This document shows positions 1 through 64,000 of a stretch of 64,000 nucleotides of DNA, piece after piece. Each line of letters begins with the position of its first letter. Position 1 is the stretch's first letter. The notes beneath the pieces were generated by a model. That model was not told the origin of the DNA. It saw only the letters and a list, made by a program, of their open reading frames with translations, and ran no database searches. This DNA comes from Buxus sempervirens (Eukaryota > Streptophyta > Magnoliopsida > Buxales > Buxaceae): NCBI GenBank assembly GCA_947561395.2, contig OX387183.1, positions 32,290,853-32,354,852 of the forward strand. Direction: 5' to 3'. The position numbers were made by a program, and so were the translations under genes.

Positions 1-1829
1 TACAATTTACGCCATTGTTTAAACTTTCATATATTTACCAGTTTTCCACTACAAAATGAAATCAAGACTCATATATACGTGAAATTGAAAAATGGGGTCT
101 AGGGCAATTCTATAAAAGATTTTTTTTTTCTTATTCTCACTCCCAGGGAACTCAGTCTCCCTTAATCAACTTCTTGTTTATCAACCAAAATTCAATTTGA
201 CAACTAAAAGTCATTCCAAACTTATAAAAAAAACCATTCCTATGTAATCAATATATGGAATCATTTCACTCTTAGATTTTAAGAATGAGTTTTGACTTTT
301 TGTAGTAACAAGCTTATAAAAAAAAATTATCTTTCATTTTTGCAGTGGCAAACTGATAACTATATAAATCTCGTTTTTACAAGGACAAACTTATAGATAT
401 GTTATACAATTCCATGAATTTACATATTGATTAGAAAGTCTTTTGGGTACAATAACTCTTTCGGTTCCATGTTAAACTAAACATATTCAATAAATAAATA
501 AATAAACCTCTTAAGATAGCTCTTCAAATGAGACCAACGCCAGGTTTGGAATCATTCCCCAAGAATGGGTTTGAACGATTTAAGTGAAGATGAGTTTGAA
601 GTGAGGTAACCCACTGTTCATTCTCTTAGAGTTTATAAATATCACAAATATTACAAGTCTTTGTTAGAATTTAAAAGAACCTTTCATAAATGACAAGTCT
701 GTTCTTGTCTTCCAAAGAAAATTTTCAAACAAGTTTCAAGTATATATATTCTTTAGAAATTATAAATATTACAATTTTCCCACCGCAATTTTGCAAAATG
801 AGTTTTGAAAATTAGAAAAACAAAAATTTTAAAGGGGATTCCTCTTTCAAGTGTATTTTAAAACTCATTTGAGAAAAACATATTCCCAAAATGCAACCAA
901 CCACCTTTTTTGTTACTAAAACTCATTTGAAGCATTTTGGATTTGCTCCCAAAATGAGGCCTATGTTTTACATTTGCGTTTTTTGCTTATAGTACCTTAA
1001 TTTCTTTAATAATGGTAGGATGCTCAGCATATGGTGCACGTTAGTTCAACAATAGATATAGAATACAAGTAGTTTTGAAAATTTCACTTCGAGAGAAGAT
1101 ACCATGATTAAAGGTGTCAAGCTGGCCGTGCCGGCAGGGCTTGGTACCATATGTCATCCCGTAATAGGCTGCTTGAACTGGACATGGAAATTAGGTTTTG
1201 GATGCTCACTATTTGAATGATAAAATTGTATAGTTTGTTAATGCAAGAAGATTGTCTCTCACATTTGCTCTATGATTGTGGTACCTCAATTTCTTTAATA
1301 GTGGTAGGATTCAGCTTGTAGCATACAAAGTAAACTGCAAGTTGTAGAAAGAAAGGAACCTGGTGGCAATAACTTCACCTTCCCAGAAAATCATTTTTAA
1401 CAAGACTAACTATTATAGTATGGAAGCTTCACGTTCTGCTATGAAATTGCAACTCTTCCGGGATGGCCATATTTTCGCATCTGCTAATGATCACAGCATT
1501 TAATGGACAACTACAAGACTGGAGCTGGAGAAATCAATGTCTGAAGTTGTTCTTGTTAGTAAATGGTGTAACAAAATATAATACAAATCCTAGAGAAGCC
1601 CAAAAAAAAAAAAAGTATTCATTTCAGATTTTCTAGGGAAGAAAAGCACATTGTAGTCCCCAAAGAGTAGGTGTTGTGTACATACATATGCTGTTTCATC
1701 TCTTTCTTCTGGTTCACCTATGATCCCTACTAATCTGTCTCAACAATTACCATCCATTCCATAAATCAGGATGAGATGATATTACTAACCTTTGTGAGAA
1801 GGACGACAAGGACAGCCTTCAACTCATAG
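1..1829. other. AT-rich flank downstream of the host gene
   Basis: I see no convincing exon in this stretch on either strand. It is AT-rich with poly-A/T runs. The part nearest 1830 (roughly 1580-1829) should include the 3' untranslated region of the minus-strand gene that ends at 1830, but I could not fix a polyadenylation site. Confidence 0.4.
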
Positions 1830-4800
1830 TCATCCTTCTTCATCATAGTCCTCCTCTTCCTCATCTAACCTTCTGTTGAGTTGTGCTAGTTGAAGAGTAT
1901 CAATTGCCATCTTATCCATGTCATCTACGGACCAACCAGGGTATTCCTCGTGCTTCACTTCAGAAGGCTCTACTGATGATGAAGTGGCCGCTGTTGCCAG
2001 GGCTGTTGTGTCCCCATCCTCATCCAAGTTTACATTCAGATCAAAGTTTCGAACAACAGCATTGGCATTGTCACCAATGACAATATCCTCCTTTGATTCT
2101 TTGGCTTCACCCCCATTATCCAACCTTTCAGGGTTCAGCTTATGCTTGTCGTGTTGAGGAGACACACTTGGGTCATCTTCACACTTCTCATATTGAGCAA
2201 CTTCCCTCTCTGTTGCCCGAATTCCTCGCCCACGGCCCCTTCCTCGACCCCTGCCCCTCCCCCTGCCACTGCTGCTGGCGTGGCCTGAATCATGCTGCAA
2301 AAAAATTTGTTCCCTGATTATTAAGTAACATATAACATCCCAGAAGCATGATAGAATTTCTTGTTCTTCGTAAAATGTGTGCAAAAGTAGACAGGTAACA
2401 TCAATTATGATAGAAAGGTTTGTTTGTAAGAATAATGTGAGTTAAAATTTATTTTACCATTCTGCTCCTCTTAAACTCTTCATCACTCTCATTGTCCTCA
2501 TCATTTGCTGATTTTCTGGCAGAATAAAGAGTCAAAATACAGCTGATTAGATACTTTACATTCTCTTTTCTCAAAATTTACAGGAAATAACAAATTTCCT
2601 TACCTTCTTTTTGCAACTGATCGATCATCCCCAGCAGCTTCAGAACCACCTAAATCTGGTACCTTGCTGACTATTTCCCTCAAGAAGTCAAACACATTAA
2701 AGCTCTGTACACACTGTTTTCTACAAGGTCATATTGATATATGTTAGTAACTAAATATAAACAAGGGGAATAACAGAACAAGATCCGGAGTTTGAACAAG
2801 GAAAACAAGTGCTTTAAAGAAATGTAAATTTTGATACCATGAAAATTTTTAGGCCAGTAGAAATCACAACTTTTCACATGATAAATAAAAGCGCTAGCCC
2901 AGTGCACAAGGCTCCTGCCACTGAGCCTTGGGAAGGGTCTAATGTACGCAACCTTACCCCCACAAGAGGAGAGGCTGCTTCCTGTGACTCTCCGCGACCT
3001 TAGGCCGCAGTGGAGCAAAATCATCTAGAATCGATTCTGTAAGGCTTTCAAACTCATCTAGGGTCCATAATTACAAATCAATAAAGAAAAGATAAAGGAA
3101 TATGAAAAAAATGCTTCACTTACAGATGCAACGAACTCATGGTCTTCGCTCCTCTTTTAAGGGTTATGTCATATGTGCGATCACAAAGATCTTGCAGAAA
3201 TAGTTCCAAAGCTTTAGCTGCGAGGATAGGAAATTGAACTTCAAAACCAATATAGGAAATAATGATATTATTAGAAAAATAAGGAAAGAAAGACATGGAG
3301 AAAAGATTGTGCATAAGTACTGAAAACTGTTCAGTAAAAATTGATAAAACCGCCAAAGATCTACTCACAAACTAGAAGAGGCACAGCCATTGCAATCTTC
3401 CCAACATCCTCGTCAGCTTGCATTATCTTTTTTATGCGAGACTGCCAAATGAAACTATTTTATTATATGACTTGGCTAAACTTAAAATATCTTAATGAAG
3501 TAAATAAATAAATTAGGAAACAAAAAAGGCAGACTGACACATCCTTTGATATCTTTGTGTGTAGGGAAGTATTAAAAAACATGCCCTATTGCACATCTCG
3601 AGCATGGTTTTACAAATTTTTATAGAAAAGATGTAGACTGGTCAATGTTTTTAAGAATTGTACCATGGAGTCAGAAAATTAACATGAGGCTATTTCAATC
3701 TGACTCATAATAATAAATTTTACTGTCAATAGCAGGCCAGTGTCCTTGTGCAAAATTTTAAGGAGATAGCATTTTGAGAGTAGAAGAGATTCTCATTACT
3801 CAAAACACTGTACTATCAAATTATCTCACCTTTTTATAAATGTGTAAGATTCTAATATAAGAGCATCAATCTAAATTCTCAGTGTTTAGTTGTGCAACAA
3901 AAAGATTTCAGATTCCATAGACATTAGAAAGAATCCATAGTATGTTGATAAACAACAGCAAAACTGGATACTCTAATTAACACAAGAGAAAGAAATTATT
4001 ATTCTTCTTTTTAGGGTTGTGTGTGTATACGCGTGCGTGGGTTTGGGAGTAGATGAGGAACATCTCAACATTTTAGAAAATGGTTCAATAGACAGTTGCA
4101 AACAGAATCTAAGAAACTGAGCAGTTCACCAAATCCTAACACCTAAACTTTATAGCCCAAGCCAAAGAAAGATGTCATAGTTGATATAAGCAAGGTTTAA
4201 TTATTAAATCACTTCATATATTGCTATTTAGGGAAAGGAGAAATATTGCTTGATATATCGGGATAAAATGGAGGATAGTAGGTTAAGATGGTTCCATCAT
4301 GTAAAGCGGAGACCTAGAGATGTACCTGTAATAAGGTGTGAGCGTATGCATACCGAAGGGCCTAAGCGAGTAAGAGGAAGACCTAAAAAGGCATGGATAG
4401 AGTGTATAAAACAAGACTTACAAAAACGTAGATTAACTGAAGATATAATTTTTGATAGAGCTGGATGGAGGGACAAGATTCGTGACGCTGATCCCACTTT
4501 GGTGGAAATTGGCTTATGATTATGATGATTTATTTATTTATTTTTTCCTCTTTCGCATCGGGTTTTTGGAGAGGCAGGGGTAGGGTTGTTTGTCACTTTG
4601 TTGTGCTTGTTTTGATGAAATCTCATGAAATGCTTGCATAGAAATGTTTACACCTAAAAACTCCAAATATTATAAAAAAATGACAATATTATCTATGTAC
4701 AAGAAAGTAAGGCATATGCTGTCATGCATAATCAGTCACTCATATACTCTAAAAAACATAAGCAAAAAGCTTTACACAAAAATGCTATGAGAGCAGAAAT

Positions 4801-7800
4801 TTTTGGACTTATTGACAAAATATTATGCTAAAAATATATAGTTAGCTATTAATTTTTTTCACTAAATATCCATTGTATTTGTGAAAATATTAGATATTTA
4901 ATGTTGCTTTCATTTATTTTTTTATTATCAAGTCTATTTGATTCTTCAACACTTGGACACATTATAATTCAATAAATAGTTTAAATAAATGATTCTTAAA
5001 ACTAGAATATAAGAGAATACATTATATCTTAGATGAAAACAATGAAAAAATTGTTATCGCAAACTTCTCAAATTTCAATATCTCTAGTCCACAAATATGT
5101 GGGAAATACATTTCAATGCATCACATATGTATGAAAATGAACTAAAGAAAAACAATATGTAAGTTCAAACAAATCTTGACATCTGTTTAGCATTAACATG
5201 TTATCCGTCACAACTTTTAGATCAAATAGAAGTTGAAGAACTCACATAACAAGTGCTGAATCAAATTCCAACTGCTTGGAGGAAGACTTAAGTGGTCTTG
5301 AAGCATTGATAAAGATATTGTCAAAAGATTTTGATGTTCCCCATTGTCCATTATTGCTCAATGTCACGATGTTACCAGTATCCTGTTTATTGCTCAATAT
5401 CTGGACATATTTCCTAAAAAGTGGCAATAATATAACTACATATTGAAGTTATATTGCCACCCAACTAAAGGGATATGATGCTTGATACCTCATGGGACAT
5501 ACTGATAATTAAAACCAAGTAAAAAATATATACCATGTAAAATTGTGAATTCACCATCATCTAGCTCCTCCCTACATTTTGAAAGCCTTAATACTCTTTC
5601 CTTCATCCAGTCTTACTAAATTATTATAGATTGAAAGAGGCCCTGGTTCAATGTAAAGGACACCTAAGAAACATTTATGCAGGCTCCCTATGAAAAGCAA
5701 TGCCTAGGCAATGTCTAGCCACCAAAAAAAAAAAAAAGCTATTAGTTAATCCTATATATGATGATGCACTAGTAATGTATCTTAAAAAATAAATAAATAA
5801 AGTTGAAGTTAATTAATAAAGCCTTAACATGTCAAATGCCTAATATCCTTGGTGTTAATGCCTTCTGTGCTTCCTTTTCACTTCTAAACTTTGGTGTCTT
5901 TTCACCTTGTGTTTCTCTTCACTGATGTGTTCCTGTTAAATCCTCAGTGTAGTGAATCATTTACTTACATGAAACAATAGTTATGATTTTACAGCTATAG
6001 TTCGAACATTTTCCTTCCATATTGAACTTACAAAATAAAAAATAATAATTATAATCATCATCATCATCATCAACTGCATTATATCAACTAGTTGGAGTTG
6101 GCAAGCTTATAAAGGTAAGTATATAATGTATCTTACAAAAGTACAGCATAATATATGAAATGTACTAATGCAAATTAAGTGGCTGCCTTCAGTGCCTAGT
6201 GCCTCAATGGATAAGTGTTGCTGGGGTGCAACTATGACGAATGTGTGCCCATCATATCGCTGGGGTGCTGCAACTGTGATGAATGCTTTGCTACCATGTC
6301 CCATATAAGCTCCAATGCAGGTGCTGGGGTTCACTCAGTGAAGTCATTGCTTAGGCGACATTTTGAATACCTTTTTCAAGTTTAGATTATCCAAGTGCAT
6401 TATATGCCAATACCAACATCAGGAGACAATATCTGGTATTAAAATATTAGATACCCTAGTAGTCCTAGAGGTAAACAGTGAAAATAGGTATTATAAAGAG
6501 GGATCCATGAAGAGCTGCAGCTCTAACACATTATGCATAAATGATTAGTAAGTAAATTCACAAGAATGGAAGACTGGGCAATTTACAGTGACTCCCACAA
6601 TAGATGAAGGATGTACTCAATTAGAAAAAATATCAATGTGGACAACGATGTGCTATAGAGCATTACTTATGTGCAAGGAACAGCGTATTCAAGATTTTTA
6701 TAGCACAAAGCAGGATATGATGAATGAGTGGTGAGACCAGAAAGCACAAAATTTTGAATGGGAACATACAATAAATTGCAGGAGATGACTAAATAGGGAA
6801 GAACCAAATAAGATGATCTAGTCCCATAAAAATAAGGACTATGACGATGACTGAGTGCACCATTAGAAGGCATTACCTAATATTAACTGAAGGCTCCAGA
6901 AAGCCAAAGATAAAACCAGAAAAGAAGTGGTAGCAATGAGAAAACACATCTTAGTTCTTTTCATCACTTTTATTTAATATGCGTTGGGGTCAAGTCCTTG
7001 CCAAAACCTATACTTACCAGTCAAATTAATCAAAATCTGAATGCACAGATGAAGCTTCGGTAACAGTTCATATTAAGGTGTCCACAATCTTCCAGCCGAA
7101 ACCAAAACACTCATCCATCTACTGGTGTACTTTTTAACTACAATAGTTGTGTTCCCAACTTCCCATTCATGTTGCTGTTTAAGGAAATCATCGATATTAA
7201 AACACTTGATATAGCAGAGAAAACCACAACTTGAAGAAACCTTTGATGGAACAAAGAGGGGAAATAACACTACTGCAAATTCTGAATACATTTCTGAAGC
7301 ACCAGAATTACAACATATTATAGTGTCCGAAAAGTTTTGGCCAGAACTTAAAACCAAATTTCCCAGATTTATTATACCCTATCTATTATTTTGGCATCCT
7401 TCTGACTCCAGTAATGTTGCCAATTACCCAATCATGGAGCTCCTGTACGAAATTTTTTCCACTAAAAACAAACATTTTAAGTTAAATAAGGAGGTCTGAT
7501 ATTGGCATCTTATCTGGCATAAATAGTGATCTAATATTGACCCTGCAGTTTAACAAAAAAAATTAAAAGAGGTTGGGTTTACATTTCAGGATAATTGTTT
7601 TCCTTAAAAATGGCACAAATGTCTACCCCTCTACCACTTCTTTTTCAAATTTTTGAAAAGCCAGATTTCATTGACGGTGTCCCTGGTGATCCCATCCAGA
7701 TCTGATCATCATTTAAATAATAATAACAATAATAAGTGTCTTTTACAGGTTCAATTGAGGCACCATGAAATCTATGTTAATTGTTAAATGGACTCTTCCA

Positions 7801-10800
7801 ATCACCCCAAAATTTACATGTGTAGGCATGAAATGAATGGATTCTAATGATTCAGTATGGGATCCGAGTTGGCCCCTTCATAGCAGTGTCAAATTTTTTT
7901 CTAACATGAACCAGATATCTGCTACATCTTCATTATATACTTCGTTATCAAGTTTTAAGTGTATCAAAATGGATATTATGTATAGGTAATACCATATTTT
8001 GGTACTACTCAGTTTAAATAAGTTGAAAATATGTCATATATGGACCAAGTCTCTGCATATTATGATATGGGGATTAAATGAGTCTGAAATATAGACACAC
8101 TTAAATTGATACTTGCATCCAAGTCCATGCAGCAGAGTTTTGATTCCAGCATTAACTGTCTCATCTTTGTCCTCTTCCAGGAATCCATTCAAGAAGTTAA
8201 TAGCATGTCCCAAGTCTGAACATGTGCACTAACAATGATAATGGAACGAAAAAAGGGGGAGATACCCGGTCAAAAGGCACCTAACCCACTTGATGTATCA
8301 AAATCAGTCACATTGTCTCAGATTTTGGAAATGCCCTCTTATTTTTTTTTTATAAGTGATGATGATGAGATTGTATTGATTAAAAAATATAGAAGGATAC
8401 AAATAGGAACACAAAAAACAGCGTAAAAGGGGGGTTCAAAAACAAGGAAGCACCACTAGTACAGTAACACACTACACATGTAAACAGGATGAAATATCTC
8501 CAAAGACTAAAGAGGGGCTGATGGCTCCAGTCTTAACTAATCTGTCTGCAACATCATTAGTCGTCCTAGGTATGTGTTTGAATGAGATGTTCAAATCCCG
8601 AACCAAGGAATAATCTAGACGAATCAACTGTAAATATCTCCAAGGTCCTGAGACCTCTCTACTCATCCATCCCACAATGTTGGCTACATCTCCCTCAATA
8701 GTGACCTCCCTAAACCCCAAAGTATGGATATGCTGTAATCCTGTGATAAGTGCAAGAAGTTCGGCCAGGGTGGAGTCAGCCACTCCAATAGGCCCTTGGA
8801 AAGCAGAGATAACCTCACCCCTGTTGTTCTGAAGGATCGGGATTCCCCAGCGAGCATCCATCAAAATTGAATTTGATGGTTCCATCCTCTGGTGGAATCC
8901 ATACACAACCAGATGCCACCACCACTGGCTAAGAGAAACAAACTGTAACCCAATTCCTTACTACATCAGTCACAAAAACATGTAGTAACTCTGGATATCT
9001 CATAGCCCATAAAGCAACCGATAACCTAATGGTTTCAGCCACTACCCCTCTAGAAGATCTCTTCTCTTCGAAAATTATCTTATTTCTTTCCTTCCATATG
9101 TACCACAAAACTGCATGGAACGCTAATTTATACAAAATCTTCCCCACCCTCCCTAGGCAGGGAAATCTCCAGTGACCCAACATATCAATCACTTTCTCTG
9201 GTAAAACCCAACTCACTCCAATCTCCAAGAGAAGACAGCTCCATATCCCTCTAGCAAAGACACAGTGAACAAACAGATGGTCTATGGTCTCCCTGACACA
9301 TGCACATGATACAGACATGAGGCGACATAGATATCCACTTCCTTTTATTCTGGAGGTGATCCGCCGTGTTTATTTTATAGAGCATTCCGGTCCACGCAAA
9401 CACTTTGATCTTAGGTGGACCCAAAGGTTTCCAGATGAGAGCACTCGGAAAAGGCCAGGAAGGCAAAACAGTGACAGGAAGGTAATGGGTCTACATACCT
9501 CCAAAAAGGAGCTACTAGAGAAAATATCAGAAGCTTCCGGACACCAAATTTGAAGATCAGAGCATCCCAGATCTAAAAACACATCTTTAAGAAGCTCAAT
9601 CAAAGATGCCAAAGCCTCTAACTCGGAGTATCTCAGCTCCCTTATAAAAGGGAGATGCCACTCTAGACCAGAAGGAGATGGGGTAAGAACCACACTAACA
9701 CGAGCATCTGGCGAGGAAGCCACACAAAATACCCTCTTATTTAGTCCAAGGTCTGTGTGTATTCAAGTAATGCAGAGCCTAGAAATAGGACTACCTCACT
9801 GCAACCTCATTATTCAAAAATAGGCCCATTCGGCCTACCTAGAACAAACAAAACTAACCACTATATTTTTTGAACAAATGGCTCTATGATGCAGATTGGC
9901 TTCTAATAAAGCTTTATTAGCTCTTTGGAACCCCGTTCAACTCATACCACCATTTGCAATTTTCCGATCGCTTTTCCACCCATTCTTGCAATAGCTAGAA
10001 CAACATTTCTCAGCACCTGTCTGCAGGTGTGGCCTAACAGCACAACAGAAGCAGATTCAGACCATAGATACCCTCTCAACAATGAGGAACTATGCATCAG
10101 ATGGCAGTCTTTTCCATCTGGTAACAAGCAGGAGCTGATCACATAGGTTGACATTCTATCCAACTGTCCATCACTAAAACCAGGGCCTGAACCAAAGAAC
10201 AGTAACAGCTGCACAACGATCCCTACTCAGAATGGTTATACTGACAGCAATGGAATCAGAAAATTACCGGATGTATCCTGCTCTCCAAAAGAGGTAAGAT
10301 CAAGATTCTCAAGAGTTACAATTTCACAGAGGAATTTTCCAAAACCAACCCCTAGCAGAAGATATTTATACCAGAACAGAACTGTGAAAAGGCTTTTCTT
10401 GGGAATATGATGAGTTATCCCAACTGGGCAAAATAAGAGCCAGATAGAAGGATGGTCACCTCCACCAACACTTAAAGTCGGGAAGGTGTTTGAGTAAAGG
10501 AACTCTTTTGAATGGCAACCGGCAAAAGCACAGGATCTCTTCGTGTGCAGGGAATGAAGTTCCACACAAGATTCATCTCATTTGTTGAAGTTTTCAGAAT
10601 CTAAAACTCAAACAAATCAACATTGATTTAGCTGTGAACATTCCCTATCTTTCCATCTCAGCTACTCCCACTTCTGCACGTTTATTTAACAAACAATTAC
10701 ACTTCCCCTATCTATTCTACATATTCCTCTATTTCTCAGAACAACCCATTCAGATATATTTCCTTGAATAAAGAACCATGGAAACTCTTGTAGAGACTAA

Positions 10801-11649
10801 TGACCAGATTCAATTTTATCATGGATTGAGTGAATTTCCTTAAAGTGTCTGGCCAAGGTTCCCTTAAAACCATGAAAGCAAAAGAAACCCAAATAAATTC
10901 AATTTTGTTTAAGACACATGCTGACCAGGTGAACAAGCACCAGCAACAAGAACCAATCCCCAAAATAATCAGAAAACATAGTACACAAAACAGCAAGATA
11001 TGCTAACCAGGGAAGCGAAGGAAATCGTAGTAAAGCTAATTTTACCAAGACACATGAAAACCAAGTGAATGAGAAATGCGACCCCAATAACCAATCCCCA
11101 GAATTTTTAGCGATCACATACTCAAACCAATAACACCGAGCAACTTAACCCAAAAGGTTCCATGTGATGTCATTGAAAATCTGTGGTTTAGCTTCTCCAA
11201 TGGTGATGAGAATATAGATAAGATTTCTGACTTTGTATGTCCAATCAAAAACCCATTGAAAACCTGAAAACTTCAGAAAAATAGGGAACAGGGAACAAAA
11301 GAATTAACCACAGTTTCAACAACACTCATGTGGGCAAACAGGATCATTCAAGGTTTACTTCAGGACAGATGTTGGTCGATGGTGGATGATAGCATCTTGT
11401 GGATCCTTAGATAGCGTGGCGTATCTTTTGTAGGATATACTTGCATACTTGTCAGTTGTGTTTCCTCCATGAATTTTGAGCTTCTTCACTTTCAGGATCC
11501 ATTCTTTTATATTCTTCTTCTTCTTTCTCATTCACAGGTTTAAAAATAAAAAAGGAAAAACAAAAGCAAAAAAAAATCACCAAAGATATACCATGTTTAC
11601 AGTATAAGTTGGATTATTGGTACCTTTTATAAACAATAATACTTTATTA

Positions 11650-11680
<31 letters not shown>

Positions 11681-12659
11681 ATCCAAAATTCTGCAATATA
11701 GAGTTTGCAGACAGGAAAAAGGGCAAAAAAAAAAAGAGACTAATCAAAATACCAACGGTAAGTGAACAAACAGAACAAAGACAGACACATCAAGCCCCCA
11801 GGAGAAAGGCACAATTCACACCCTCTTAAAAATCATCCCCTTCATATAAATACCCTACAACGAAATCTATCTCAACACCCTACTCTCATCTAACCAATCA
11901 GCCAGCACACCAGCAAATCTGGAAACATGACAGAAAGGGTCCTCACCTCGCAAGCCATGTACCAGGCCAATCTAAGAATGATAGCCATCTCAAACAGCAC
12001 TCAACAAGCTTAGCCAGCCAGGCAACTGAGGAAAGCCCAAAAATTTCCTTGGTTTTAAGCCTACAGCCAAAGCAAAGATCCCTAAACAGATAGCAAGAGC
12101 CTCCCTTATGAGACATGAAAAGGAATGAAGAATTTAACCCTCATAACCCCTAAGAACTCCCCTAGTCCTGATGGTAGGTTCCTTATGGAGCAAAAATAAC
12201 ATATAGCTTGGTCTCCCCAACACTACTGAACATGCAAAGGAATCCTGAATAAGCATGGAGAGCAGCATTGTTAAAATCATAACAATTTAAAATTTGACTC
12301 CTTACAAACATCTTGTTTTCTATCATAAAATTCAGATTCATAATTTAAATCTTAAAGAATCCTTTAATTTAAGCTGGAACAACTTTTTGTGAAAATCAGT
12401 GAAGATCATTTGCTTAAAAACATGCTTATACGGGGGCATGTGATGACAATAATTAATAAATTTTGTTGTTTTTTATTATATTTAATGTTTATGTTGCTAT
12501 GGATGACTAGGAAGAAGTAAAAAATAATATTTCATATATGAAAATAATTACAAGATGCTTATAATCTGATTAACGATATGGTTTTTTACAGATGATGATG
12601 GTGGAACAAGATTCATTTCCCCAACTCCAACTAGTTGTTTGATGAATAATGAGGATGTG

Positions 12660-12693
<34 letters not shown>

Positions 12694-15600
12694 AGTAAAG
12701 AAAGAGAACTGTACAAACCACACAATGCAGTGCCAAGGTCGACATAACCATGAATCAACCAAAAACCCCTCCTATACACCCAAACACAAAAAGCCTCCCA
12801 AGAAAATAATTACCAAACACTAGCACATAACCACAACGTATCCTGACTCATTACTAAACAAGTCGTTCAATAATGTACCAAGGTCGAACGCCCTCCACCA
12901 GAACTACCCAACATCCCATGATAAGCGTGGACCCATCCCTCTTGCCGTACTACCGTCCATAATAGATGTGGAATAGCACCATCTCTCCCTAACTATATCT
13001 AAAGATGAAATATCCATAAACTTTGGAAGAACCGAAACCCATGATGCCACTGCTACCTTAATGCTTCCAACCACCTGGTCCACCGTCGACCAATTATCCC
13101 GAAAGATCCTTCCATTCCGCTCCCACCCACACAACAACGTGAAACACTGCTCTATACATGGTATAGCCTCTTCTCCCCAACCCCCTCACCTACCACTGGA
13201 CAAAACAACTAGTTGGGATAAAGCATTTTGTTATTATTATTGTTTTGAGAAAAAAGGAATAAAAAAACAATTGGCTTGAAATGAACAAAATGACAATCAA
13301 ATCAATTACAATTTTCAGTTCACATAAACTCTTTGAGTAACCTCCCCTGGTGCAAACATAATATTTCTTTCTCCTACTGCAGAAAGGTTTGGAAGCATAA
13401 CTACCTAGATATGAGATGTTTTCAAGAGTTCATAAAAAAATCTGCATGCAGAGAAGTGCTCCCTCATAAATGCTTGATCCCAAAATTTAGGAGAAAATTG
13501 TCACTAGAAATTACACCATTTCCTTTCACACAAGAGTAGGAGTAAAAACACAGCAACCTTGCTCTAGGTGCCATCCTTGAACTAATTCCTGGTATTGGAT
13601 CACTGTTAAATTAAGCAATCAAACCAAAAGTATTCGTCACCCTTTTAGTTACAAAATTTGGAGCTTTCCAATCATCCTACAGGTTACAAGGGATAACCAC
13701 AAATTATTAGTATGACAGGCACGGAATGATTTAAGACAACGCCAACAACTATGTATGTCAATCTTGAATGTATACTTCTCCCTCCCATTCAATGGATACA
13801 TAGAAAGATTTTTTTTCCCTTCAGAGCCAAACATTTGGTGCAATTTGATCCATTATTAGCCTTCATTTTCACTGTTGTAGAATTCCAACTTACTGTTAAG
13901 GTGGCAGGGGATCAATCCATTAAATGTTTTAGAATGAAAAAGAACAATGTCAATATACCCACATGGAATTTAACAATGTCAATCCTCCTGCGCAGCCAAA
14001 TGGAAAAGATTTTGATATATCAGAAACCATCAGCTCCCATTTTTTGGATGATCTCACTCTAAAAGTCAATTTGAGTTAAAGTATCATGTCTATGATTAGT
14101 TTTGAGAATAACAGGCACTCCTTTTTGCTGAAGTTCAATATGGAAAAACTGGCCCATTAAATAACTGGGCCTTGACCAAGTGAAAAAAAATCCAAAAAGC
14201 TTCTATGTTCTAGGATCCATTCTCTTAAAACACCATCACTTAAAATTGGAGATCGAATTATCCTCCATAGTAATTTCCACTCTATCTTGACAAATTTCCT
14301 GTCCATTGTCAAGATCTTTGCCAAAGCTATATAAACTCTGTACAAACGTGCAAAGACCATGCATTTTACATATGATCTAGATTTAGGTTACAGAAAATGC
14401 ATTTTGGATGACCAATTTGCAAGGTGACAAACCATTTTACCTTGTCTGTGCTAGTCTTTATCCACGTTAAAACCAGAGCATGCTTTTGATGATCCATGAA
14501 AACAATTTCTTGTTGAAATATCATGGAACTTCAGCTTTGCTAGGATCCCAAATGATATCTGACTCATAAAGCCTTCCTTGTTTATTCCATTAACATGTAC
14601 CATTGTAATTCATACTGTGATTACAGATTTTTGTCACCCAGTTCCACCTCTTTTCACATATATCCTTCTTCCTGCTAATGTAAAAATCTAAGGACAGCCA
14701 CAAGATCACAGCTTCTTCCTAGACGACTATCCTTAATAAGATTAATAAATTTGATTGACTTACAACAAGGAAGCATAACGCTTTTTCATCATGTCATCGT
14801 CACATGCTTTGAGACTGGTGAGTCTTTTTTCCAATAGCAAATAAACTTTATCATAATATAAGAAAAGAAAAATGTAAGAATCAAGAAACAGACATGCCCC
14901 AATCGGAGGTCAACAGGAACAGAAAAGGCAAAAAAACTCTTGGAAGCAACCCTCACAGATAACATATCAGATTGTACATTGCATCCCAAGAGAAAAAGAT
15001 ATTTGCATGACCTGAGAGGTTGAAGATCTCCTTTGGCCAATAAGAAAGATTCCAAGGACTTCCCCTTTCTCTTGGCCCCACTTGATTACATTATAGGGGA
15101 CCCTCGATCTCACATTTGCATGTGGTATTTGGATGCAAATGTGATAGTTGGATGCCAATTTCTTTCAAATTACCAACCACTTACTGTGTCATCCAATCTG
15201 ATTTCTCATGCTTAGTTTAAAGCATGCATGTGGGCTTTGGTGGCAGAAGACAAAATTGTTTTGAATTTCTGCCTTTTGGCACAATTTTGAATCATCAAGA
15301 AGAAAAGAAATCAGGAAAGAAAGAAAAGAAACACATCCTGCATTATCTACAGAATTAGAACTATTTGAGCCCATTTAGGTCCAAACTCCAAAGGAATTCC
15401 AAGTCATACCTCTCACACAGGTTACTCAGAAGTAAACTTCGAAAAAAGCTCCCTGGGAAATCCAGGCCAATTGGCTATTGAAGGGTTCATATAAAAATAC
15501 GGGGGAAAGGTCATCTTTGTCTTACTAGACAGCAAAGGCCATAGATCTTATAAAGGGGCTTAGGGCCTTAAAGCATTCAGTGGTTGAATCTAACTAGTGT

Positions 15601-16894
15601 CACCATAGAGAAAGCCTATACAATGTAATCAGTCAAAGCGAAGGCAGATCTAATGGTCAATGGAAAACAGATCAATGGAATAAGTTGATGGGTTATCTGT
15701 CAAAAAATTCAGAGGTACAAACCTTCTTAGAAGTTCTATGTCGAGCCTCAGAATCGCAGACTGCAAATTTGGAATTAAAAAATAAATAAATAATTTGGCA
15801 TTAAATATTTTGGCATCCTCTTGTGTGCATAACGTAAATAAATATCTCCCTCAGAACATGTTATAGAATATGTGCTCTTAACTCGAACAACCAGAAATAT
15901 TAATGACCATAGAATGCTCGTTTTGAACCCAAATCACTTTCCCTTTCAAAATAGTTTTGAAATCTAATTACCTAGTAATTCATGGAATAAATTATCTACA
16001 GAAGCAGAGATATATTGATGAATCCAATATTAAAGTACCATAAAGCACATAGAAACCAAGTCGAAGAGTGGTATAATAGTAACTTCTATGTAATCTGCAA
16101 AATTGTGAAAGAAACAGATACAATTTTTCCAAGAAGATCAAACACTTCCAAGTAAAATGTGAGCTAAAAAGAGGTATGTCTAACAGGCTAAAACAAAAAT
16201 GAATAGAACCACTTTGAAGTGTGTAATCACTACACGGATCATATCAAAAGTCCTAAACATTGAGAACCGATAAGATAAAATATTCTTTCGAGTTGGTTTT
16301 TCTTTTTTTCTTTTTTCATTTTTCCTTTTTCATTGAAACAACCGTAATATTTCAACAATTATCTAAAACTAGATGGAAGAATTAACACAGGAAGTTCATT
16401 TCATTCCCAACACAACAGCACCAAATAAATTTACCAAGAAAATAAACATAATTTTATCAGATAATGGCAGAGGTTAAAACCCCAAATAAATGTAACCAAA
16501 TTGAAAAAAGGGCTAAAATAAAACAAAAATTCAAATTCATCTCCCTACCCCACAAAACCCAAAACCCTATCCACAAACCTGACAGGAAAGACTAATCCAG
16601 AAATCAATAAAAACAAAACCCAGACCATATATATATATAGACTAATAAAAAAATAAAAAATATCAAAATGAGATACTCACCACCATATATTTCAAGCAAT
16701 TACCCAAAATAAACTCCTCGAGAACATCACAGAAAGTCAAACCAGCCCAGAATTAAACAAATTACAGAGACACAGAACAAAATACACGAAAAAACCAGCG
16801 CATCATCAACCAATCAATCTATCAGAAAACCTAGACAGCAAAATGACAGAAACAAACTCACCGCCGGAAAACGGGTATCGAGCTTCTTTCTCAT
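1830..16894 (-). CDS. Dr1-associated corepressor homologue (NC2-alpha, NF-YC-like)
   Basis: Six coding exons on the minus strand: 16862-16894, 3369-3441, 3124-3217, 2604-2720, 2458-2515 and 1830-2294. They join in phase at GT-AG sites to 840 bp, 279 residues plus stop. The N-terminus starts MRKKLDTRFPAS and continues RIKKIMQADEDVGKIA, the histone-fold of NC2-alpha; LFLQDLCDRTYDITLKRGAK and FNVFDFLREIVSKVPD follow across exons 3-4. A low-complexity GRGRGR stretch lies at the start of the last exon, and the C-terminus is acidic (EEEEDYDEEG), as in plant homologues that I recall (Arabidopsis NF-YC11-type). In the family, NC2-alpha pairs with NC2-beta (Dr1) and binds TBP at promoters, repressing or tuning transcription in the nucleus. 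Odd features are the very long first intron (about 13.4 kb) filled with LINE debris and Ser where Ala is usual before RIKK. The reading frame is intact, so I take it as functional. Confidence 0.93.
4250..4519 (+). pseudogene. LINE (RTE-like) reverse-transcriptase C-terminal fragment in intron 1
   Basis: The peptide contains MEDSRLRWFHHVKRRPRDVP, then a basic GRPKKAW...IKQDL segment and RAGWRDKI near the end. This is the tail typical of plant RTE-type LINE proteins. Only the last ~90 residues remain; no reverse-transcriptase core precedes it. It is on the plus strand, antisense to the host gene, and lies within intron 1. A 3' tail region follows without clear poly-A. Confidence 0.75.
4520..8328. 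other. Intron 1 sequence without a recognised gene
   Basis: AT-rich intronic sequence. A few short minus-strand open stretches look exon-like (about 5242-5410, 7073-7200, 7381-7460 and 8103-8220) because they have plausible splice signals and ordinary amino-acid composition. I do not recognise a family, and they may be chance or remnants of captured genes. Confidence 0.35.
8329..8344. repeat. LINE target-site duplication, left copy
   Basis: The sequence aaatgccctcttattt matches aaataccctcttattt at 9727-9742 with one difference. Because T residues of the tail adjoin it, the exact end is uncertain by a few bases. Confidence 0.88.
8472..8906 (-). pseudogene. LINE RNase H domain fragment (RVT_3 type)
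   Basis: The translation shows an RNase H fold in order: an Asp in ILMDARWG, a Glu in STLAELLALITGL, an Asp in TIEGDVANIV and a final Asp in TTNDVADRLVK. This pattern matches plant LINE-derived 'putative ribonuclease H' proteins. It lies downstream of the zf-RVT fragment in the same LINE. The open frame begins in the middle of the domain context and is not preceded by a complete polyprotein, so it is a remnant. Confidence 0.82.
8929..9466 (-). pseudogene. LINE zf-RVT region, frameshifted
   Basis: Two overlapping frames together give the zf-RVT signature. PPKIKVFAWTGMLYKINTAD with a nearby CIMCMC sits in one (9251-9466). The other (8929-9318) has ETIDHLFVHCVFARGIWSCL and, later, LWYIWKERNKIIFEE. 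The switch of frame near 9300 shows a disabling indel. It belongs to the truncated LINE at 8345-9731. Confidence 0.82.
9727..9742. repeat. LINE target-site duplication, right copy
   Basis: Partner of the repeat at 8329-8344 (15 of 16 bases equal). It marks the 5' truncation point of the LINE. Confidence 0.88.
11651..11674. repeat. (GA)n microsatellite
   Basis: Twelve uninterrupted GA dinucleotides within intron 1. Confidence 0.95.
12657..12693. repeat. Compound (TA)n(TG)n microsatellite
   Basis: About eight TA units run straight into about eight TG units. It lies on the 3' side (element sense, minus strand) of a LINE-like fragment at 12904-13137. Confidence 0.95.
12904..13137 (-). pseudogene. 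LINE ORF2 C-terminal fragment
   Basis: The peptide begins LCGWERNGRIFRDNWSTVDQ and has a following hydrophobic region with IKVAVASWVS. The W-x-ERN-x-R-x-F pattern is characteristic of the segment after zf-RVT in plant LINE proteins. The piece is short. The 10-mer CAACTAGTTG occurs at about 12628 and 13205, bracketing it and the microsatellite, and may be a target duplication. Confidence 0.6.
13280..16861. other. Remainder of intron 1, no recognised gene
   Basis: AT-rich with scattered short open frames on both strands, none with a family signature that I recognise. It ends at the GTGAGT donor of exon 1. Confidence 0.4.
16862..16894 (-). CDS. First coding exon of the NC2-alpha gene
   Basis: This 33-bp exon encodes MRKKLDTRFPA and ends at a GTGAGT donor in phase 0. 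It matches the known N-terminus of the family exactly where the downstream exon at 3441 lacks a start. The acceptor for exon 2 is the CAG just above 3441. The distance makes intron 1 (3442-16861) the largest feature of the gene. Confidence 0.9.
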
Positions 16895-17264
16895 GGCTTC
16901 AGATTTTCGACCATCAGCCAACAAGAGCTTGATAAATCCACAATAAAAAGCGATAGACTGGTCGAGTCCAAACAGACCCCGTCTTCAACAGAAAATGCTC
17001 GATTCTTCAACAGAAAACCAGAAATGTTCAATCGTTGCGTCCGAGATTAGCTTAAATAAAAAATAAACTGTTGCCTTTTTTATTTTTCACACGTCGGCCC
17101 TCGAAATTCGCTATTTAATGAGAATAGGATCGTGCTTTCCAAACTTTTCGTCTAACGATGGTTAAGTTAAATTTAGCCTTTCAGTTATCTTCTTAGAAAA
17201 AATATAACGGCTATTCTCGCTGAGAGATAGGAAACAAGTATATCCATCTATATCTATATCTAAA
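16895..17264 (-). promoter_or_regulatory. 5' UTR and proximal promoter of the NC2-alpha gene
   Basis: The stretch between the start codon and the first Helitron must hold the transcription start. I see no strong TATA box; a TATTTAAG-like sequence occurs near 17050 on the minus strand. Only about 370 bp separate the start codon from the nearest mobile element, so the elements upstream could supply or disturb regulatory sequence. A short (TATATC)n run at about 17243-17264 adjoins the Helitron. Confidence 0.5.
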
Positions 17265-17399
17265 TCTATATATAAAAGAAGAGGCCCTTAGAATTGTGTA
17301 GAACAAAATATACAGCTTTCGAAAACAACCCCTACACACCGTTGAAAAGATTTATTAGTAAAAGGATAAAATGGTTAAAACTGTTTCAACTTTTCCAAA

Positions 17400-17408
17400 T
17401 ATTAACAA
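17400..17408. repeat. MULE 9-bp target duplication, left
   Basis: TATTAACAA, identical to 18546-18554. Confidence 0.9.
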
Positions 17409-17774
17409 GGGTATTTTGCATCCATACCCCTATATTATTGTATATTTGCATTTATATCCTCATGTTTTTAATATTTATATTTATACCCCTCTATTTATCA
17501 AAATTGTTACAATTATACCCCTGACGTTAAAATCCGTTAAGTTTGTTGTTTATTTTTTTAAATGACTAAAATAACCTTTTGCAAAATAAATGATTTTTAC
17601 ATTTATCCCCCTATATTATCTTATATTTGCATTTATACCCTTATATTATTATATTTATTGCATCTGTAACCAAAGCCATCAATATTAGGGCTTTTTGCAT
17701 CCATACCCTTGTATTATGATATATTTGCATTTTTGTCCTTATGTTTTAAGTATTTATACCCATACTCCTCTACA
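17409..17774 (+). repeat. MULE terminal inverted repeat, left arm
   Basis: Pairs with 18182-18545 in reverse complement; I count only scattered differences. The arm holds internal near-repeats of a phrase starting TTTGCATCCATACCC, so it is itself repetitive. Confidence 0.9.
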
Positions 17775-17866
17775 TATCATAACCATTACAATTGCATCCA
17801 TACCCTTGTATTTATACCCATACTCCTCTAAATACCATGTAAACATGCTATTAAGGCTATCATGTA

Positions 17867-18185
17867 GAAGAAACACAATCCTAAAGAATACTGTGATAAA
17901 GCTTATCACATTCAAACATATCAAGCAACTTATGCACATGTAATTCATAGTATACCTAATCATAAGTTGTGGCCTCAAGTCATTCATGGTCGTAATGTCT
18001 ATCCACCTAACACATGCCGATCACCGGGAGGACCCAAAAAAAACAAACGACGTGATGTGGATGAAACTGAATCAAGTCAACGCAGGGCATCTAAAAAGTG
18101 TAAAAGGTGTGGAAAGTTAGGCCATAATAGACGTACATGCAAAGAGGAAATTCCTAGTACGGGTGAAAGGCAGGTATGGCTGTAG
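17867..18185 (+). pseudogene. MULE transposase C-terminal remnant with zinc knuckle
   Basis: One frame reads PKEYCDKAYHIQTYQATYAH, then IPNHKLWPQV, a PGGPKKNKRR linker and finally KCKRCGKLGHNRRTC, a CX2CX4HX4C zinc knuckle. This order (YC...Y...Y, W-P, basic linker, CCHC) is the end of a MuDR/FAR1-like transposase. The upstream DDE domain and SWIM zinc finger are absent, and there is a stop codon just before the recognisable part. It is therefore a non-functional relic kept between the inverted repeats. Confidence 0.85.
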
Positions 18186-18545
18186 AGGAGTATGGGTATA
18201 AATACTTAAAACATAAGGACAAAAATGCAAATATATCATAATACAGGGGTATGGATGCAAAAAGCCCTAATATTGATGGCTTTGGTTACAGATGCAATAA
18301 ATATAATAATATAAGGGTATAAATGCAAATATAAGATAATATAGGGGAATAAATGTAAAAATCATTTATTTTGCAAAAGGTTATTTTAGTCATTTAAAAA
18401 AAATAAACAACAAACTTAACGGATTTTAACGTCAGGGGTATGACTAACGATTTTGATAAATAGAGGGGTATAAATATAAATATTAAAAACATGAGGATAT
18501 AAATGTAAATATACAATAATATAGGGGTATGGATGCAAAAAACCC
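18182..18545 (-). repeat. MULE terminal inverted repeat, right arm
   Basis: Reverse complement of the left arm at 17409-17774. A transcript through both arms would form a long hairpin. Confidence 0.9.
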
Positions 18546-18554
18546 TATTAACAA
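18546..18554. repeat. MULE 9-bp target duplication, right
   Basis: TATTAACAA, identical to 17400-17408. Confidence 0.9.
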
Positions 18555-18638
18555 TCAGTTTTGCAATTATGCCCTCAAACATTATCTCCCTCCGTACCTT
18601 CCTACACAAGTGCAGTACTGCACGTGCATCCCTTCTAG

Positions 18639-19007
18639 TCTATACTAATATAAAGAGAACATGAAGATTTGGGCCTGACATTCTATACCAAAATTGCCCC
18701 TCAGCTTTACCCTTTTTTACAATTTGTTATGCCATGTCATTATAACTAACTAAATTGAATAAAATGTGAGTGGGGTGTTTTTCTAAATGGTTCCCACTAT
18801 TGTTTTTGTGCAGTCCCCTAGTACATATATAAAGCTTTTATTTTTTCCCAACATGTCTTAAGATTAAATTTTTAAGCCTCATTATTATAGGAGTATAATC
18901 GTCATGGTAATATTAATTTATTTAGAACTTTTGCAGTTGCAAAACGGTTTTTTCTTTCCTTACCATCCATTTTTGCATACATGCATACTGCATGTGCACC
19001 CTGCTAA
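18639..19007 (+). mobile_element. Second small non-autonomous Helitron
   Basis: It starts TCTATACTAATATAAAGAG and ends CTAA followed by T. A hairpin with 6-base stems and 3-base loop (18980-18994) lies 9 bases before CTAA. Its 5' end resembles that of the first Helitron, so both belong to related families. The first Helitron sits exactly at the 5' boundary of this one, which is explained if the first inserted into the A-T at that junction. No coding capacity is visible. Confidence 0.7.
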
Positions 19008-19243
19008 TAAGATATTATGGAAAAGTTTTTTGTAATTAAAGTGATGAAAGAACAAGAGCCTAACATTACTTGGGAATGAAGGTGATTATGTCCCCCAAAT
19101 AATCACCTTTAATAATGACCTTCTTCATCGTTTGATTCAAAAGCTATAGGAAAAATAAGAACTGGTTTTTAACAGTAATTTACATCCAACCTTATCTTAC
19201 AAGAAATGGCATGGAATCACCTTGACCACATTAGCCAACAACA

Positions 19244-19309
19244 GGCTACGTGGTAGTAGGAGATTTTAATGCCATGTTGGGGCTTGATGAAAAGAAAGGA
19301 GGGAGATAG
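19244..19309 (+). pseudogene. LINE endonuclease fragment
   Basis: A short frame reads YVVVGDFNAMLGLDEKKGG and then a stop. GDFN followed by an acidic-basic EKKGG is the conserved motif of the LINE apurinic endonuclease domain. Only this scrap is recognisable in 19008-19539. Confidence 0.6.
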
Positions 19310-19539
19310 ATGGACTCGTCATAGATCGAGCAGTTACAAGATCGCACAAAATTAATTAATGGATAATTTGTAATATCCTCAAAGTTTGCAAAAGTTATAA
19401 GGTATAAAGGTTAAGGGTATTTTGGTTTTTTTTTGTAATTCAATTGCGAATATTTTGATTGGCCAATTTGATTATTTTTTTGCAGTTTAATCATGGTAGG
19501 CAGAGATATAAGAAGTGATAGGTGATGTGCATTAGACTC

Positions 19540-20500
19540 TGTCAGCACCCCATTTTTGCACTATAGAATTGCCTAAGATGCATATATGGAACTGGCACAT
19601 ATGTGGGCATGAAAATTGAGGTTTTATAGCATCTTAGTATTTTTGAAATAACAAGCCCATAATAAAGAGAATTCCGAACTGATTCTAACGCACTAAACTG
19701 TGCTCAAATTGGATCTCAAACGGCTAAGTTATGGATAAAAGAAATGAATGTTAGTTTGGGGATTTTTGATAAAACTAAAATTGGGTGTCACGTGGCAGCC
19801 ACGTGTGTGCCATGGCGGCTGCCATGTGACTAATGTAGCATTAAAACATTGGGACCCTCCTATTAAAAGAAATTGGGTTTTTCAATATGGTTGTTGGCCA
19901 ATTTATTTAAAAATAAATAAATAAAAAAAAGATGTATAAATAAATAAATAAATATGCCAAGAGGCAAGATGAGTTAGACGTATTGTCCAACTCATTGTCT
20001 CTTGTAAACTTGAATTCTCTCAAGACTCTGTTGGGACTCTCTTGGAAGTATTGGAAAGACTAAACCCTTGTGGGGACTTAGAGTGAAGAGTAACACCTAG
20101 CCTAAAATAGGTGTGGTTGTTGCTTATAGGGAGTGGGGAAATCAATCTTGAAGAAGAGGAGGGGGAGCTGGACTAGGGGGAAAAAGGGGGAAGAGAGCAA
20201 CAATTAAAAAGGAGGGACATCCAAATGAAGAAGGGGGGTTCTTTGGAGTGCTTGAAAAGAGAAAACTTAAGAGAGATCTTGAGGAGAAGTAGGGGTTGTT
20301 CACTGAAGTACCTACAGAAAAATGCATTGTCATCCACAGCATCTGAATTTGAAATCGATAGTGGAGAAAGAGCATCTCTGTCCACCACACCAAGATTGCA
20401 CGCTCCTGATCCAAGTTTCAGTCTTCCTTTTCATAGGTTTGGACGAACTTCTTTTGGTTTTTATTTATGTAAATTTCATTTCACATAACCTACATATTTG
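19540..20500 (+). mobile_element. LTR-like region with palindromes and a TATA box
   Basis: It starts TGTCAGCACCCCATTTTTGC, much like the LTR starts at 31325 and 45955 (minus strand). Inside, at about 19788-19830, are two adjoining palindromes: CACGTGGC-A-GCCACGTG and CATGGC-GGCT-GCCATG. A TATAAATA box follows at about 19935, and then a leader-like region. The right boundary is not seen (20500 is approximate), and I found no matching target duplication, so this may be a solo or truncated LTR. No coding region is recognised in it. Confidence 0.45.
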
Positions 20501-22102
20501 AAATCCCATCTGACTGCTCTGATTTTGTTTATTATTGTAAAATAAATCTAAGGGAATAGTTCTTTGGTTTGAGAATTTGAACACAACCTTTTAGTTCAAT
20601 TTCTCAGACCAGATCAGCCATTAACTAGGGTTGATTCGAACATCCTACACTTAGTTAAAATTCTGGGAATTTACATGCTTGTGTTCTACATTCCTCAAAG
20701 GATTCCTCATCCAAAGGAAAAGTCCTTCAAGCAATTATTTTACGTGTGATATGAGTATCAAGTTTGATTAACTGCATACATCCCTATTTAAGTTTCTCAG
20801 ATAAAAACTATCAAATGGTCATGCACCACTCCACTGTTCGTAAATAATTTATAAACCCATACTTTTTGTAGTCAATTGAGGGTATTTGAAGCACTTGTCG
20901 ATTGGATGATTTGAGATTTGTTTTGATAACATAGATTACTGAAGAATTACATGCATGTGTCTACCACACTTGGGATTTCACGAAATTGGTAAATGAAACG
21001 ACCGTGCTTGTCATTGTCACAAATGTGCTTCTAGCCTTCTACTATTCATATGGTTGAACTAGACAGGGTTTTGGGAAAAGTTTCTATGGATTTGGTTTAG
21101 TCATAACAGCCACCACGTTTCAAAATTTTTTTTGGGTGTGGACATCAAGTTGGTGATATATTGTTTCAATTTATTTCATGTTTTCGTTGCAAACTTGATA
21201 CATGCTCTGACTGTTATGGGATGAGAAACAAAAAAAAAAAAAGGTACAAAGTAGCACTTACGATATATATGGGATTAGATCACAAAACTTCAAGAACAAA
21301 AAAAAGAAGGCATGATCAACTAGTTGGGTTTAGAGAGCAGGGTTAGGCCATTGCAGAACCCAGCACTTTTGTTTTACTGTTTGTTTTTCATTGTAAATAA
21401 ATAAAAAAAAAGATAAAAAAGGTAAAAGCAAATAAAACAAGTATTGAATTGATGATTTTTTTTATGGCCAAACATGCATGTTTCTTTCTTTCTTTCTTTT
21501 TTTTTTTTTGTGAATTTCTTACTTACATTTGATCTTGCTTTGTTTTCTTTTTTACTTTAATATATGAGATGTACCATAGTGGCCCTCCATTCTCCCAATG
21601 TAAATATGTCATTATAAATGAGAGTCAAAAGCATCTTATTTGAAGTGGTCGAATTAGACCCCATTTCTTATTCTTATTTTTTTTTTTTTTGGGTTTCTTT
21701 GCTTTAGAATCCTTGTGTGCATGTAGGATGTAATATAGCAATCCCCACTCATCTAATCCCTTGTATATATGAGAAAGATAAAATTAAAAAAATGGAAAAG
21801 GAAAAGGGAGAATAAAAAATAAAAAATAAATAAATACCTTTGAAGTAGCCGAACATATGGCTCCATGTTGGAATCTTTGATCTGGATTTCTTTATTTTGT
21901 TTGTTTTTGGTACATGTGCATTATGTCTTCTTTTGTATGAGATGCAACATAGTAAATCCCTATTCCTCAAAATTCTTTTACACATGGGATGTAGCATAGC
22001 AAACCCCATTCTTCTAATGTTTGTATATATATGATCATAATTAAACAAAAAAAAAAGGGAAAAAAAGATAAAAAGAAAATAATAAATCAGCCCCAAATAT
22101 AG
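20501..22102. other. No recognised gene
   Basis: AT-rich sequence with A- and T-runs and short open frames of low-complexity composition. It may include the rest of the LTR-like region that begins at 19540. Nothing further can be supported. Confidence 0.35.
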
Positions 22103-23465
22103 TGTAATGCCCTGGATCCGGATATCATATCCAAACCCGAAGTGTTAAAATAACAGTGGCCCAAAAACATGCTAAACCAGACAATAATAAAAAATTCAAC
22201 TTTATTCATAATTAAAGTGCGGAAGGAAAATATGAAATCTAAATAAAAACGTGTATTAAATAAATCAAAGTATCTAATCATAACCACCAATCCACAGTAA
22301 ACATCAAATAAAACTATCTGGTATGGGGTTTAACTACAGTACCCTAAAATAACCCATGATCATCTATTATAAACTTCATACTCAAATGAACATCAAATAA
22401 TATCAATCATTAATCCTACATAGTGAAGTAGTCTTTTTGTCTGTAATTAGAATAATCCCCTTGCGAATCAGGCTCCGCAATGTCCTCACCAAGATAATCT
22501 GAAAACAAATCTGATAAAACAATGTGAGATAATGAAATCTTAGCAAGTAGCCATGCAGAAAAGAAATATTTATACAGTTCTAAATATGCAAATGAATAAT
22601 CAGATTAATCCAGCAATTAAATCATAAAAACAAGCATTCATGATAAGTCTTGCAGGACTCATGAAATAGAGAATAGAGGAAATGTCAGGCTATGCCAATA
22701 TGCTACCTAACTGATTTATAGGTGGGTCAGCCGCTACCGGTCATGCTATTCAACACCCAACGGAAGAATTCAATTGATACCAAAGTGAGTTAGCATGTAC
22801 GATCCAACCAATCCAGGAGTGGATGACGTAACAACCGACCAATCTAGGAGCGGTACCATCTTCAAGATGATGGAATGCCTATGACACAGAATCTGAACTT
22901 TAACAACCATTTCACTTACTAGTTACTTTATAGATCCATGTAAGAGCTAAGCCCACTCAACAGTGGTAAACCAAAAACAGTTACTTTAGATACCAAAAAC
23001 ATCATTAATAATCCACAAGTCAACTCCAAGATACATGGAGGAAACCTAAGTCTCAAACTCAAGCTACATGAGTGAAAATAACCACTCCGAGGTACACAGA
23101 GGAAACTAATAATAATTCTGTCATAACAATACTGAAAACATCTTTAAGTAGGTTAAATACAAGTGTACAAACCAATAAAATCAAATAAAGTTAAAAAGAA
23201 AATAGTTTAGAACGATAAACTCGAATAAAAGCTATTTCAGTAGAACATACCCAAAATCTTTATAAAATTTCAATTTAATCAACGGCCAGTGCAAAAATTT
23301 TTAGAATACCCTAATCTTATTGGTACGTGAGTTAGAATTCAATAAAAACAAATTTATAATAAAAAAACTAGAATAATTTCAGAAATACAAATTTTCTGTC
23401 AAGAGTGCTCGAGCATTGTTGGGCGCTCGTGTAAGACCAACTTTCCCAAATTCAGCCACTCGGGA
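22103..23465 (+). mobile_element. LTR, TGTAAYGCCC family, copy 1 (left part)
   Basis: It starts TGTAATGCCCTGGATCC and is clearly similar to the LTR copies at 23466, 29419 (minus) and 47030. The copy is interrupted at 23466 by copy 2 and resumes at 30026 as TTGCGCTCAATTG. Then it is cut again at 30264 by the Tat-like element. The spliced flanks match an uninterrupted stretch of copy 2 (25130-25150), which supports the insertion model. No coding sequence is visible, as expected for an LTR. Confidence 0.7.
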
Positions 23466-26160
23466 TGTAATGCCCCAGATCCAAGTGTTTTTTTCTTCTT
23501 CTTTTTTTTTTTGACCGATCAAGGCATTATTTGAATGATAACAAAACAATGAAGTACATGGCATAAAAAGGTTGAAGATAAATTAGAGTACGCTAAGGAA
23601 CTTTTTAAGTCATTAACAAACTTACAAAAGTTACAAGTGGAAACATAAACTAAGAACTAATTTACAATATTAACTCATATTTGGGTCTTAACTAAATACT
23701 ACCCCTTTTCACAATCACCCCAAGCTTGTCGACCTCTCCAAGAATATCTAAAAAATGGGGAAAACTGGAGTGATATAAATCTCAACAAGTAGCAATACGC
23801 ATGCTATAAAACAATCCATAATTTTATAAAACAAGTAATGAGGAATGCGATTAAGCCAGATCAATGATAATAATAATAATACATAAATCATAACAATCAG
23901 CAAGCCACACCTGTGACATCACAGGACTAATAGAATCGTAAACAGAGTTACTACAGACTTGTGCCAATATGCTACTTAATCGAATTACAGGCGGGCCAAC
24001 CGATACTGGTCAGGTTATTCGACACACAATGGAAGTACTCAACCGATGCCGGAGTGAGTTAGCATGTACGGTCCAACCGATATAATAGTGGATAACGTAG
24101 CAATCGACCAATCTAGGAGCGGTACCATCCTCGAGATGATAGAATGCCTATGACCCAAAATAAGAACTCCAGAAAACATTTCCATTTACTAGCTACTCTA
24201 TGGATCCATTAAGAGCTAAGCCTGCTAGACACAACTTCACAATAAAAAACCTTTAATAACTTAATAATGCATCAATCAATACTATAAGTTCTAAATATTC
24301 AATAAACAACTCATCGCAATTTCAAATATCTCATCCTGAGTACATGGGACATCTCTAAGTACACAGAGATATCAACATCCCAAGTATATGGGGCATCCCC
24401 GAGTACACGGAGGTAAAACAATGATTCTTCCAATTTATCGATGAAACCATATGCAAATATCCATAAATATAATATTGAATGTAAGAAATTGCTCAAATCT
24501 GGAAATAAATAGAAAACACTATTCCAAACCTTGAAAATACAATATTTATGGTAAAACATGCCCAAACTCTTGATTAAATACCTAAACAGTAGTTTATTAA
24601 TGTGAACACTCTTAAATGACTTATATTTAAGTATTAGATGACTTACTAAATCAATATATTAGGTCTTGCTTAATTTCATCTCCTAATTGGTTGTTATTCT
24701 CAATAATTTATTCAATAATGACCAAAATTTCTTCTTTTAAGAACCTAAGGTGTCAAAACTAATTAATATTGATATTTGATCCTTTCAGAGGGTAACTTAG
24801 GTCTGTAGTGAAGTTTAGGAATAGGTAATGTTACCTAAAACCAGATCTAAATAGGTTAAGTCCACATGTTCCTCAAAACACCTCTATAAAATCCATCTTT
24901 AAATTCATCGTTCCAAATTACTATTCTTTTATCTAAATTTCATTCTGTCACTTCCTACATTTGATATTATTCTATTACAAGTGTTACAACTTTATAATTC
25001 CTAGAAAAATCATTAAAAATATATTTGGGCTCAAAATCCAAAATTTGGAAAATTCTAACAGTGGTCACTCGACATCACGCTGGAGCGACCTGTTGGGCAT
25101 TCTTTGCTAAGTCAATTTTTGCTTATCCGCTCGGGATCACGCTTGAGCGTCCTCCCAGGCGTTGAGTTCCTAGGTTTTGTTATTTTGTTTTGAAATACAC
25201 AGGTGAGATGCCTGTAATTGCGCTTGAGCGTTTACGAGCGCTTGGGCAAATTTCAGTGTATTTTCTGGGTTTTCTAATTTTCCGAAATATAAAATATTTT
25301 GTATAGTTTTTAATTGTTTCTAATCATCATAATTTTATTCTAAATCAGTTCTAAAACAATCCTAATCTATTCCCATCAATTATATTTTGATCTAGAATTT
25401 TCTACCTAAATAAATCTCTTATGATCATCATTTTTCTTGATTTCACCTAAAGTATATGAAAACAAAACCGTTTTAGAAAATTCTCAACTCTTCACAACAA
25501 GATCTAAATTTAAAACAAACCAAGATAAAACATCTAAATCATACAGAAATCATGCAATTCCTCCAGTTTTCAAAGTGTTTGCTACTTGCCTCAAGAACGC
25601 AAAATCCATCTTCTCATTGAACCCAAAAGTATAGCTATGTTTCTGCTATTATCACACCACTTTAGGGATCTCCAAACATCATCTCCACTGTTCATATTGA
25701 AGAACCACCAATGAAGAACAAAACCTCCAAATTTGAGATCGATCCAACGGTTCATCGTCTTCCGATCGTACTGTGATGGTTGCTGATCGGACTTTTCTGC
25801 AACTCCTCTTTTTCTCTTAAGTCTCTTATTTTCTCTCTGTTTTTCTAACCTTATGCATGAATTTTCTCTCTCCTTTTGTCCACATGATTGAATTAATGGA
25901 AACCCTAAATCTTCCCTAATGCCTTCCTTTTATAGACTCACCCAAATACTAATCCTAATTAGATTAGAAAACTTTCTAACTAGGATTTCTAATTCTATTT
26001 GGAAAACTTTCCTATCTTATCTCTCCTTTTAATTATTTTCACTTAAATCTAATTTATAAGAAACTTCTATTTTTCTTTATTTTCGTGCTAATTTAATTCC
26101 TTATTTTAAAATATTACTAAAACACCTCATTATCTCTCATATTTCCCAATTTAAGGCCCA

Positions 26161-26165
26161 TAATT
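26161..26165. repeat. Solo LTR target duplication, left
   Basis: TAATT, repeated at 29420-29424. Confidence 0.85.
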
Positions 26166-29100
26166 TGTAAAATCCCAAAATTTTAATAAATTAAAATTTT
26201 GTATTTTAGTAATTAATTTAAGTTAATTGGAGAGTTTTGCAAGAAAGGATATTAAATGTGAGTAAATTAAGCTCCGGGTGAAACTAATTGGGAAAATTCA
26301 ATTATGGAAGTGCGAAAATATTGGTTATTTTATTTTGGGGAATTTAAGTTGATGGATGATGTGGCAATTATGGGTTAATTAACCAAACTAGGTGCTGGTG
26401 TAGGGATTCCAATAAGATGGCATAGCAAGGGATCAGGAATAGAGTTGCTGCAGAGCAGCAACTATTTAAACCAAAGAAATTTAGTCGCTGGTTCATTTGG
26501 CAGTCGATTGAATTGAGGTTTGGAGTTTCTTAGAGAAGGGAAGAAGGAGCTAGGGTTCTGAATTAGATCTGGCAGATTGGGAGAGATCAAGGAGGGTTGT
26601 TGTGGTCATCCGGTTCGGATCAAGGGAGGTTGGAGATCTGCAACAGCAACTTTCGTTTGTGCAGGAGCAAGAATTTCTGCAAGCTGGGTTGTTGTGATTC
26701 GAAATTCAGGTAAGATCCACAAAACCTAGCTCTAATTCGTGGCCTTTCAATCAAAAATTTAAGAAGAAGTTCAGATCTGGAGTCTATGATCTGGTTATCG
26801 AATCCTGCAAAACAATGAGGTTCGTCCATATTTTGGAGGGAATTTCAGAATCTACTGTGTGCAATTGAAGGTTCAGCAACTGGAATTCGTTGATTTGAGG
26901 TAAGTAGCACAACCTGATTTCTCCTTGAATGATTTGGAACTGTTATGTGATTTTGTTGAAGTATAGATCTGCCGAATCCTCTGTTTTTATGATAATATCG
27001 CTTAGAACTTTGTAGGATGTTCATGTGTGTTATTACAATTGGATGCATGCTAATTGAATAATATTAGGCTTAGAATTATGCTGGAATTGGTTTGAGCATG
27101 AAGCATTAGAGCAATTACGAACAAATTATAGTTACGGCAAGTCGTGGAATGTGAAAAAGGGAGGGCGCCTAGGATTGCCTAGGATGGCCTACCTCCTGAA
27201 GGTAGGCGCTAGTGCAAATATGGAGAGGGCCTAGGATTGCCTAGGATGGCCTACCTCCTGAAGGTAGGCGCTCATGCAAAATTTGTATAACCTTGCCCAG
27301 CTATGTTGTTAGAAGCTATATGTCATAGATGTAATGTTTAAAACATGTTCTACAATACTTAAATGGGTGTTATAAGTACTTGGTAAAGATTTTTAGCAGA
27401 GGTTTCATGCAATGGTATATGGAAGAATTAAAGTATAAGAATGTGAAGAAATTTTCGAAAACCAACCTAGCTCTTGCTCAGTAAATCCTTAACTGATTTA
27501 AGTTCTAATGGGTAGGAAACAATTAGGGAGCTAACCAGGAGTTAATAAGAGACTGTTGGGAAATAAGAGAGGATGGATCTGAGAATATAATTCCGGTACC
27601 AAGGTTTAAAAATCAGCAAACTGTTTAGGTTAATAAGTGTAATGTTCTTAGGAGTCTAGAACCTGTCCAGCTCTATTATCTTAAATTGGTGTGGTGGTTA
27701 TTAATTTCCATTAAGGTATTAACTCTTAGAGAACTTAAATATAAGTATGTGAGGTAATTAGGAAGAAATATAGGTGCTGGAAACTGGTGGTATATTAGTG
27801 TATTGAGTCTTGAAATCTGAGATTTGTTTGGTCAAGTGTTTTGAGAAATTCTTAAGTGCTGAAAACTTCTCTAGCACATACATCTTTTGCATGGCAAAAC
27901 TAAATTTGAGGATGCAAGTAAAGGACTGTTTAAAAATAAACAAATGGGATTTGAGTGAAATCTTAGGATGCAGAATTAAGTGTATAATTAAGGAGTTTCT
28001 AAATGAATAAGAGAGTTAAATGAAGGCAATAATGTCTTAGGTTCAATAATAAGGAATTAAGTATAATTTCTTCGAGAAAGGTACTGGTTGGGCATAAAGT
28101 AAGTATTGCAATAACTAAAATTTAATAATGGGTCTAAATTCTGATTTTCACATCCGGATTTGCTAGTTAAACTAGAACAATAGAGCTATAAAGCAATGCG
28201 GTTAAGATTATTATTTAGATTAAATTGTACCTATAATTATCTTATCTTTCAAATATCGTTAAACCTTGATTTGTTAGCTCTGGATTTCACCTCGGATTTG
28301 ACGGGATTGTCTTGATTATGTAATTTTTACATTGCACCGGTTTTATGCGGATTCTACGGAAAGAGAAGTTTAAATGGAATATAAATGATTGGTTTTCTGG
28401 TTTGGAATTGATTTTCCTCCATGTACTTGGAGAGACAGTTGTGATGCCCATGTACCTGGGTAATTGTGATGCCTCCGTGTACTCGGGGATGCCCCATGTA
28501 CTTGGGATGTGGATGCCTCTGTGTACTCAGAGATGCCCCGTGTACTCGGGATGATATGATTGAGATTGAGATGAGTTGTGCTTGCTAGATTTCACGGTTG
28601 GTTTTGGTTTTAGAGTCTAGTGGGCATAGCTCGATATGGATCCATGTTAGGAGCTAGTTAGTGGAAAGGATTGTTCTTTGCTAGTTGTAATACTTTGTTC
28701 ACGCACGCGTTTCCACTGTGTACTCAGTGAGGCCTGATCGTGTACTCGGCTGGCTGCGGCTATCCCTCATTTTATCGTGTACTCGGACTGTGACTGGATT
28801 AGTACATGCCAACCCATCACTGTACTGGGTGGGTTCTCCCGCAATAAGACGATGATCGTGTACTCGGCATATCGCACCTAAGCCGGGAGGTGGCATAGTG
28901 AACACTGGCATTACCTAGTTAAAGACAGTCTTATTTCATGAGTCCTGCAGCGACTTATCAACGGTTGATTTGATGTTACATATATATATTGGTTGAACTG
29001 GATTATTTCTACATTTTATACTGATTGATTGGATTACTGTTGAATTACTTGGATTATTCGGAACTAATGTGTTATCGCTACTGTTGCATGATTTACAACT

Positions 29101-29419
29101 GTATCATATTTTAGAACTGATGAACTGTATTTGAGCATGCATGTGCTGCTTACTGGGATATTCGTATCTCATTCTTTTCCATTTTGTTTTGTTTTCAGAT
29201 TCTAGTAAGGACGGCACCAGAGGGTATATGCTTAGTTCATGTGAGTTAGCCTTGGGTTATAGTATTTTTATTGATGAGCTTGGGTTATAGTGCACTCTGA
29301 TTATTTAGTTATTGTTTTATTCATGTTTTCCTTCACTCTGATTTGCTATCCTGGGTTATATATTAACCTTCGGTGATAAGTTACGGTTTCTCTATGTAAC
29401 TTGGATCCGGGGCGTTACA
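26166..29419 (-). mobile_element. Solo LTR, TGTAAYGCCC family, copy 3, nested in copy 2
   Basis: On the minus strand it starts TGTAACGCCCCGGATCC at 29419 and ends GGGATTTTACA at 26166. Perfect 5-bp target duplications (TAATT at 26161-26165 and 29420-29424) flank it. The length is 3254 bp with TG...CA ends and no gag or pol, so it is a solo LTR left by LTR-LTR recombination. It carries two copies, 62 bp apart, of a palindromic GCCTACCT-CCTGA-AGGTAGGC unit at 27187 and 27249. Confidence 0.88.
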
Positions 29420-29424
29420 TAATT
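29420..29424. repeat. Solo LTR target duplication, right
   Basis: TAATT, partner of 26161-26165. Confidence 0.85.
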
Positions 29425-30025
29425 AATCATAATTACCAATATGCCCTTTTTCCTTCTTTTAAGCCATAAATTTGCTATTAAATTCAAACCTAATCCAAAT
29501 TAAGTCTAATTAAATATTTCCAATTCTATTAATTACTTACTTAATTAATTTATTAATTGGCCTATTGGGAAAAGACTAAAATACCATTTTCTTTACTTAT
29601 CTCACATTTAGCCATTGGATCTCTTCCAAAAATACCCATATTTATTTTTCATAATATTCTTAGCTTTAACATACAATTGAACTAATACCTATTTTCCCCA
29701 AACCTCTATATTTAATTTGCTCTCCTAATTTATCTTAATCAATTCTCCCCTTTTCTATTTATTATTAATTACTATTTAACTTTTCTTGAAGTCAATCTAT
29801 ATTTAATCTTTCTAATTAATTGAAGTTACTATTTAAATTCCTAATTACTCAAAACTATTATTTATTTATTTAATTACTAATATATCTTTGGATTATAATG
29901 TTAATCCTCCAATACCTAAATTAAATCTTTACTCATCAATATGTTTAGGCTTATTTAATTCATTCTATAATATTTAGATTTATTTTATTATATTATTATT
30001 ATATTTAAAAATTTAGGATTTTACA

Positions 30026-30264
30026 GGGATTGCGCTCAATTGTTCTTTTGGGCGCTTGGTTTACCAAAATTTTTTAGCTTTTGAGTTTTGAAATTTATAA
30101 AAAACATAGGCGAGCCGCCTTGAGTGGTGCTCGAGTGGTGATGAATGTCGACTCCTCATAATGTGGGGCCTAGTGTGATGCTCAAGTGTCATTGCAGGCG
30201 TCCATTATTTTTCGTAGATTTCTGGGATTCGTGATTTTTCCAACTTCAAACATGTCTTTCCAGA
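30026..30264 (+). mobile_element. LTR, TGTAAYGCCC family, copy 1 (resumed part)
   Basis: Continuation of copy 1 after copy 2. It contains GCGCTC/CTCGAG-type words as in copy 2. It stops at CCAGA (30260-30264), the possible target duplication of the minus-strand LTR that begins at 30265. Confidence 0.6.
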
Positions 30265-31325
30265 TGTGCGCATGGTCACATGGGTAAAAATGGGAATTTG
30301 GAGTTGCCACCGCCTAATGGGGTGCAAGCGGACACCTGGGTGCCTAAGTTTTTCTATTAAAGCTTGATCCGTGGCTAGAGATTCTAAGCAAGTTCTCGAT
30401 TGCGGTCTGGGGAAGTCCGTAGACACCCCAGTCCACCCCGTCGGATGACGGGTCCCATAGCTTTCCTGGTTTGAGTCAACTTTTGGTCTCTCACTCACCC
30501 GATTCCTATTCCAGTATGCACATTGGATTGAGTCTCGCGGGACCGCCAAAGTGGTGTGGGTCCCTTTACTTGATTTTATCTTTTTAGTTAAAGATGAGAT
30601 GAGTCTGATCGGGCGGGCCCCGTTGGAAGGCCCGTGGATTCCTTGGTGGGCTTGGTTGAGCCCACATGTGTCCCTTGGTGGGCCTCAATCTATGTTTGAG
30701 AGGTCCTTTGGGCTTTGGTTTAAATGAATTAATTTTTAATTTCAAGTTCAAGTTGGGATTTAATTGATTTCCATGCAAAGTGGGCCGGGATTGTTTGCGG
30801 GCTCTTGAGTAGGCCACCCAGTTGGTTTGCCAAATGATTTAAGATTATCTTGCTTAATTTGTGCCAAAATGGGCTAGGCCTTGGGCTTGGGGCCCTTTAC
30901 CTGGGCTTGGGCTTGAAAGCCCAAGACTTCCTGGGTTAGGGTTTAGAAACCCTAAGTTAGCTTGGTTTAATGGGCTTTAGTGGGCTTGAGAGGCCCAACC
31001 CGTGGTCTTGGCCAAACCATGCCTAAATCTAAGCATCATGGTTCCAAACTGGGCTTTGCTGGGCCTCAAAGAGTTTGGCCCACTCGACTAACTTGGTTTA
31101 TCTTTATTTAGCAAAATGAGTTTGTCGGGCTTGGTGGGCCCCGTTGGAAGGCCCACTGGAAATCACATTGGGCCGGGTTGGTCCATGGCCCATCTTGGGT
31201 TTTCAGTTGACCCGGAAAACCTTTCTAGTTCATCCGGTTTGATCAAACAAGACAAGAAAACCACACAAGATCACAAGGGTTTGCATTTCCGGCACTTTTG
31301 AGGGTGCAAAAATGAGGTGCTTACA
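30265..31325 (-). mobile_element. 3' LTR of a minus-strand Tat-like element
   Basis: In element sense it begins TGTAAGCACCTCATTTTTGC at 31325 and ends ...GCGCACA at 30265, 1061 bp with TG...CA ends. A purine-rich tract directly precedes it at 31326-31341, which identifies it as a 3' LTR. The body shares long blocks, including the stretch with TGGGTGCCTAAG and a run of GGCCCACC words, with 37864-38880 and, inverted, with 40525-41473. Confidence 0.8.
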
Positions 31326-31341
31326 GTAGTCCCTCTTTTCC
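31326..31341 (-). other. Polypurine tract of the Tat-like element
   Basis: On the minus strand this reads GGAAAAGAGGGACTAC just before the LTR start TGTAAGC. Such a tract primes plus-strand DNA synthesis in LTR retrotransposons. Confidence 0.75.
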
Positions 31342-34162
31342 GGAGTCACCTTGGGGATGAACGGCAAAGAAAAAGAAGAACCTTGTTTTTGCGCCCTGCA
31401 TTTCTATCGACATGATGAATGAGTTTAGTTCCTTTGATCATTTTTCAATGGAAGGGAAACACCAAATGGCTTCCACTTCCTGGTTGTGGATTTTTTTCAT
31501 TGAAAGGGAAACACCAAATGTCTTCCACTTTCTCACTTTGGAGCTTGCTTACCCTTAAGTCTTGGGTTTTCTGGAGCAACTCCTTGGCATTTAATTTTGA
31601 GTTTCAAAGGGATTAGGTGGGACTCAAGCTTGCCAACTTGTTTCGATGTTGATGCAAAGCACTCAACAATTTTCTTCTTCCCTTGTTTGTTCCATTAAAG
31701 CTTTTAAGTGATTTCAGGCTTGATTTCTTTTATCCTTTTTCCAGATTTGGGACTTTTGAGGACAGTTTTTTTTTTTTTAGTTTTGGTTAGGGAATGGCAT
31801 GAAGGAAGGAGGAAGGAGGAGATGCTCTTGGCAAGGAGGTGCTCTCAGCACTGCTCGGTGTCTCAAGGGAGCTCACACACTTGTCCTATTCTATTTTACA
31901 AAAGTGGGAAATAAAAAATTTACAAATGGGGCCAGTTTGCCCGAAAAGTTCTTCATTCTGCCCTTCTTTCCTCTGCTGTTTCTTTCTTTTGGCAGGGCCA
32001 TCCTCGAATTGTGAACGGACTTTTCTTCACGAGGCTCTTTTCCCCAGAGCTTTTGACTTCTGCCCTTGTTTTTCTGGGAGAAGGCCCTCTTGTACTGAGG
32101 AGGAGATCATCATTTAAGCAGGCATTGGGACTACTTCACTGGGAACTTATGGAAACCTTCCTGTATCTGTCTCTCGTTTGCAAAACCGGCCTCTTCAGAC
32201 TGGGCATGGTCTTGACATGTTGCTTTAGGTTTCTTGAAAACTCCGCTTGGGGAAAAGAATTTGTTGGGGACGGATGAAGTCTTTGCAATTCCCCTGCGGA
32301 TGCATTATTGCATTGGCTTTTCTCCACTCTACCTTTCTTCTGCTCTTGGCTTTTTGACACTTTTTGATTTTTTCTACTTCTTTGCCTTGCCTGGGTCTAC
32401 AAAATTCTCACAAAGTAGTGAGGTATCTGAAATTCAAAAAGGGGTAAGCGCTTACGGCTTACTTGTGATTTTTACAAGTGATTTTAAAAGAGAGGCGGGA
32501 CCAATGACTATGGTGAATTGCCTTGGTAGCTTGAAGTGTTTCGGGACGGTGTGTTTGACACGCATTCCCATGAGATTCTCGACTGGTGCCAGCAGAGGCT
32601 TAAAAAGATGAGGGGTGCTTTAAGGAGTGTTCCCCCTTTCCCAGTTTTGGTTTTCTCTCACTTTGACCCAATTTTTCAGGGTGGTTTCAGGATTTTGCAA
32701 TTGAAGGTTTTTCTCTTTTTCTTTTCCCTTGGGTTAGTGCCTGCCCCAGCTTGAGGGTCCTTGACCGACTCTCGTGTATCATGTCCCATAGATCAGAGAG
32801 GTCTTCATATTAGGATGAAACATCGGCTTGGTTTTCAATCTGAGAAATGAAGGGATATAAGGCTCAAATTCTTATCTTTTCATTTTCAGGTTTTACTTTG
32901 CGTCTTGCCAAAGCTTGTTCTTATTTTTTAGATTCCTTCATCATTAATCTGCATGAATTCCATTGTCACATTTTCTGCAATCAGAAAGGACTTTTTAATG
33001 GGAAGAAATAAAGGCTGAGGTTTTTAGTTTATGAAAGAAAGGGAATATGGCTCAAAGTCTCTTTGCAAATGGGTCAAGTCATGTTCTACCCTTTTCTTGG
33101 CTGCTTGGGCTTTGCCAACACCTTTTTTTTTTCCTTCATTTTCCTTTCTGAGGCCTTTTGTGGCCTTTGCTTTTTCCTTTTGCTTTTTTCTTTCCTTCGC
33201 TCTGGGATTGTCTTAGCTTTTTGCTTTGATTAGCAAGTCCCAGTGTATTTTCTGTTTTCTTTTCTTTGTTTCTGCTCATTCATGACTTCTCTTCTTTACC
33301 CAGCACCAGGTTTAGGGCTCATGACTTAGCGGGTTAGAAGAAAGAAAGTTAGGCTCAAGTGGTTTGACTAGAGATATGACTTTTAAAACTGGAGAAATAA
33401 AGCAAGGATGGCCTTTCATCCTTTTGTAGAAGTTGTGACATCTTGCTCATGCGAATTTGTTCCGGAATCTATTTATCCTTTTTATTTTCCTTTTCAGCTT
33501 TGCCCTAGTGTGGGGTGGCCAGACACAACACGGGTACTTGAATAATACGATCAAGCTCGAAGTGTTTTGACTAGCTGATCTTACAATTCAGGATGCATGA
33601 AGGATGACCTCTCATCCTTTCTTAGAGACATGATGTTAAAGCTGGCCTCGGTCCTTAGCTAGTTGAGACACTTTCACTTTCTTCTTGTTCTTTTCCTTTC
33701 TTTCCTCTCAAGGATTGCTCCGCTCAATGTAAAGATAGGTTGGGAAAGAAAATTAAGGCATGGATCAGGAAAGATTGCCTTTGGCTCAGTCAAGGTTTTC
33801 ATGGGAGCAGTATGTTGCACCCAGTTAAAGACACCTTTGAGCAACTCAGCATTTCTTCACGATCATGGTCGTGCCAAAAAAGATGCGGTTTCAGAGCAAT
33901 GTCATCATCGACCAACACTTGCATTTTTTCAAAAGGTATTTTCTTTTCTTTTTGTGTTTTTCATAAGGTTTTTTTTACAAAAGCTTGCAAGAAAGTAAAA
34001 AGCATTTAAAATGTTTACAAAATGACCATTCCTACCAGGGATGCTTGGTGCAAAAAATAAGGTTCAACTTATCCTGGTCATGGTGGACTTGGAGTGGAAT
34101 CGCGCCTGGTGAAGATTTTGGACTTCGGGATTGCTCTCTGCCTTGCAGTTTTACCAACTTGT
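31342..34162 (-). other. Internal region of the Tat-like element without visible pol
   Basis: In an autonomous element this side of gag would encode protease, reverse transcriptase, RNase H and integrase. I see none of these signatures on either strand. The part near 31650-31980 is homologous to 46230-46460, next to another LTR, so it is a family-specific 3' noncoding segment. The open frames here are short and rich in Phe and Leu from T-rich DNA. The element seems non-autonomous. Confidence 0.55.
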
Positions 34163-35707
34163 TCAGCTGGTGTTACTTGAAGACGCCTGATTGTGGTTAG
34201 GGAGAGGATTAGTGGTAGTGGCCGCAGGAGGAGTCGAAACCGGGGGATCGACTGAGATACGCTTGCTGTTGATCAAGTCTTGCACATCATGCTTCAAGTC
34301 CCAACAGTGGTTGGTGTGATGCCCGGGAGCTCCCATATGATACTCACAGCACTCATTGGGGTTGTAGAAGCGACTGTTGGATGGTTGGTGGTTCGGCTGC
34401 TTCTTTTGTAGGTATCCCTTCTTCAATAGGGTTGGAAGCAGCTCCGACAATGGATAAGGGAGAAGGGTAAATACCCTATTCATCCTTGCTTGATACTCCT
34501 CCTTAGTCCATCTTGGCTGCCCTGCGGGTTGCACCCTTTGGGCACTATTCCGATTTTCTCTCCTGTTGGGTGCCGAAAAGTGGAATGGCCTATTCTACTG
34601 GACATAGTTGACGGCCTCGTCCTCCTTCTTTCTGTCTATAGCTCTTCCATTGACAAGGGTCCTTCTCTGTTTCGTTGCGAAGCCAGCCACTCTGCCAGAC
34701 TTCACCCCATCCTCTATTCTGTCTGCTACCACCACAAGATCAGCGAAGCTCGCGGCAAACTGCCTTAGTAGAAGTGTATAATATGGTTGCCCCAATGTTG
34801 AGATGAATAGTGTCACCATCTCTTTCTCTAGCATGGGTGGTTGAACCATTTCGGTCATTTCTCGTCATCTCTTGGTCATTTTTTGCAATTCCATCCGAGT
34901 GGGCAAAACCTCCGTGTTGAACTTGAAGTGTTCAAGGAATGTGCTTGCCAGGTTGTCCCAAGTTCTAATCTGGTTCCTGTCTAGACTGGCGAACCATTTC
35001 TGTGCTAACCCTATCAATGAACGCTAAAAGAACTGGATCATAATTCTCTCATCATAAGCGTATAGGCACATATCCCCATAGTATGCCCTTAGGTGTGATA
35101 GTGGACAACCACTTCCGTCGAACTTCACAAAGTCCGGACATTTGAACTTGGGTGGCAGTTGCAAATTAGGGAAAAATCCTAGTCTGTCCAATGAAGCTTC
35201 CTTTGGCATAGGACCTCGGTTCACGTTCTGCATCTATTCTTTTAGGGCTTGCAGATCTGCTTGCATCTAGGCTGTGATACTTACTGCCTCTTGTGCTTTG
35301 TACCACTCCTCTTCTTCACGCCCCATTCCTTGTGGCATTACTTGCTGCGGTGGTACGGCTAGGGGTGCTGGAATTTGTAAAGGCTGCTCCGGTTGAAGTG
35401 GAAAATGATGTGGGATCTGTGGTTCTGGCGGCTGTAGGTTCAACTGTGGGAGAACTGGTGGTGGCCGCTCTGGTTGTAGCTGTTGTACCCGAGGTACCGG
35501 TTGCTGTGGCGGAGGTACCGGCAGTGGTGGTTGTACAAGCTACTGTGGCGCTTGCATTCGTTCCATTTGCTGCATCATGGCAGTCATCATGGTGGTCATG
35601 TTGGCCATCTGCTGATTAAGGCCAGCGATCAAAGGGTGGCCTTCCAAGTCCTCTTGCCCGTGAGGCGGGAGAGGTGGCGCTTGCTCGTGTTCTTCGACAA
35701 GGTCCAT
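34163..35707 (-). pseudogene. Ty3/gypsy (Tat-like) gag gene, broken by stops
   Basis: One minus-strand frame (start codon at 35707) runs through the whole stretch with several in-frame stops. The N-terminal part is Gln/Pro-rich with Met-rich repeats. Next comes a capsid-like region with PPKFKCPDFVKFDGSGCPLS and a following LRAYYGDMCLYA, and then a segment with QKWFASLD. Near the end is a zinc-knuckle-like CCEYHMGAPGHHTNHCWDLK. This is the order of retrotransposon gag proteins: capsid then nucleocapsid. The product would coat element RNA in cytoplasmic particles. Intact segments are at 35024-35233, 34595-34858 and 34163-34534. The stops make it non-functional. Confidence 0.85.
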
Positions 35708-35874
35708 CTGAAGTCTTCTTTCGGAACGTAAGAGATACGGGCTTCGGTTCGCAATCTTGGTACCTTGGGGTGAAAATAGACAAGTCAGTATAAAGAATGC
35801 ATATTACAATGAAATATAATGCATGTCTGTGCAGATTAACTGTGGTGATTTTCCTTTATTTATTCTCCTTTTTA

Positions 35875-36298
35875 ACCGCCACTTCAGAGGTAAGGGAAGA
35901 AGGTTTTTAACCGCCACTTCGGAGGTTGGATTCCTTTTAATTGCCACTTCAGAGGTAAAGGAAGAAGATTTTTAACTGCCACTTCGGAGGTTGACCGCCA
36001 CTTCGGAGGTAAGATTTAATCGCCACTTTGGAGGCAAGGGAAGAAGGTTTTTAATCGCCACTTCGGAGGTTGGATTCCTTTTAACCGCCACTTTGGAGGC
36101 AAGGGAAGAAGGTTTTTAACCACCACTTTGGAGGTTGACTGCCACTTCGGAGGTAAGATTCTTTTTAACTGCCACTTCGGGGGTAAAGGAAATAAGGTTT
36201 CTGTTTGACTGCCACTTCGGAGGTAAGATTCCTTTTAACTGCCACTTCGAAGGTAAGGGAAGAAGGTTTCTATTTGACCACCACTTCGGAGTTAAGGG
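35875..36298. repeat. Minisatellite with core GCCACTTCGGAGG
   Basis: About 14 imperfect copies of a phrase CYGCCACTTYGGAGGTWRG spaced 19-40 bp apart, with two alternating tails (GGGAAGAAGG and GATTCCTTTT). It lies upstream of the gag gene in element sense, that is in the untranslated leader. Such repeats in the leader are known for large Tat/Ogre-type elements. Confidence 0.92.
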
Positions 36299-37863
36299 GA
36301 GAGTCCCTGGTTTTGATTTTAGGAACTGCAAGAATTGGCTTTTGAAGTATTGGTGGTTACAAGAGCCGGTTTACATTTGAGAAGCAGTGATTTTAACTAA
36401 TTTTTGGAAACATGAAGTGGTTTTAGATTAGGGGAAGCACGAAATGGCTTCAATTTAGGGGAAGCGTGAAATGGCTTTGACATGAGAGGGATATGGGGAG
36501 AGTCCCTGTTTTTGGTCTCCAGAAACTACAAGAGTTGATTTCTGGGAAACTCGGGGGGAGTCCCTGAGTTTGGGAAGAGTCTCGGATTTTGGGGGAGTCC
36601 CGATTTTTTGGAAACACCAAATGATTTCCTATGGTTGCAGAAGCACAAAATGGCCTCGACTGAGATTTGAGATTAGCAATTGGCATTTTCCATATTTAGT
36701 CTTTACTTGGATTTGAAATTTCTTCTTTCTTCTTTTAATTATTTTTTCTTTGTCCTTTCAATTTGGCTGATGGCCATCAACAAGGGTCAGGCTTCTCCTT
36801 GATTTTCCTTGACTTATTATTTTGGGCTAAGTCACAGCCAATTTATTTCATGATTTTTTTGATTAAGCTGAAGCTGATTGAGGCACAGGGAATTGGAGCC
36901 ATTCTTAGTCCCGATGTAGCTTTGATTTTGGAAAATTTTGCATTATTTCTTTTGAAAATGATTTGATAAAAAATGCTTGTGCAAATGGACTTGAAGTGTG
37001 TGCACTCAATGCATGAAGATGCTTGCACAGAATTAAAGCCAAGGCCAAATGATATTACCATTCAAGAATTCAGTATCAAAAAATGAATATGAAAATTACA
37101 CCAAAAAGGTGTGTGCACAGTTCTAAAAAAGGTTGGTGCCTTGCGGGGCATGACTCCTAGACATACTTGTGTATGGAAGCACATCTGAGTCCCGGTCGAA
37201 TTTTCTTTCATCTATTCTTTGTCTGCCTTTGACTTCAGGTGTCAGATCAAAAGAATTTACAACTTGCCAGTGAAGGCGAAAATTACATAATATTCACAAA
37301 AATCTGAAAATGATTCATCCTTGAGGCTGTTGGGAGCCGAAAGGAAGGGTAAAAATTTGCTTTAAGGTGGGTAGGCCAAATTCCTAAATCTAGGGTTTGG
37401 TGCCCCTACTCTAATCTGGCATGCTTTCATCTGATTGTTTGATCTGGCTGGCTTTCATCTACTCAAAAGGCCGACCTGGACTCAGGGTGCTTCCAGCGGA
37501 CTCAATGGGTTGAGGCCCACAGCTCGCAGGACTCCATGCATGGATTTGGGGTGGTTCCCCTGATCAAAGTTAGGTTGGTTTCCTAAATTAGGGCCGAGGT
37601 AGCCCTGAATCTAGGGTTTACTCAATTTGATGCAAAGAGTGGGGGTTGCTGCCCCTGATGGACTCTGGGTTTTATATTGCTTCTACCTCTCTTCATCATT
37701 CACAATACCTAACAATCACAAAACGCGGTTCATTTAGAAGTGTTAGGTGGGGAAGGATACCCAGCCCGAGACATAAGCCTACAAGGGTCTGGACCAGTAT
37801 TGGATCCTCGCGTGCCACGACAAGAAACCTGTGGTGCTAATGGACTCCAGAAAACTGGGGGGA
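36299..37863 (-). other. Leader region of the Tat-like element
   Basis: Between the leader minisatellite and the LTR end at 37864. It contains loosely repeated phrases such as GAGAGTCCCTG and a copy of TCTAGGGTTTGG. I see no coding region. A clear primer-binding site next to the LTR end at 37864 was not found. Confidence 0.45.
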
Positions 37864-39041
37864 TGTGCGCGCACGTTATAAACATCGTACCGCGGGGCGT
37901 ACGGGTTCATGTGCGTGCCTCTGGGAGGGCAAAACGGTAATTTGGAGTCTCCACCGCCTGATGGGGTGCAGGCGGACACCTGGGTGCCTAAGCTTGTCTA
38001 TTGGTCTTTGAGATTCTAAGTAAGGTCTCGGTTACAGTCCGGGGAAGTCCGTAGACACCCCGGTCTGCCCCATCGGTTGACGGGTCCCATAGGTTTATCT
38101 TGGTTTGAGTCAACTTGGTCTTTCACTCACCCGTTTCCTAATTCAGCATGCATTTTTGTTAGGTTTGGCGGGACCACCTGAGTGGTGGGGGCCCCTTTAG
38201 TTAATTTTATCTTGTTTAATTAGTGTGAACTGAGTCTGATTGGGTGGGCCCTGTTGGAAGGCCCACAAATTCCTAGGTGGGCTTGGTTAAGCCCACATGT
38301 CCCGTGATGGGCCTCAGTCTAATCCTGGGAGGCCCTTTGGGCTTTGGTTAAGTGAGTTGATTTTATTTTAGTGGCTTAGATTTGAAGATTAAGTGATTTC
38401 CATACAAAAGGTTGGTCTGCATTGGTTTGCAGGCCTCTAGGTGGGCCCCCATGATGGTTGCCAAAGTATTTTTAAATAATCTTGTTTAAATTTGCCAAAG
38501 TGTATTGGACATTTGGGCTTGGGGCCCGTGGTTCAGTTTTGGGCTTGAAAGCCCGGATTCCTTGAAGCTTAGGGTTTGCACCTTTACTTGGTTTGGTTAA
38601 TGGGCTTTGGTGGGCCCGAAAGGCTCTAGCCCTGGGTCTCGGCCAAACCACGCAATTTAAACACATCATTCCACAAATCAAGTTCAAGTGGGCCGCATTG
38701 GGTTTGGCCCGCCCGATTTGGTTAGATTGCTTAAGGTGCTTATTTTCATGCTTTAGGGTTTATTGGGCTTGGTGGGCCCCATTGGAAGGCCCACTAATGT
38801 ACCGAATTGGACCGGTGGTCCATGTCCCATGTTAGGTTTCCGGACGACCCGGAAACCCTCTTGGTTCACTTGGTTTTATTGTAAACATCATAAAAAATAC
38901 AACCAAATCAAGAAAATAAAAAATGGCATTTCTGCCATGTAGCCGACCCTTATGGTCGGCTACACACACATTCTAATGTATCCGACCATGAAGGTCGGAT
39001 ACAAACTGGTCACAAGTGACCTGACCTGAGTTGTTGGATCA
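37864..39041 (-). mobile_element. LTR of the Tat-like family (probable 5' LTR)
   Basis: Its inner end TGTGCGCGCAC at 37864 equals the LTR terminus seen at 30265, and the body to about 38880 is parallel to 30265-31250. Beyond that it differs from the 3' LTR and instead holds the palindrome array at 38939-39041. The outer boundary is not resolved. It could be the 5' LTR of the gag-bearing element or of a relative that recombined with it. Confidence 0.55.
38939..39041. promoter_or_regulatory. Palindrome array, 39-bp spacing, LTR
   Basis: Unit 1 (38939-38963): GTAGCCGAC-N7-GTCGGCTAC. Unit 2 (38978-39002): GTATCCGAC-N7-GTCGGATAC. A third degenerate unit is at 39017-39041. Starts are 39 bp apart. 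The arms of units 1 and 2 are perfect 9-bp inverted repeats. The geometry equals that of other arrays in this window. Confidence 0.85.
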
Positions 39042-40524
39042 CCCTCAACTTGCTTTTTTCGGGGTTTTGGCCTTGGGGTAGTTCTTGTGGGCTTCCTAAG
39101 AGTCTTCTATAAGTTTTGTGGGCCCTTGGGAGGGCCCACATGGGTTCAGACAAGGGGGATCGTCTCACTTGATCCCTTTTGGGGTTTCTCAAAAAGGGCA
39201 AAGGGGGGAGACATGGGAAGTCCTCTCCGCTGTGGATCATGTATGTTAGTGAAACAGGGACCAAAGTGTCCCTGCTTTGGGTTTCCATGGCTCCAGAGAC
39301 AACAAGCATACTTAATCAAGAAAATCCGAGCAAGCAACAAACCTGAATCCATACTTTCGAGACATGCAAATCACATGCTTCTTTATGCATGTTCCAGACA
39401 TTGTGGGTGCATGTGCACATGGGAATATGGTAAAAAAAAGCATGAATGACCTAGCATGCCTCTAACTTTGAATGGAATTAGTGCATGCAATATGTGAATA
39501 AAAGAAGCCAACCACGTAATCATGCTTGGGTGGCACGCATGCTGGAGGAGGGTGAGGGCAGCAGCTGTTGGGAGGGGGTTAGCATGCTTCTAGGGGCCGG
39601 AAATAGTGAGAAAGTGGGGAGGGGGAGCATGGCAATAGGAAGGCTTACTCATGATACAAGCACCACAAGCATAACATACAAATCACACCTAATGAAGAAG
39701 GGAAAGGGGTGCTACTGCTGCTGCCAGCAGCAGCTCTAAAAGTACTGTGCATGCTCACTAATTTGTCATAAAAAGACCTCCTGGGATGTTAAGAGCAGCA
39801 ACTACAAGTGGAGGGAGGGGAGCATGTTAAAATCAGTAAACAGAGAAGATAAGCGGTTTGCTTTCATGCTTTCGCAGCAACAGGAGAGTGAACCCATCCT
39901 AGGCATACCTTGATGAAACCATTTCATATTGGAGGGTGTGGGTGTGTGCTCCTTGTCCAACGTAAATAAGCATTACGATATTCTTTGTTCTGGTGTTTGT
40001 TTAGTAATATGTTTTGGTGTTTAGTAATATTGCTTGTATGATTCGAAGGGGGAGCATGTTCCCCCATGATATCTTCATCTGTTGTATCCCGATGTAAAGC
40101 CCCCTGTTCCCTGTTGGGGATGTTGAGGTAGCTTAATTTAATTTTGAGTTGTGTTAGAAGGTTTTCTGGGGGTCTAAGGATCCCCAGAGAGTGGTTACAG
40201 AGCTTAAAAACCAGTTAAAAAGCAGTCAATCATGGAGTTTGAAGAAAAAACAGAGAATCGGGGGTATGCGCTGAGCTCGAGCGGAGCGCTTTTGCATCCG
40301 CCAAGCTCGTGCTGAGCTTGCGCGGAGCACACGCGCGGTTGGTTTTTTTTTGGTTGTTTCGGTCCGTTGAGCTTGCGCCCAGAGCCCGGAGGTCAGCGCC
40401 CCAGGTCCCTCCCCCTGGACCCAGATTATGTGATTTTTGTATATTTTGTGTATTTCATGATTTCTGCATATTCTGTAATTTTTGTTGACTGTGGGTGACA
40501 TTCTCAAACCGAACCATATGTGCC
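39042..40524. other. No recognised gene; possible LTR remnants
   Basis: Contains scattered copies of GGGGGAGCATG and, at 40262-40390, a GC-rich block with dyads such as CAAGCTC-GTGCT-GAGCTTG (40302-40320), which may be the U3 of the inverted LTR to the right. A TGTAAAGCCCCC at 40093 could be its start. Nothing coding is supported. Confidence 0.4.
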
Positions 40525-41473
40525 AATAAGGTTTCCAGGTGACCCGGAAACCCAACATGGGACTTGGACCCCCGGTCCAATTTGATTTCCAATGGGCCTT
40601 CCAACGGGGCCCACCCAGCCCGAACTATTCAATTGTGCCTAAATAAGATAATTAAAAAGAATTGAGTGGACCAAACCCACTGGAGGCCTACCTAAGCCCT
40701 ATGTGGGGCATGCATGCTTAAATTATGTTGTGATTTGGTCGAGACCAAGGGCAGGGCTTGTCGGGCCCACCGAGCCCACAAAACCAAGCAAGGTTGGGGT
40801 TTCAAAACCCTAACCCAGGAAGTCTTGGGCTTTCAAGCCCAAGCCCAGGTAAAGGGCCCCAAGCCCAAAGCTTGGTCCATTTTGGAAACTTAAGCAAGAT
40901 AAATCCAATAAACCACTTGGCTACCATGTGCGGCCCACCCAATGGGCCCACAAACCAAACCGGCCCACTTTTTATATGAAAATTACTTGAAAATCAATTT
41001 GAACCCCAAAGTAAAATCAATTGAACTAACCAAAACCCAAAGGGCCTCCCAAGCTTAGATGGAGGCCCACCAGGGAAAATATGGGCCACACTTGGCCCAC
41101 CAAGGGATTCGTGGGCCCACCCAATCAGACTCACTTCACTTTAAGCTAAGAAGATAAAATCAGGTAAAGGGGCCCACACCACTTTGGCGGTCCCGCCAGA
41201 CTTTACCAAATTGAATGCTGGAATAGGAATTGGGTGAGTGAGTGACCAAAGTTGACTCAAACTAGGGAAACCTATGGGACCCGTCACTCGACGGGGCGGA
41301 CCGGGGTGTCTACGGACTTCCCCGGACCGTAACTGAGAACTTGCTTAGAATCTCAAGCCGTAAACCAAATAGATAAACTTAGGCACCCAGGTGTCCGCCT
41401 GCACCCCATCAGGCGGTGGCGACTCCAAATTCCCATTTTTACCCAGTGCGACAACCGAAGTCAGGCGCGCACA
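40525..41473 (+). mobile_element. Inverted copy of the Tat-like LTR body
   Basis: Reverse complement of the body at 37864-38880, ending GGCGCGCACA at 41473. It shares the block with GCACCCAGGTGTCCGCCTGC and many GGGCC words. It lies in opposite orientation to the copies at 30265 and 37864, so it comes from a different insertion. Confidence 0.75.
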
Positions 41474-41484
41474 CCCCTCCAAAC

Positions 41485-41850
41485 CTCTACTGAATTCTGG
41501 GTTTTATGGTCTCATTTTCATGCTCAAAGTGCATTGTTTATACCTCCAATTGAAGCCTAAAATACAGCAACTAAGAATTTGATACAATAGGCACTTTAAT
41601 TAGGGGAAACATGCTTGAAGATCTCCAAAATAGCTACTGAATTTCCAGATTTCTTGCTCTTAATTCTTTATGTTCAACATGCATCATTAAAGCCAAAAAA
41701 AAAATCCAGCAACTAAAATAGGGTACAAGAAGTGTGTTAATTGGGGAAAACATACTTGAAAACCCCCAAAAATGCTCATTGAGTTTGCTGGATTTATGCT
41801 CTTCAATTTCATGCCCAAAATGTGGCATTATACCCTTAAAGCAAAGCATG
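41485..41850. repeat. Tandem repeats of about 135-150 bp in a retrotransposon leader
   Basis: Three diverged tandem copies, each with a CTACTGAATT/CTCATTGAGTT start, a CAGCAACTAA segment and an AATTRGGGRAAACATRCTTGAA segment. They lie just downstream (element sense, minus strand) of the primer-binding site at 42075, i.e. in the untranslated leader. Confidence 0.75.
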
Positions 41851-42074
41851 TTATAAAATTCAATATATAAACATGTATGTCAAGACAAGGATCCTAAACA
41901 TGATTATAGGCATAAACAAATGATGCATACATGACCTTGTCCTTATGAACCTTCTTGTCACACAAATCAGATTTGAAATACATCAACATACACCAATAAC
42001 ATAGGCAAAATAGCAAGCATTCAAAAATAAAGAAAAAGCATGAACAAATACACAAAATGGCCTAAATCCACAAG

Positions 42075-42092
42075 TCCCCAGCAGAGTCGCCA
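42075..42092 (-). other. Primer-binding site of a minus-strand Tat-like element
   Basis: On the minus strand the sequence TGGCGACTCTGCTGGGGA starts two bases after the LTR end (42095). Its complement ends in CCA like a tRNA acceptor end. From memory this matches the tRNA-Arg primer used by Ogre/Tat elements. It fixes the LTR at 42095-44566 as a 5' LTR. Confidence 0.82.
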
Positions 42093-44147
42093 GTTGTGAG
42101 ACATGGAAAAATCACCGGGATGATTCCCCTCCGTCATCACATGGGCTCAACAGAAATGGGAGAGTCGCCACCATCCAATTTTTAGGGTGTGAATGGGCAC
42201 CAAAAGATTCAAAAATAAGCAAAAAGAGCTAAAAGGCAAATACTAGAGTAAAAATAACTCTACTTGAAAATCAAATCCAGAGATGGGTAAGGGGATTAGA
42301 TTATGACCAGGGGAAGGTGTTAGGTACCCCCATTCACCCACACAAGGTGGTTGCCAAGTGTTGTTCATGCTAAAAAAAATGAGAAAGCTTGCTAAAATCA
42401 TCAAAAACCTTGGAAAAGGATTAAACACATATGTCATATTTCTACATGAGAAATCCAAATGAATTCCAGATCCTCTTTTATATCAATATCACTTCTGGAA
42501 TATTGCCAATAGATGAAAATCAAAGCAAAAATTGCACAAAACCAAGTTGAGTCAAATCTGGAAAATTCGGTAAAAGATAGAGCCATTTGTCTTGAAATCA
42601 TTCAAATCTAGTTAGATTGAATTAAACCAAATCCATTTGAAAGATTATGATAAATAGAAGACTCATGCAAATTTTCAATCAATTCCAGTTAAAATCTTAG
42701 GAGTTATTCTCCTTTGAAATCTGCTGCTGGAGATAATTAAAAGTGACAAGTGGGCAAGTTTGGAAAATCATTTAGAACAATCGGCTCTATATAAATCCAT
42801 GAAATTTGGTGTGAATGAAGTCTATATGGCCATATTTCAAATGAAACTAGCCTCATACGAAAATTCATTCGGATGTGCCTTGGGCAGTCTCCCTAACAGG
42901 CCCCGAGGATCACAGATTTACCCAGAAAAGTGCTGTTGAGCAGTTCTGAGTAAATCTGTTACCAACGACACAAATGAAGTCAAAAAAATATGAAACCAAC
43001 TGGATTTGAAACTAGACTTCCAAAGGAAAATATCAAAACAAGAATTACTCGAATTGGACATAAAACGAACACATGGCACTCAGTCGAAGTGACAGGTTCT
43101 ACAATCAGGCCTGAACTGACCTATCAACTTCGACAGAGAGGTGTCAAAAATACATTTGATAAAAATTAATGAAATTTTGCAGGCATAAACTAGACAGCCT
43201 CACCTTTCCCATGGCTCTGGAATCACTCCAAAATTCATCCGGACGATGAAGTTACGAGTGTCCGAAGTTGGGGTACAGCTACTGCCTAGTTTCAGCTTTT
43301 TTAAAGAAAATCAATTCAAAACAGTGCTTGGGTGTGTGGAATCCGTGCAAGATAAATCAAATCATTTTCAAAAGATATTGAAGAACCTCTAGGAAGAAAT
43401 TTGGCACAAGTTTGGCTCACCATTCTCTCCGATTGGAAAGAATATGCCAAAAACCCCAAAATTGAGAAAAAGTGCTCAAAACCGAGAGGTTAGACCTAGA
43501 GGTCCTCAATACTTGCTTGAAATCACATTGAAAACCAATAAGAAATATCCCAGAATTGGTTGGGGCTATTTATTCCAGATCTATCACAATGAATGCAATA
43601 AATCTGAAATATAAGCCGAATCCGACAAAACAAGTGCTATGTGTGTGTGTGTGTAAAAATCCATTCTTCAATAATATAACAACATATAGCATGCATTCAT
43701 ATCAATCAAATGGGGTTCTAGAACAACCTAGGGTTCCGTTCCATTATCGTTTCCCTTAGTTCTCTCCCCATTTAATGGTTCTTCGAGATAATCTTGGGGT
43801 ACTTTGAATATGAAACGGTTTTCATAGAATCAAAAGGTTTATTCAACAAGGTTCTAACACTAGGATCAATCCTCAGTCTCGTTTCCCCTAGATCCCACCT
43901 TCACGTTTTACGGCTAAGGGGAGTCTTGAGGTACTTTGAGTAGAGGAAGGGTTTTCATACACACAGATTAGGCCTTATTCTACAGAAAGGTAGAAAAAGA
44001 GAGCTAGACCTAGAATGTAAGAACAGAAAAATAAAGAGACGTTTGAGGCTTACCTGGGCTTCGGAAACAATACGGCAGCGGTTCCCTTCTTCACTCGGAG
44101 CTCTTCGATCTCCAACTTATTGGCCATTTGCTTAAGGAGGAGCCTCC

Positions 44148-44155
44148 TATTTATA
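44148..44155 (-). promoter_or_regulatory. TATA box of the minus-strand LTR
   Basis: TATAAATA on the minus strand, followed by AGGAGGCTCC, identical in the plus-strand LTR copy at 55780. Confidence 0.75.
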
Positions 44156-44321
44156 GGCAAAGGCTAGGGTTAGGGATTGCATGATGGTAGACACAAAATA
44201 ATGTCCAGAGCCCACCAACCTTAACCTTAAGGCCATTTCCGAGATTTCCACTCCTTTAATGAAGGATATGATGGTAAAAGGTGAAAACTCTCGGAAAACC
44301 CTAATTTTGAGCAAAAAGCTT

Positions 44322-44463
44322 GTATCCGACATCTCAGGTCGGATACAAAAGCACCTATATGTATCCGACATATGTCGTCGGATACATTAATAGTTGCTTA
44401 TATCCGACAACTTATGTCGGATATAAAGAGGTATGCTTCTATCCGACTTGAGTTGTCGGATAC
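44322..44463. promoter_or_regulatory. Array of four palindromes, 39-bp period, in 5' LTR
   Basis: Units start at 44322, 44361, 44400 and 44439, exactly 39 bp apart. Each is 25 bp: a 9-bp arm (RTATCCGAC or CTATCCGAC), 7-bp spacer, and the reverse complement arm. Three of the four have perfect arms and the fourth has one mismatch at its outermost position. The array lies between the LTR start and the TATA box, in U3. Confidence 0.95.
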
Positions 44464-45249
44464 GAGAAAAAATGCATATTTCTCAAATTTTGTGCTGGTT
44501 TTAAAAGAAAGAATGATTTTTGCCAATTATTCATCATTTTTATTGTGCAATTTGGGGGTGTCTACACAATCACAAACAAAGGAAAGCAGTAAAATGAGCT
44601 CATGCATGTGGATATTCAAAGAGAGAGCTAAAACAAAAATAGGTAACAAATAAAAGTAAAGAAAGGACATGAGGGATTAATGTTACATTAGATCCAGATA
44701 GAGAGAGAGGGAAGAACAAACTCTTCCTTTACTTAAAGAAACACCCAAAGGAGCTAAAATGAAACCTTAAGGGACTTTGCTATGTTATATCATCCTCTCC
44801 TTTAGCTTATCCTTCTCCCCTTACCATGGGAGTCTTCTCTTAATGAGAAGAGAACAAAATGGAAGTGAAAAGAGATGGAGAAGCAATAAAGTATGCTAAG
44901 AAATGAACATGTAATTCCAAAACATGCTTATAATGGCATGGATTTCATATATGTTAAATAAAATGTGTTGAAGAGGCTTACCTTGGATAAGTGAGCCTTC
45001 TTGGGTGCACTTGGAGGTCCTTGAAGCCTAAACAGCAATTGGAGCACCCACTTTTAGCTCCAAAGTGTTTCCTCAGCTTTCTTCTTTGTTAAAGTGGAAG
45101 AAGAAGGGGATTGGTAATGGCTTGGAGAGGTTTGGAAGAGATTAGGAGGCTTGGAGAGTGAGGAGAGAGGTTAGGAGAGAGAGGATTCGTGGGAGAGAGA
45201 TTGGAGAGAAGAAAAATTTGTGAATCCCTTGAAATGAACTGAAATCAGC

Positions 45250-45256
45250 TTTTATA
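45250..45256 (-). promoter_or_regulatory. TATA box next to the TAACCGAA array
   Basis: TATAAAA on the minus strand, 13 bp from the first palindrome of the array, oriented towards the LTR end. Confidence 0.7.
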
Positions 45257-45268
45257 CTCAAAAACAAA

Positions 45269-45473
45269 CTAACTGAAATCTCAGTTCGGTTACCCTATTT
45301 TTCATGTATAACCAAAATATAATTTCAGTTATACATAATTCTCTTCATACCCGAAATATAATTCCGGTTACATTAATGTCAAATCAGCCAAATCTTGTCA
45401 GAGATCGCCAATGATCAATTTGACACAAAAATCTACAGACAATATCTTTGAACCAAAATTAAATTTCGGTTAT
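45269..45473. promoter_or_regulatory. Palindrome array with TAACCGAA arms
   Basis: Three units start at 45269, 45308 and 45347, 39 bp apart; a fourth is at 45449-45473. Each has a 9-bp arm of the type RTAACCGAA, a 7-bp spacer (ATATAAT in two units) and an imperfect reverse complement. The first unit begins 13 bp from the TATA box. The geometry equals that of the TATCCGAC arrays although the arm sequence is different. Confidence 0.9.
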
Positions 45474-45955
45474 AAACAAATCTTTTCAGATCTTTGTTTT
45501 CTCTCTCCTATTTGGCTGAAATAATGTTTGCTTTTGTCATGATTTCCATTAATGAAGAAAATCCGAATTTTGATTTAATTAATTAAATTAAGATATTTTA
45601 AGAAATAGCATTATTTTAATCCAAGATATTTTCTTTTATGTTTTGTCTTATCCCTATTTTATCTTTTAGCTTTTTAATTTGCCACTTGGCAAATGTGCAT
45701 GTGGACAGATTTTCTGCATTTATTTATAGTTTTACCCTTTGAGTTGTTCTGCTCATATCTTCTTCATTCGGACTCTGATTTTGGCAAACTCAATTGCATT
45801 GGAATCATGTTGGGATTTCCTATCCATTGGGTAAGGGCATGGCAGTCAATTCAAGCTTGATCAAAAGGTCAATTTCTGCTCCTTAGGGTTTGACCTGTCT
45901 TTTAGGGTTTCCACTTTCTGGCTTTTTAGAGGGGTGCAAAAATCAGGTGCTTACA

Positions 45956-45973
45956 GCTGTCCCTCTTCGCTGG
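45956..45973 (-). other. Polypurine tract
   Basis: On the minus strand CCAGCGAAGAGGGACAGC directly precedes the LTR start TGTAAGC. It identifies the LTR at 45955 as a 3' LTR. Confidence 0.72.
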
Positions 45974-47029
45974 AGTCACCTTGTGGATGAACGGTAAAGA
46001 ATAAAATAACCTTCACGTCGACATGATCAACAAGCTAAGTCCTTTGGTGTTTTCAAAGAAGGGGAAGCGTCAATGCAAGCTTTGTGTTGCGTTGGCTTTA
46101 CTTTCGAGTTCAGGGGAGTTTCCTTACCATTCGTTGTTTGGAATTGTTCCTTGTCCTTTAGTTTTAAGTAAAAATATGGAGTCGGACTTAAGCTCGCCGA
46201 CCTGTTTCAGCGTTAATGCAAGATGCTCAACAATGTTCTTTTTCTCTTGTTTGTTCCATTAAAGCTTTTAGGTATTTTCAACTTTGATTTCTTTTACCCT
46301 TTTAGACTTTGGGTTTTGGGGGGGGTTTTTTTTTTTTTGAAGAAGGAGGTGCTCTTGTTGCTGTCCAGTTCCTCAAAGGAGCTCGCACATCTGCCCTATT
46401 TTATTTACAAAAGTAGGAAATCAAAATTTACAAAAGGGGACAATTTGCCCTGAAGTTCTTCATTCTGCTCATTCTCCTTCATGTCTTGAAGGATCTGTCT
46501 TGTCATTCTCTTGCTGGGTATTGTTGCTTGTGAAGAGCGTTCTCTTTGATTAAGGTTGGACTCCTCTCAATAATAATTCTCTCTGCTTGGGATTGTTGGA
46601 AAGGAGTTTGCTATTTGCTCTCATTTCTCTAGGAGAAGGTCCCTCCTGACCAGACCTAACTCCACTAGAGATTGCTGGGGAAGCATTCTCATTTTGATCC
46701 CTCTACCTTGAGGTAAGGCTACTCCTAGTTTGAAGTAACTCCACTGGGGTTCTGTGGAGGAGCCTTCTTCTCTCTCACGAAGGCCATCACTTAAGATCGG
46801 ACAGGGGCTTGGCCTGTTGGCTGGACTCCCATAGAGTAGGGAAAACTCCACTTAGGATTTGTGGGAGCCCTCTATATCTGCCAAATGCTTTTTATTTAAC
46901 GACACTCTCTCCTGATATGGAGCTCCACTACGGATTGGTGAGAAAATGTCATTTTTTCTTTTCGAGATCCTCTGCTTGTCTAGTGTTGTCTTGGTAGATC
47001 TCCCGTTGTCTACTCTCTTTGGACCCTAC
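45974..47029 (-). other. Internal 3' noncoding region of the element
   Basis: It is homologous to 31342-31980. It contains four loose repeats of a CTCCACTRGRGATT-like phrase (near 46665, 46737, 46847, 46920). No coding region is recognised. It is cut at 47030 by another LTR. Confidence 0.5.
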
Positions 47030-47415
47030 TGTAACGCCCCGGATCTGAGTTACGTAGTGAAATCGTAATTCATCTCCGAAGGTTAATATATTACACAGGA
47101 TCGCAATATCAGAGTGAAGGAAAAACATGAATAAAACAATAACTACATAATCAAAGTGCACTATAATCCCAAGCTCAATTATATCATACCATATCTGAAG
47201 TCTAACTCACATGATCCAAGCATTTACCCATAGAGTATCGTCCTCTCCAAGATCTAAAAACAAAACAAAACAAAACGGAATGAGATACGAATATCCCAAT
47301 AAGCAGCACATGCATGTTCAAATACATTTTTCACAGTTCTAAAACATGAATCAATTATAAAATATTTATCAGTGACGATAAAATATTTTTCACCTAGTTT
47401 TGATGAAACCATTTC
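47030..47415 (+). mobile_element. LTR, TGTAAYGCCC family, copy 4, truncated
   Basis: It starts TGTAACGCCCCGGATCTG and parallels the start of copies 1-3, including CAGCACATGCATG as in copy 3. The similarity ends near 47400, where the post-pol sequence of a Tat-like element begins. The join is approximate. Confidence 0.7.
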
Positions 47416-48401
47416 ACTAGGAAGTGATCCGAGGCCATTTTTCTTTATTTCCTTCAAATTTTAATACCTAGTCTAGCCAAGTCGAGCCGGTTCGTTTCTT
47501 TGATAAATCTAAACCGGACTTATAGTCTTATATTGGGGCAAAACAAATTGGGGCAAGGCCAATTGGGGCAAAAATAAGGAAAAAATAAAGAAAAGAAAGA
47601 AAAGGCAATGAAAAATGGCAAATGAAAGCCAAGTGTGAAAAGAGATGCAAAGAATGCAATTTGGGGAAAAAGGGTTAAATTCATCATGACTTTAAGTCCG
47701 GTTGACCTATTTCCACATTTGAAAAATTTTGGGCCTTTAATACCATCTTTTTCATAAACCAAGCCTAGCCTTTGTTTCGTCCTATTTCTAAGCCCTCAGT
47801 GATCTTAGTATGTTCATTCAAATTTCAGAGTGAGATTGGTGATGACGGAATGCAGAAGCCGGCCCTAGTGAAAACTGTAACTGGCGCTAGGGGCAATATT
47901 GGCAAGAAGAAAAGAAAAAAAAAGAAAAATCAGAGGTTGAGTTGATCATGGAGATCTAAGCTTGAAGTAAAATGAGCATGAATATTGAGACTGAGCAGAT
48001 TGAGAACAATGGGGTTAGTTTTGGAAGAAAAAGCATTTGGGGATGACTCTAAAGGTCCTAAGATAGACAGATTTGATCCCTCCTTATTACTTGGATTACG
48101 CTTTTCATTATTTAACCTGGTTTTAATTCCTTTAATTATGGGTGATTAAGTATATGGACCAAATTTCAAAAAATAAAAAAACAAAAAAAAATAATAAAAA
48201 GAAAAACTATACTTTGGCCAGTGATGATAAATCAAATACTTTTCATAAAACCTTTGTTTTTACAAGCATCTGAGCATTCTGAGGCCAATAATATAAAAAA
48301 TTTATTTTTGAATTAAATCAAATGTCTTTCCACTATTGGAGTTTGCTTTCGTACAAAGGTATGAAAAAAAGAAGAAGAAAAAAAATGTGCAGGAAATAAG
48401 G

Positions 48402-50068
48402 CTAGTCTCTGTCTCCTAGCCGCTCCTCAAGCTCCCGAATCCGAGCTACTTGAGCTGCAATAACTCCAGAAGCCCCCTCTGCAGCGGGATCACTCAAGAA
48501 GGAAATGACCTCATTTGAAAGAGTTTGCCTGATCCTCATGCTCTTAAGGCTGGCTAAAGCATCCTAGTGCTTCTGCCGCAGTACTCGGACTTCAAAGCGG
48601 CGAGCTTGCCTCTGCTCCTCTAGTTGCTTTTCCATAGCAAGACGGCGGGATACCTGCTCTTCAAGTTACCTCTCCATATCGAGGCCTCGTATCCTAAGCT
48701 CCTGGGCCTCTCGTACCCATATCTGCTGAAGTCGCTTGTGAGAGGCTCTCTCGGACTCCAGGATGTCTTTATAAGTAGGAGCCAAAACTGCAGGAGGATC
48801 TTCGGGTACTGGAGCCTGACTCTGTATCTGCTCCTTGATCCAGAAGAGATAGTCCTTCACATGGGACTCTGAGAAGACGGGGCTCTGCATGAAACAAACG
48901 TAGGACCACTCCCTCATCAACCAAGCATTTAGCTTTATGGTGGTTGGTGAAAGTGGCCCAAGATAGTCCTCGTATCCACTTGGGATTATAATCCCCTGGG
49001 TCGCTTTGAACTGACGAAGAATCCGCAAAGGGAGGTAAAGCACAGCATGACTCAAGCCAGCCAGAACTAGAAAGTTGTGGTCTGAAAAGTTGATCACTGT
49101 CTCTGCATTGGGCTGAGTACCAGGCCACCTTACCTGATCATCTTGGAGTGTAGCCAAGAAAGTAAACCAGCCCTGTTTACCTCCTGGAATGTCAGGACAC
49201 CCCCGGTTGCTCATCAAGATGGGAACCTTCAAGCTTGGGAAGAAATGTCAATTGATCTCCTTGATCTGACTTAGGTGGTCAAGTAACCAAAGCTGCAAAG
49301 GAGGAGGGATATTTCAGTATATTGTAAAGGGAAAAAAAAAAGAAAATTTTTACCTGCAGGATAGGGGCACATGATAGGAAACGCTTCTTCTTCCTATAAT
49401 AACAGTTAGTCAAAGCCTGGTACATCCCTGCCAAAATCATAGGGGCCAATCTCTCCTGCTCCCTAACCTGGCATACAACTGAGATAAGGGCCAAGTCGAC
49501 CTCATCATCATCCTGTGGAAAAAGCAGTTGGTTAACCACTATCAGGGTTAGGGCGTTGAACCTGGCTACCTGGCTTCCTTGTTCTCCCCCCTCAAGAGCT
49601 TTTCAGTCAGAAAAGTCTTGGACAAAGTCAAAAAGGTGTCAGAATCCCCTAAATCCTTCTTCCCTATACCCAGGAAAGTAGAAGCCTCTTTCTTGTAACT
49701 AGGCCTAAGGGGTGGGTTCACTACCTTCTCTGCAAACCTCAAGCCCAGGATAGTCTCAACCTCTTCAATGGTTGGGGTCATCTCATGGTCTCCAAAACGA
49801 AAATGGTTTAGGTCAAGTACCCAATGACCAATCATAGCTTCAATAATCTCCCACTTGAAAGGAATCTTTGGGATAAGCAGAACATGGCCTAGATGGGTGG
49901 AATCCCATTTCCTCTCTTCATCAAGAGTCATAGAATTAATCCACCTAGTGTAGAATGAATCTATCGGGTTATACCTAGTGAGGTTAGGGGTTTTGATCTA
50001 AAAGGTTGTTTTGCAGGGGAGGCTTCGTGGACAAACAACAATGGGGCTGAAGATGATCCGGAATCCAT
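48402..50068 (-). pseudogene. Antisense aORF1, PMD/DUF7745-like protein (copy 1)
   Basis: The start codon is at 50068 (MDSGSSSAPLLF). Recognisable parts are IPKIPFKWEIIEAMIGHW and MTPTIEEVETILGLRF in exon 1, then, after an intron, MSNRGCPDIPGGKQGWFTFL and a Gln/Arg-rich coiled tail ending at 48402. Breaks: a one-base deletion near 49975, an 8-bp tandem duplication near 49560-49576 that shifts the frame, a stop near 49245 (EIN then stop) and several stops in the tail. The IEALIGHW...F.F...EMTPTIEE pattern resembles the N-terminal part of plant mobile domain / DUF7745 proteins; this is my inference. Its cellular role is unknown. It is transcribed from its own TATA box at 50178-50184. Confidence 0.7.
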
Positions 50069-50177
50069 TGGAGATGATGGGAGCGTGTTAAGAATCAATG
50101 GGAGGAAGAAAAAGGCAAAAAGGGGTTTTCTAAACTCAAAAACTCGTAAAAAATACTCAAATCCCGAGACTGGTTGC

Positions 50178-50184
50178 ATTTATA
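50178..50184 (-). promoter_or_regulatory. TATA box of aORF1 (copy 1)
   Basis: TATAAAT on the minus strand, about 115 bp upstream of the start codon at 50068, and 13 bp from the first palindrome of the adjoining array. Confidence 0.75.
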
Positions 50185-50196
50185 GCATGTTTTAAT

Positions 50197-50338
50197 GTAT
50201 CCGATATATCAGATCGGATACAAAGGATCCCCTTCATATCCGACGAACAATGCTGGTTACAAAAGGAACTCTGTGTATTCGATACAACATGCCGGATACA
50301 ATAAAATTGCAGTGTATCCAATCTGATATATCGGATAC
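50197..50338. promoter_or_regulatory. Array of four palindromes, 39-bp period, aORF1 promoter
   Basis: Units start at 50197, 50236, 50275 and 50314. The first is GTATCCGAT-N7-ATCGGATAC with perfect arms; the others have one to three mismatches. Spacer 7 bp, unit 25 bp, as in the LTR arrays of the same element. The array lies directly upstream of the aORF1 TATA box. Confidence 0.93.
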
Positions 50339-50542
50339 AAGGAAAAAAGCAAAAAAAAAAAAAAAAAAGAGAAAAGGGAGAAAAATCTGAATTTTTTACC
50401 CGTTTCACTTGTGTACAAGTTATAATTGCATAAAAATAAGAAGGAAAAGAGGGCAAGACGAGAGAGAATAAATAAAAAAGTTTTTTTCATATATAAGCAA
50501 GTCTCTTTGTACAATGATAATGTAAAAAACAGAAATCCTAAT

Positions 50543-53378
50543 CTACTGCTCCTGCACAGGATCACCTCGGCGTCCTCTACCCCGTGCTCCTCTACGGCCT
50601 TTCCTTCAGGATGGTCGGCGCCTAGAATATGCCAGAAGGCGCTTGGCCATGTAGCGCGGTCTCCGGCCCACAATGGATTGAAGCTGATACTCCAAGCAGT
50701 AGTCCGAAAGGTCAGGAGGCGGGTCAAGAGTAGAATCTAGTGAGGAAGCCTTAGGCTCAGCAGGAACCGGCTCAACTGGACCCCCAGCCACAGCGGTCTC
50801 CCCTCCTGCAGCTCCAGAAGGCCCAGCAGTAGCAGAAGAAGGGCCGGGAACAGAAATATCTGGGTCAATGGGAATGAAGTCAGAAATTGAAGCGTCGAAA
50901 TAAACCAACGAGAGGAAATTAAAGAAAACTTACCAGGGACCTCAGGAGTAGGATCAGGAGCCGCCACAGGAGATGAAGTGCCGGCAAGGTTCGCAGGAGC
51001 AGCAGAAACCGTAGATACAACCGGGTCGGCAATCGGAATGTCTACAGGATCCGCAGGAGCACTAGGATCCGCAGGAGCAGCAAGTGCAGGAGATGCAATA
51101 GGATCAGGAACAGCAGGGCGTCATCAGGATCAGCAGCTCGAGCCGGAGATGGATCAGGAACAGGAAAATCGGGCTCAAAGGCAGCATCCTAATCTAGGAC
51201 TGGACCCTGCAAAAGCCAAAACAGTTCATATCAGAACAACAGAAACATGGAAATGAAAGAGATAAAATTATAAAGAACTAGATACCTGGCTAGCCCTAAG
51301 CTCAGCAATTTGAGCCTCCAGCTCTCTGATCCGGGCATCTCTCTGGGCCACAACCGCATCATGCTCGGCAATCAAATCATCCACAGCGGCCCACTGACTC
51401 AGGAACCGGTCCCGAAGAGCATTCAGCTCATATACCTGCCAACAAGAGCGGAATTAGAGTCATGAATACAGAATTGAAGGAAATGAGATGAAAAATGAAG
51501 ATCACAAAACTCATAGTATCATCATGGATCCGGATATAGATCCCGCCAATCTCTGTCACTCCAGCACAGGTGGGTCAATCCATCAAGCGCCCAATGGATA
51601 CTCTTTGGATCCACTCATCATAATCCCCAGCCACAGTAAGCACCTCGGCATCCTCCCACTTATCAAACTGGGCGACATCAAATCCGGGCAGGAGGATAGT
51701 AGGGCCAATGGGGGGCGGAGGAACCGGGATATGAGGGACGCTGGTGTACTGAAAGTACAGGCGCTCGCTTAAGTACACAATCCTACCAAGTCTCCCAATG
51801 AAACATTGGTAGGACTGGTGTCGCACATCTCGCTCAAAAGCGTCCTGCACCATCTCCTGACGAGCAACCTTGTCATCCACATCCTCGAAGCGGGCCAGTA
51901 TCAGCTGCAATCACAATAAAAGTTGTCAGATGCAAGGGTAGTATTAAAGAAAAGAGAATATTGAAAGGAGAGGAAAATTTACATCAGAACAGCGAGAGCG
52001 ATCTAAGTGCGCCCGGGCCGATCGGGGCTGGCTCCTATCTGCGTCCCTCTCAAGAACAGACCACCGTATGGCTACGGGGAACGCTGTAGCATCGGGCAAG
52101 GGAGAAGGGCGGAAGTAGGTCATATATGAATACATGAATATCTGGCAAGGAAAGAAAATAAGTTAGAAGGATTTCAAGGAGTTAAGTCAAAATATTCCTT
52201 ACTTGTAAGATCTGCCAAAAGAATCGGCAGTTGATACCATCTCCCCTCGGGGCGGCCAGACCTCGGACAACTCGACTCAGTCCAGCTAATATAGTCCCAT
52301 ATATCAATCGACCCCATGCAAGCCGCCTGGTCTGCCGAAGATCCCTCAGGGCATCCAAGAAGACAGGACTGACCGACGTCGTATCCTCCTGGAAAAAGCA
52401 GCTACCCAGCATCAACAGGAAGACCCGTCGAAATAGAGGGACGAAACCGTCATCAGCCTTAGCGATAATAGCGTGCCTCCGGTCAGGGTGATTAGCAATG
52501 CTGCCGCGCAACCAACTGATAGAAATCCGTCCACTCCTGCCATCCCAAGCATCCTCTAGAAGAGGCTCGTACCCTAACAGAGCGCTAATATCCGCAACTG
52601 AAGGACGCTCCATCTCTATAGTCCTACCCGTCAAAGGGATGCCAGTGAGCATGACGAAATCTGAAGGACGAATCCCCAGCTCAACATCCGGCAAATGAAA
52701 GGACTATGTGTCAGGAAAGTACCGCTCCAACATAGCAAAGATGAGAGGGTGATCAGCTTGGAATGATGGAATGAGCAGAAAATGGTCAAAACGGCATCTG
52801 CGAAACTCCCGTCTGAGTCCGGGAGATAGGGTCTGATACAGCTCGAAGAACCTCCCCCAACTACCTCTCAGATGAGAAGGGGGATACTGAAGGGGAAGAT
52901 CTGCTTGGACACACATCGACGGATGATGATCCAACCCACTGAGAAGCTCAGTGTCCTGAACAGATGCTCGCAACGCCTCAGAGAATACCAACCGGAACCC
53001 CCTAGCATCACCTCCAAGGATCGGATCCTAAACCGCACCTCTGGCTCTGACACGTCCTTGGCCTCTGCCACGGCCTCCCTCACCCTCAAGGGCCTGATCC
53101 TGAACTCTGCCTCGGCCTTTGCCCCGACCTCGAGCAGGAGCAACAACGGGCTAAAATTCAAAAAAGAAATATGAAGGTTTGTGTAGAGAGAGAATGGAAG
53201 GAGGGAAAAGAAGAATTTAAAAGCCTACCTCAGCAGAACCCTCTCCAGAGCCCTCTCTGGAATCATCCAGCGGCTCCGACAGGGTAGCACTGGAACTCGC
53301 CTCTGTCCGAGCCCGTGAAGTGGAGGGCTGATCAGCAAGGTCAGCCTCCTCTCGAACACGGGAACGACTCCTAGCCAT
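50543..53378 (-). pseudogene. Antisense aORF2, plant mobile domain protein (copy 1)
   Basis: Coding exons read in phase: 53229-53378, 52203-53150, 51983-52141, from 51904, then two or three C-terminal exons to about 50543. The N-terminus is MARSRSRVREEADLADQPST, followed by GRGKGRGR. The domain has the pattern GIRPSDFVMLTGIPLTGRT, later WLRG, then FRRVFLLMLGSCFF, and LAWGRLIYGTILAGLSR near the end. This matches the plant mobile domain (aminotransferase-like PMD) fold. After it come a coiled coil (VYELNALRDRFLSQ) and an acidic Ala/Pro-rich tail. In-frame stops occur after GAV (about 53030), after FPDT (about 52709), after RLMD (about 51573) and after GPVLD. Host PMD proteins (MAIL1/MAIN) act in silencing and genome stability; whether this element protein does is inference. 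Confidence 0.75.
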
Positions 53379-54381
53379 CTACAAGACACAGGGAAGTGTT
53401 TTATGAATTTCAGTTCATATTTATAATGAATCTTACCCTGCTTTTGGATTTAGTTTTCGGTTCAAATGCATTAGGAATCTTATATGATTTTTTTCAAAAT
53501 TATCATGAATTGTGTCTCGAGGGTATTTTATCTCATTTTTATCTGTTTCAGTTCAAATTTTTTTTTTTTGAAATGATTGATATTTCTATTTGGTAAAATC
53601 CTGATTCTAAAGCTTTTAAGGATATCTACAAGGATTAATATTTGCTAAATTATTTCAGGACTGCTACATGCAAAAGGTCTTAGTTGATCAAAGATCAAAG
53701 CAACTGTAGAGTCCAATGGCCAATCATGGAAAGGTTTTGGTGGTTGAAGCACCACATTGATCAAAAGTATACTAAAGTCAAGGCAGATTGCAAGAAAAAT
53801 AACAAGTCATGGCATGATATTTGGATCAAATTTGAAGATGAGCATGTTTCCATTAAAGCATTGGAAAGGCACAATCCAAAAAAAGAAAAGAAAAAGAGAG
53901 CATACAGTTCAAAATGAAATAAGCAATCTAGTGGGAGATCACCACCAACAGCAAATCAGGATTCAAGACAAAGAAAAAGTTTTTTGGCAGCATGGTATTA
54001 GCAGCATATCATTCGAAAAATCATGCAATTTAGCCTCCACTGGCAGACAGCTCAAGAATTGGCAGGATCAATTTGGAAGTCAAAGCAAATTGTAGAAGAA
54101 AAAAAGAAAAGAAGAATAGCATGGTATTTACAATTCAAAAGTAATTAATTCGGTTAGAATTCCTCATCGGCAGAAATTCCAATCAATGCGAGTGAGAGTC
54201 ATAGCATCACAAAAATTGAAGCATTGCAATTCAAAAAAAATGAATCGTGGTTTGTTCAAAACAACCAAGGCAATTGAGAGACTCGGTGAACAAAAATTCA
54301 TCAAAGCATTAAGCTCAAGCTTTGCAGAAATTCCGGAACAAAGTTGCTCGAAATGGGGAACCAACATGGATAATCACTCAC

Positions 54382-54744
54382 TTTCAGGAACAGTAGAGAA
54401 ATGGGCGACTGATGGCAAACTGGAAATCGGATGTGAGAGGAACGTCACCTAGGTCGCCGGAACACCAATGGAGTATCACCGGAGCTGGCACGACGGCGTC
54501 GGATGATGAAGTTACCAGAAGTCAGAGCCGAACTAGGGCTCGACAAATGAATCTTGAGCGTTGGAAGTCGTCGGACTTAGCAAAGTGGTCGCCGGCAGCA
54601 ATAGAAGTCGTCGGGGTTCAGGAAAGTCGCCGGAGAAGAAAGAAATCAAGTGTTGCCGTCGAAGGAGATAAAGCTTGTATCTGGTCTGAGTATTCGGAGA
54701 AGAAGAAAAGAAATGAAGAGTCGCGGTTGCTTGCGATTAAATAA
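54382..54744 (-). other. Probable noncoding first exon of aORF2
   Basis: A 5'-leader-like stretch of plant-like composition lies between the palindrome array at 54753 and a CCTGAAA/GTGAGT donor at 54381. The matching acceptor (TTGTAG) is directly before the ATG at 53378. The implied intron is 1003 bp. The transcription start is not mapped. Confidence 0.5.
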
Positions 54745-54752
54745 AAACATGT

Positions 54753-54816
54753 GTATCCGACGAAGCATGTCGAATACAAATAGAGGTCTTCTTATCCGAC
54801 CAAATATGTCGGATAC
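54753..54816. promoter_or_regulatory. Two palindromes, 39-bp spacing, aORF2 promoter
   Basis: Units at 54753-54777 (GTATCCGAC-N7-GTCGAATAC) and 54792-54816 (TTATCCGAC-N7-GTCGGATAC), start-to-start 39 bp. They sit upstream of the inferred first exon of aORF2, as the arrays do at the LTR and aORF1 promoters. Confidence 0.88.
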
Positions 54817-54975
54817 AAAAGAAAAATAGAAAAAAAAAAAAGAAAAAAAAAGAAAATAAAGAAAAAGGAAAAGAGAAAAAGAAAAAAGAAAAAGGAAAAG
54901 GAAAAAAGAAAAAAAAAAGAGGAAAAGAAAAGAAAAAAATGCAAAAAACAAGAAAAAAAAGAAAAAAGGGTGCTA
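54817..54975. repeat. Purine-only tract, (GAAAA)-like
   Basis: About 150 bp that are nearly all A and G on the plus strand. The large Phe-rich open frame on the minus strand here is only its complement. It could form unusual DNA structure but may be simple expansion. Confidence 0.9.
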
Positions 54976-55353
54976 CAAAGTCTGCTATTTTCACAAAAAA
55001 CCCTATTTTTGGCTTAAAGTCCACGTCATAGCCACGAGAGCTTAGTGGAATTTAGGACAACTTGGGGGGAAATGTGTTGGTCAAAAGGAAAATATTCACT
55101 CAATTTTTAACTTGGTTTGATAAAAAATCAGTTTTCAAAAATCTTATTTTGGGCTTAAAATCCACTTCATAGCCACGAGAGCTCAGTGGAATTTAAGACA
55201 TCTTGGAGAGATGCCCCCCTTAAAGTTAGGGCTTTTTGGCAAATCTTCACCCAAAAATTATATTTGAAAAATTGAATTGAACCAAGCAAATCATGGTTAA
55301 GGGAGTGCAATTAGGCTTGTCTAATCTTTGCAGCTTATTGCTTTGCAACTCTC
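54976..55353 (+). other. Spacer before the polypurine tract
   Basis: Noncoding. It contains two near copies of a phrase starting GGCTTAAA(A/G)TCCAC followed by CATAGCCACGAGAGCT, about 140 bp apart (near 55012 and 55153). Confidence 0.6.
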
Positions 55354-55368
55354 GCAAAGAGGGGCAGT
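55354..55368 (+). other. Polypurine tract
   Basis: GCAAAGAGGGGCAGT directly precedes the LTR start TGTAGATACCCCC at 55369, which identifies it as the 3' LTR of copy 1. Confidence 0.82.
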
Positions 55369-55471
55369 TGTAGATACCCCCAAATTGCACAATAAAAATG
55401 ATGAATAATTGGCAAAAATCATTCTTTCCTTTAAAACTAGCACAAAATTTGAGAAATATGCATTTCTTCTC

Positions 55472-55613
55472 GTATCCGACAACTCAGGTCGGATACAAGC
55501 ATACCTCTTTATATTCGACATAAGTTGTCGGATATAAGCAGCTATTAATGTATCTGACGATATATGTCGGATACATATAGGTGCTTTTGTATCCGATCTG
55601 AGATGTTGGATAC
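55472..55613. promoter_or_regulatory. Array of four palindromes, 39-bp period, in 3' LTR
   Basis: Units start at 55472, 55511, 55550 and 55589. The first, GTATCCGAC-N7-GTCGGATAC, is perfect; the others carry one or two substitutions. They correspond one to one with the four units of the other LTR copy at 44322-44463, so spacing is conserved although single bases changed. Confidence 0.95.
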
Positions 55614-55779
55614 AAGCTTTTTGCTCAAAATTAGGGTTTTCTGAGAGTTTTCACTTTTTACCATCATATCCTTCATTAAAGGAGTGGAAATCTCGGAAAT
55701 GGCCTTAAGGTTAAGGTTGGTGGGCTCTGGACATTATTTTGTGTCTACCATCATGCAATCCCTAACCCTAGCCTTTGCC

Positions 55780-55787
55780 TATAAATA
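55780..55787 (+). promoter_or_regulatory. TATA box of the plus-strand LTR
   Basis: TATAAATA in the context GCCTATAAATAGGAGGCTCC, 167 bp after the palindrome array. The same site is seen in the minus-strand copy. Confidence 0.75.
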
Positions 55788-57715
55788 GGAGGCTCCTCCT
55801 CAAGCAAACGGCCAATAAGTTGGAGATTGAAGAGCTCCGAGTGAAGAAGGGAACCGTTGCCGTATTGCTTCCAGAAGCCCAGGTAAGCCTCAGACCTCTC
55901 TTTATTTTTCTGTTCTTACATTCTAGGTTTAGTTCTCTTCTTCTACCTTTCTGTATAATAAGGCCTAATCTGTGTGTATGAAAACCCTTCCTCTACTCAA
56001 AGTACCTCGAGACTCCCCCTAGCCGTAAAACGTGAAGGCGGGATCTAGGGAAAATGAGACTGAGGATTGATCCTAGTGTTAGAACCTTGTTGAATAAGCC
56101 TTTTGATTCTATGAAAACCGTTTCATATTCAAAGTACCCTAAGATTATCTCGAAGAACCGTTAAACGGGGAGAGAGAACTAAGGGAAACGATAATGGAAT
56201 GAAACCCTAGGTTGTTCTAGAATCCCATTTGATTGATATGAATGCATGCTATATGTTGTTATATTATTGAAGAATGGATTTTTACACACACACACATAGC
56301 ACTTGTTTTGTCGGATTCGGCTTATATTTCGGATTTATTGTATTCATTGTGATAGATCTGGAATAAATAGCCCCAACCAATTCTGGGATATTTCTTATTG
56401 GTTTTCAACGTGATTTCAAGCAAGTATTGAGGACCTCTAGGTCTAACCTCTCGGTTTTGGGCACTTTTTCTCAATTTTGGGGTTTTTGGCATATTCTTTC
56501 CAATCGGAGAGAATGGTGAGCCAAACTTGTGCCCCATTTCTTCCTAGAGGTTCTTCAATATCTTTTGAAAATGATTTTGATTTATCTTGCACGGATTCCA
56601 CACACCCAAGCACTGTTTTGAATTGATTTTCTTTAAAAAGGCTGAAACTGGGCAGTAGCTGTACCCCAACTTCGGACACTCGTAACTTCATCGTCCGGAT
56701 GAATTTTGGAGTGATTCTAGAGCCATGGGAAAGGTGAGGCTGTCTAGTTTATACCTGAAAATGTTCATTAATTTTTATCAAATGGATTTTTGACACCTCT
56801 CTGTCGAAGTTGATAGGTCAGTTCAAGCCTGATTGTAGAACCTGTCACTTCGACTGAGCGCCATGTGTTCGTTTTAAGTCCCATTCAAGTGATTATTGTT
56901 TTGGTGTTTTCCTTTGGAAGTCTAGTTTCAAATTTAGTTGGTTTCATATTTTTTTGACTTCATTTGTGTCGTTGATAACAGATTTACTCAGAACTGCTCA
57001 ACAGCACTTTTCTGGGTAAATCTGTGATCGTCGGGGCCTGTTAGGGAGACCGCCCAAGGCACATTCGAATGAATTTTTGTATGAGGCTAGTTTCATTTGA
57101 AAGATTGCCATATAGACTTCATTCACACCAAATTTCATGGATTTATATGGAGCTGATTTTTCTAAATGATTTTCCAAACTTGCCCACTTGTCACTTTTAA
57201 TTATCTCCAGCAGCAGATTTCAAAGGAGAATAACTCCTAGGATTTTAACCGGAATTGATTGAAAATTTGCATGAGTCTTATATTTATCATAATCTTTCAA
57301 ATGGATTTGGTTTAATTCAATCTAACTAGATTTGAATGATTTCAAGACAAATGGCTCTATCTTTTACCGAATTTTCCGGATTTGACTCAACTTGGTTTTG
57401 TGCAATTTTTGCTTTGATTTTCATCTATTGGCGATATTCTAGAAGTGATATTGATATAAAAGAGGATCTGGAATTCATTTGGATTTCTCATGTAGAAATA
57501 TCACATATGTGTTTAATCCTTTTCCAAGGTTTTTGATGATTTTAGCAAGCTTTCTCATTTTTTTAGCATGAACAACACTTGGCAACCACCTTGTGTGGGT
57601 GAATGGGGGTGCGTAACACCTTCCCCCAGTCATAATCTAATCCCCTTACCCATCCCTGGATTTGATTTTCAAGTAGAGTTATTTTTACTCTAATATTTGC
57701 CTTTTAGTTTGTTGA

Positions 57716-58750
57716 CCCCATATGAACGGGCACATGCTTGCCAAGAAGATTCTGCGATTGGGATATTACTGATTGACAATGGAGCACGATTGCTATACAC
57801 ATGTTAAATGGTGTCATTTGTGCCAAGTATATGCTGATAACAAGAATGCACCCCCAAGTGAGTTGCACAACATGACATCTCCATCGCCCTTCTCCATGTG
57901 GGGTATAGACGTCATTGGAATGATCTCTCTAAAGGCATCAAATGGACACAGGTTTATACTTGTAGCAATAGACTATTTCACCAAGTGGGTAGAAGTAGCT
58001 TCATATGCAAATATCACAAGTAGCCATGTTCTGAAATTCTTGAAGCACAACATCATTTGTCACTATGGTTTGCCAAGTGCCATAGTATCAGACAATGCTT
58101 CAAACATTAAGAACAAAGATATGAGAAAGATGTGTGAGCAATTTCAGAACACCCACCACAAGTCAGCTCCGTACAGACCAAAGATGCATGGGGCAGTAGA
58201 AGCAGCGAATAAGAACATAAAGAAGATCATTCAGAAGATGGTAGCGAGTTTCAAAGATTGGCATGAAATGCTGCCACTTGCTCTACATGCTTACAGAACC
58301 TCGATTCGGACTTCTACTGGGGCAACCCCGTATTCCTTAGTATATGGGATAGAAGCAGTTTTACTAGTGGAAGTAGAGATCCCTTCATTAAGAGTGCTAA
58401 TGGAGGCTGAATTAGAAGAGGCTGAATGGATACAGTCAAGACATGATCAACTCAATTTAATAGAGGAAAAGCGGTTAAAAGCTCTTTATCATGGCCAATT
58501 GTATCAGAAGAGAATGGCCAGGGCTTACAATAAGAAGGTGAAGCCCTGAACTTTCTAAGAAGGAAATTTAGTATTAAAGAAAATCTTACCCTTTTTGGAA
58601 AACCCTCGTGGAAAATTCAAACCAAATTGGGAAGGGCCTTATGTTGTCAAAAAGGTCCTATTAGGGGGTGCTCTCATCTTAACAGAAATGAATGGAAAAG
58701 ATTTTCCTGAGCCAATTAACTCTGATGCAGTAAAGAGATATTTTCCTTGA
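57716..58750 (+). pseudogene. Ty3/gypsy integrase, C-terminal part of pol
   Basis: The frame begins HMNGHMLAKKILRLGYY and then has a stop at 57770. The zinc-binding pair WCHLCQVYAD follows. The catalytic core shows the D-D-E triad: Asp in MWGIDVIG, Asp in AIVSDNASN and Glu in HGAVEAANKNIKK. A GPY/F module (PNWEGPYVVKKV) lies near the end, which is KRYFP and a stop at 58750. Two further stops lie at 58546-58560. An integrase would insert element DNA into the genome; this one is broken at three codons and lacks its N-terminus and all upstream pol. The sequence joins a truncated LTR at 57712, so the junction is chimeric. Confidence 0.9.
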
Positions 58751-59696
58751 ATGAATATTACTAGGAAATGATCTGAGGCCATATTTCTATATTTCCCAAA
58801 ATTTTCATCCCTAGTCAAGCCAATTCGAACTTGTTCGTTTCTTTTTGATAAACCTAAACGGGACTTACAGTCTTATACTGGAGCAAGAACAAATTGGGGC
58901 AAAGCCAATAGGGGCAAAAAGAAAAAAATAGTGGCAAATGAAAGCCAAATACAAAGAAAGGGAAATGTGATTAAATTCATCATGACTGTAAGTCCGGTTG
59001 ACCTATTTTCACACTTGGAAAATTTTGAGCCTTTAATACCTTTTCTTTCATAAACTGAGTTTAACCTTTGTTTCGTCCTATTCTTAAGCCTTCGGTGATT
59101 TTAGTATATTCATTCAACTTTCAGAGTAAGATTGATGATGATGGAATGCAGAAGCCGGCCCTAGTGAAAACCGTAATTGGCGCTAGGGGCAAAAGAAAAA
59201 ATATAAAAAAAAGAAAGAAAAAAAAAAGAAGAAGAATCAAAGGTTGAGTTGATCATGTGGTCCAAGTTCGAAGTCAGCATGAACACTAGAAATTGAGCAG
59301 ATTAGCAGGGTCAGTCATGGAGGAAAAGCCAGTTGGGGATGATTCTAAAGGTCACAGGATAGACAGATTTGGTCTCTCCCTATTGCTTGGATTACCCTTT
59401 TCATTATTCAACCGGATTTTAATTCCTTTAATTATATGTGATTAAGAGTTTTGGATCAGCTTTCAAAAAAAAAAACTATATTTTGGCCTGTGATGATAAA
59501 TCAAATACTTTTCATAAAACTTTTGTTTTTACAAGCATCTGAGAATTCTGAGGCCAATAATATAAAACCTATTTTTGAACTAAATTCTTTATCATTCCAC
59601 TATTGGAGTTTGCTTTGTATGAAGGTAAGAAAAAGAGAAGAAAAAAAAGAAAAAAAAAGAATCTAAGCCCTATTCCCTAACTGCTCTTCAAGCTCC
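58751..59696 (+). other. Post-pol spacer of Tat-like copy 2
   Basis: Homologous to 47416-48401 in copy 1; both share blocks such as CCGGTTGACCTATTT and GAAGCCGGCCCTAGTGAAAA. Short A-rich and AG-rich tracts occur near 59190 and 59635. No coding region on the plus strand is seen. Confidence 0.65.
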
Positions 59697-61312
59697 CTAA
59701 TCCGGGCTGCCTGAGATTCCAGAAGCTCCCTCTGCATCTGGATCGCTCAAAAAGGAGATAACCTCATCTGAAAGAGATTGCTTAATCTTCAATGCCCTAA
59801 TGTCAGCCAAGGAATCCTGATATTTCTTCCGCATCGCTCGGACTTCAAAGCGATGAGCCTGTCTTTGTTCTTCAAGTTTCTTCTCCATGGCAATGCAGCA
59901 AGACCTCTGTTCTTCAAGTTGCCTCTTCAGATCAATACCTTTTATCCTGAGTTCTTAGGCTTCTCGTGCCCATATTTGTTGAAGCCGCTTGTGGGTGACC
60001 CTTTCAGATTCCAGGATATCTTCATAAGTAGGGGGAAGAACTGCAGGAGGATCCTCTGGTACTGGGGCATGACTTTGCACCTGCTCTTTGATCCAGAAAT
60101 GATAGTCCTTAACATGGGACTCAGAAAAGACTGGACCCCGCAGAAAGCGAACATAGGACCATTCATTCATTAACCAAGCATTTAGCCCCATGGTGGCTGG
60201 TGTAAATGGTCCTAGGAAACTCTCATATCTAGTTGGGATCATGATCCCCTGGGTCGCTCTAAACTGCCGAAGAACCCTCAAGGGAAGATAAAGAACAGCA
60301 GATTTCAAGCCTGCTAGAACCAGAAAGTTCCTATCTCTAAAGCTGATCACTGTCTCTGGATTGGGCTGATAAGTGCCAGTCCATCTCACCTGATCATCCT
60401 GGAGAGTACCCAAGAAAGTGAACCAGCCCTGCTTGCCGCCTTGGATGTTAGGACACCCCCTGTTGCTCATCAAAACAGGAACTTTCAATCTTGGAAAGAA
60501 GCAGCGAGTTATCTCTTCAACCTGACTCAGGTGGTCAAGCAACCAAAGCTACAGAAAAGGGGAGTATTTTAATTTATTTCAAAAGAAAAGAAAAAAAAAT
60601 ATTTCTCTTTTACCTGTAAGATAGGGGCACATGTAAGGAAGCGTTTCTTCTTTCTGAAATAGCAGTCAGTCAGGGCCTGGTATATCTTTGCCAAGATCAT
60701 AGGGGCCAATCTCTCACGTTCCCTAATCTGGCAAACAACTGAGATGAGAGCCAAGTCAACCTGGTCGTCACCCCGTGGAAAGAGCAACTGGTTGACCACT
60801 ATCAAGGTCAAAGCATTAAACCGGGCATCCTTGTCCTCACCCCTTAGAAGTTTTTTAGTCAAAAAGGTCTTGGACAAGGTTAGCAGTGTGTCAGAATTTC
60901 CTAGGTCCTTCTTCCCTATACCCAAGAAGGTGGAGGCCTCTTTTTTGTAGCTAGGCTTTAGGGGCGGGTTCACAACTTTTTTAGAAAACCTTAGGCCAAG
61001 GATGGTTTCAATTTCTTCAATGGTAGGAGTCATCTCTTTGTCATCAAAATGGAAGAGATTTAATTTAGGTGCCCAGTGTCCAATCAAAGCTTCAATGATT
61101 TCCCACTTAAAGGGAATTTTAGGGATGTGTAGGATGTGGCATAAGTGGATGGAATCCCAACGAATTTCCTCATCAAGGATCATGGAGTTAACCCACTTAT
61201 CATAGAAGGAATCCACAACATTATACTTGGTGAGATTAGGAGGTTTTGATCTAACAAGTTGTCTTGCAGGAAGAGATCCATCGACAGAAGAGAAAGGGGC
61301 GAGGCAAGCCAT
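59697..61312 (-). pseudogene. Antisense aORF1, PMD/DUF7745-like protein (copy 2)
   Basis: Exon 1 is 60614-61312 (start MACLAPFSSVDGSLPARQ), ending ...ILQ at a GTAAAA donor. Exon 2 starts at 60548 with LWLLDHLSQVEEITR and runs to a stop at 59697. Intron length is 65 bp. Exon 1 is fully open (233 codons) and holds FKWEIIEALIGHWAPKLNLF and EMTPTIEEIETILGLRF. Exon 2 holds GGKQGWFTFLGTLQDDQVRW, MNEWSYVRFLRGPVFSESHV and a coiled-coil tail (EEQRQAHRFEVRAMRKKYQ). One premature stop follows AREA near 59955. The C-terminus is altered by a small indel relative to copy 1. It is the better preserved copy. The TATA box is TATATAAA at 61404-61411. Domain assignment is inference; the biochemical role is unknown. 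Confidence 0.75.
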
Positions 61313-61403
61313 GGAAGTACCAAACAAGCCAAGGAAAGCAGAAAACGGAAGGCTCAGGGAGTTTTCAAACTTTTAAAAACGTCACAATGACGTTCCCCAT
61401 GAG

Positions 61404-61411
61404 TTTATATA
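61404..61411 (-). promoter_or_regulatory. TATA box of aORF1 (copy 2)
   Basis: TATATAAA on the minus strand, about 95 bp from the start codon at 61312, with the palindrome array starting 36 bp further upstream. Confidence 0.7.
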
Positions 61412-61446
61412 GAAAATTCGAAAAAAGCAATAAAATCCGTATTTCT

Positions 61447-61555
61447 AATACGAGCGTGGCGTGCCTGTATAGAAAGTGTGGATACACTGTGACCGTAAAA
61501 AATTTACGGGCAGAGTGCGCCCGCATTAAAATTACGGGCACCACTTGCTCGTAAT
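61447..61555. promoter_or_regulatory. Palindrome array with TTACGGGC arms, 28-bp period
   Basis: Units at 61447-61471 (AATACGAGC-N7-GCCTGTATA), 61475-61499 (one arm preserved, GACCGTAAA), 61503-61527 (TTTACGGGC-N7-GCCCGCATT) and 61531-61555 (ATTACGGGC-N7-GCTCGTAAT). The unit is again 9-7-9, but start-to-start spacing is 28 bp. The position corresponds to the TATCCGAC array of copy 1. Confidence 0.85.
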
Positions 61556-61783
61556 ATAAATACGGTTTTGTTGGAAAAATGCAAAAAAATGGGAAATTTC
61601 AATATCATTGCTTCCTTAGGCTTCACCTGTCCCTGCTTTAACATATATCATGCAAGAAAAAGATAGAAATGAAAAAGAAAGGTGCATATATGATGAAAAA
61701 TAAATCAAACTTCTTTTATATATATGAAAGTGTACATCATTTTGTCAAAATACAAGTATATGAGATATCCTAATCTAATCTGT
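61556..61783. other. Short spacer between aORF1 promoter and aORF2 end
   Basis: AT-rich; no feature supported. Confidence 0.5.
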
Positions 61784-64000
61784 CTATCTAGGTCCACCCC
61801 TGTGGGCACGACCGCATCCTCTACCTCGATCACTGCCTGAAGGCCACCGGCGCTCGAAGACATGCTCCACAAGGCGACGAGCAGTATTACGGGTCATCCT
61901 GCTCAAAATAGACTGAATATCATACCACATATATAAAGGCACAAGGCCAGCAGTGGGATGATCAGGAGGAATGTACCCCGAGGTATCTACATATCCCCTC
62001 GACTCGGTATCAGAATTTGTAGGGACTGGCTCAATCACAGGATCGGCAGCAGCAGGCACCTCCTGGTCACAGTGGGCTCCGTGGCAGGATTAGCAGGAAT
62101 GGATGCCCCAGGCGCATCAGCATCAGGCATAGGCTCTACAGGCTCAGCAGCAGCCTCCTCTATCACCATAGCCACATCGGTAGGCTCCACCACAGCAGCC
62201 TCCTCGGTAGGCTCCATATCTATCTTAGTAGGTGCATTAGGAGCGGTCTCTGGAGCTGGAGCAGACTCTAGTACGTCATCAGTAGTAGGGACAACAGTAG
62301 GTGCAACCTCAGCCTCGATCTCGGGCTCTGCTACAGGAACTTCTATTGGTCTATGAGAGGTCACAAACTCCACCCGTGCCATAGAGAAAACCTCGCCACG
62401 GAGATGCATAGGCAGTGATGAAGTAGGTGAAGAAGGGCAGGCTGTGTCATCCTGAAAATAAGAAAAGAAATTTTAGTCAGAACAGGATAAACAGATATAA
62501 GAATAGGAATGGAAAGAGGTAAAGAATTAACCTGGGTATGAAATGGACCCGCCTGGTCCTGTGCACCAGAAGGACCCGCCTGGCCCTGTGCCCTGGCAAC
62601 CTCTCCCCGGAGGTCTGAAATGGTAATAAAGAGAGCGTCCCGCTCGGCAATAGCAGCATCCCGCTGGCGCTCTATATCACTGTACCGAGACCGGATCTCT
62701 GCCAACTGAGCCTCTTGAAATAGAAGATAAGGTGTCAGAAAATACCAAGTTCAAATAAAATATAAGAATGGAAGATCAAAAAGGAGAAGGCATACCGTCG
62801 TATCGTAGGCTTGATCACTACCCTTCCTATCTCCGTGACTCTGCCACGAACAGGCATGGGTGGCATGAGGCACCCAACTGAAGCCTGCCTGAACCAGGCA
62901 TCATAGTCACCCTCCTTTAACAATGTCTCTGCCTCAATCCAATCTAGGAACTGAGCAGGATCAACAGGCATAGGAGGAAAAGAAGGAGTAGAATCTGGTG
63001 GGATGGCAGGAATCCGAGGCACTCCAAGGTGCTGATAAAAGAAGCGCTCGCCATAATACCAGATGCTGCCCATCTGACCAATGAAAAACTAGTAGCGCTG
63101 ACGTCTCTGGTTAGGGGCAAAGGCATCATCTCTAGCCGCATGCAGGTCCAACACCTCATGAATGTCCTCCATCCGGGGGACGAACAGCTGAAAAACAGAA
63201 AGAAGAATATTAGACATGTGATTCAGGAAAGGGAAAAAGGAAGAATTAAAGAAGCTTACCTCAGACCGATACAGTCTGTCCAGATAAGCCCGGACAGACC
63301 TAGGACGACTCTTTTCAAAGTTGCGCTCCACATGGCACCATCTACGAGCCATGGGATATGTCTCCTCTGACATCGTAGAGGTAGGGCGAAAATAGGGGAT
63401 ATAAACCATAGCAAAAAACTGCAAAAAGAAGAAAAAGGATCAGAAGAATAAAGAAGAGAGAGGAAGAGAAAGAAAGAAAAGAAAAATAGGTGTTTCACCT
63501 GCAGGAAGGGCCAGAAGAATCTGCACCCAACTCCAGCTCCTTGAGAAGTAGAGAGGCCTCTAACTGATCGACGCAGGCCAGCCAGAATGGTGCCAAAAAT
63601 AAGCGGGCCCCAGGCATACCTCCTCGCTCGCTACAAATCTCCCAATAAACTCAAAAAATGAGGACTGACAAAAGTCGTGTCCTCTGGGAAGAAGCAGGAG
63701 CCCATCATGTACAGAAAAATGAAACGGAAGGCAAATGGAAAAGCTGAATGATTGGTGGTGAGCTGGCCAAGCTGCCTCCTCCGAAAAGTCTCTCTCAACC
63801 AAGTCAGAGACAATCTAGCTCTCCTCTATCCCATGCCTCCGGAGGCAACACTATATATCAAAGATAGGAAGCAATCTCCTCAGCATTTGGCATCACCATC
63901 TTGGGAATAATATCACTAGTCATCCTAATCCCGGTGATAAGCGTGAAGTCAGAAGGCCGGATCCCAATCTCAACATCTGGAAAATGGAAGCTCAAAGTCT
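61784..64000 (-). pseudogene. Antisense aORF2, plant mobile domain protein (copy 2, partial)
   Basis: The gene continues beyond the right edge. In order from the edge: GIRPSDFTLITG (PMD start), WLRETFRRRQLGQLTTNH and FIFLYMMGSCFFPEDTTFVS, then an exon with VYIPYFRPTSTMSEETYPMA and a YLDRLYRSE end, a central exon with GERFFYQHLGVPRIPAIPPD, a coiled-coil exon (EIRSRYSDIERQRDAAIAER) and a long acidic tail rich in Ala, Pro and Glu (VAEPEIEAEVAPTVVPTTDD), ending near 61784 with a Gly/Arg tail. The same domain order is seen in copy 1. Stops and frame changes occur, for example near 63089 and 63630. The family role is inferred as for copy 1. Confidence 0.7.

Follow-up and report, generated by a model that had tools for sequence, protein, structure and literature searches.

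Do the short palindromes that recur at fixed distances in a 64,000-nt stretch of Buxus sempervirens DNA (the window) regulate the retrotransposons that carry them? A sequence-only reading had listed six arrays of 25-bp units (9-bp arm, 7-bp spacer, 9-bp inverted arm) with a 39-bp pitch and a seventh with a 28-bp pitch, located beside promoters of LTRs and of antisense genes. Direct inspection of the sequence confirmed the unit starts and the 39-bp pitch (Table 1). The count and the regularity had to be revised: the arrays at 44322 and 55472 belong to a single LTR present as two inverted copies, which leaves five independent 39-bp-pitch arrays of 25-bp dyads with a 7-nt center, and units 39017, 50236, and 50275 as well as the entire array at 45269 are degenerate. 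For the array at 61447 (T3), which is real and has the 28-bp pitch, spacers of 7 and of 3 nt are both possible readings, because 28 = 9 + 7 + 9 + 3.

Table 1. Features discussed in the text; positions count from the first letter of the window.
Feature	Position	Strand	Remark
Array H	38939..39041	- (inferred)	two perfect dyads and one decayed (39017), pitch 39
LTR F copy A	42229..44566	-	starts TGTAGACACCCCC at 44566, minus strand
TATAAAT	44155	-	166 bp from array F_A
Palindrome around F_A	44319..44466	.	66-nt arms, 80% complementary, 16 nt between
Array F_A	44322..44463	-	four dyads GTATCCGAC-N7-GTCGGATAC, pitch 39
TATAAAA	45250..45256	-	12 bp from array G
Array G	45269..45371	-	three degenerate dyads, GTAACCGAA type, pitch 39
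aORF1 remnant, element 1 (DUF7745/PMD)	49569..49997	-	
TATAAAT	50178..50184	-	likely element 1 aORF1 promoter, 12 bp from array O
Palindrome around O	50179-50222 with 50313-50356		outer 44-nt arms, 82% complementary
Array O	50197..50338	-	four dyads, pitch 39, upstream of element 1 aORF1
aORF2 region, element 1	51488..52709	-	collinear with element 2 62738-63998
Array Q	54753..54816	-	two dyads, pitch 39, between aORF2 and polypurine tract
Polypurine tract AAAGAGGGGCAGT	55356..55368	+	adjoins LTR F copy B (our reading)
LTR F copy B	55369..57707	+	taken as element 1 3' LTR; end not canonical CA
Array F_B	55472..55613	+	F_A's array again, more decayed
TATAAAT	55780		166 bp from array F_B
Integrase core (rve), element 2	57773..58546	+	
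aORF1, element 2 (DUF7745/PMD), N-terminal part	60572..61372	-	
TATATAA	61405..61411	-	likely element 2 aORF1 promoter, 35 bp from array T3
Palindrome around T3	61433..61569	.	67-nt arms, 70% complementary, 3 nt between
Array T3	61447..61555	-	alternating WTTACGGGC-type half-sites, pitch 28, upstream of element 2 aORF1

Arms vary between arrays and the 7-nt center recurs, as the claim of a conserved geometry with changing arms had it. A GTATCCGAC-type dyad (type 1) is common to LTR F, O, Q, and H. Type 1 and G arrays have the orientation CCG-N7-CGG, and T3 reads CGG-N7-CCG. When parsed as 9-7-9, the four T3 units pair at 6, 3, 6, and 8 of 9 positions, and seven of the eight T3 half-sites match WTTACGGGC (a consensus derived from T3 itself) at 7 or more of 9 positions. 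Half-site centers are 16 bp apart, which places them on opposite faces of the helix (189 degrees). The two pitches, 39 and 28 bp, differ by 11 bp, or about one helical turn.

The comparison with randomized controls that had been proposed for this geometry was carried out within the window. We scanned for pairs of dyads (at least 7 of 9 positions paired, first-arm G+C at least 3) and used 60 local Markov simulations as the null. A spacer of 7 with a pitch of 39 returned 8 dyad pairs, compared with a simulated maximum of 3 at any spacer and pitch; at this particular combination, 57 of 60 simulations contained no pair and 3 contained one. The pairs come from F_A (3), F_B (3), H (1), and Q (1), total 5 without the copy F_B, and include none from G or O. 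Spacers of 5, 9, and 11 at pitch 39 gave 7 pairs each; these share the same centers, and the scan thus leaves the spacer unfixed. It is fixed at 7 by a symmetry profile of 16 units (F_B and T3 left out), which pairs poorly at positions 1–3 from the center (3, 6, and 6 units), well at positions 4–13 (12–16 units at positions 4–11 and 11 at positions 12–13), and poorly again at positions 14–20 (3–7 units). A blind three-unit scan (spacer 3–12, pitch up to 63, 15 simulations), in which the two-unit array Q cannot score, ranked 44321, 55472, 38939, 45270, 50216, and 61491 highest (44.0 to 32.5, simulated maximum 30.0), followed by another piece of F_A (32.0) and an AT-rich site at 29798 (31.0), both also above the simulations. 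The best parse is 9-7-9 only at 55472 and 38939; 44321 and 45270 were parsed with another spacer around the same centers, and 50216 and 61491 in another register. As both scans exceed their simulations, we reject a chance origin.

Simple duplication, which the sequence-only reading had itself named as an alternative, is contradicted in its recent form: within arrays, arms are 0.69–0.93 identical, compared with 0.29–0.43 for linkers (measured in the five arrays that contain at least two of them), and we reject recent tandem duplication on these grounds. Arm cells are paired in 91% of cases, and 12 are altered on both sides, compared with 3.4 in shuffles (0 of 500 shuffles reach 12). Counted by pair, both-sided changes amount to 4, a value that 110 of 500 shuffles reach and that is not unusual. 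Inverted duplication or template switching could produce symmetric changes, too. Loop sequences of the end units are common to the four arrays F, G, H, and O, and none of them occurs in Q. Their recurrence suggests common ancestry or a constraint on the loop among these four arrays, which thus probably did not arrive at one geometry independently; we reject independent reinvention on the basis of the shared loops.

The two copies of LTR F are inverted and identical at 2250 of 2342 positions (96%). O, Q, and LTR F appear to lie in one element (element 1), as judged from collinearity. The aORF1 genes of elements 1 and 2 share pieces of 77–78% identity, with homology beginning at 50048 in element 1, and both have an array upstream, though arms and pitch differ. 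In the aORF2 region, a PMD match at 52185-52703 is weak and below the Pfam cut-off. Array Q is located 2 kb from the end of recognized aORF2 homology and is a possible candidate for an aORF2 promoter array. Array G probably lies within the U3 of another LTR, which on our reading starts near 45957, and array H adjoins an LTR-like repeat (37931-38879) of a family other than F. The carrier elements are most likely Ty3/gypsy of the Tat/Ogre type: they have the extra ORF with a plant mobile domain that is a trait of this group and is reported for 57% of Ogre elements (PMC6317226), and antisense DUF7745/PMD genes and an integrase adjoining the aORF region argue against Ty1/copia (20 ORFs scanned, RT unseen). 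No RT domain, and no aRH domain of the kind that Tat/Ogre elements have between RH and INT, was matched in these 20 ORFs, a subset of all ORFs, and the part of pol that precedes INT seems to be absent.

On the expected strand, three of the six independent arrays (O, G, and T3) lie 12, 12, and 35 bp, respectively, from a TATA-like site (the two strands of the 64-kb window together hold 157 TATAWAD matches), and O and T3 have additional matches on both strands. The proposed placement beside LTR and antisense-gene promoters is thus supported for these three arrays and, at 166 bp, for LTR F, but not for H and Q, which lack such a site within 250 bp. The CpG observed/expected ratio is 1.27–1.76 in six of seven arrays, compared with 0.26–0.52 in the four element regions used for comparison; H is the exception (0.66), and G holds only 3 CpGs.

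We consider it somewhat better than an even bet (about 0.55) that the arrays are promoter-proximal cis-regulatory modules, or operators, of retrotransposons with antisense DUF7745/PMD genes, bound by a dimeric factor. We favor this reading because the geometry is non-random with TATA-like sites nearby on the expected strand, because arms but not linkers are alike, arm changes are symmetric, and CpG is high in the arrays, because the type-1 dyad recurs in LTR F, O, Q, and H and both aORF1 genes have an upstream array, and because the repeated motifs of Sireviruses provide a precedent. A module would be a run of 25-bp dyads, from two to four of them with a constant pitch, in F, O, and T3 within a larger palindrome; a dimeric, sequence-specific DNA-binding factor would occupy each dyad, adjacent dyads may co-operate along the helix, and one factor could jointly control the antisense genes and the genomic RNA. 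All three arm types have a CpG in their consensus half-site, which would make such control sensitive to methylation. Against this reading, the 189-degree placement of half-sites is unusual for a compact dimer, Q and H lack a nearby TATA-like site, and H and G are poor in CpG by ratio and by number, respectively. Nor did searches of other sequences turn up a related element: in a protein search with aORF1, 0 of 625 candidates scored, no aORF1 or integrase relative was confirmed in viral_contigs, and LTR F had no match among plasmids. Scanning viral_contigs for GTATCCGAC-N7-GTCGGATAC returned one contig, unrelated by inspection, and a dyad-plus-half pattern at 39 bp returned one viral contig and six bacterial stretches, all seven with a GC content of 0.58–0.68 and unrelated by inspection. 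If LTR and antisense-gene promoters have one operator in common, they form a regulon, and the array could serve as a probe for its binder.

The binder is slightly more likely to be a host transcription factor than an element-encoded protein. That an aORF product binds the arrays and that the arms co-evolve with it, as with VANC proteins and their tandem targets in VANDAL transposons, is possible but doubtful. The related aORF1 genes are accompanied by different arms (GTATCCGAC and WTTACGGGC), VANC motifs are described as tandem non-coding arrays that differ between related elements (PMC5735166, PMC10398659), and the PMD genes MAIN and MAIL1 have been linked to a promoter motif, which they may bind directly (PMC7156037). 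However, the GTATCCGAC dyad also occurs beside another LTR family (at H), and VANC21 motifs are reported in one orientation rather than as dyads (PMC10398659, PMC5735166). Structure gave no support for a DNA-binding domain: modeled with AlphaFold from 3 rows, aORF1 yielded a useless prediction (mean pLDDT 38.3), and no solved relative was found in the PDB at E 0.1. The LTR of element 2 lies outside the window. We regard as unlikely the more specific proposal that the PMD/DUF7745 protein binds the dyad arrays both at the LTR and at the antisense promoter of its own gene, protein and arms co-evolving element by element in a self-contained, family-specific circuit.

Arrays F, O, and T3 sit inside larger palindromes of 137–178 bp, which could act as RNA: a long hairpin transcribed from either direction would feed small RNAs or structure the genomic RNA. 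F_A, O, and T3 fold far better than shuffled sequences (z is −12.7/−13.1, −7.4/−8.3, and −5.9/−5.1, respectively), and folding exceeds what the arms alone provide (0 of 200 arms-fixed shuffles fold as well for F_A, F_B, and O; p is 0.04 for T3). Maize Sirevirus palindromes are described as small-RNA hotspots (PMC10760457, PMC5311732), and F_B by itself has 8 G-U and 3 A-C mismatches. We nevertheless find an RNA role improbable: on the element sense strand, G-U mismatches are in no clear excess over A-C mismatches in the larger palindromes (9 versus 7 across F_A, O, and T3, p 0.80), the small numbers within dyads are 8 versus 8 without F_B and 12 versus 8 with it, folding of H, G, and Q stays within the arms-fixed null (0.07, 0.12, and 0.99), and an Rfam search gave no match at the gathering threshold.

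The arrays may instead be neutral: several related elements would have inherited an old repeat, formed by inverted duplication or of the fold-back kind, and template switching would have preserved its palindromes as a by-product. The shared end-unit loops and the nested symmetry are indeed signs of common descent or of inverted duplication, but arms that are far more alike than linkers, the TATA proximity of three arrays, and CpG retained in CpG-poor elements make this explanation very unlikely. Host auxin response factors (ARFs) on GTCGG half-sites are barely plausible: several units read CCGACA or TGTCGG and the preferred site is given as TGTCGG, but the major patterns are IR7/IR8 (PMC10690724), half-sites here are everted inside each unit with facing pairs ∼22 bp apart, and the G and T3 arm types lack TGTC. 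The unit layout has no TGTCNN pairs at IR7/IR8 spacing, and ARF dimers as the sole reader are rejected.

The operator reading can be compared with several known systems. VANDAL transposons, with their VANC anti-silencing system, likewise carry motifs in tandem in their non-coding regions, and these arrays differ from one related copy to another (PMC5735166, PMC10398659), but these are DNA transposons with motifs in one orientation and a proven element-encoded binder, whereas half-sites here alternate and the binder is putative. Retand has a long region between pol and the 3' LTR with repeat arrays and antisense ORFs of suspected regulatory role; these encode TRP28 rather than DUF7745/PMD, and the cited portion of that work describes no promoter dyad arrays (PMC11963269). 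Grande gene23 is an antisense gene between pol and the 3' LTR with its own promoter, and the corresponding text makes no mention of a palindrome array (PMC7264820). What antisense genes do in plant LTR retrotransposons is presented as an open question in these reports (PMC7264820, PMC11963269). The sequence-only reading knew of no description of such arrays, but Sireviruses (Ty1/copia) offer a close precedent, with palindromic, CpG-rich motifs upstream of the LTR TATA and of the extra (ENV) gene (Bousios 2010, PMC2829016). As in the published Sirevirus description, dyad motifs are repeated upstream of the TATA in LTR F (166 bp) and, if G is an LTR as we read it, in LTR G (12 bp), additional copies precede an additional gene (O and T3 at the antisense aORF1), and the motif varies between elements with CGG/CCG in its half-sites. 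Sirevirus motifs are associated with CpG islands, and the arrays here are CpG-rich by observed/expected ratio only, with H at 0.66. The Sirevirus core is CGG-CCG; T3 reads CGG-N7-CCG, and the other five independent arrays (type 1 and G) have CCG-N7-CGG. The elements here further differ in being probably Ty3/gypsy with antisense genes, and in their 7-nt center, fixed 39-bp pitch, and larger palindromes. Among the matches listed from the open-access literature, none describes such arrays in Ty3/gypsy elements. Their presence in elements of apparent Ty3/gypsy type that carry antisense genes would thus be new relative to Sireviruses; new here, too, are the larger palindromes, the recurring end-unit loops, the CpG richness, and the proximity to TATA-like sites, including both likely aORF1 promoters. 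If this layout is common to Ty3/gypsy elements and Ty1/copia Sireviruses, palindromic CpG-rich arrays would represent a general, possibly convergent, answer to promoter methylation.

Every unit start proposed in the sequence-only reading was found in the sequence, as was the 39-bp start-to-start pitch it described for six arrays of dyads (25-bp units of a 9-bp arm, 7-bp spacer, and 9-bp inverted arm, 9-7-9). Only five of these arrays are independent, because F_A and F_B lie in two copies of one LTR, LTR F. There are 8 pairs with a spacer of 7 and a pitch of 39 (5 when F_B is left out; arrays G and O contribute none), compared with a maximum of 3 for any combination of the two across 60 simulations; all array results refer to this one 64-kb window. 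A blind scan returned F_A, F_B, H, G, O, and T3 at the top (scores 44.0 to 32.5; simulated maximum 30.0 in 15 runs), with one AT-rich place also above that maximum (31.0). The best parse is exactly 9-7-9 for F_B and H only, uses another spacer on the same centers for F_A and G, and is shifted in register for O and T3. In T3, the seventh array, half-sites alternate and the reported 28-bp pitch is present, but a 3-nt spacer fits the array just as well as the 9-7-9 form (pairing 6, 3, 6, and 8 of 9).

Within-array identity is 0.69–0.93 for arms and 0.29–0.43 for linkers. In 16 units (F_B and T3 left out of the profile), dyad positions 1–3 are unpaired, 4–11 paired, and 12–13 weaker. Paired cells amount to 91% (16 units), and both sides changed in 12 cells versus 3.4 in shuffles (0/500); pairs with a both-side change number 4, which is not unusual (reached in 110/500 shuffles). 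The symmetric arm changes would fit selection for symmetry, and also inverted duplication or template switching.

Spacer loops of the end units recur between several arrays. The first-unit loop of F is AACTCAA (F_A) or AACTCAG (F_B), and end-unit loops read AACTCAG in H and ATATCAG in O; the last-unit loop is CTGAGAT in F and G and CTGATAT in O. Five of 10 array pairs have a loop in common at 6/7 or better (0.64 expected, p = 0.0005, 2000 shuffles, F_B and T3 left out), and array Q shares none in the same comparison. Non-arm positions match their own reverse complement at 40/70 in F_A (21 expected, p = 0.0003) and 30/70 in O (18.4 expected, p = 0.022). F_A and T3 (both strands) and O (minus strand) fold into approximately a single long hairpin; in the O plus strand and in F_B, the long outer stem remains but the inner part is branched. 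Against a null in which the arms were kept fixed and the remainder shuffled, F_A, F_B, and O each fold better than all 200 shuffles, and a fraction of 0.04 matched the fold of T3; the arrays that do not exceed this null are H (0.07), G (0.12), and Q (0.99). The palindrome arms measure 66 nt (80%) in F_A, 67 nt (70%) in T3, and 44 nt (outer part, 82%) in O. A window-wide, ungapped scan with 66-bp arms and seven gap sizes scored F_A up to 53, F_B 50, T3 46, and O 42, with the remainder of the window at 36 or below and G, at 36, not above it. At least three arrays are thus larger palindromes within which the dyads form the repeated portion.

The arrays lie among LTR retrotransposon remains in plant-like DNA. 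Two related elements, 1 and 2, align from 47416/58760 to 50017/61270 with 76% identity, and from this collinearity arrays O and Q and the LTR at 55369 probably belong to one element. The PMD gene and layout suggest a Ty3/gypsy, Tat/Ogre assignment; among 20 ORFs scanned, none matched RT or aRH. A weak PMD match under Pfam's cut-off lies at 52185–52703 in the aORF2 region of element 1. The second LTR F copy (42229–44566) is inverted and 96% identical. Both copies stop at the same point (42229; 57707) without a canonical CA end, and the sequence beyond differs.

Coordinates of element features, array starts, and TATA-like sites
Feature	Position	Strand	Remark
Integrase core, element 2	57773-58546	+	domain match
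aORF1, element 2, antisense, after integrase core	60572-61372	-	DUF7745/PMD matches
aORF1 remnants, element 1	49569-49997		homology begins 50048
aORF2 region, element 1	51488-52709		collinear with 62738-63998 of element 2
Polypurine tract, element 1	55356-55368		our own reading of the sequence
LTR F start, element 1	55369		
Array H	38939		
Array F_A	44322		
Array G	45269		
Array O	50197		
Array Q	54753		
Array F_B	55472		
Array T3	61447		
TATA-like site by O	50184	-	expected strand, 12 bp away
TATA-like site by G	45256	-	expected strand, 12 bp away
TATA-like site by T3	61411	-	expected strand, 35 bp away
TATA-like sites by F arrays	55780; 44155	+; -	expected strands, 166 bp away

Other repeats include an inverted repeat (17408–17774/18181–18546; ∼367-bp arms, 97% identical, ∼400 bp between) that resembles a recent fold-back or MITE-like element, a tandem array of AACCGCCACTTCGGAGG-like units with a 65/144-bp period (35870–36296), and an A/G-rich 150-bp stretch directly adjoining array Q (54817–54968). 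An RNase H-like (RVT_3) ORF at 8475–8957 (-) belongs to another retroelement. Dyads resembling TCCGACGC...GCGTCGGA occur in pairs at a distance of 39 bp, a spacing imposed by the search pattern, in bacterial contigs L003 (5847–5904), L005 (2115–2172), and L006 (6220–6277); on inspection, this GC-rich DNA showed no relation to the plant arrays.

The proposed adjacency to promoters holds in part: TATA-like sites lie near O, G, and T3, but H and Q have none at a distance of 250 bp or less. Seven more matches surround T3 on both strands, one of which (61555, +) touches the array; O has two additional matches and each F array one. A nearby site in three of six independent arrays may hint at a promoter association and is suggestive only. 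The CpG observed/expected ratio is 1.27–1.76 in the arrays (for G, this represents 3 CpGs), except H (0.66), compared with 0.26–0.52 in four element regions and 0.46 in the whole window.

Most likely, each dyad would bind a dimer. An array could then load several dimers beside the core promoter, which would place sense RNA and antisense genes under common control. The 11-bp difference between the pitches of 39 and 28 bp is roughly one turn of the helix, and this one comparison would fit protein-DNA spacing. The factor may come from the host or from the element: the arm type changes between sister elements, which argues against a host factor, and the same dyad adjoins another LTR family, which argues against an element-encoded one. 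Selection at the RNA level is not indicated by the mismatches in F_A, O, and T3 (9 G-U to 7 A-C); F_B, excluded as a copy, has 8 to 3.

Palindromic repeated motifs have been described in 13 Sireviruses of the Ty1/copia group, clustered in the LTR upstream of the TATA box and, in the nine elements with an ENV gene, also upstream of ENV (Bousios et al. 2010, PMC2829016). These clusters form CpG islands in most elements, and the study identified no common binder; later work linked such palindromes to small RNAs (via PMC10760457, PMC5311732). Targets of VANC, a binder encoded by VANDAL DNA transposons, provide a second parallel (PMC5735166, PMC10398659). Our arrays match the Sirevirus layout, but the elements carry antisense genes and seemingly belong to a different superfamily, and the arrangement thus looks like a new variation on a described layout.
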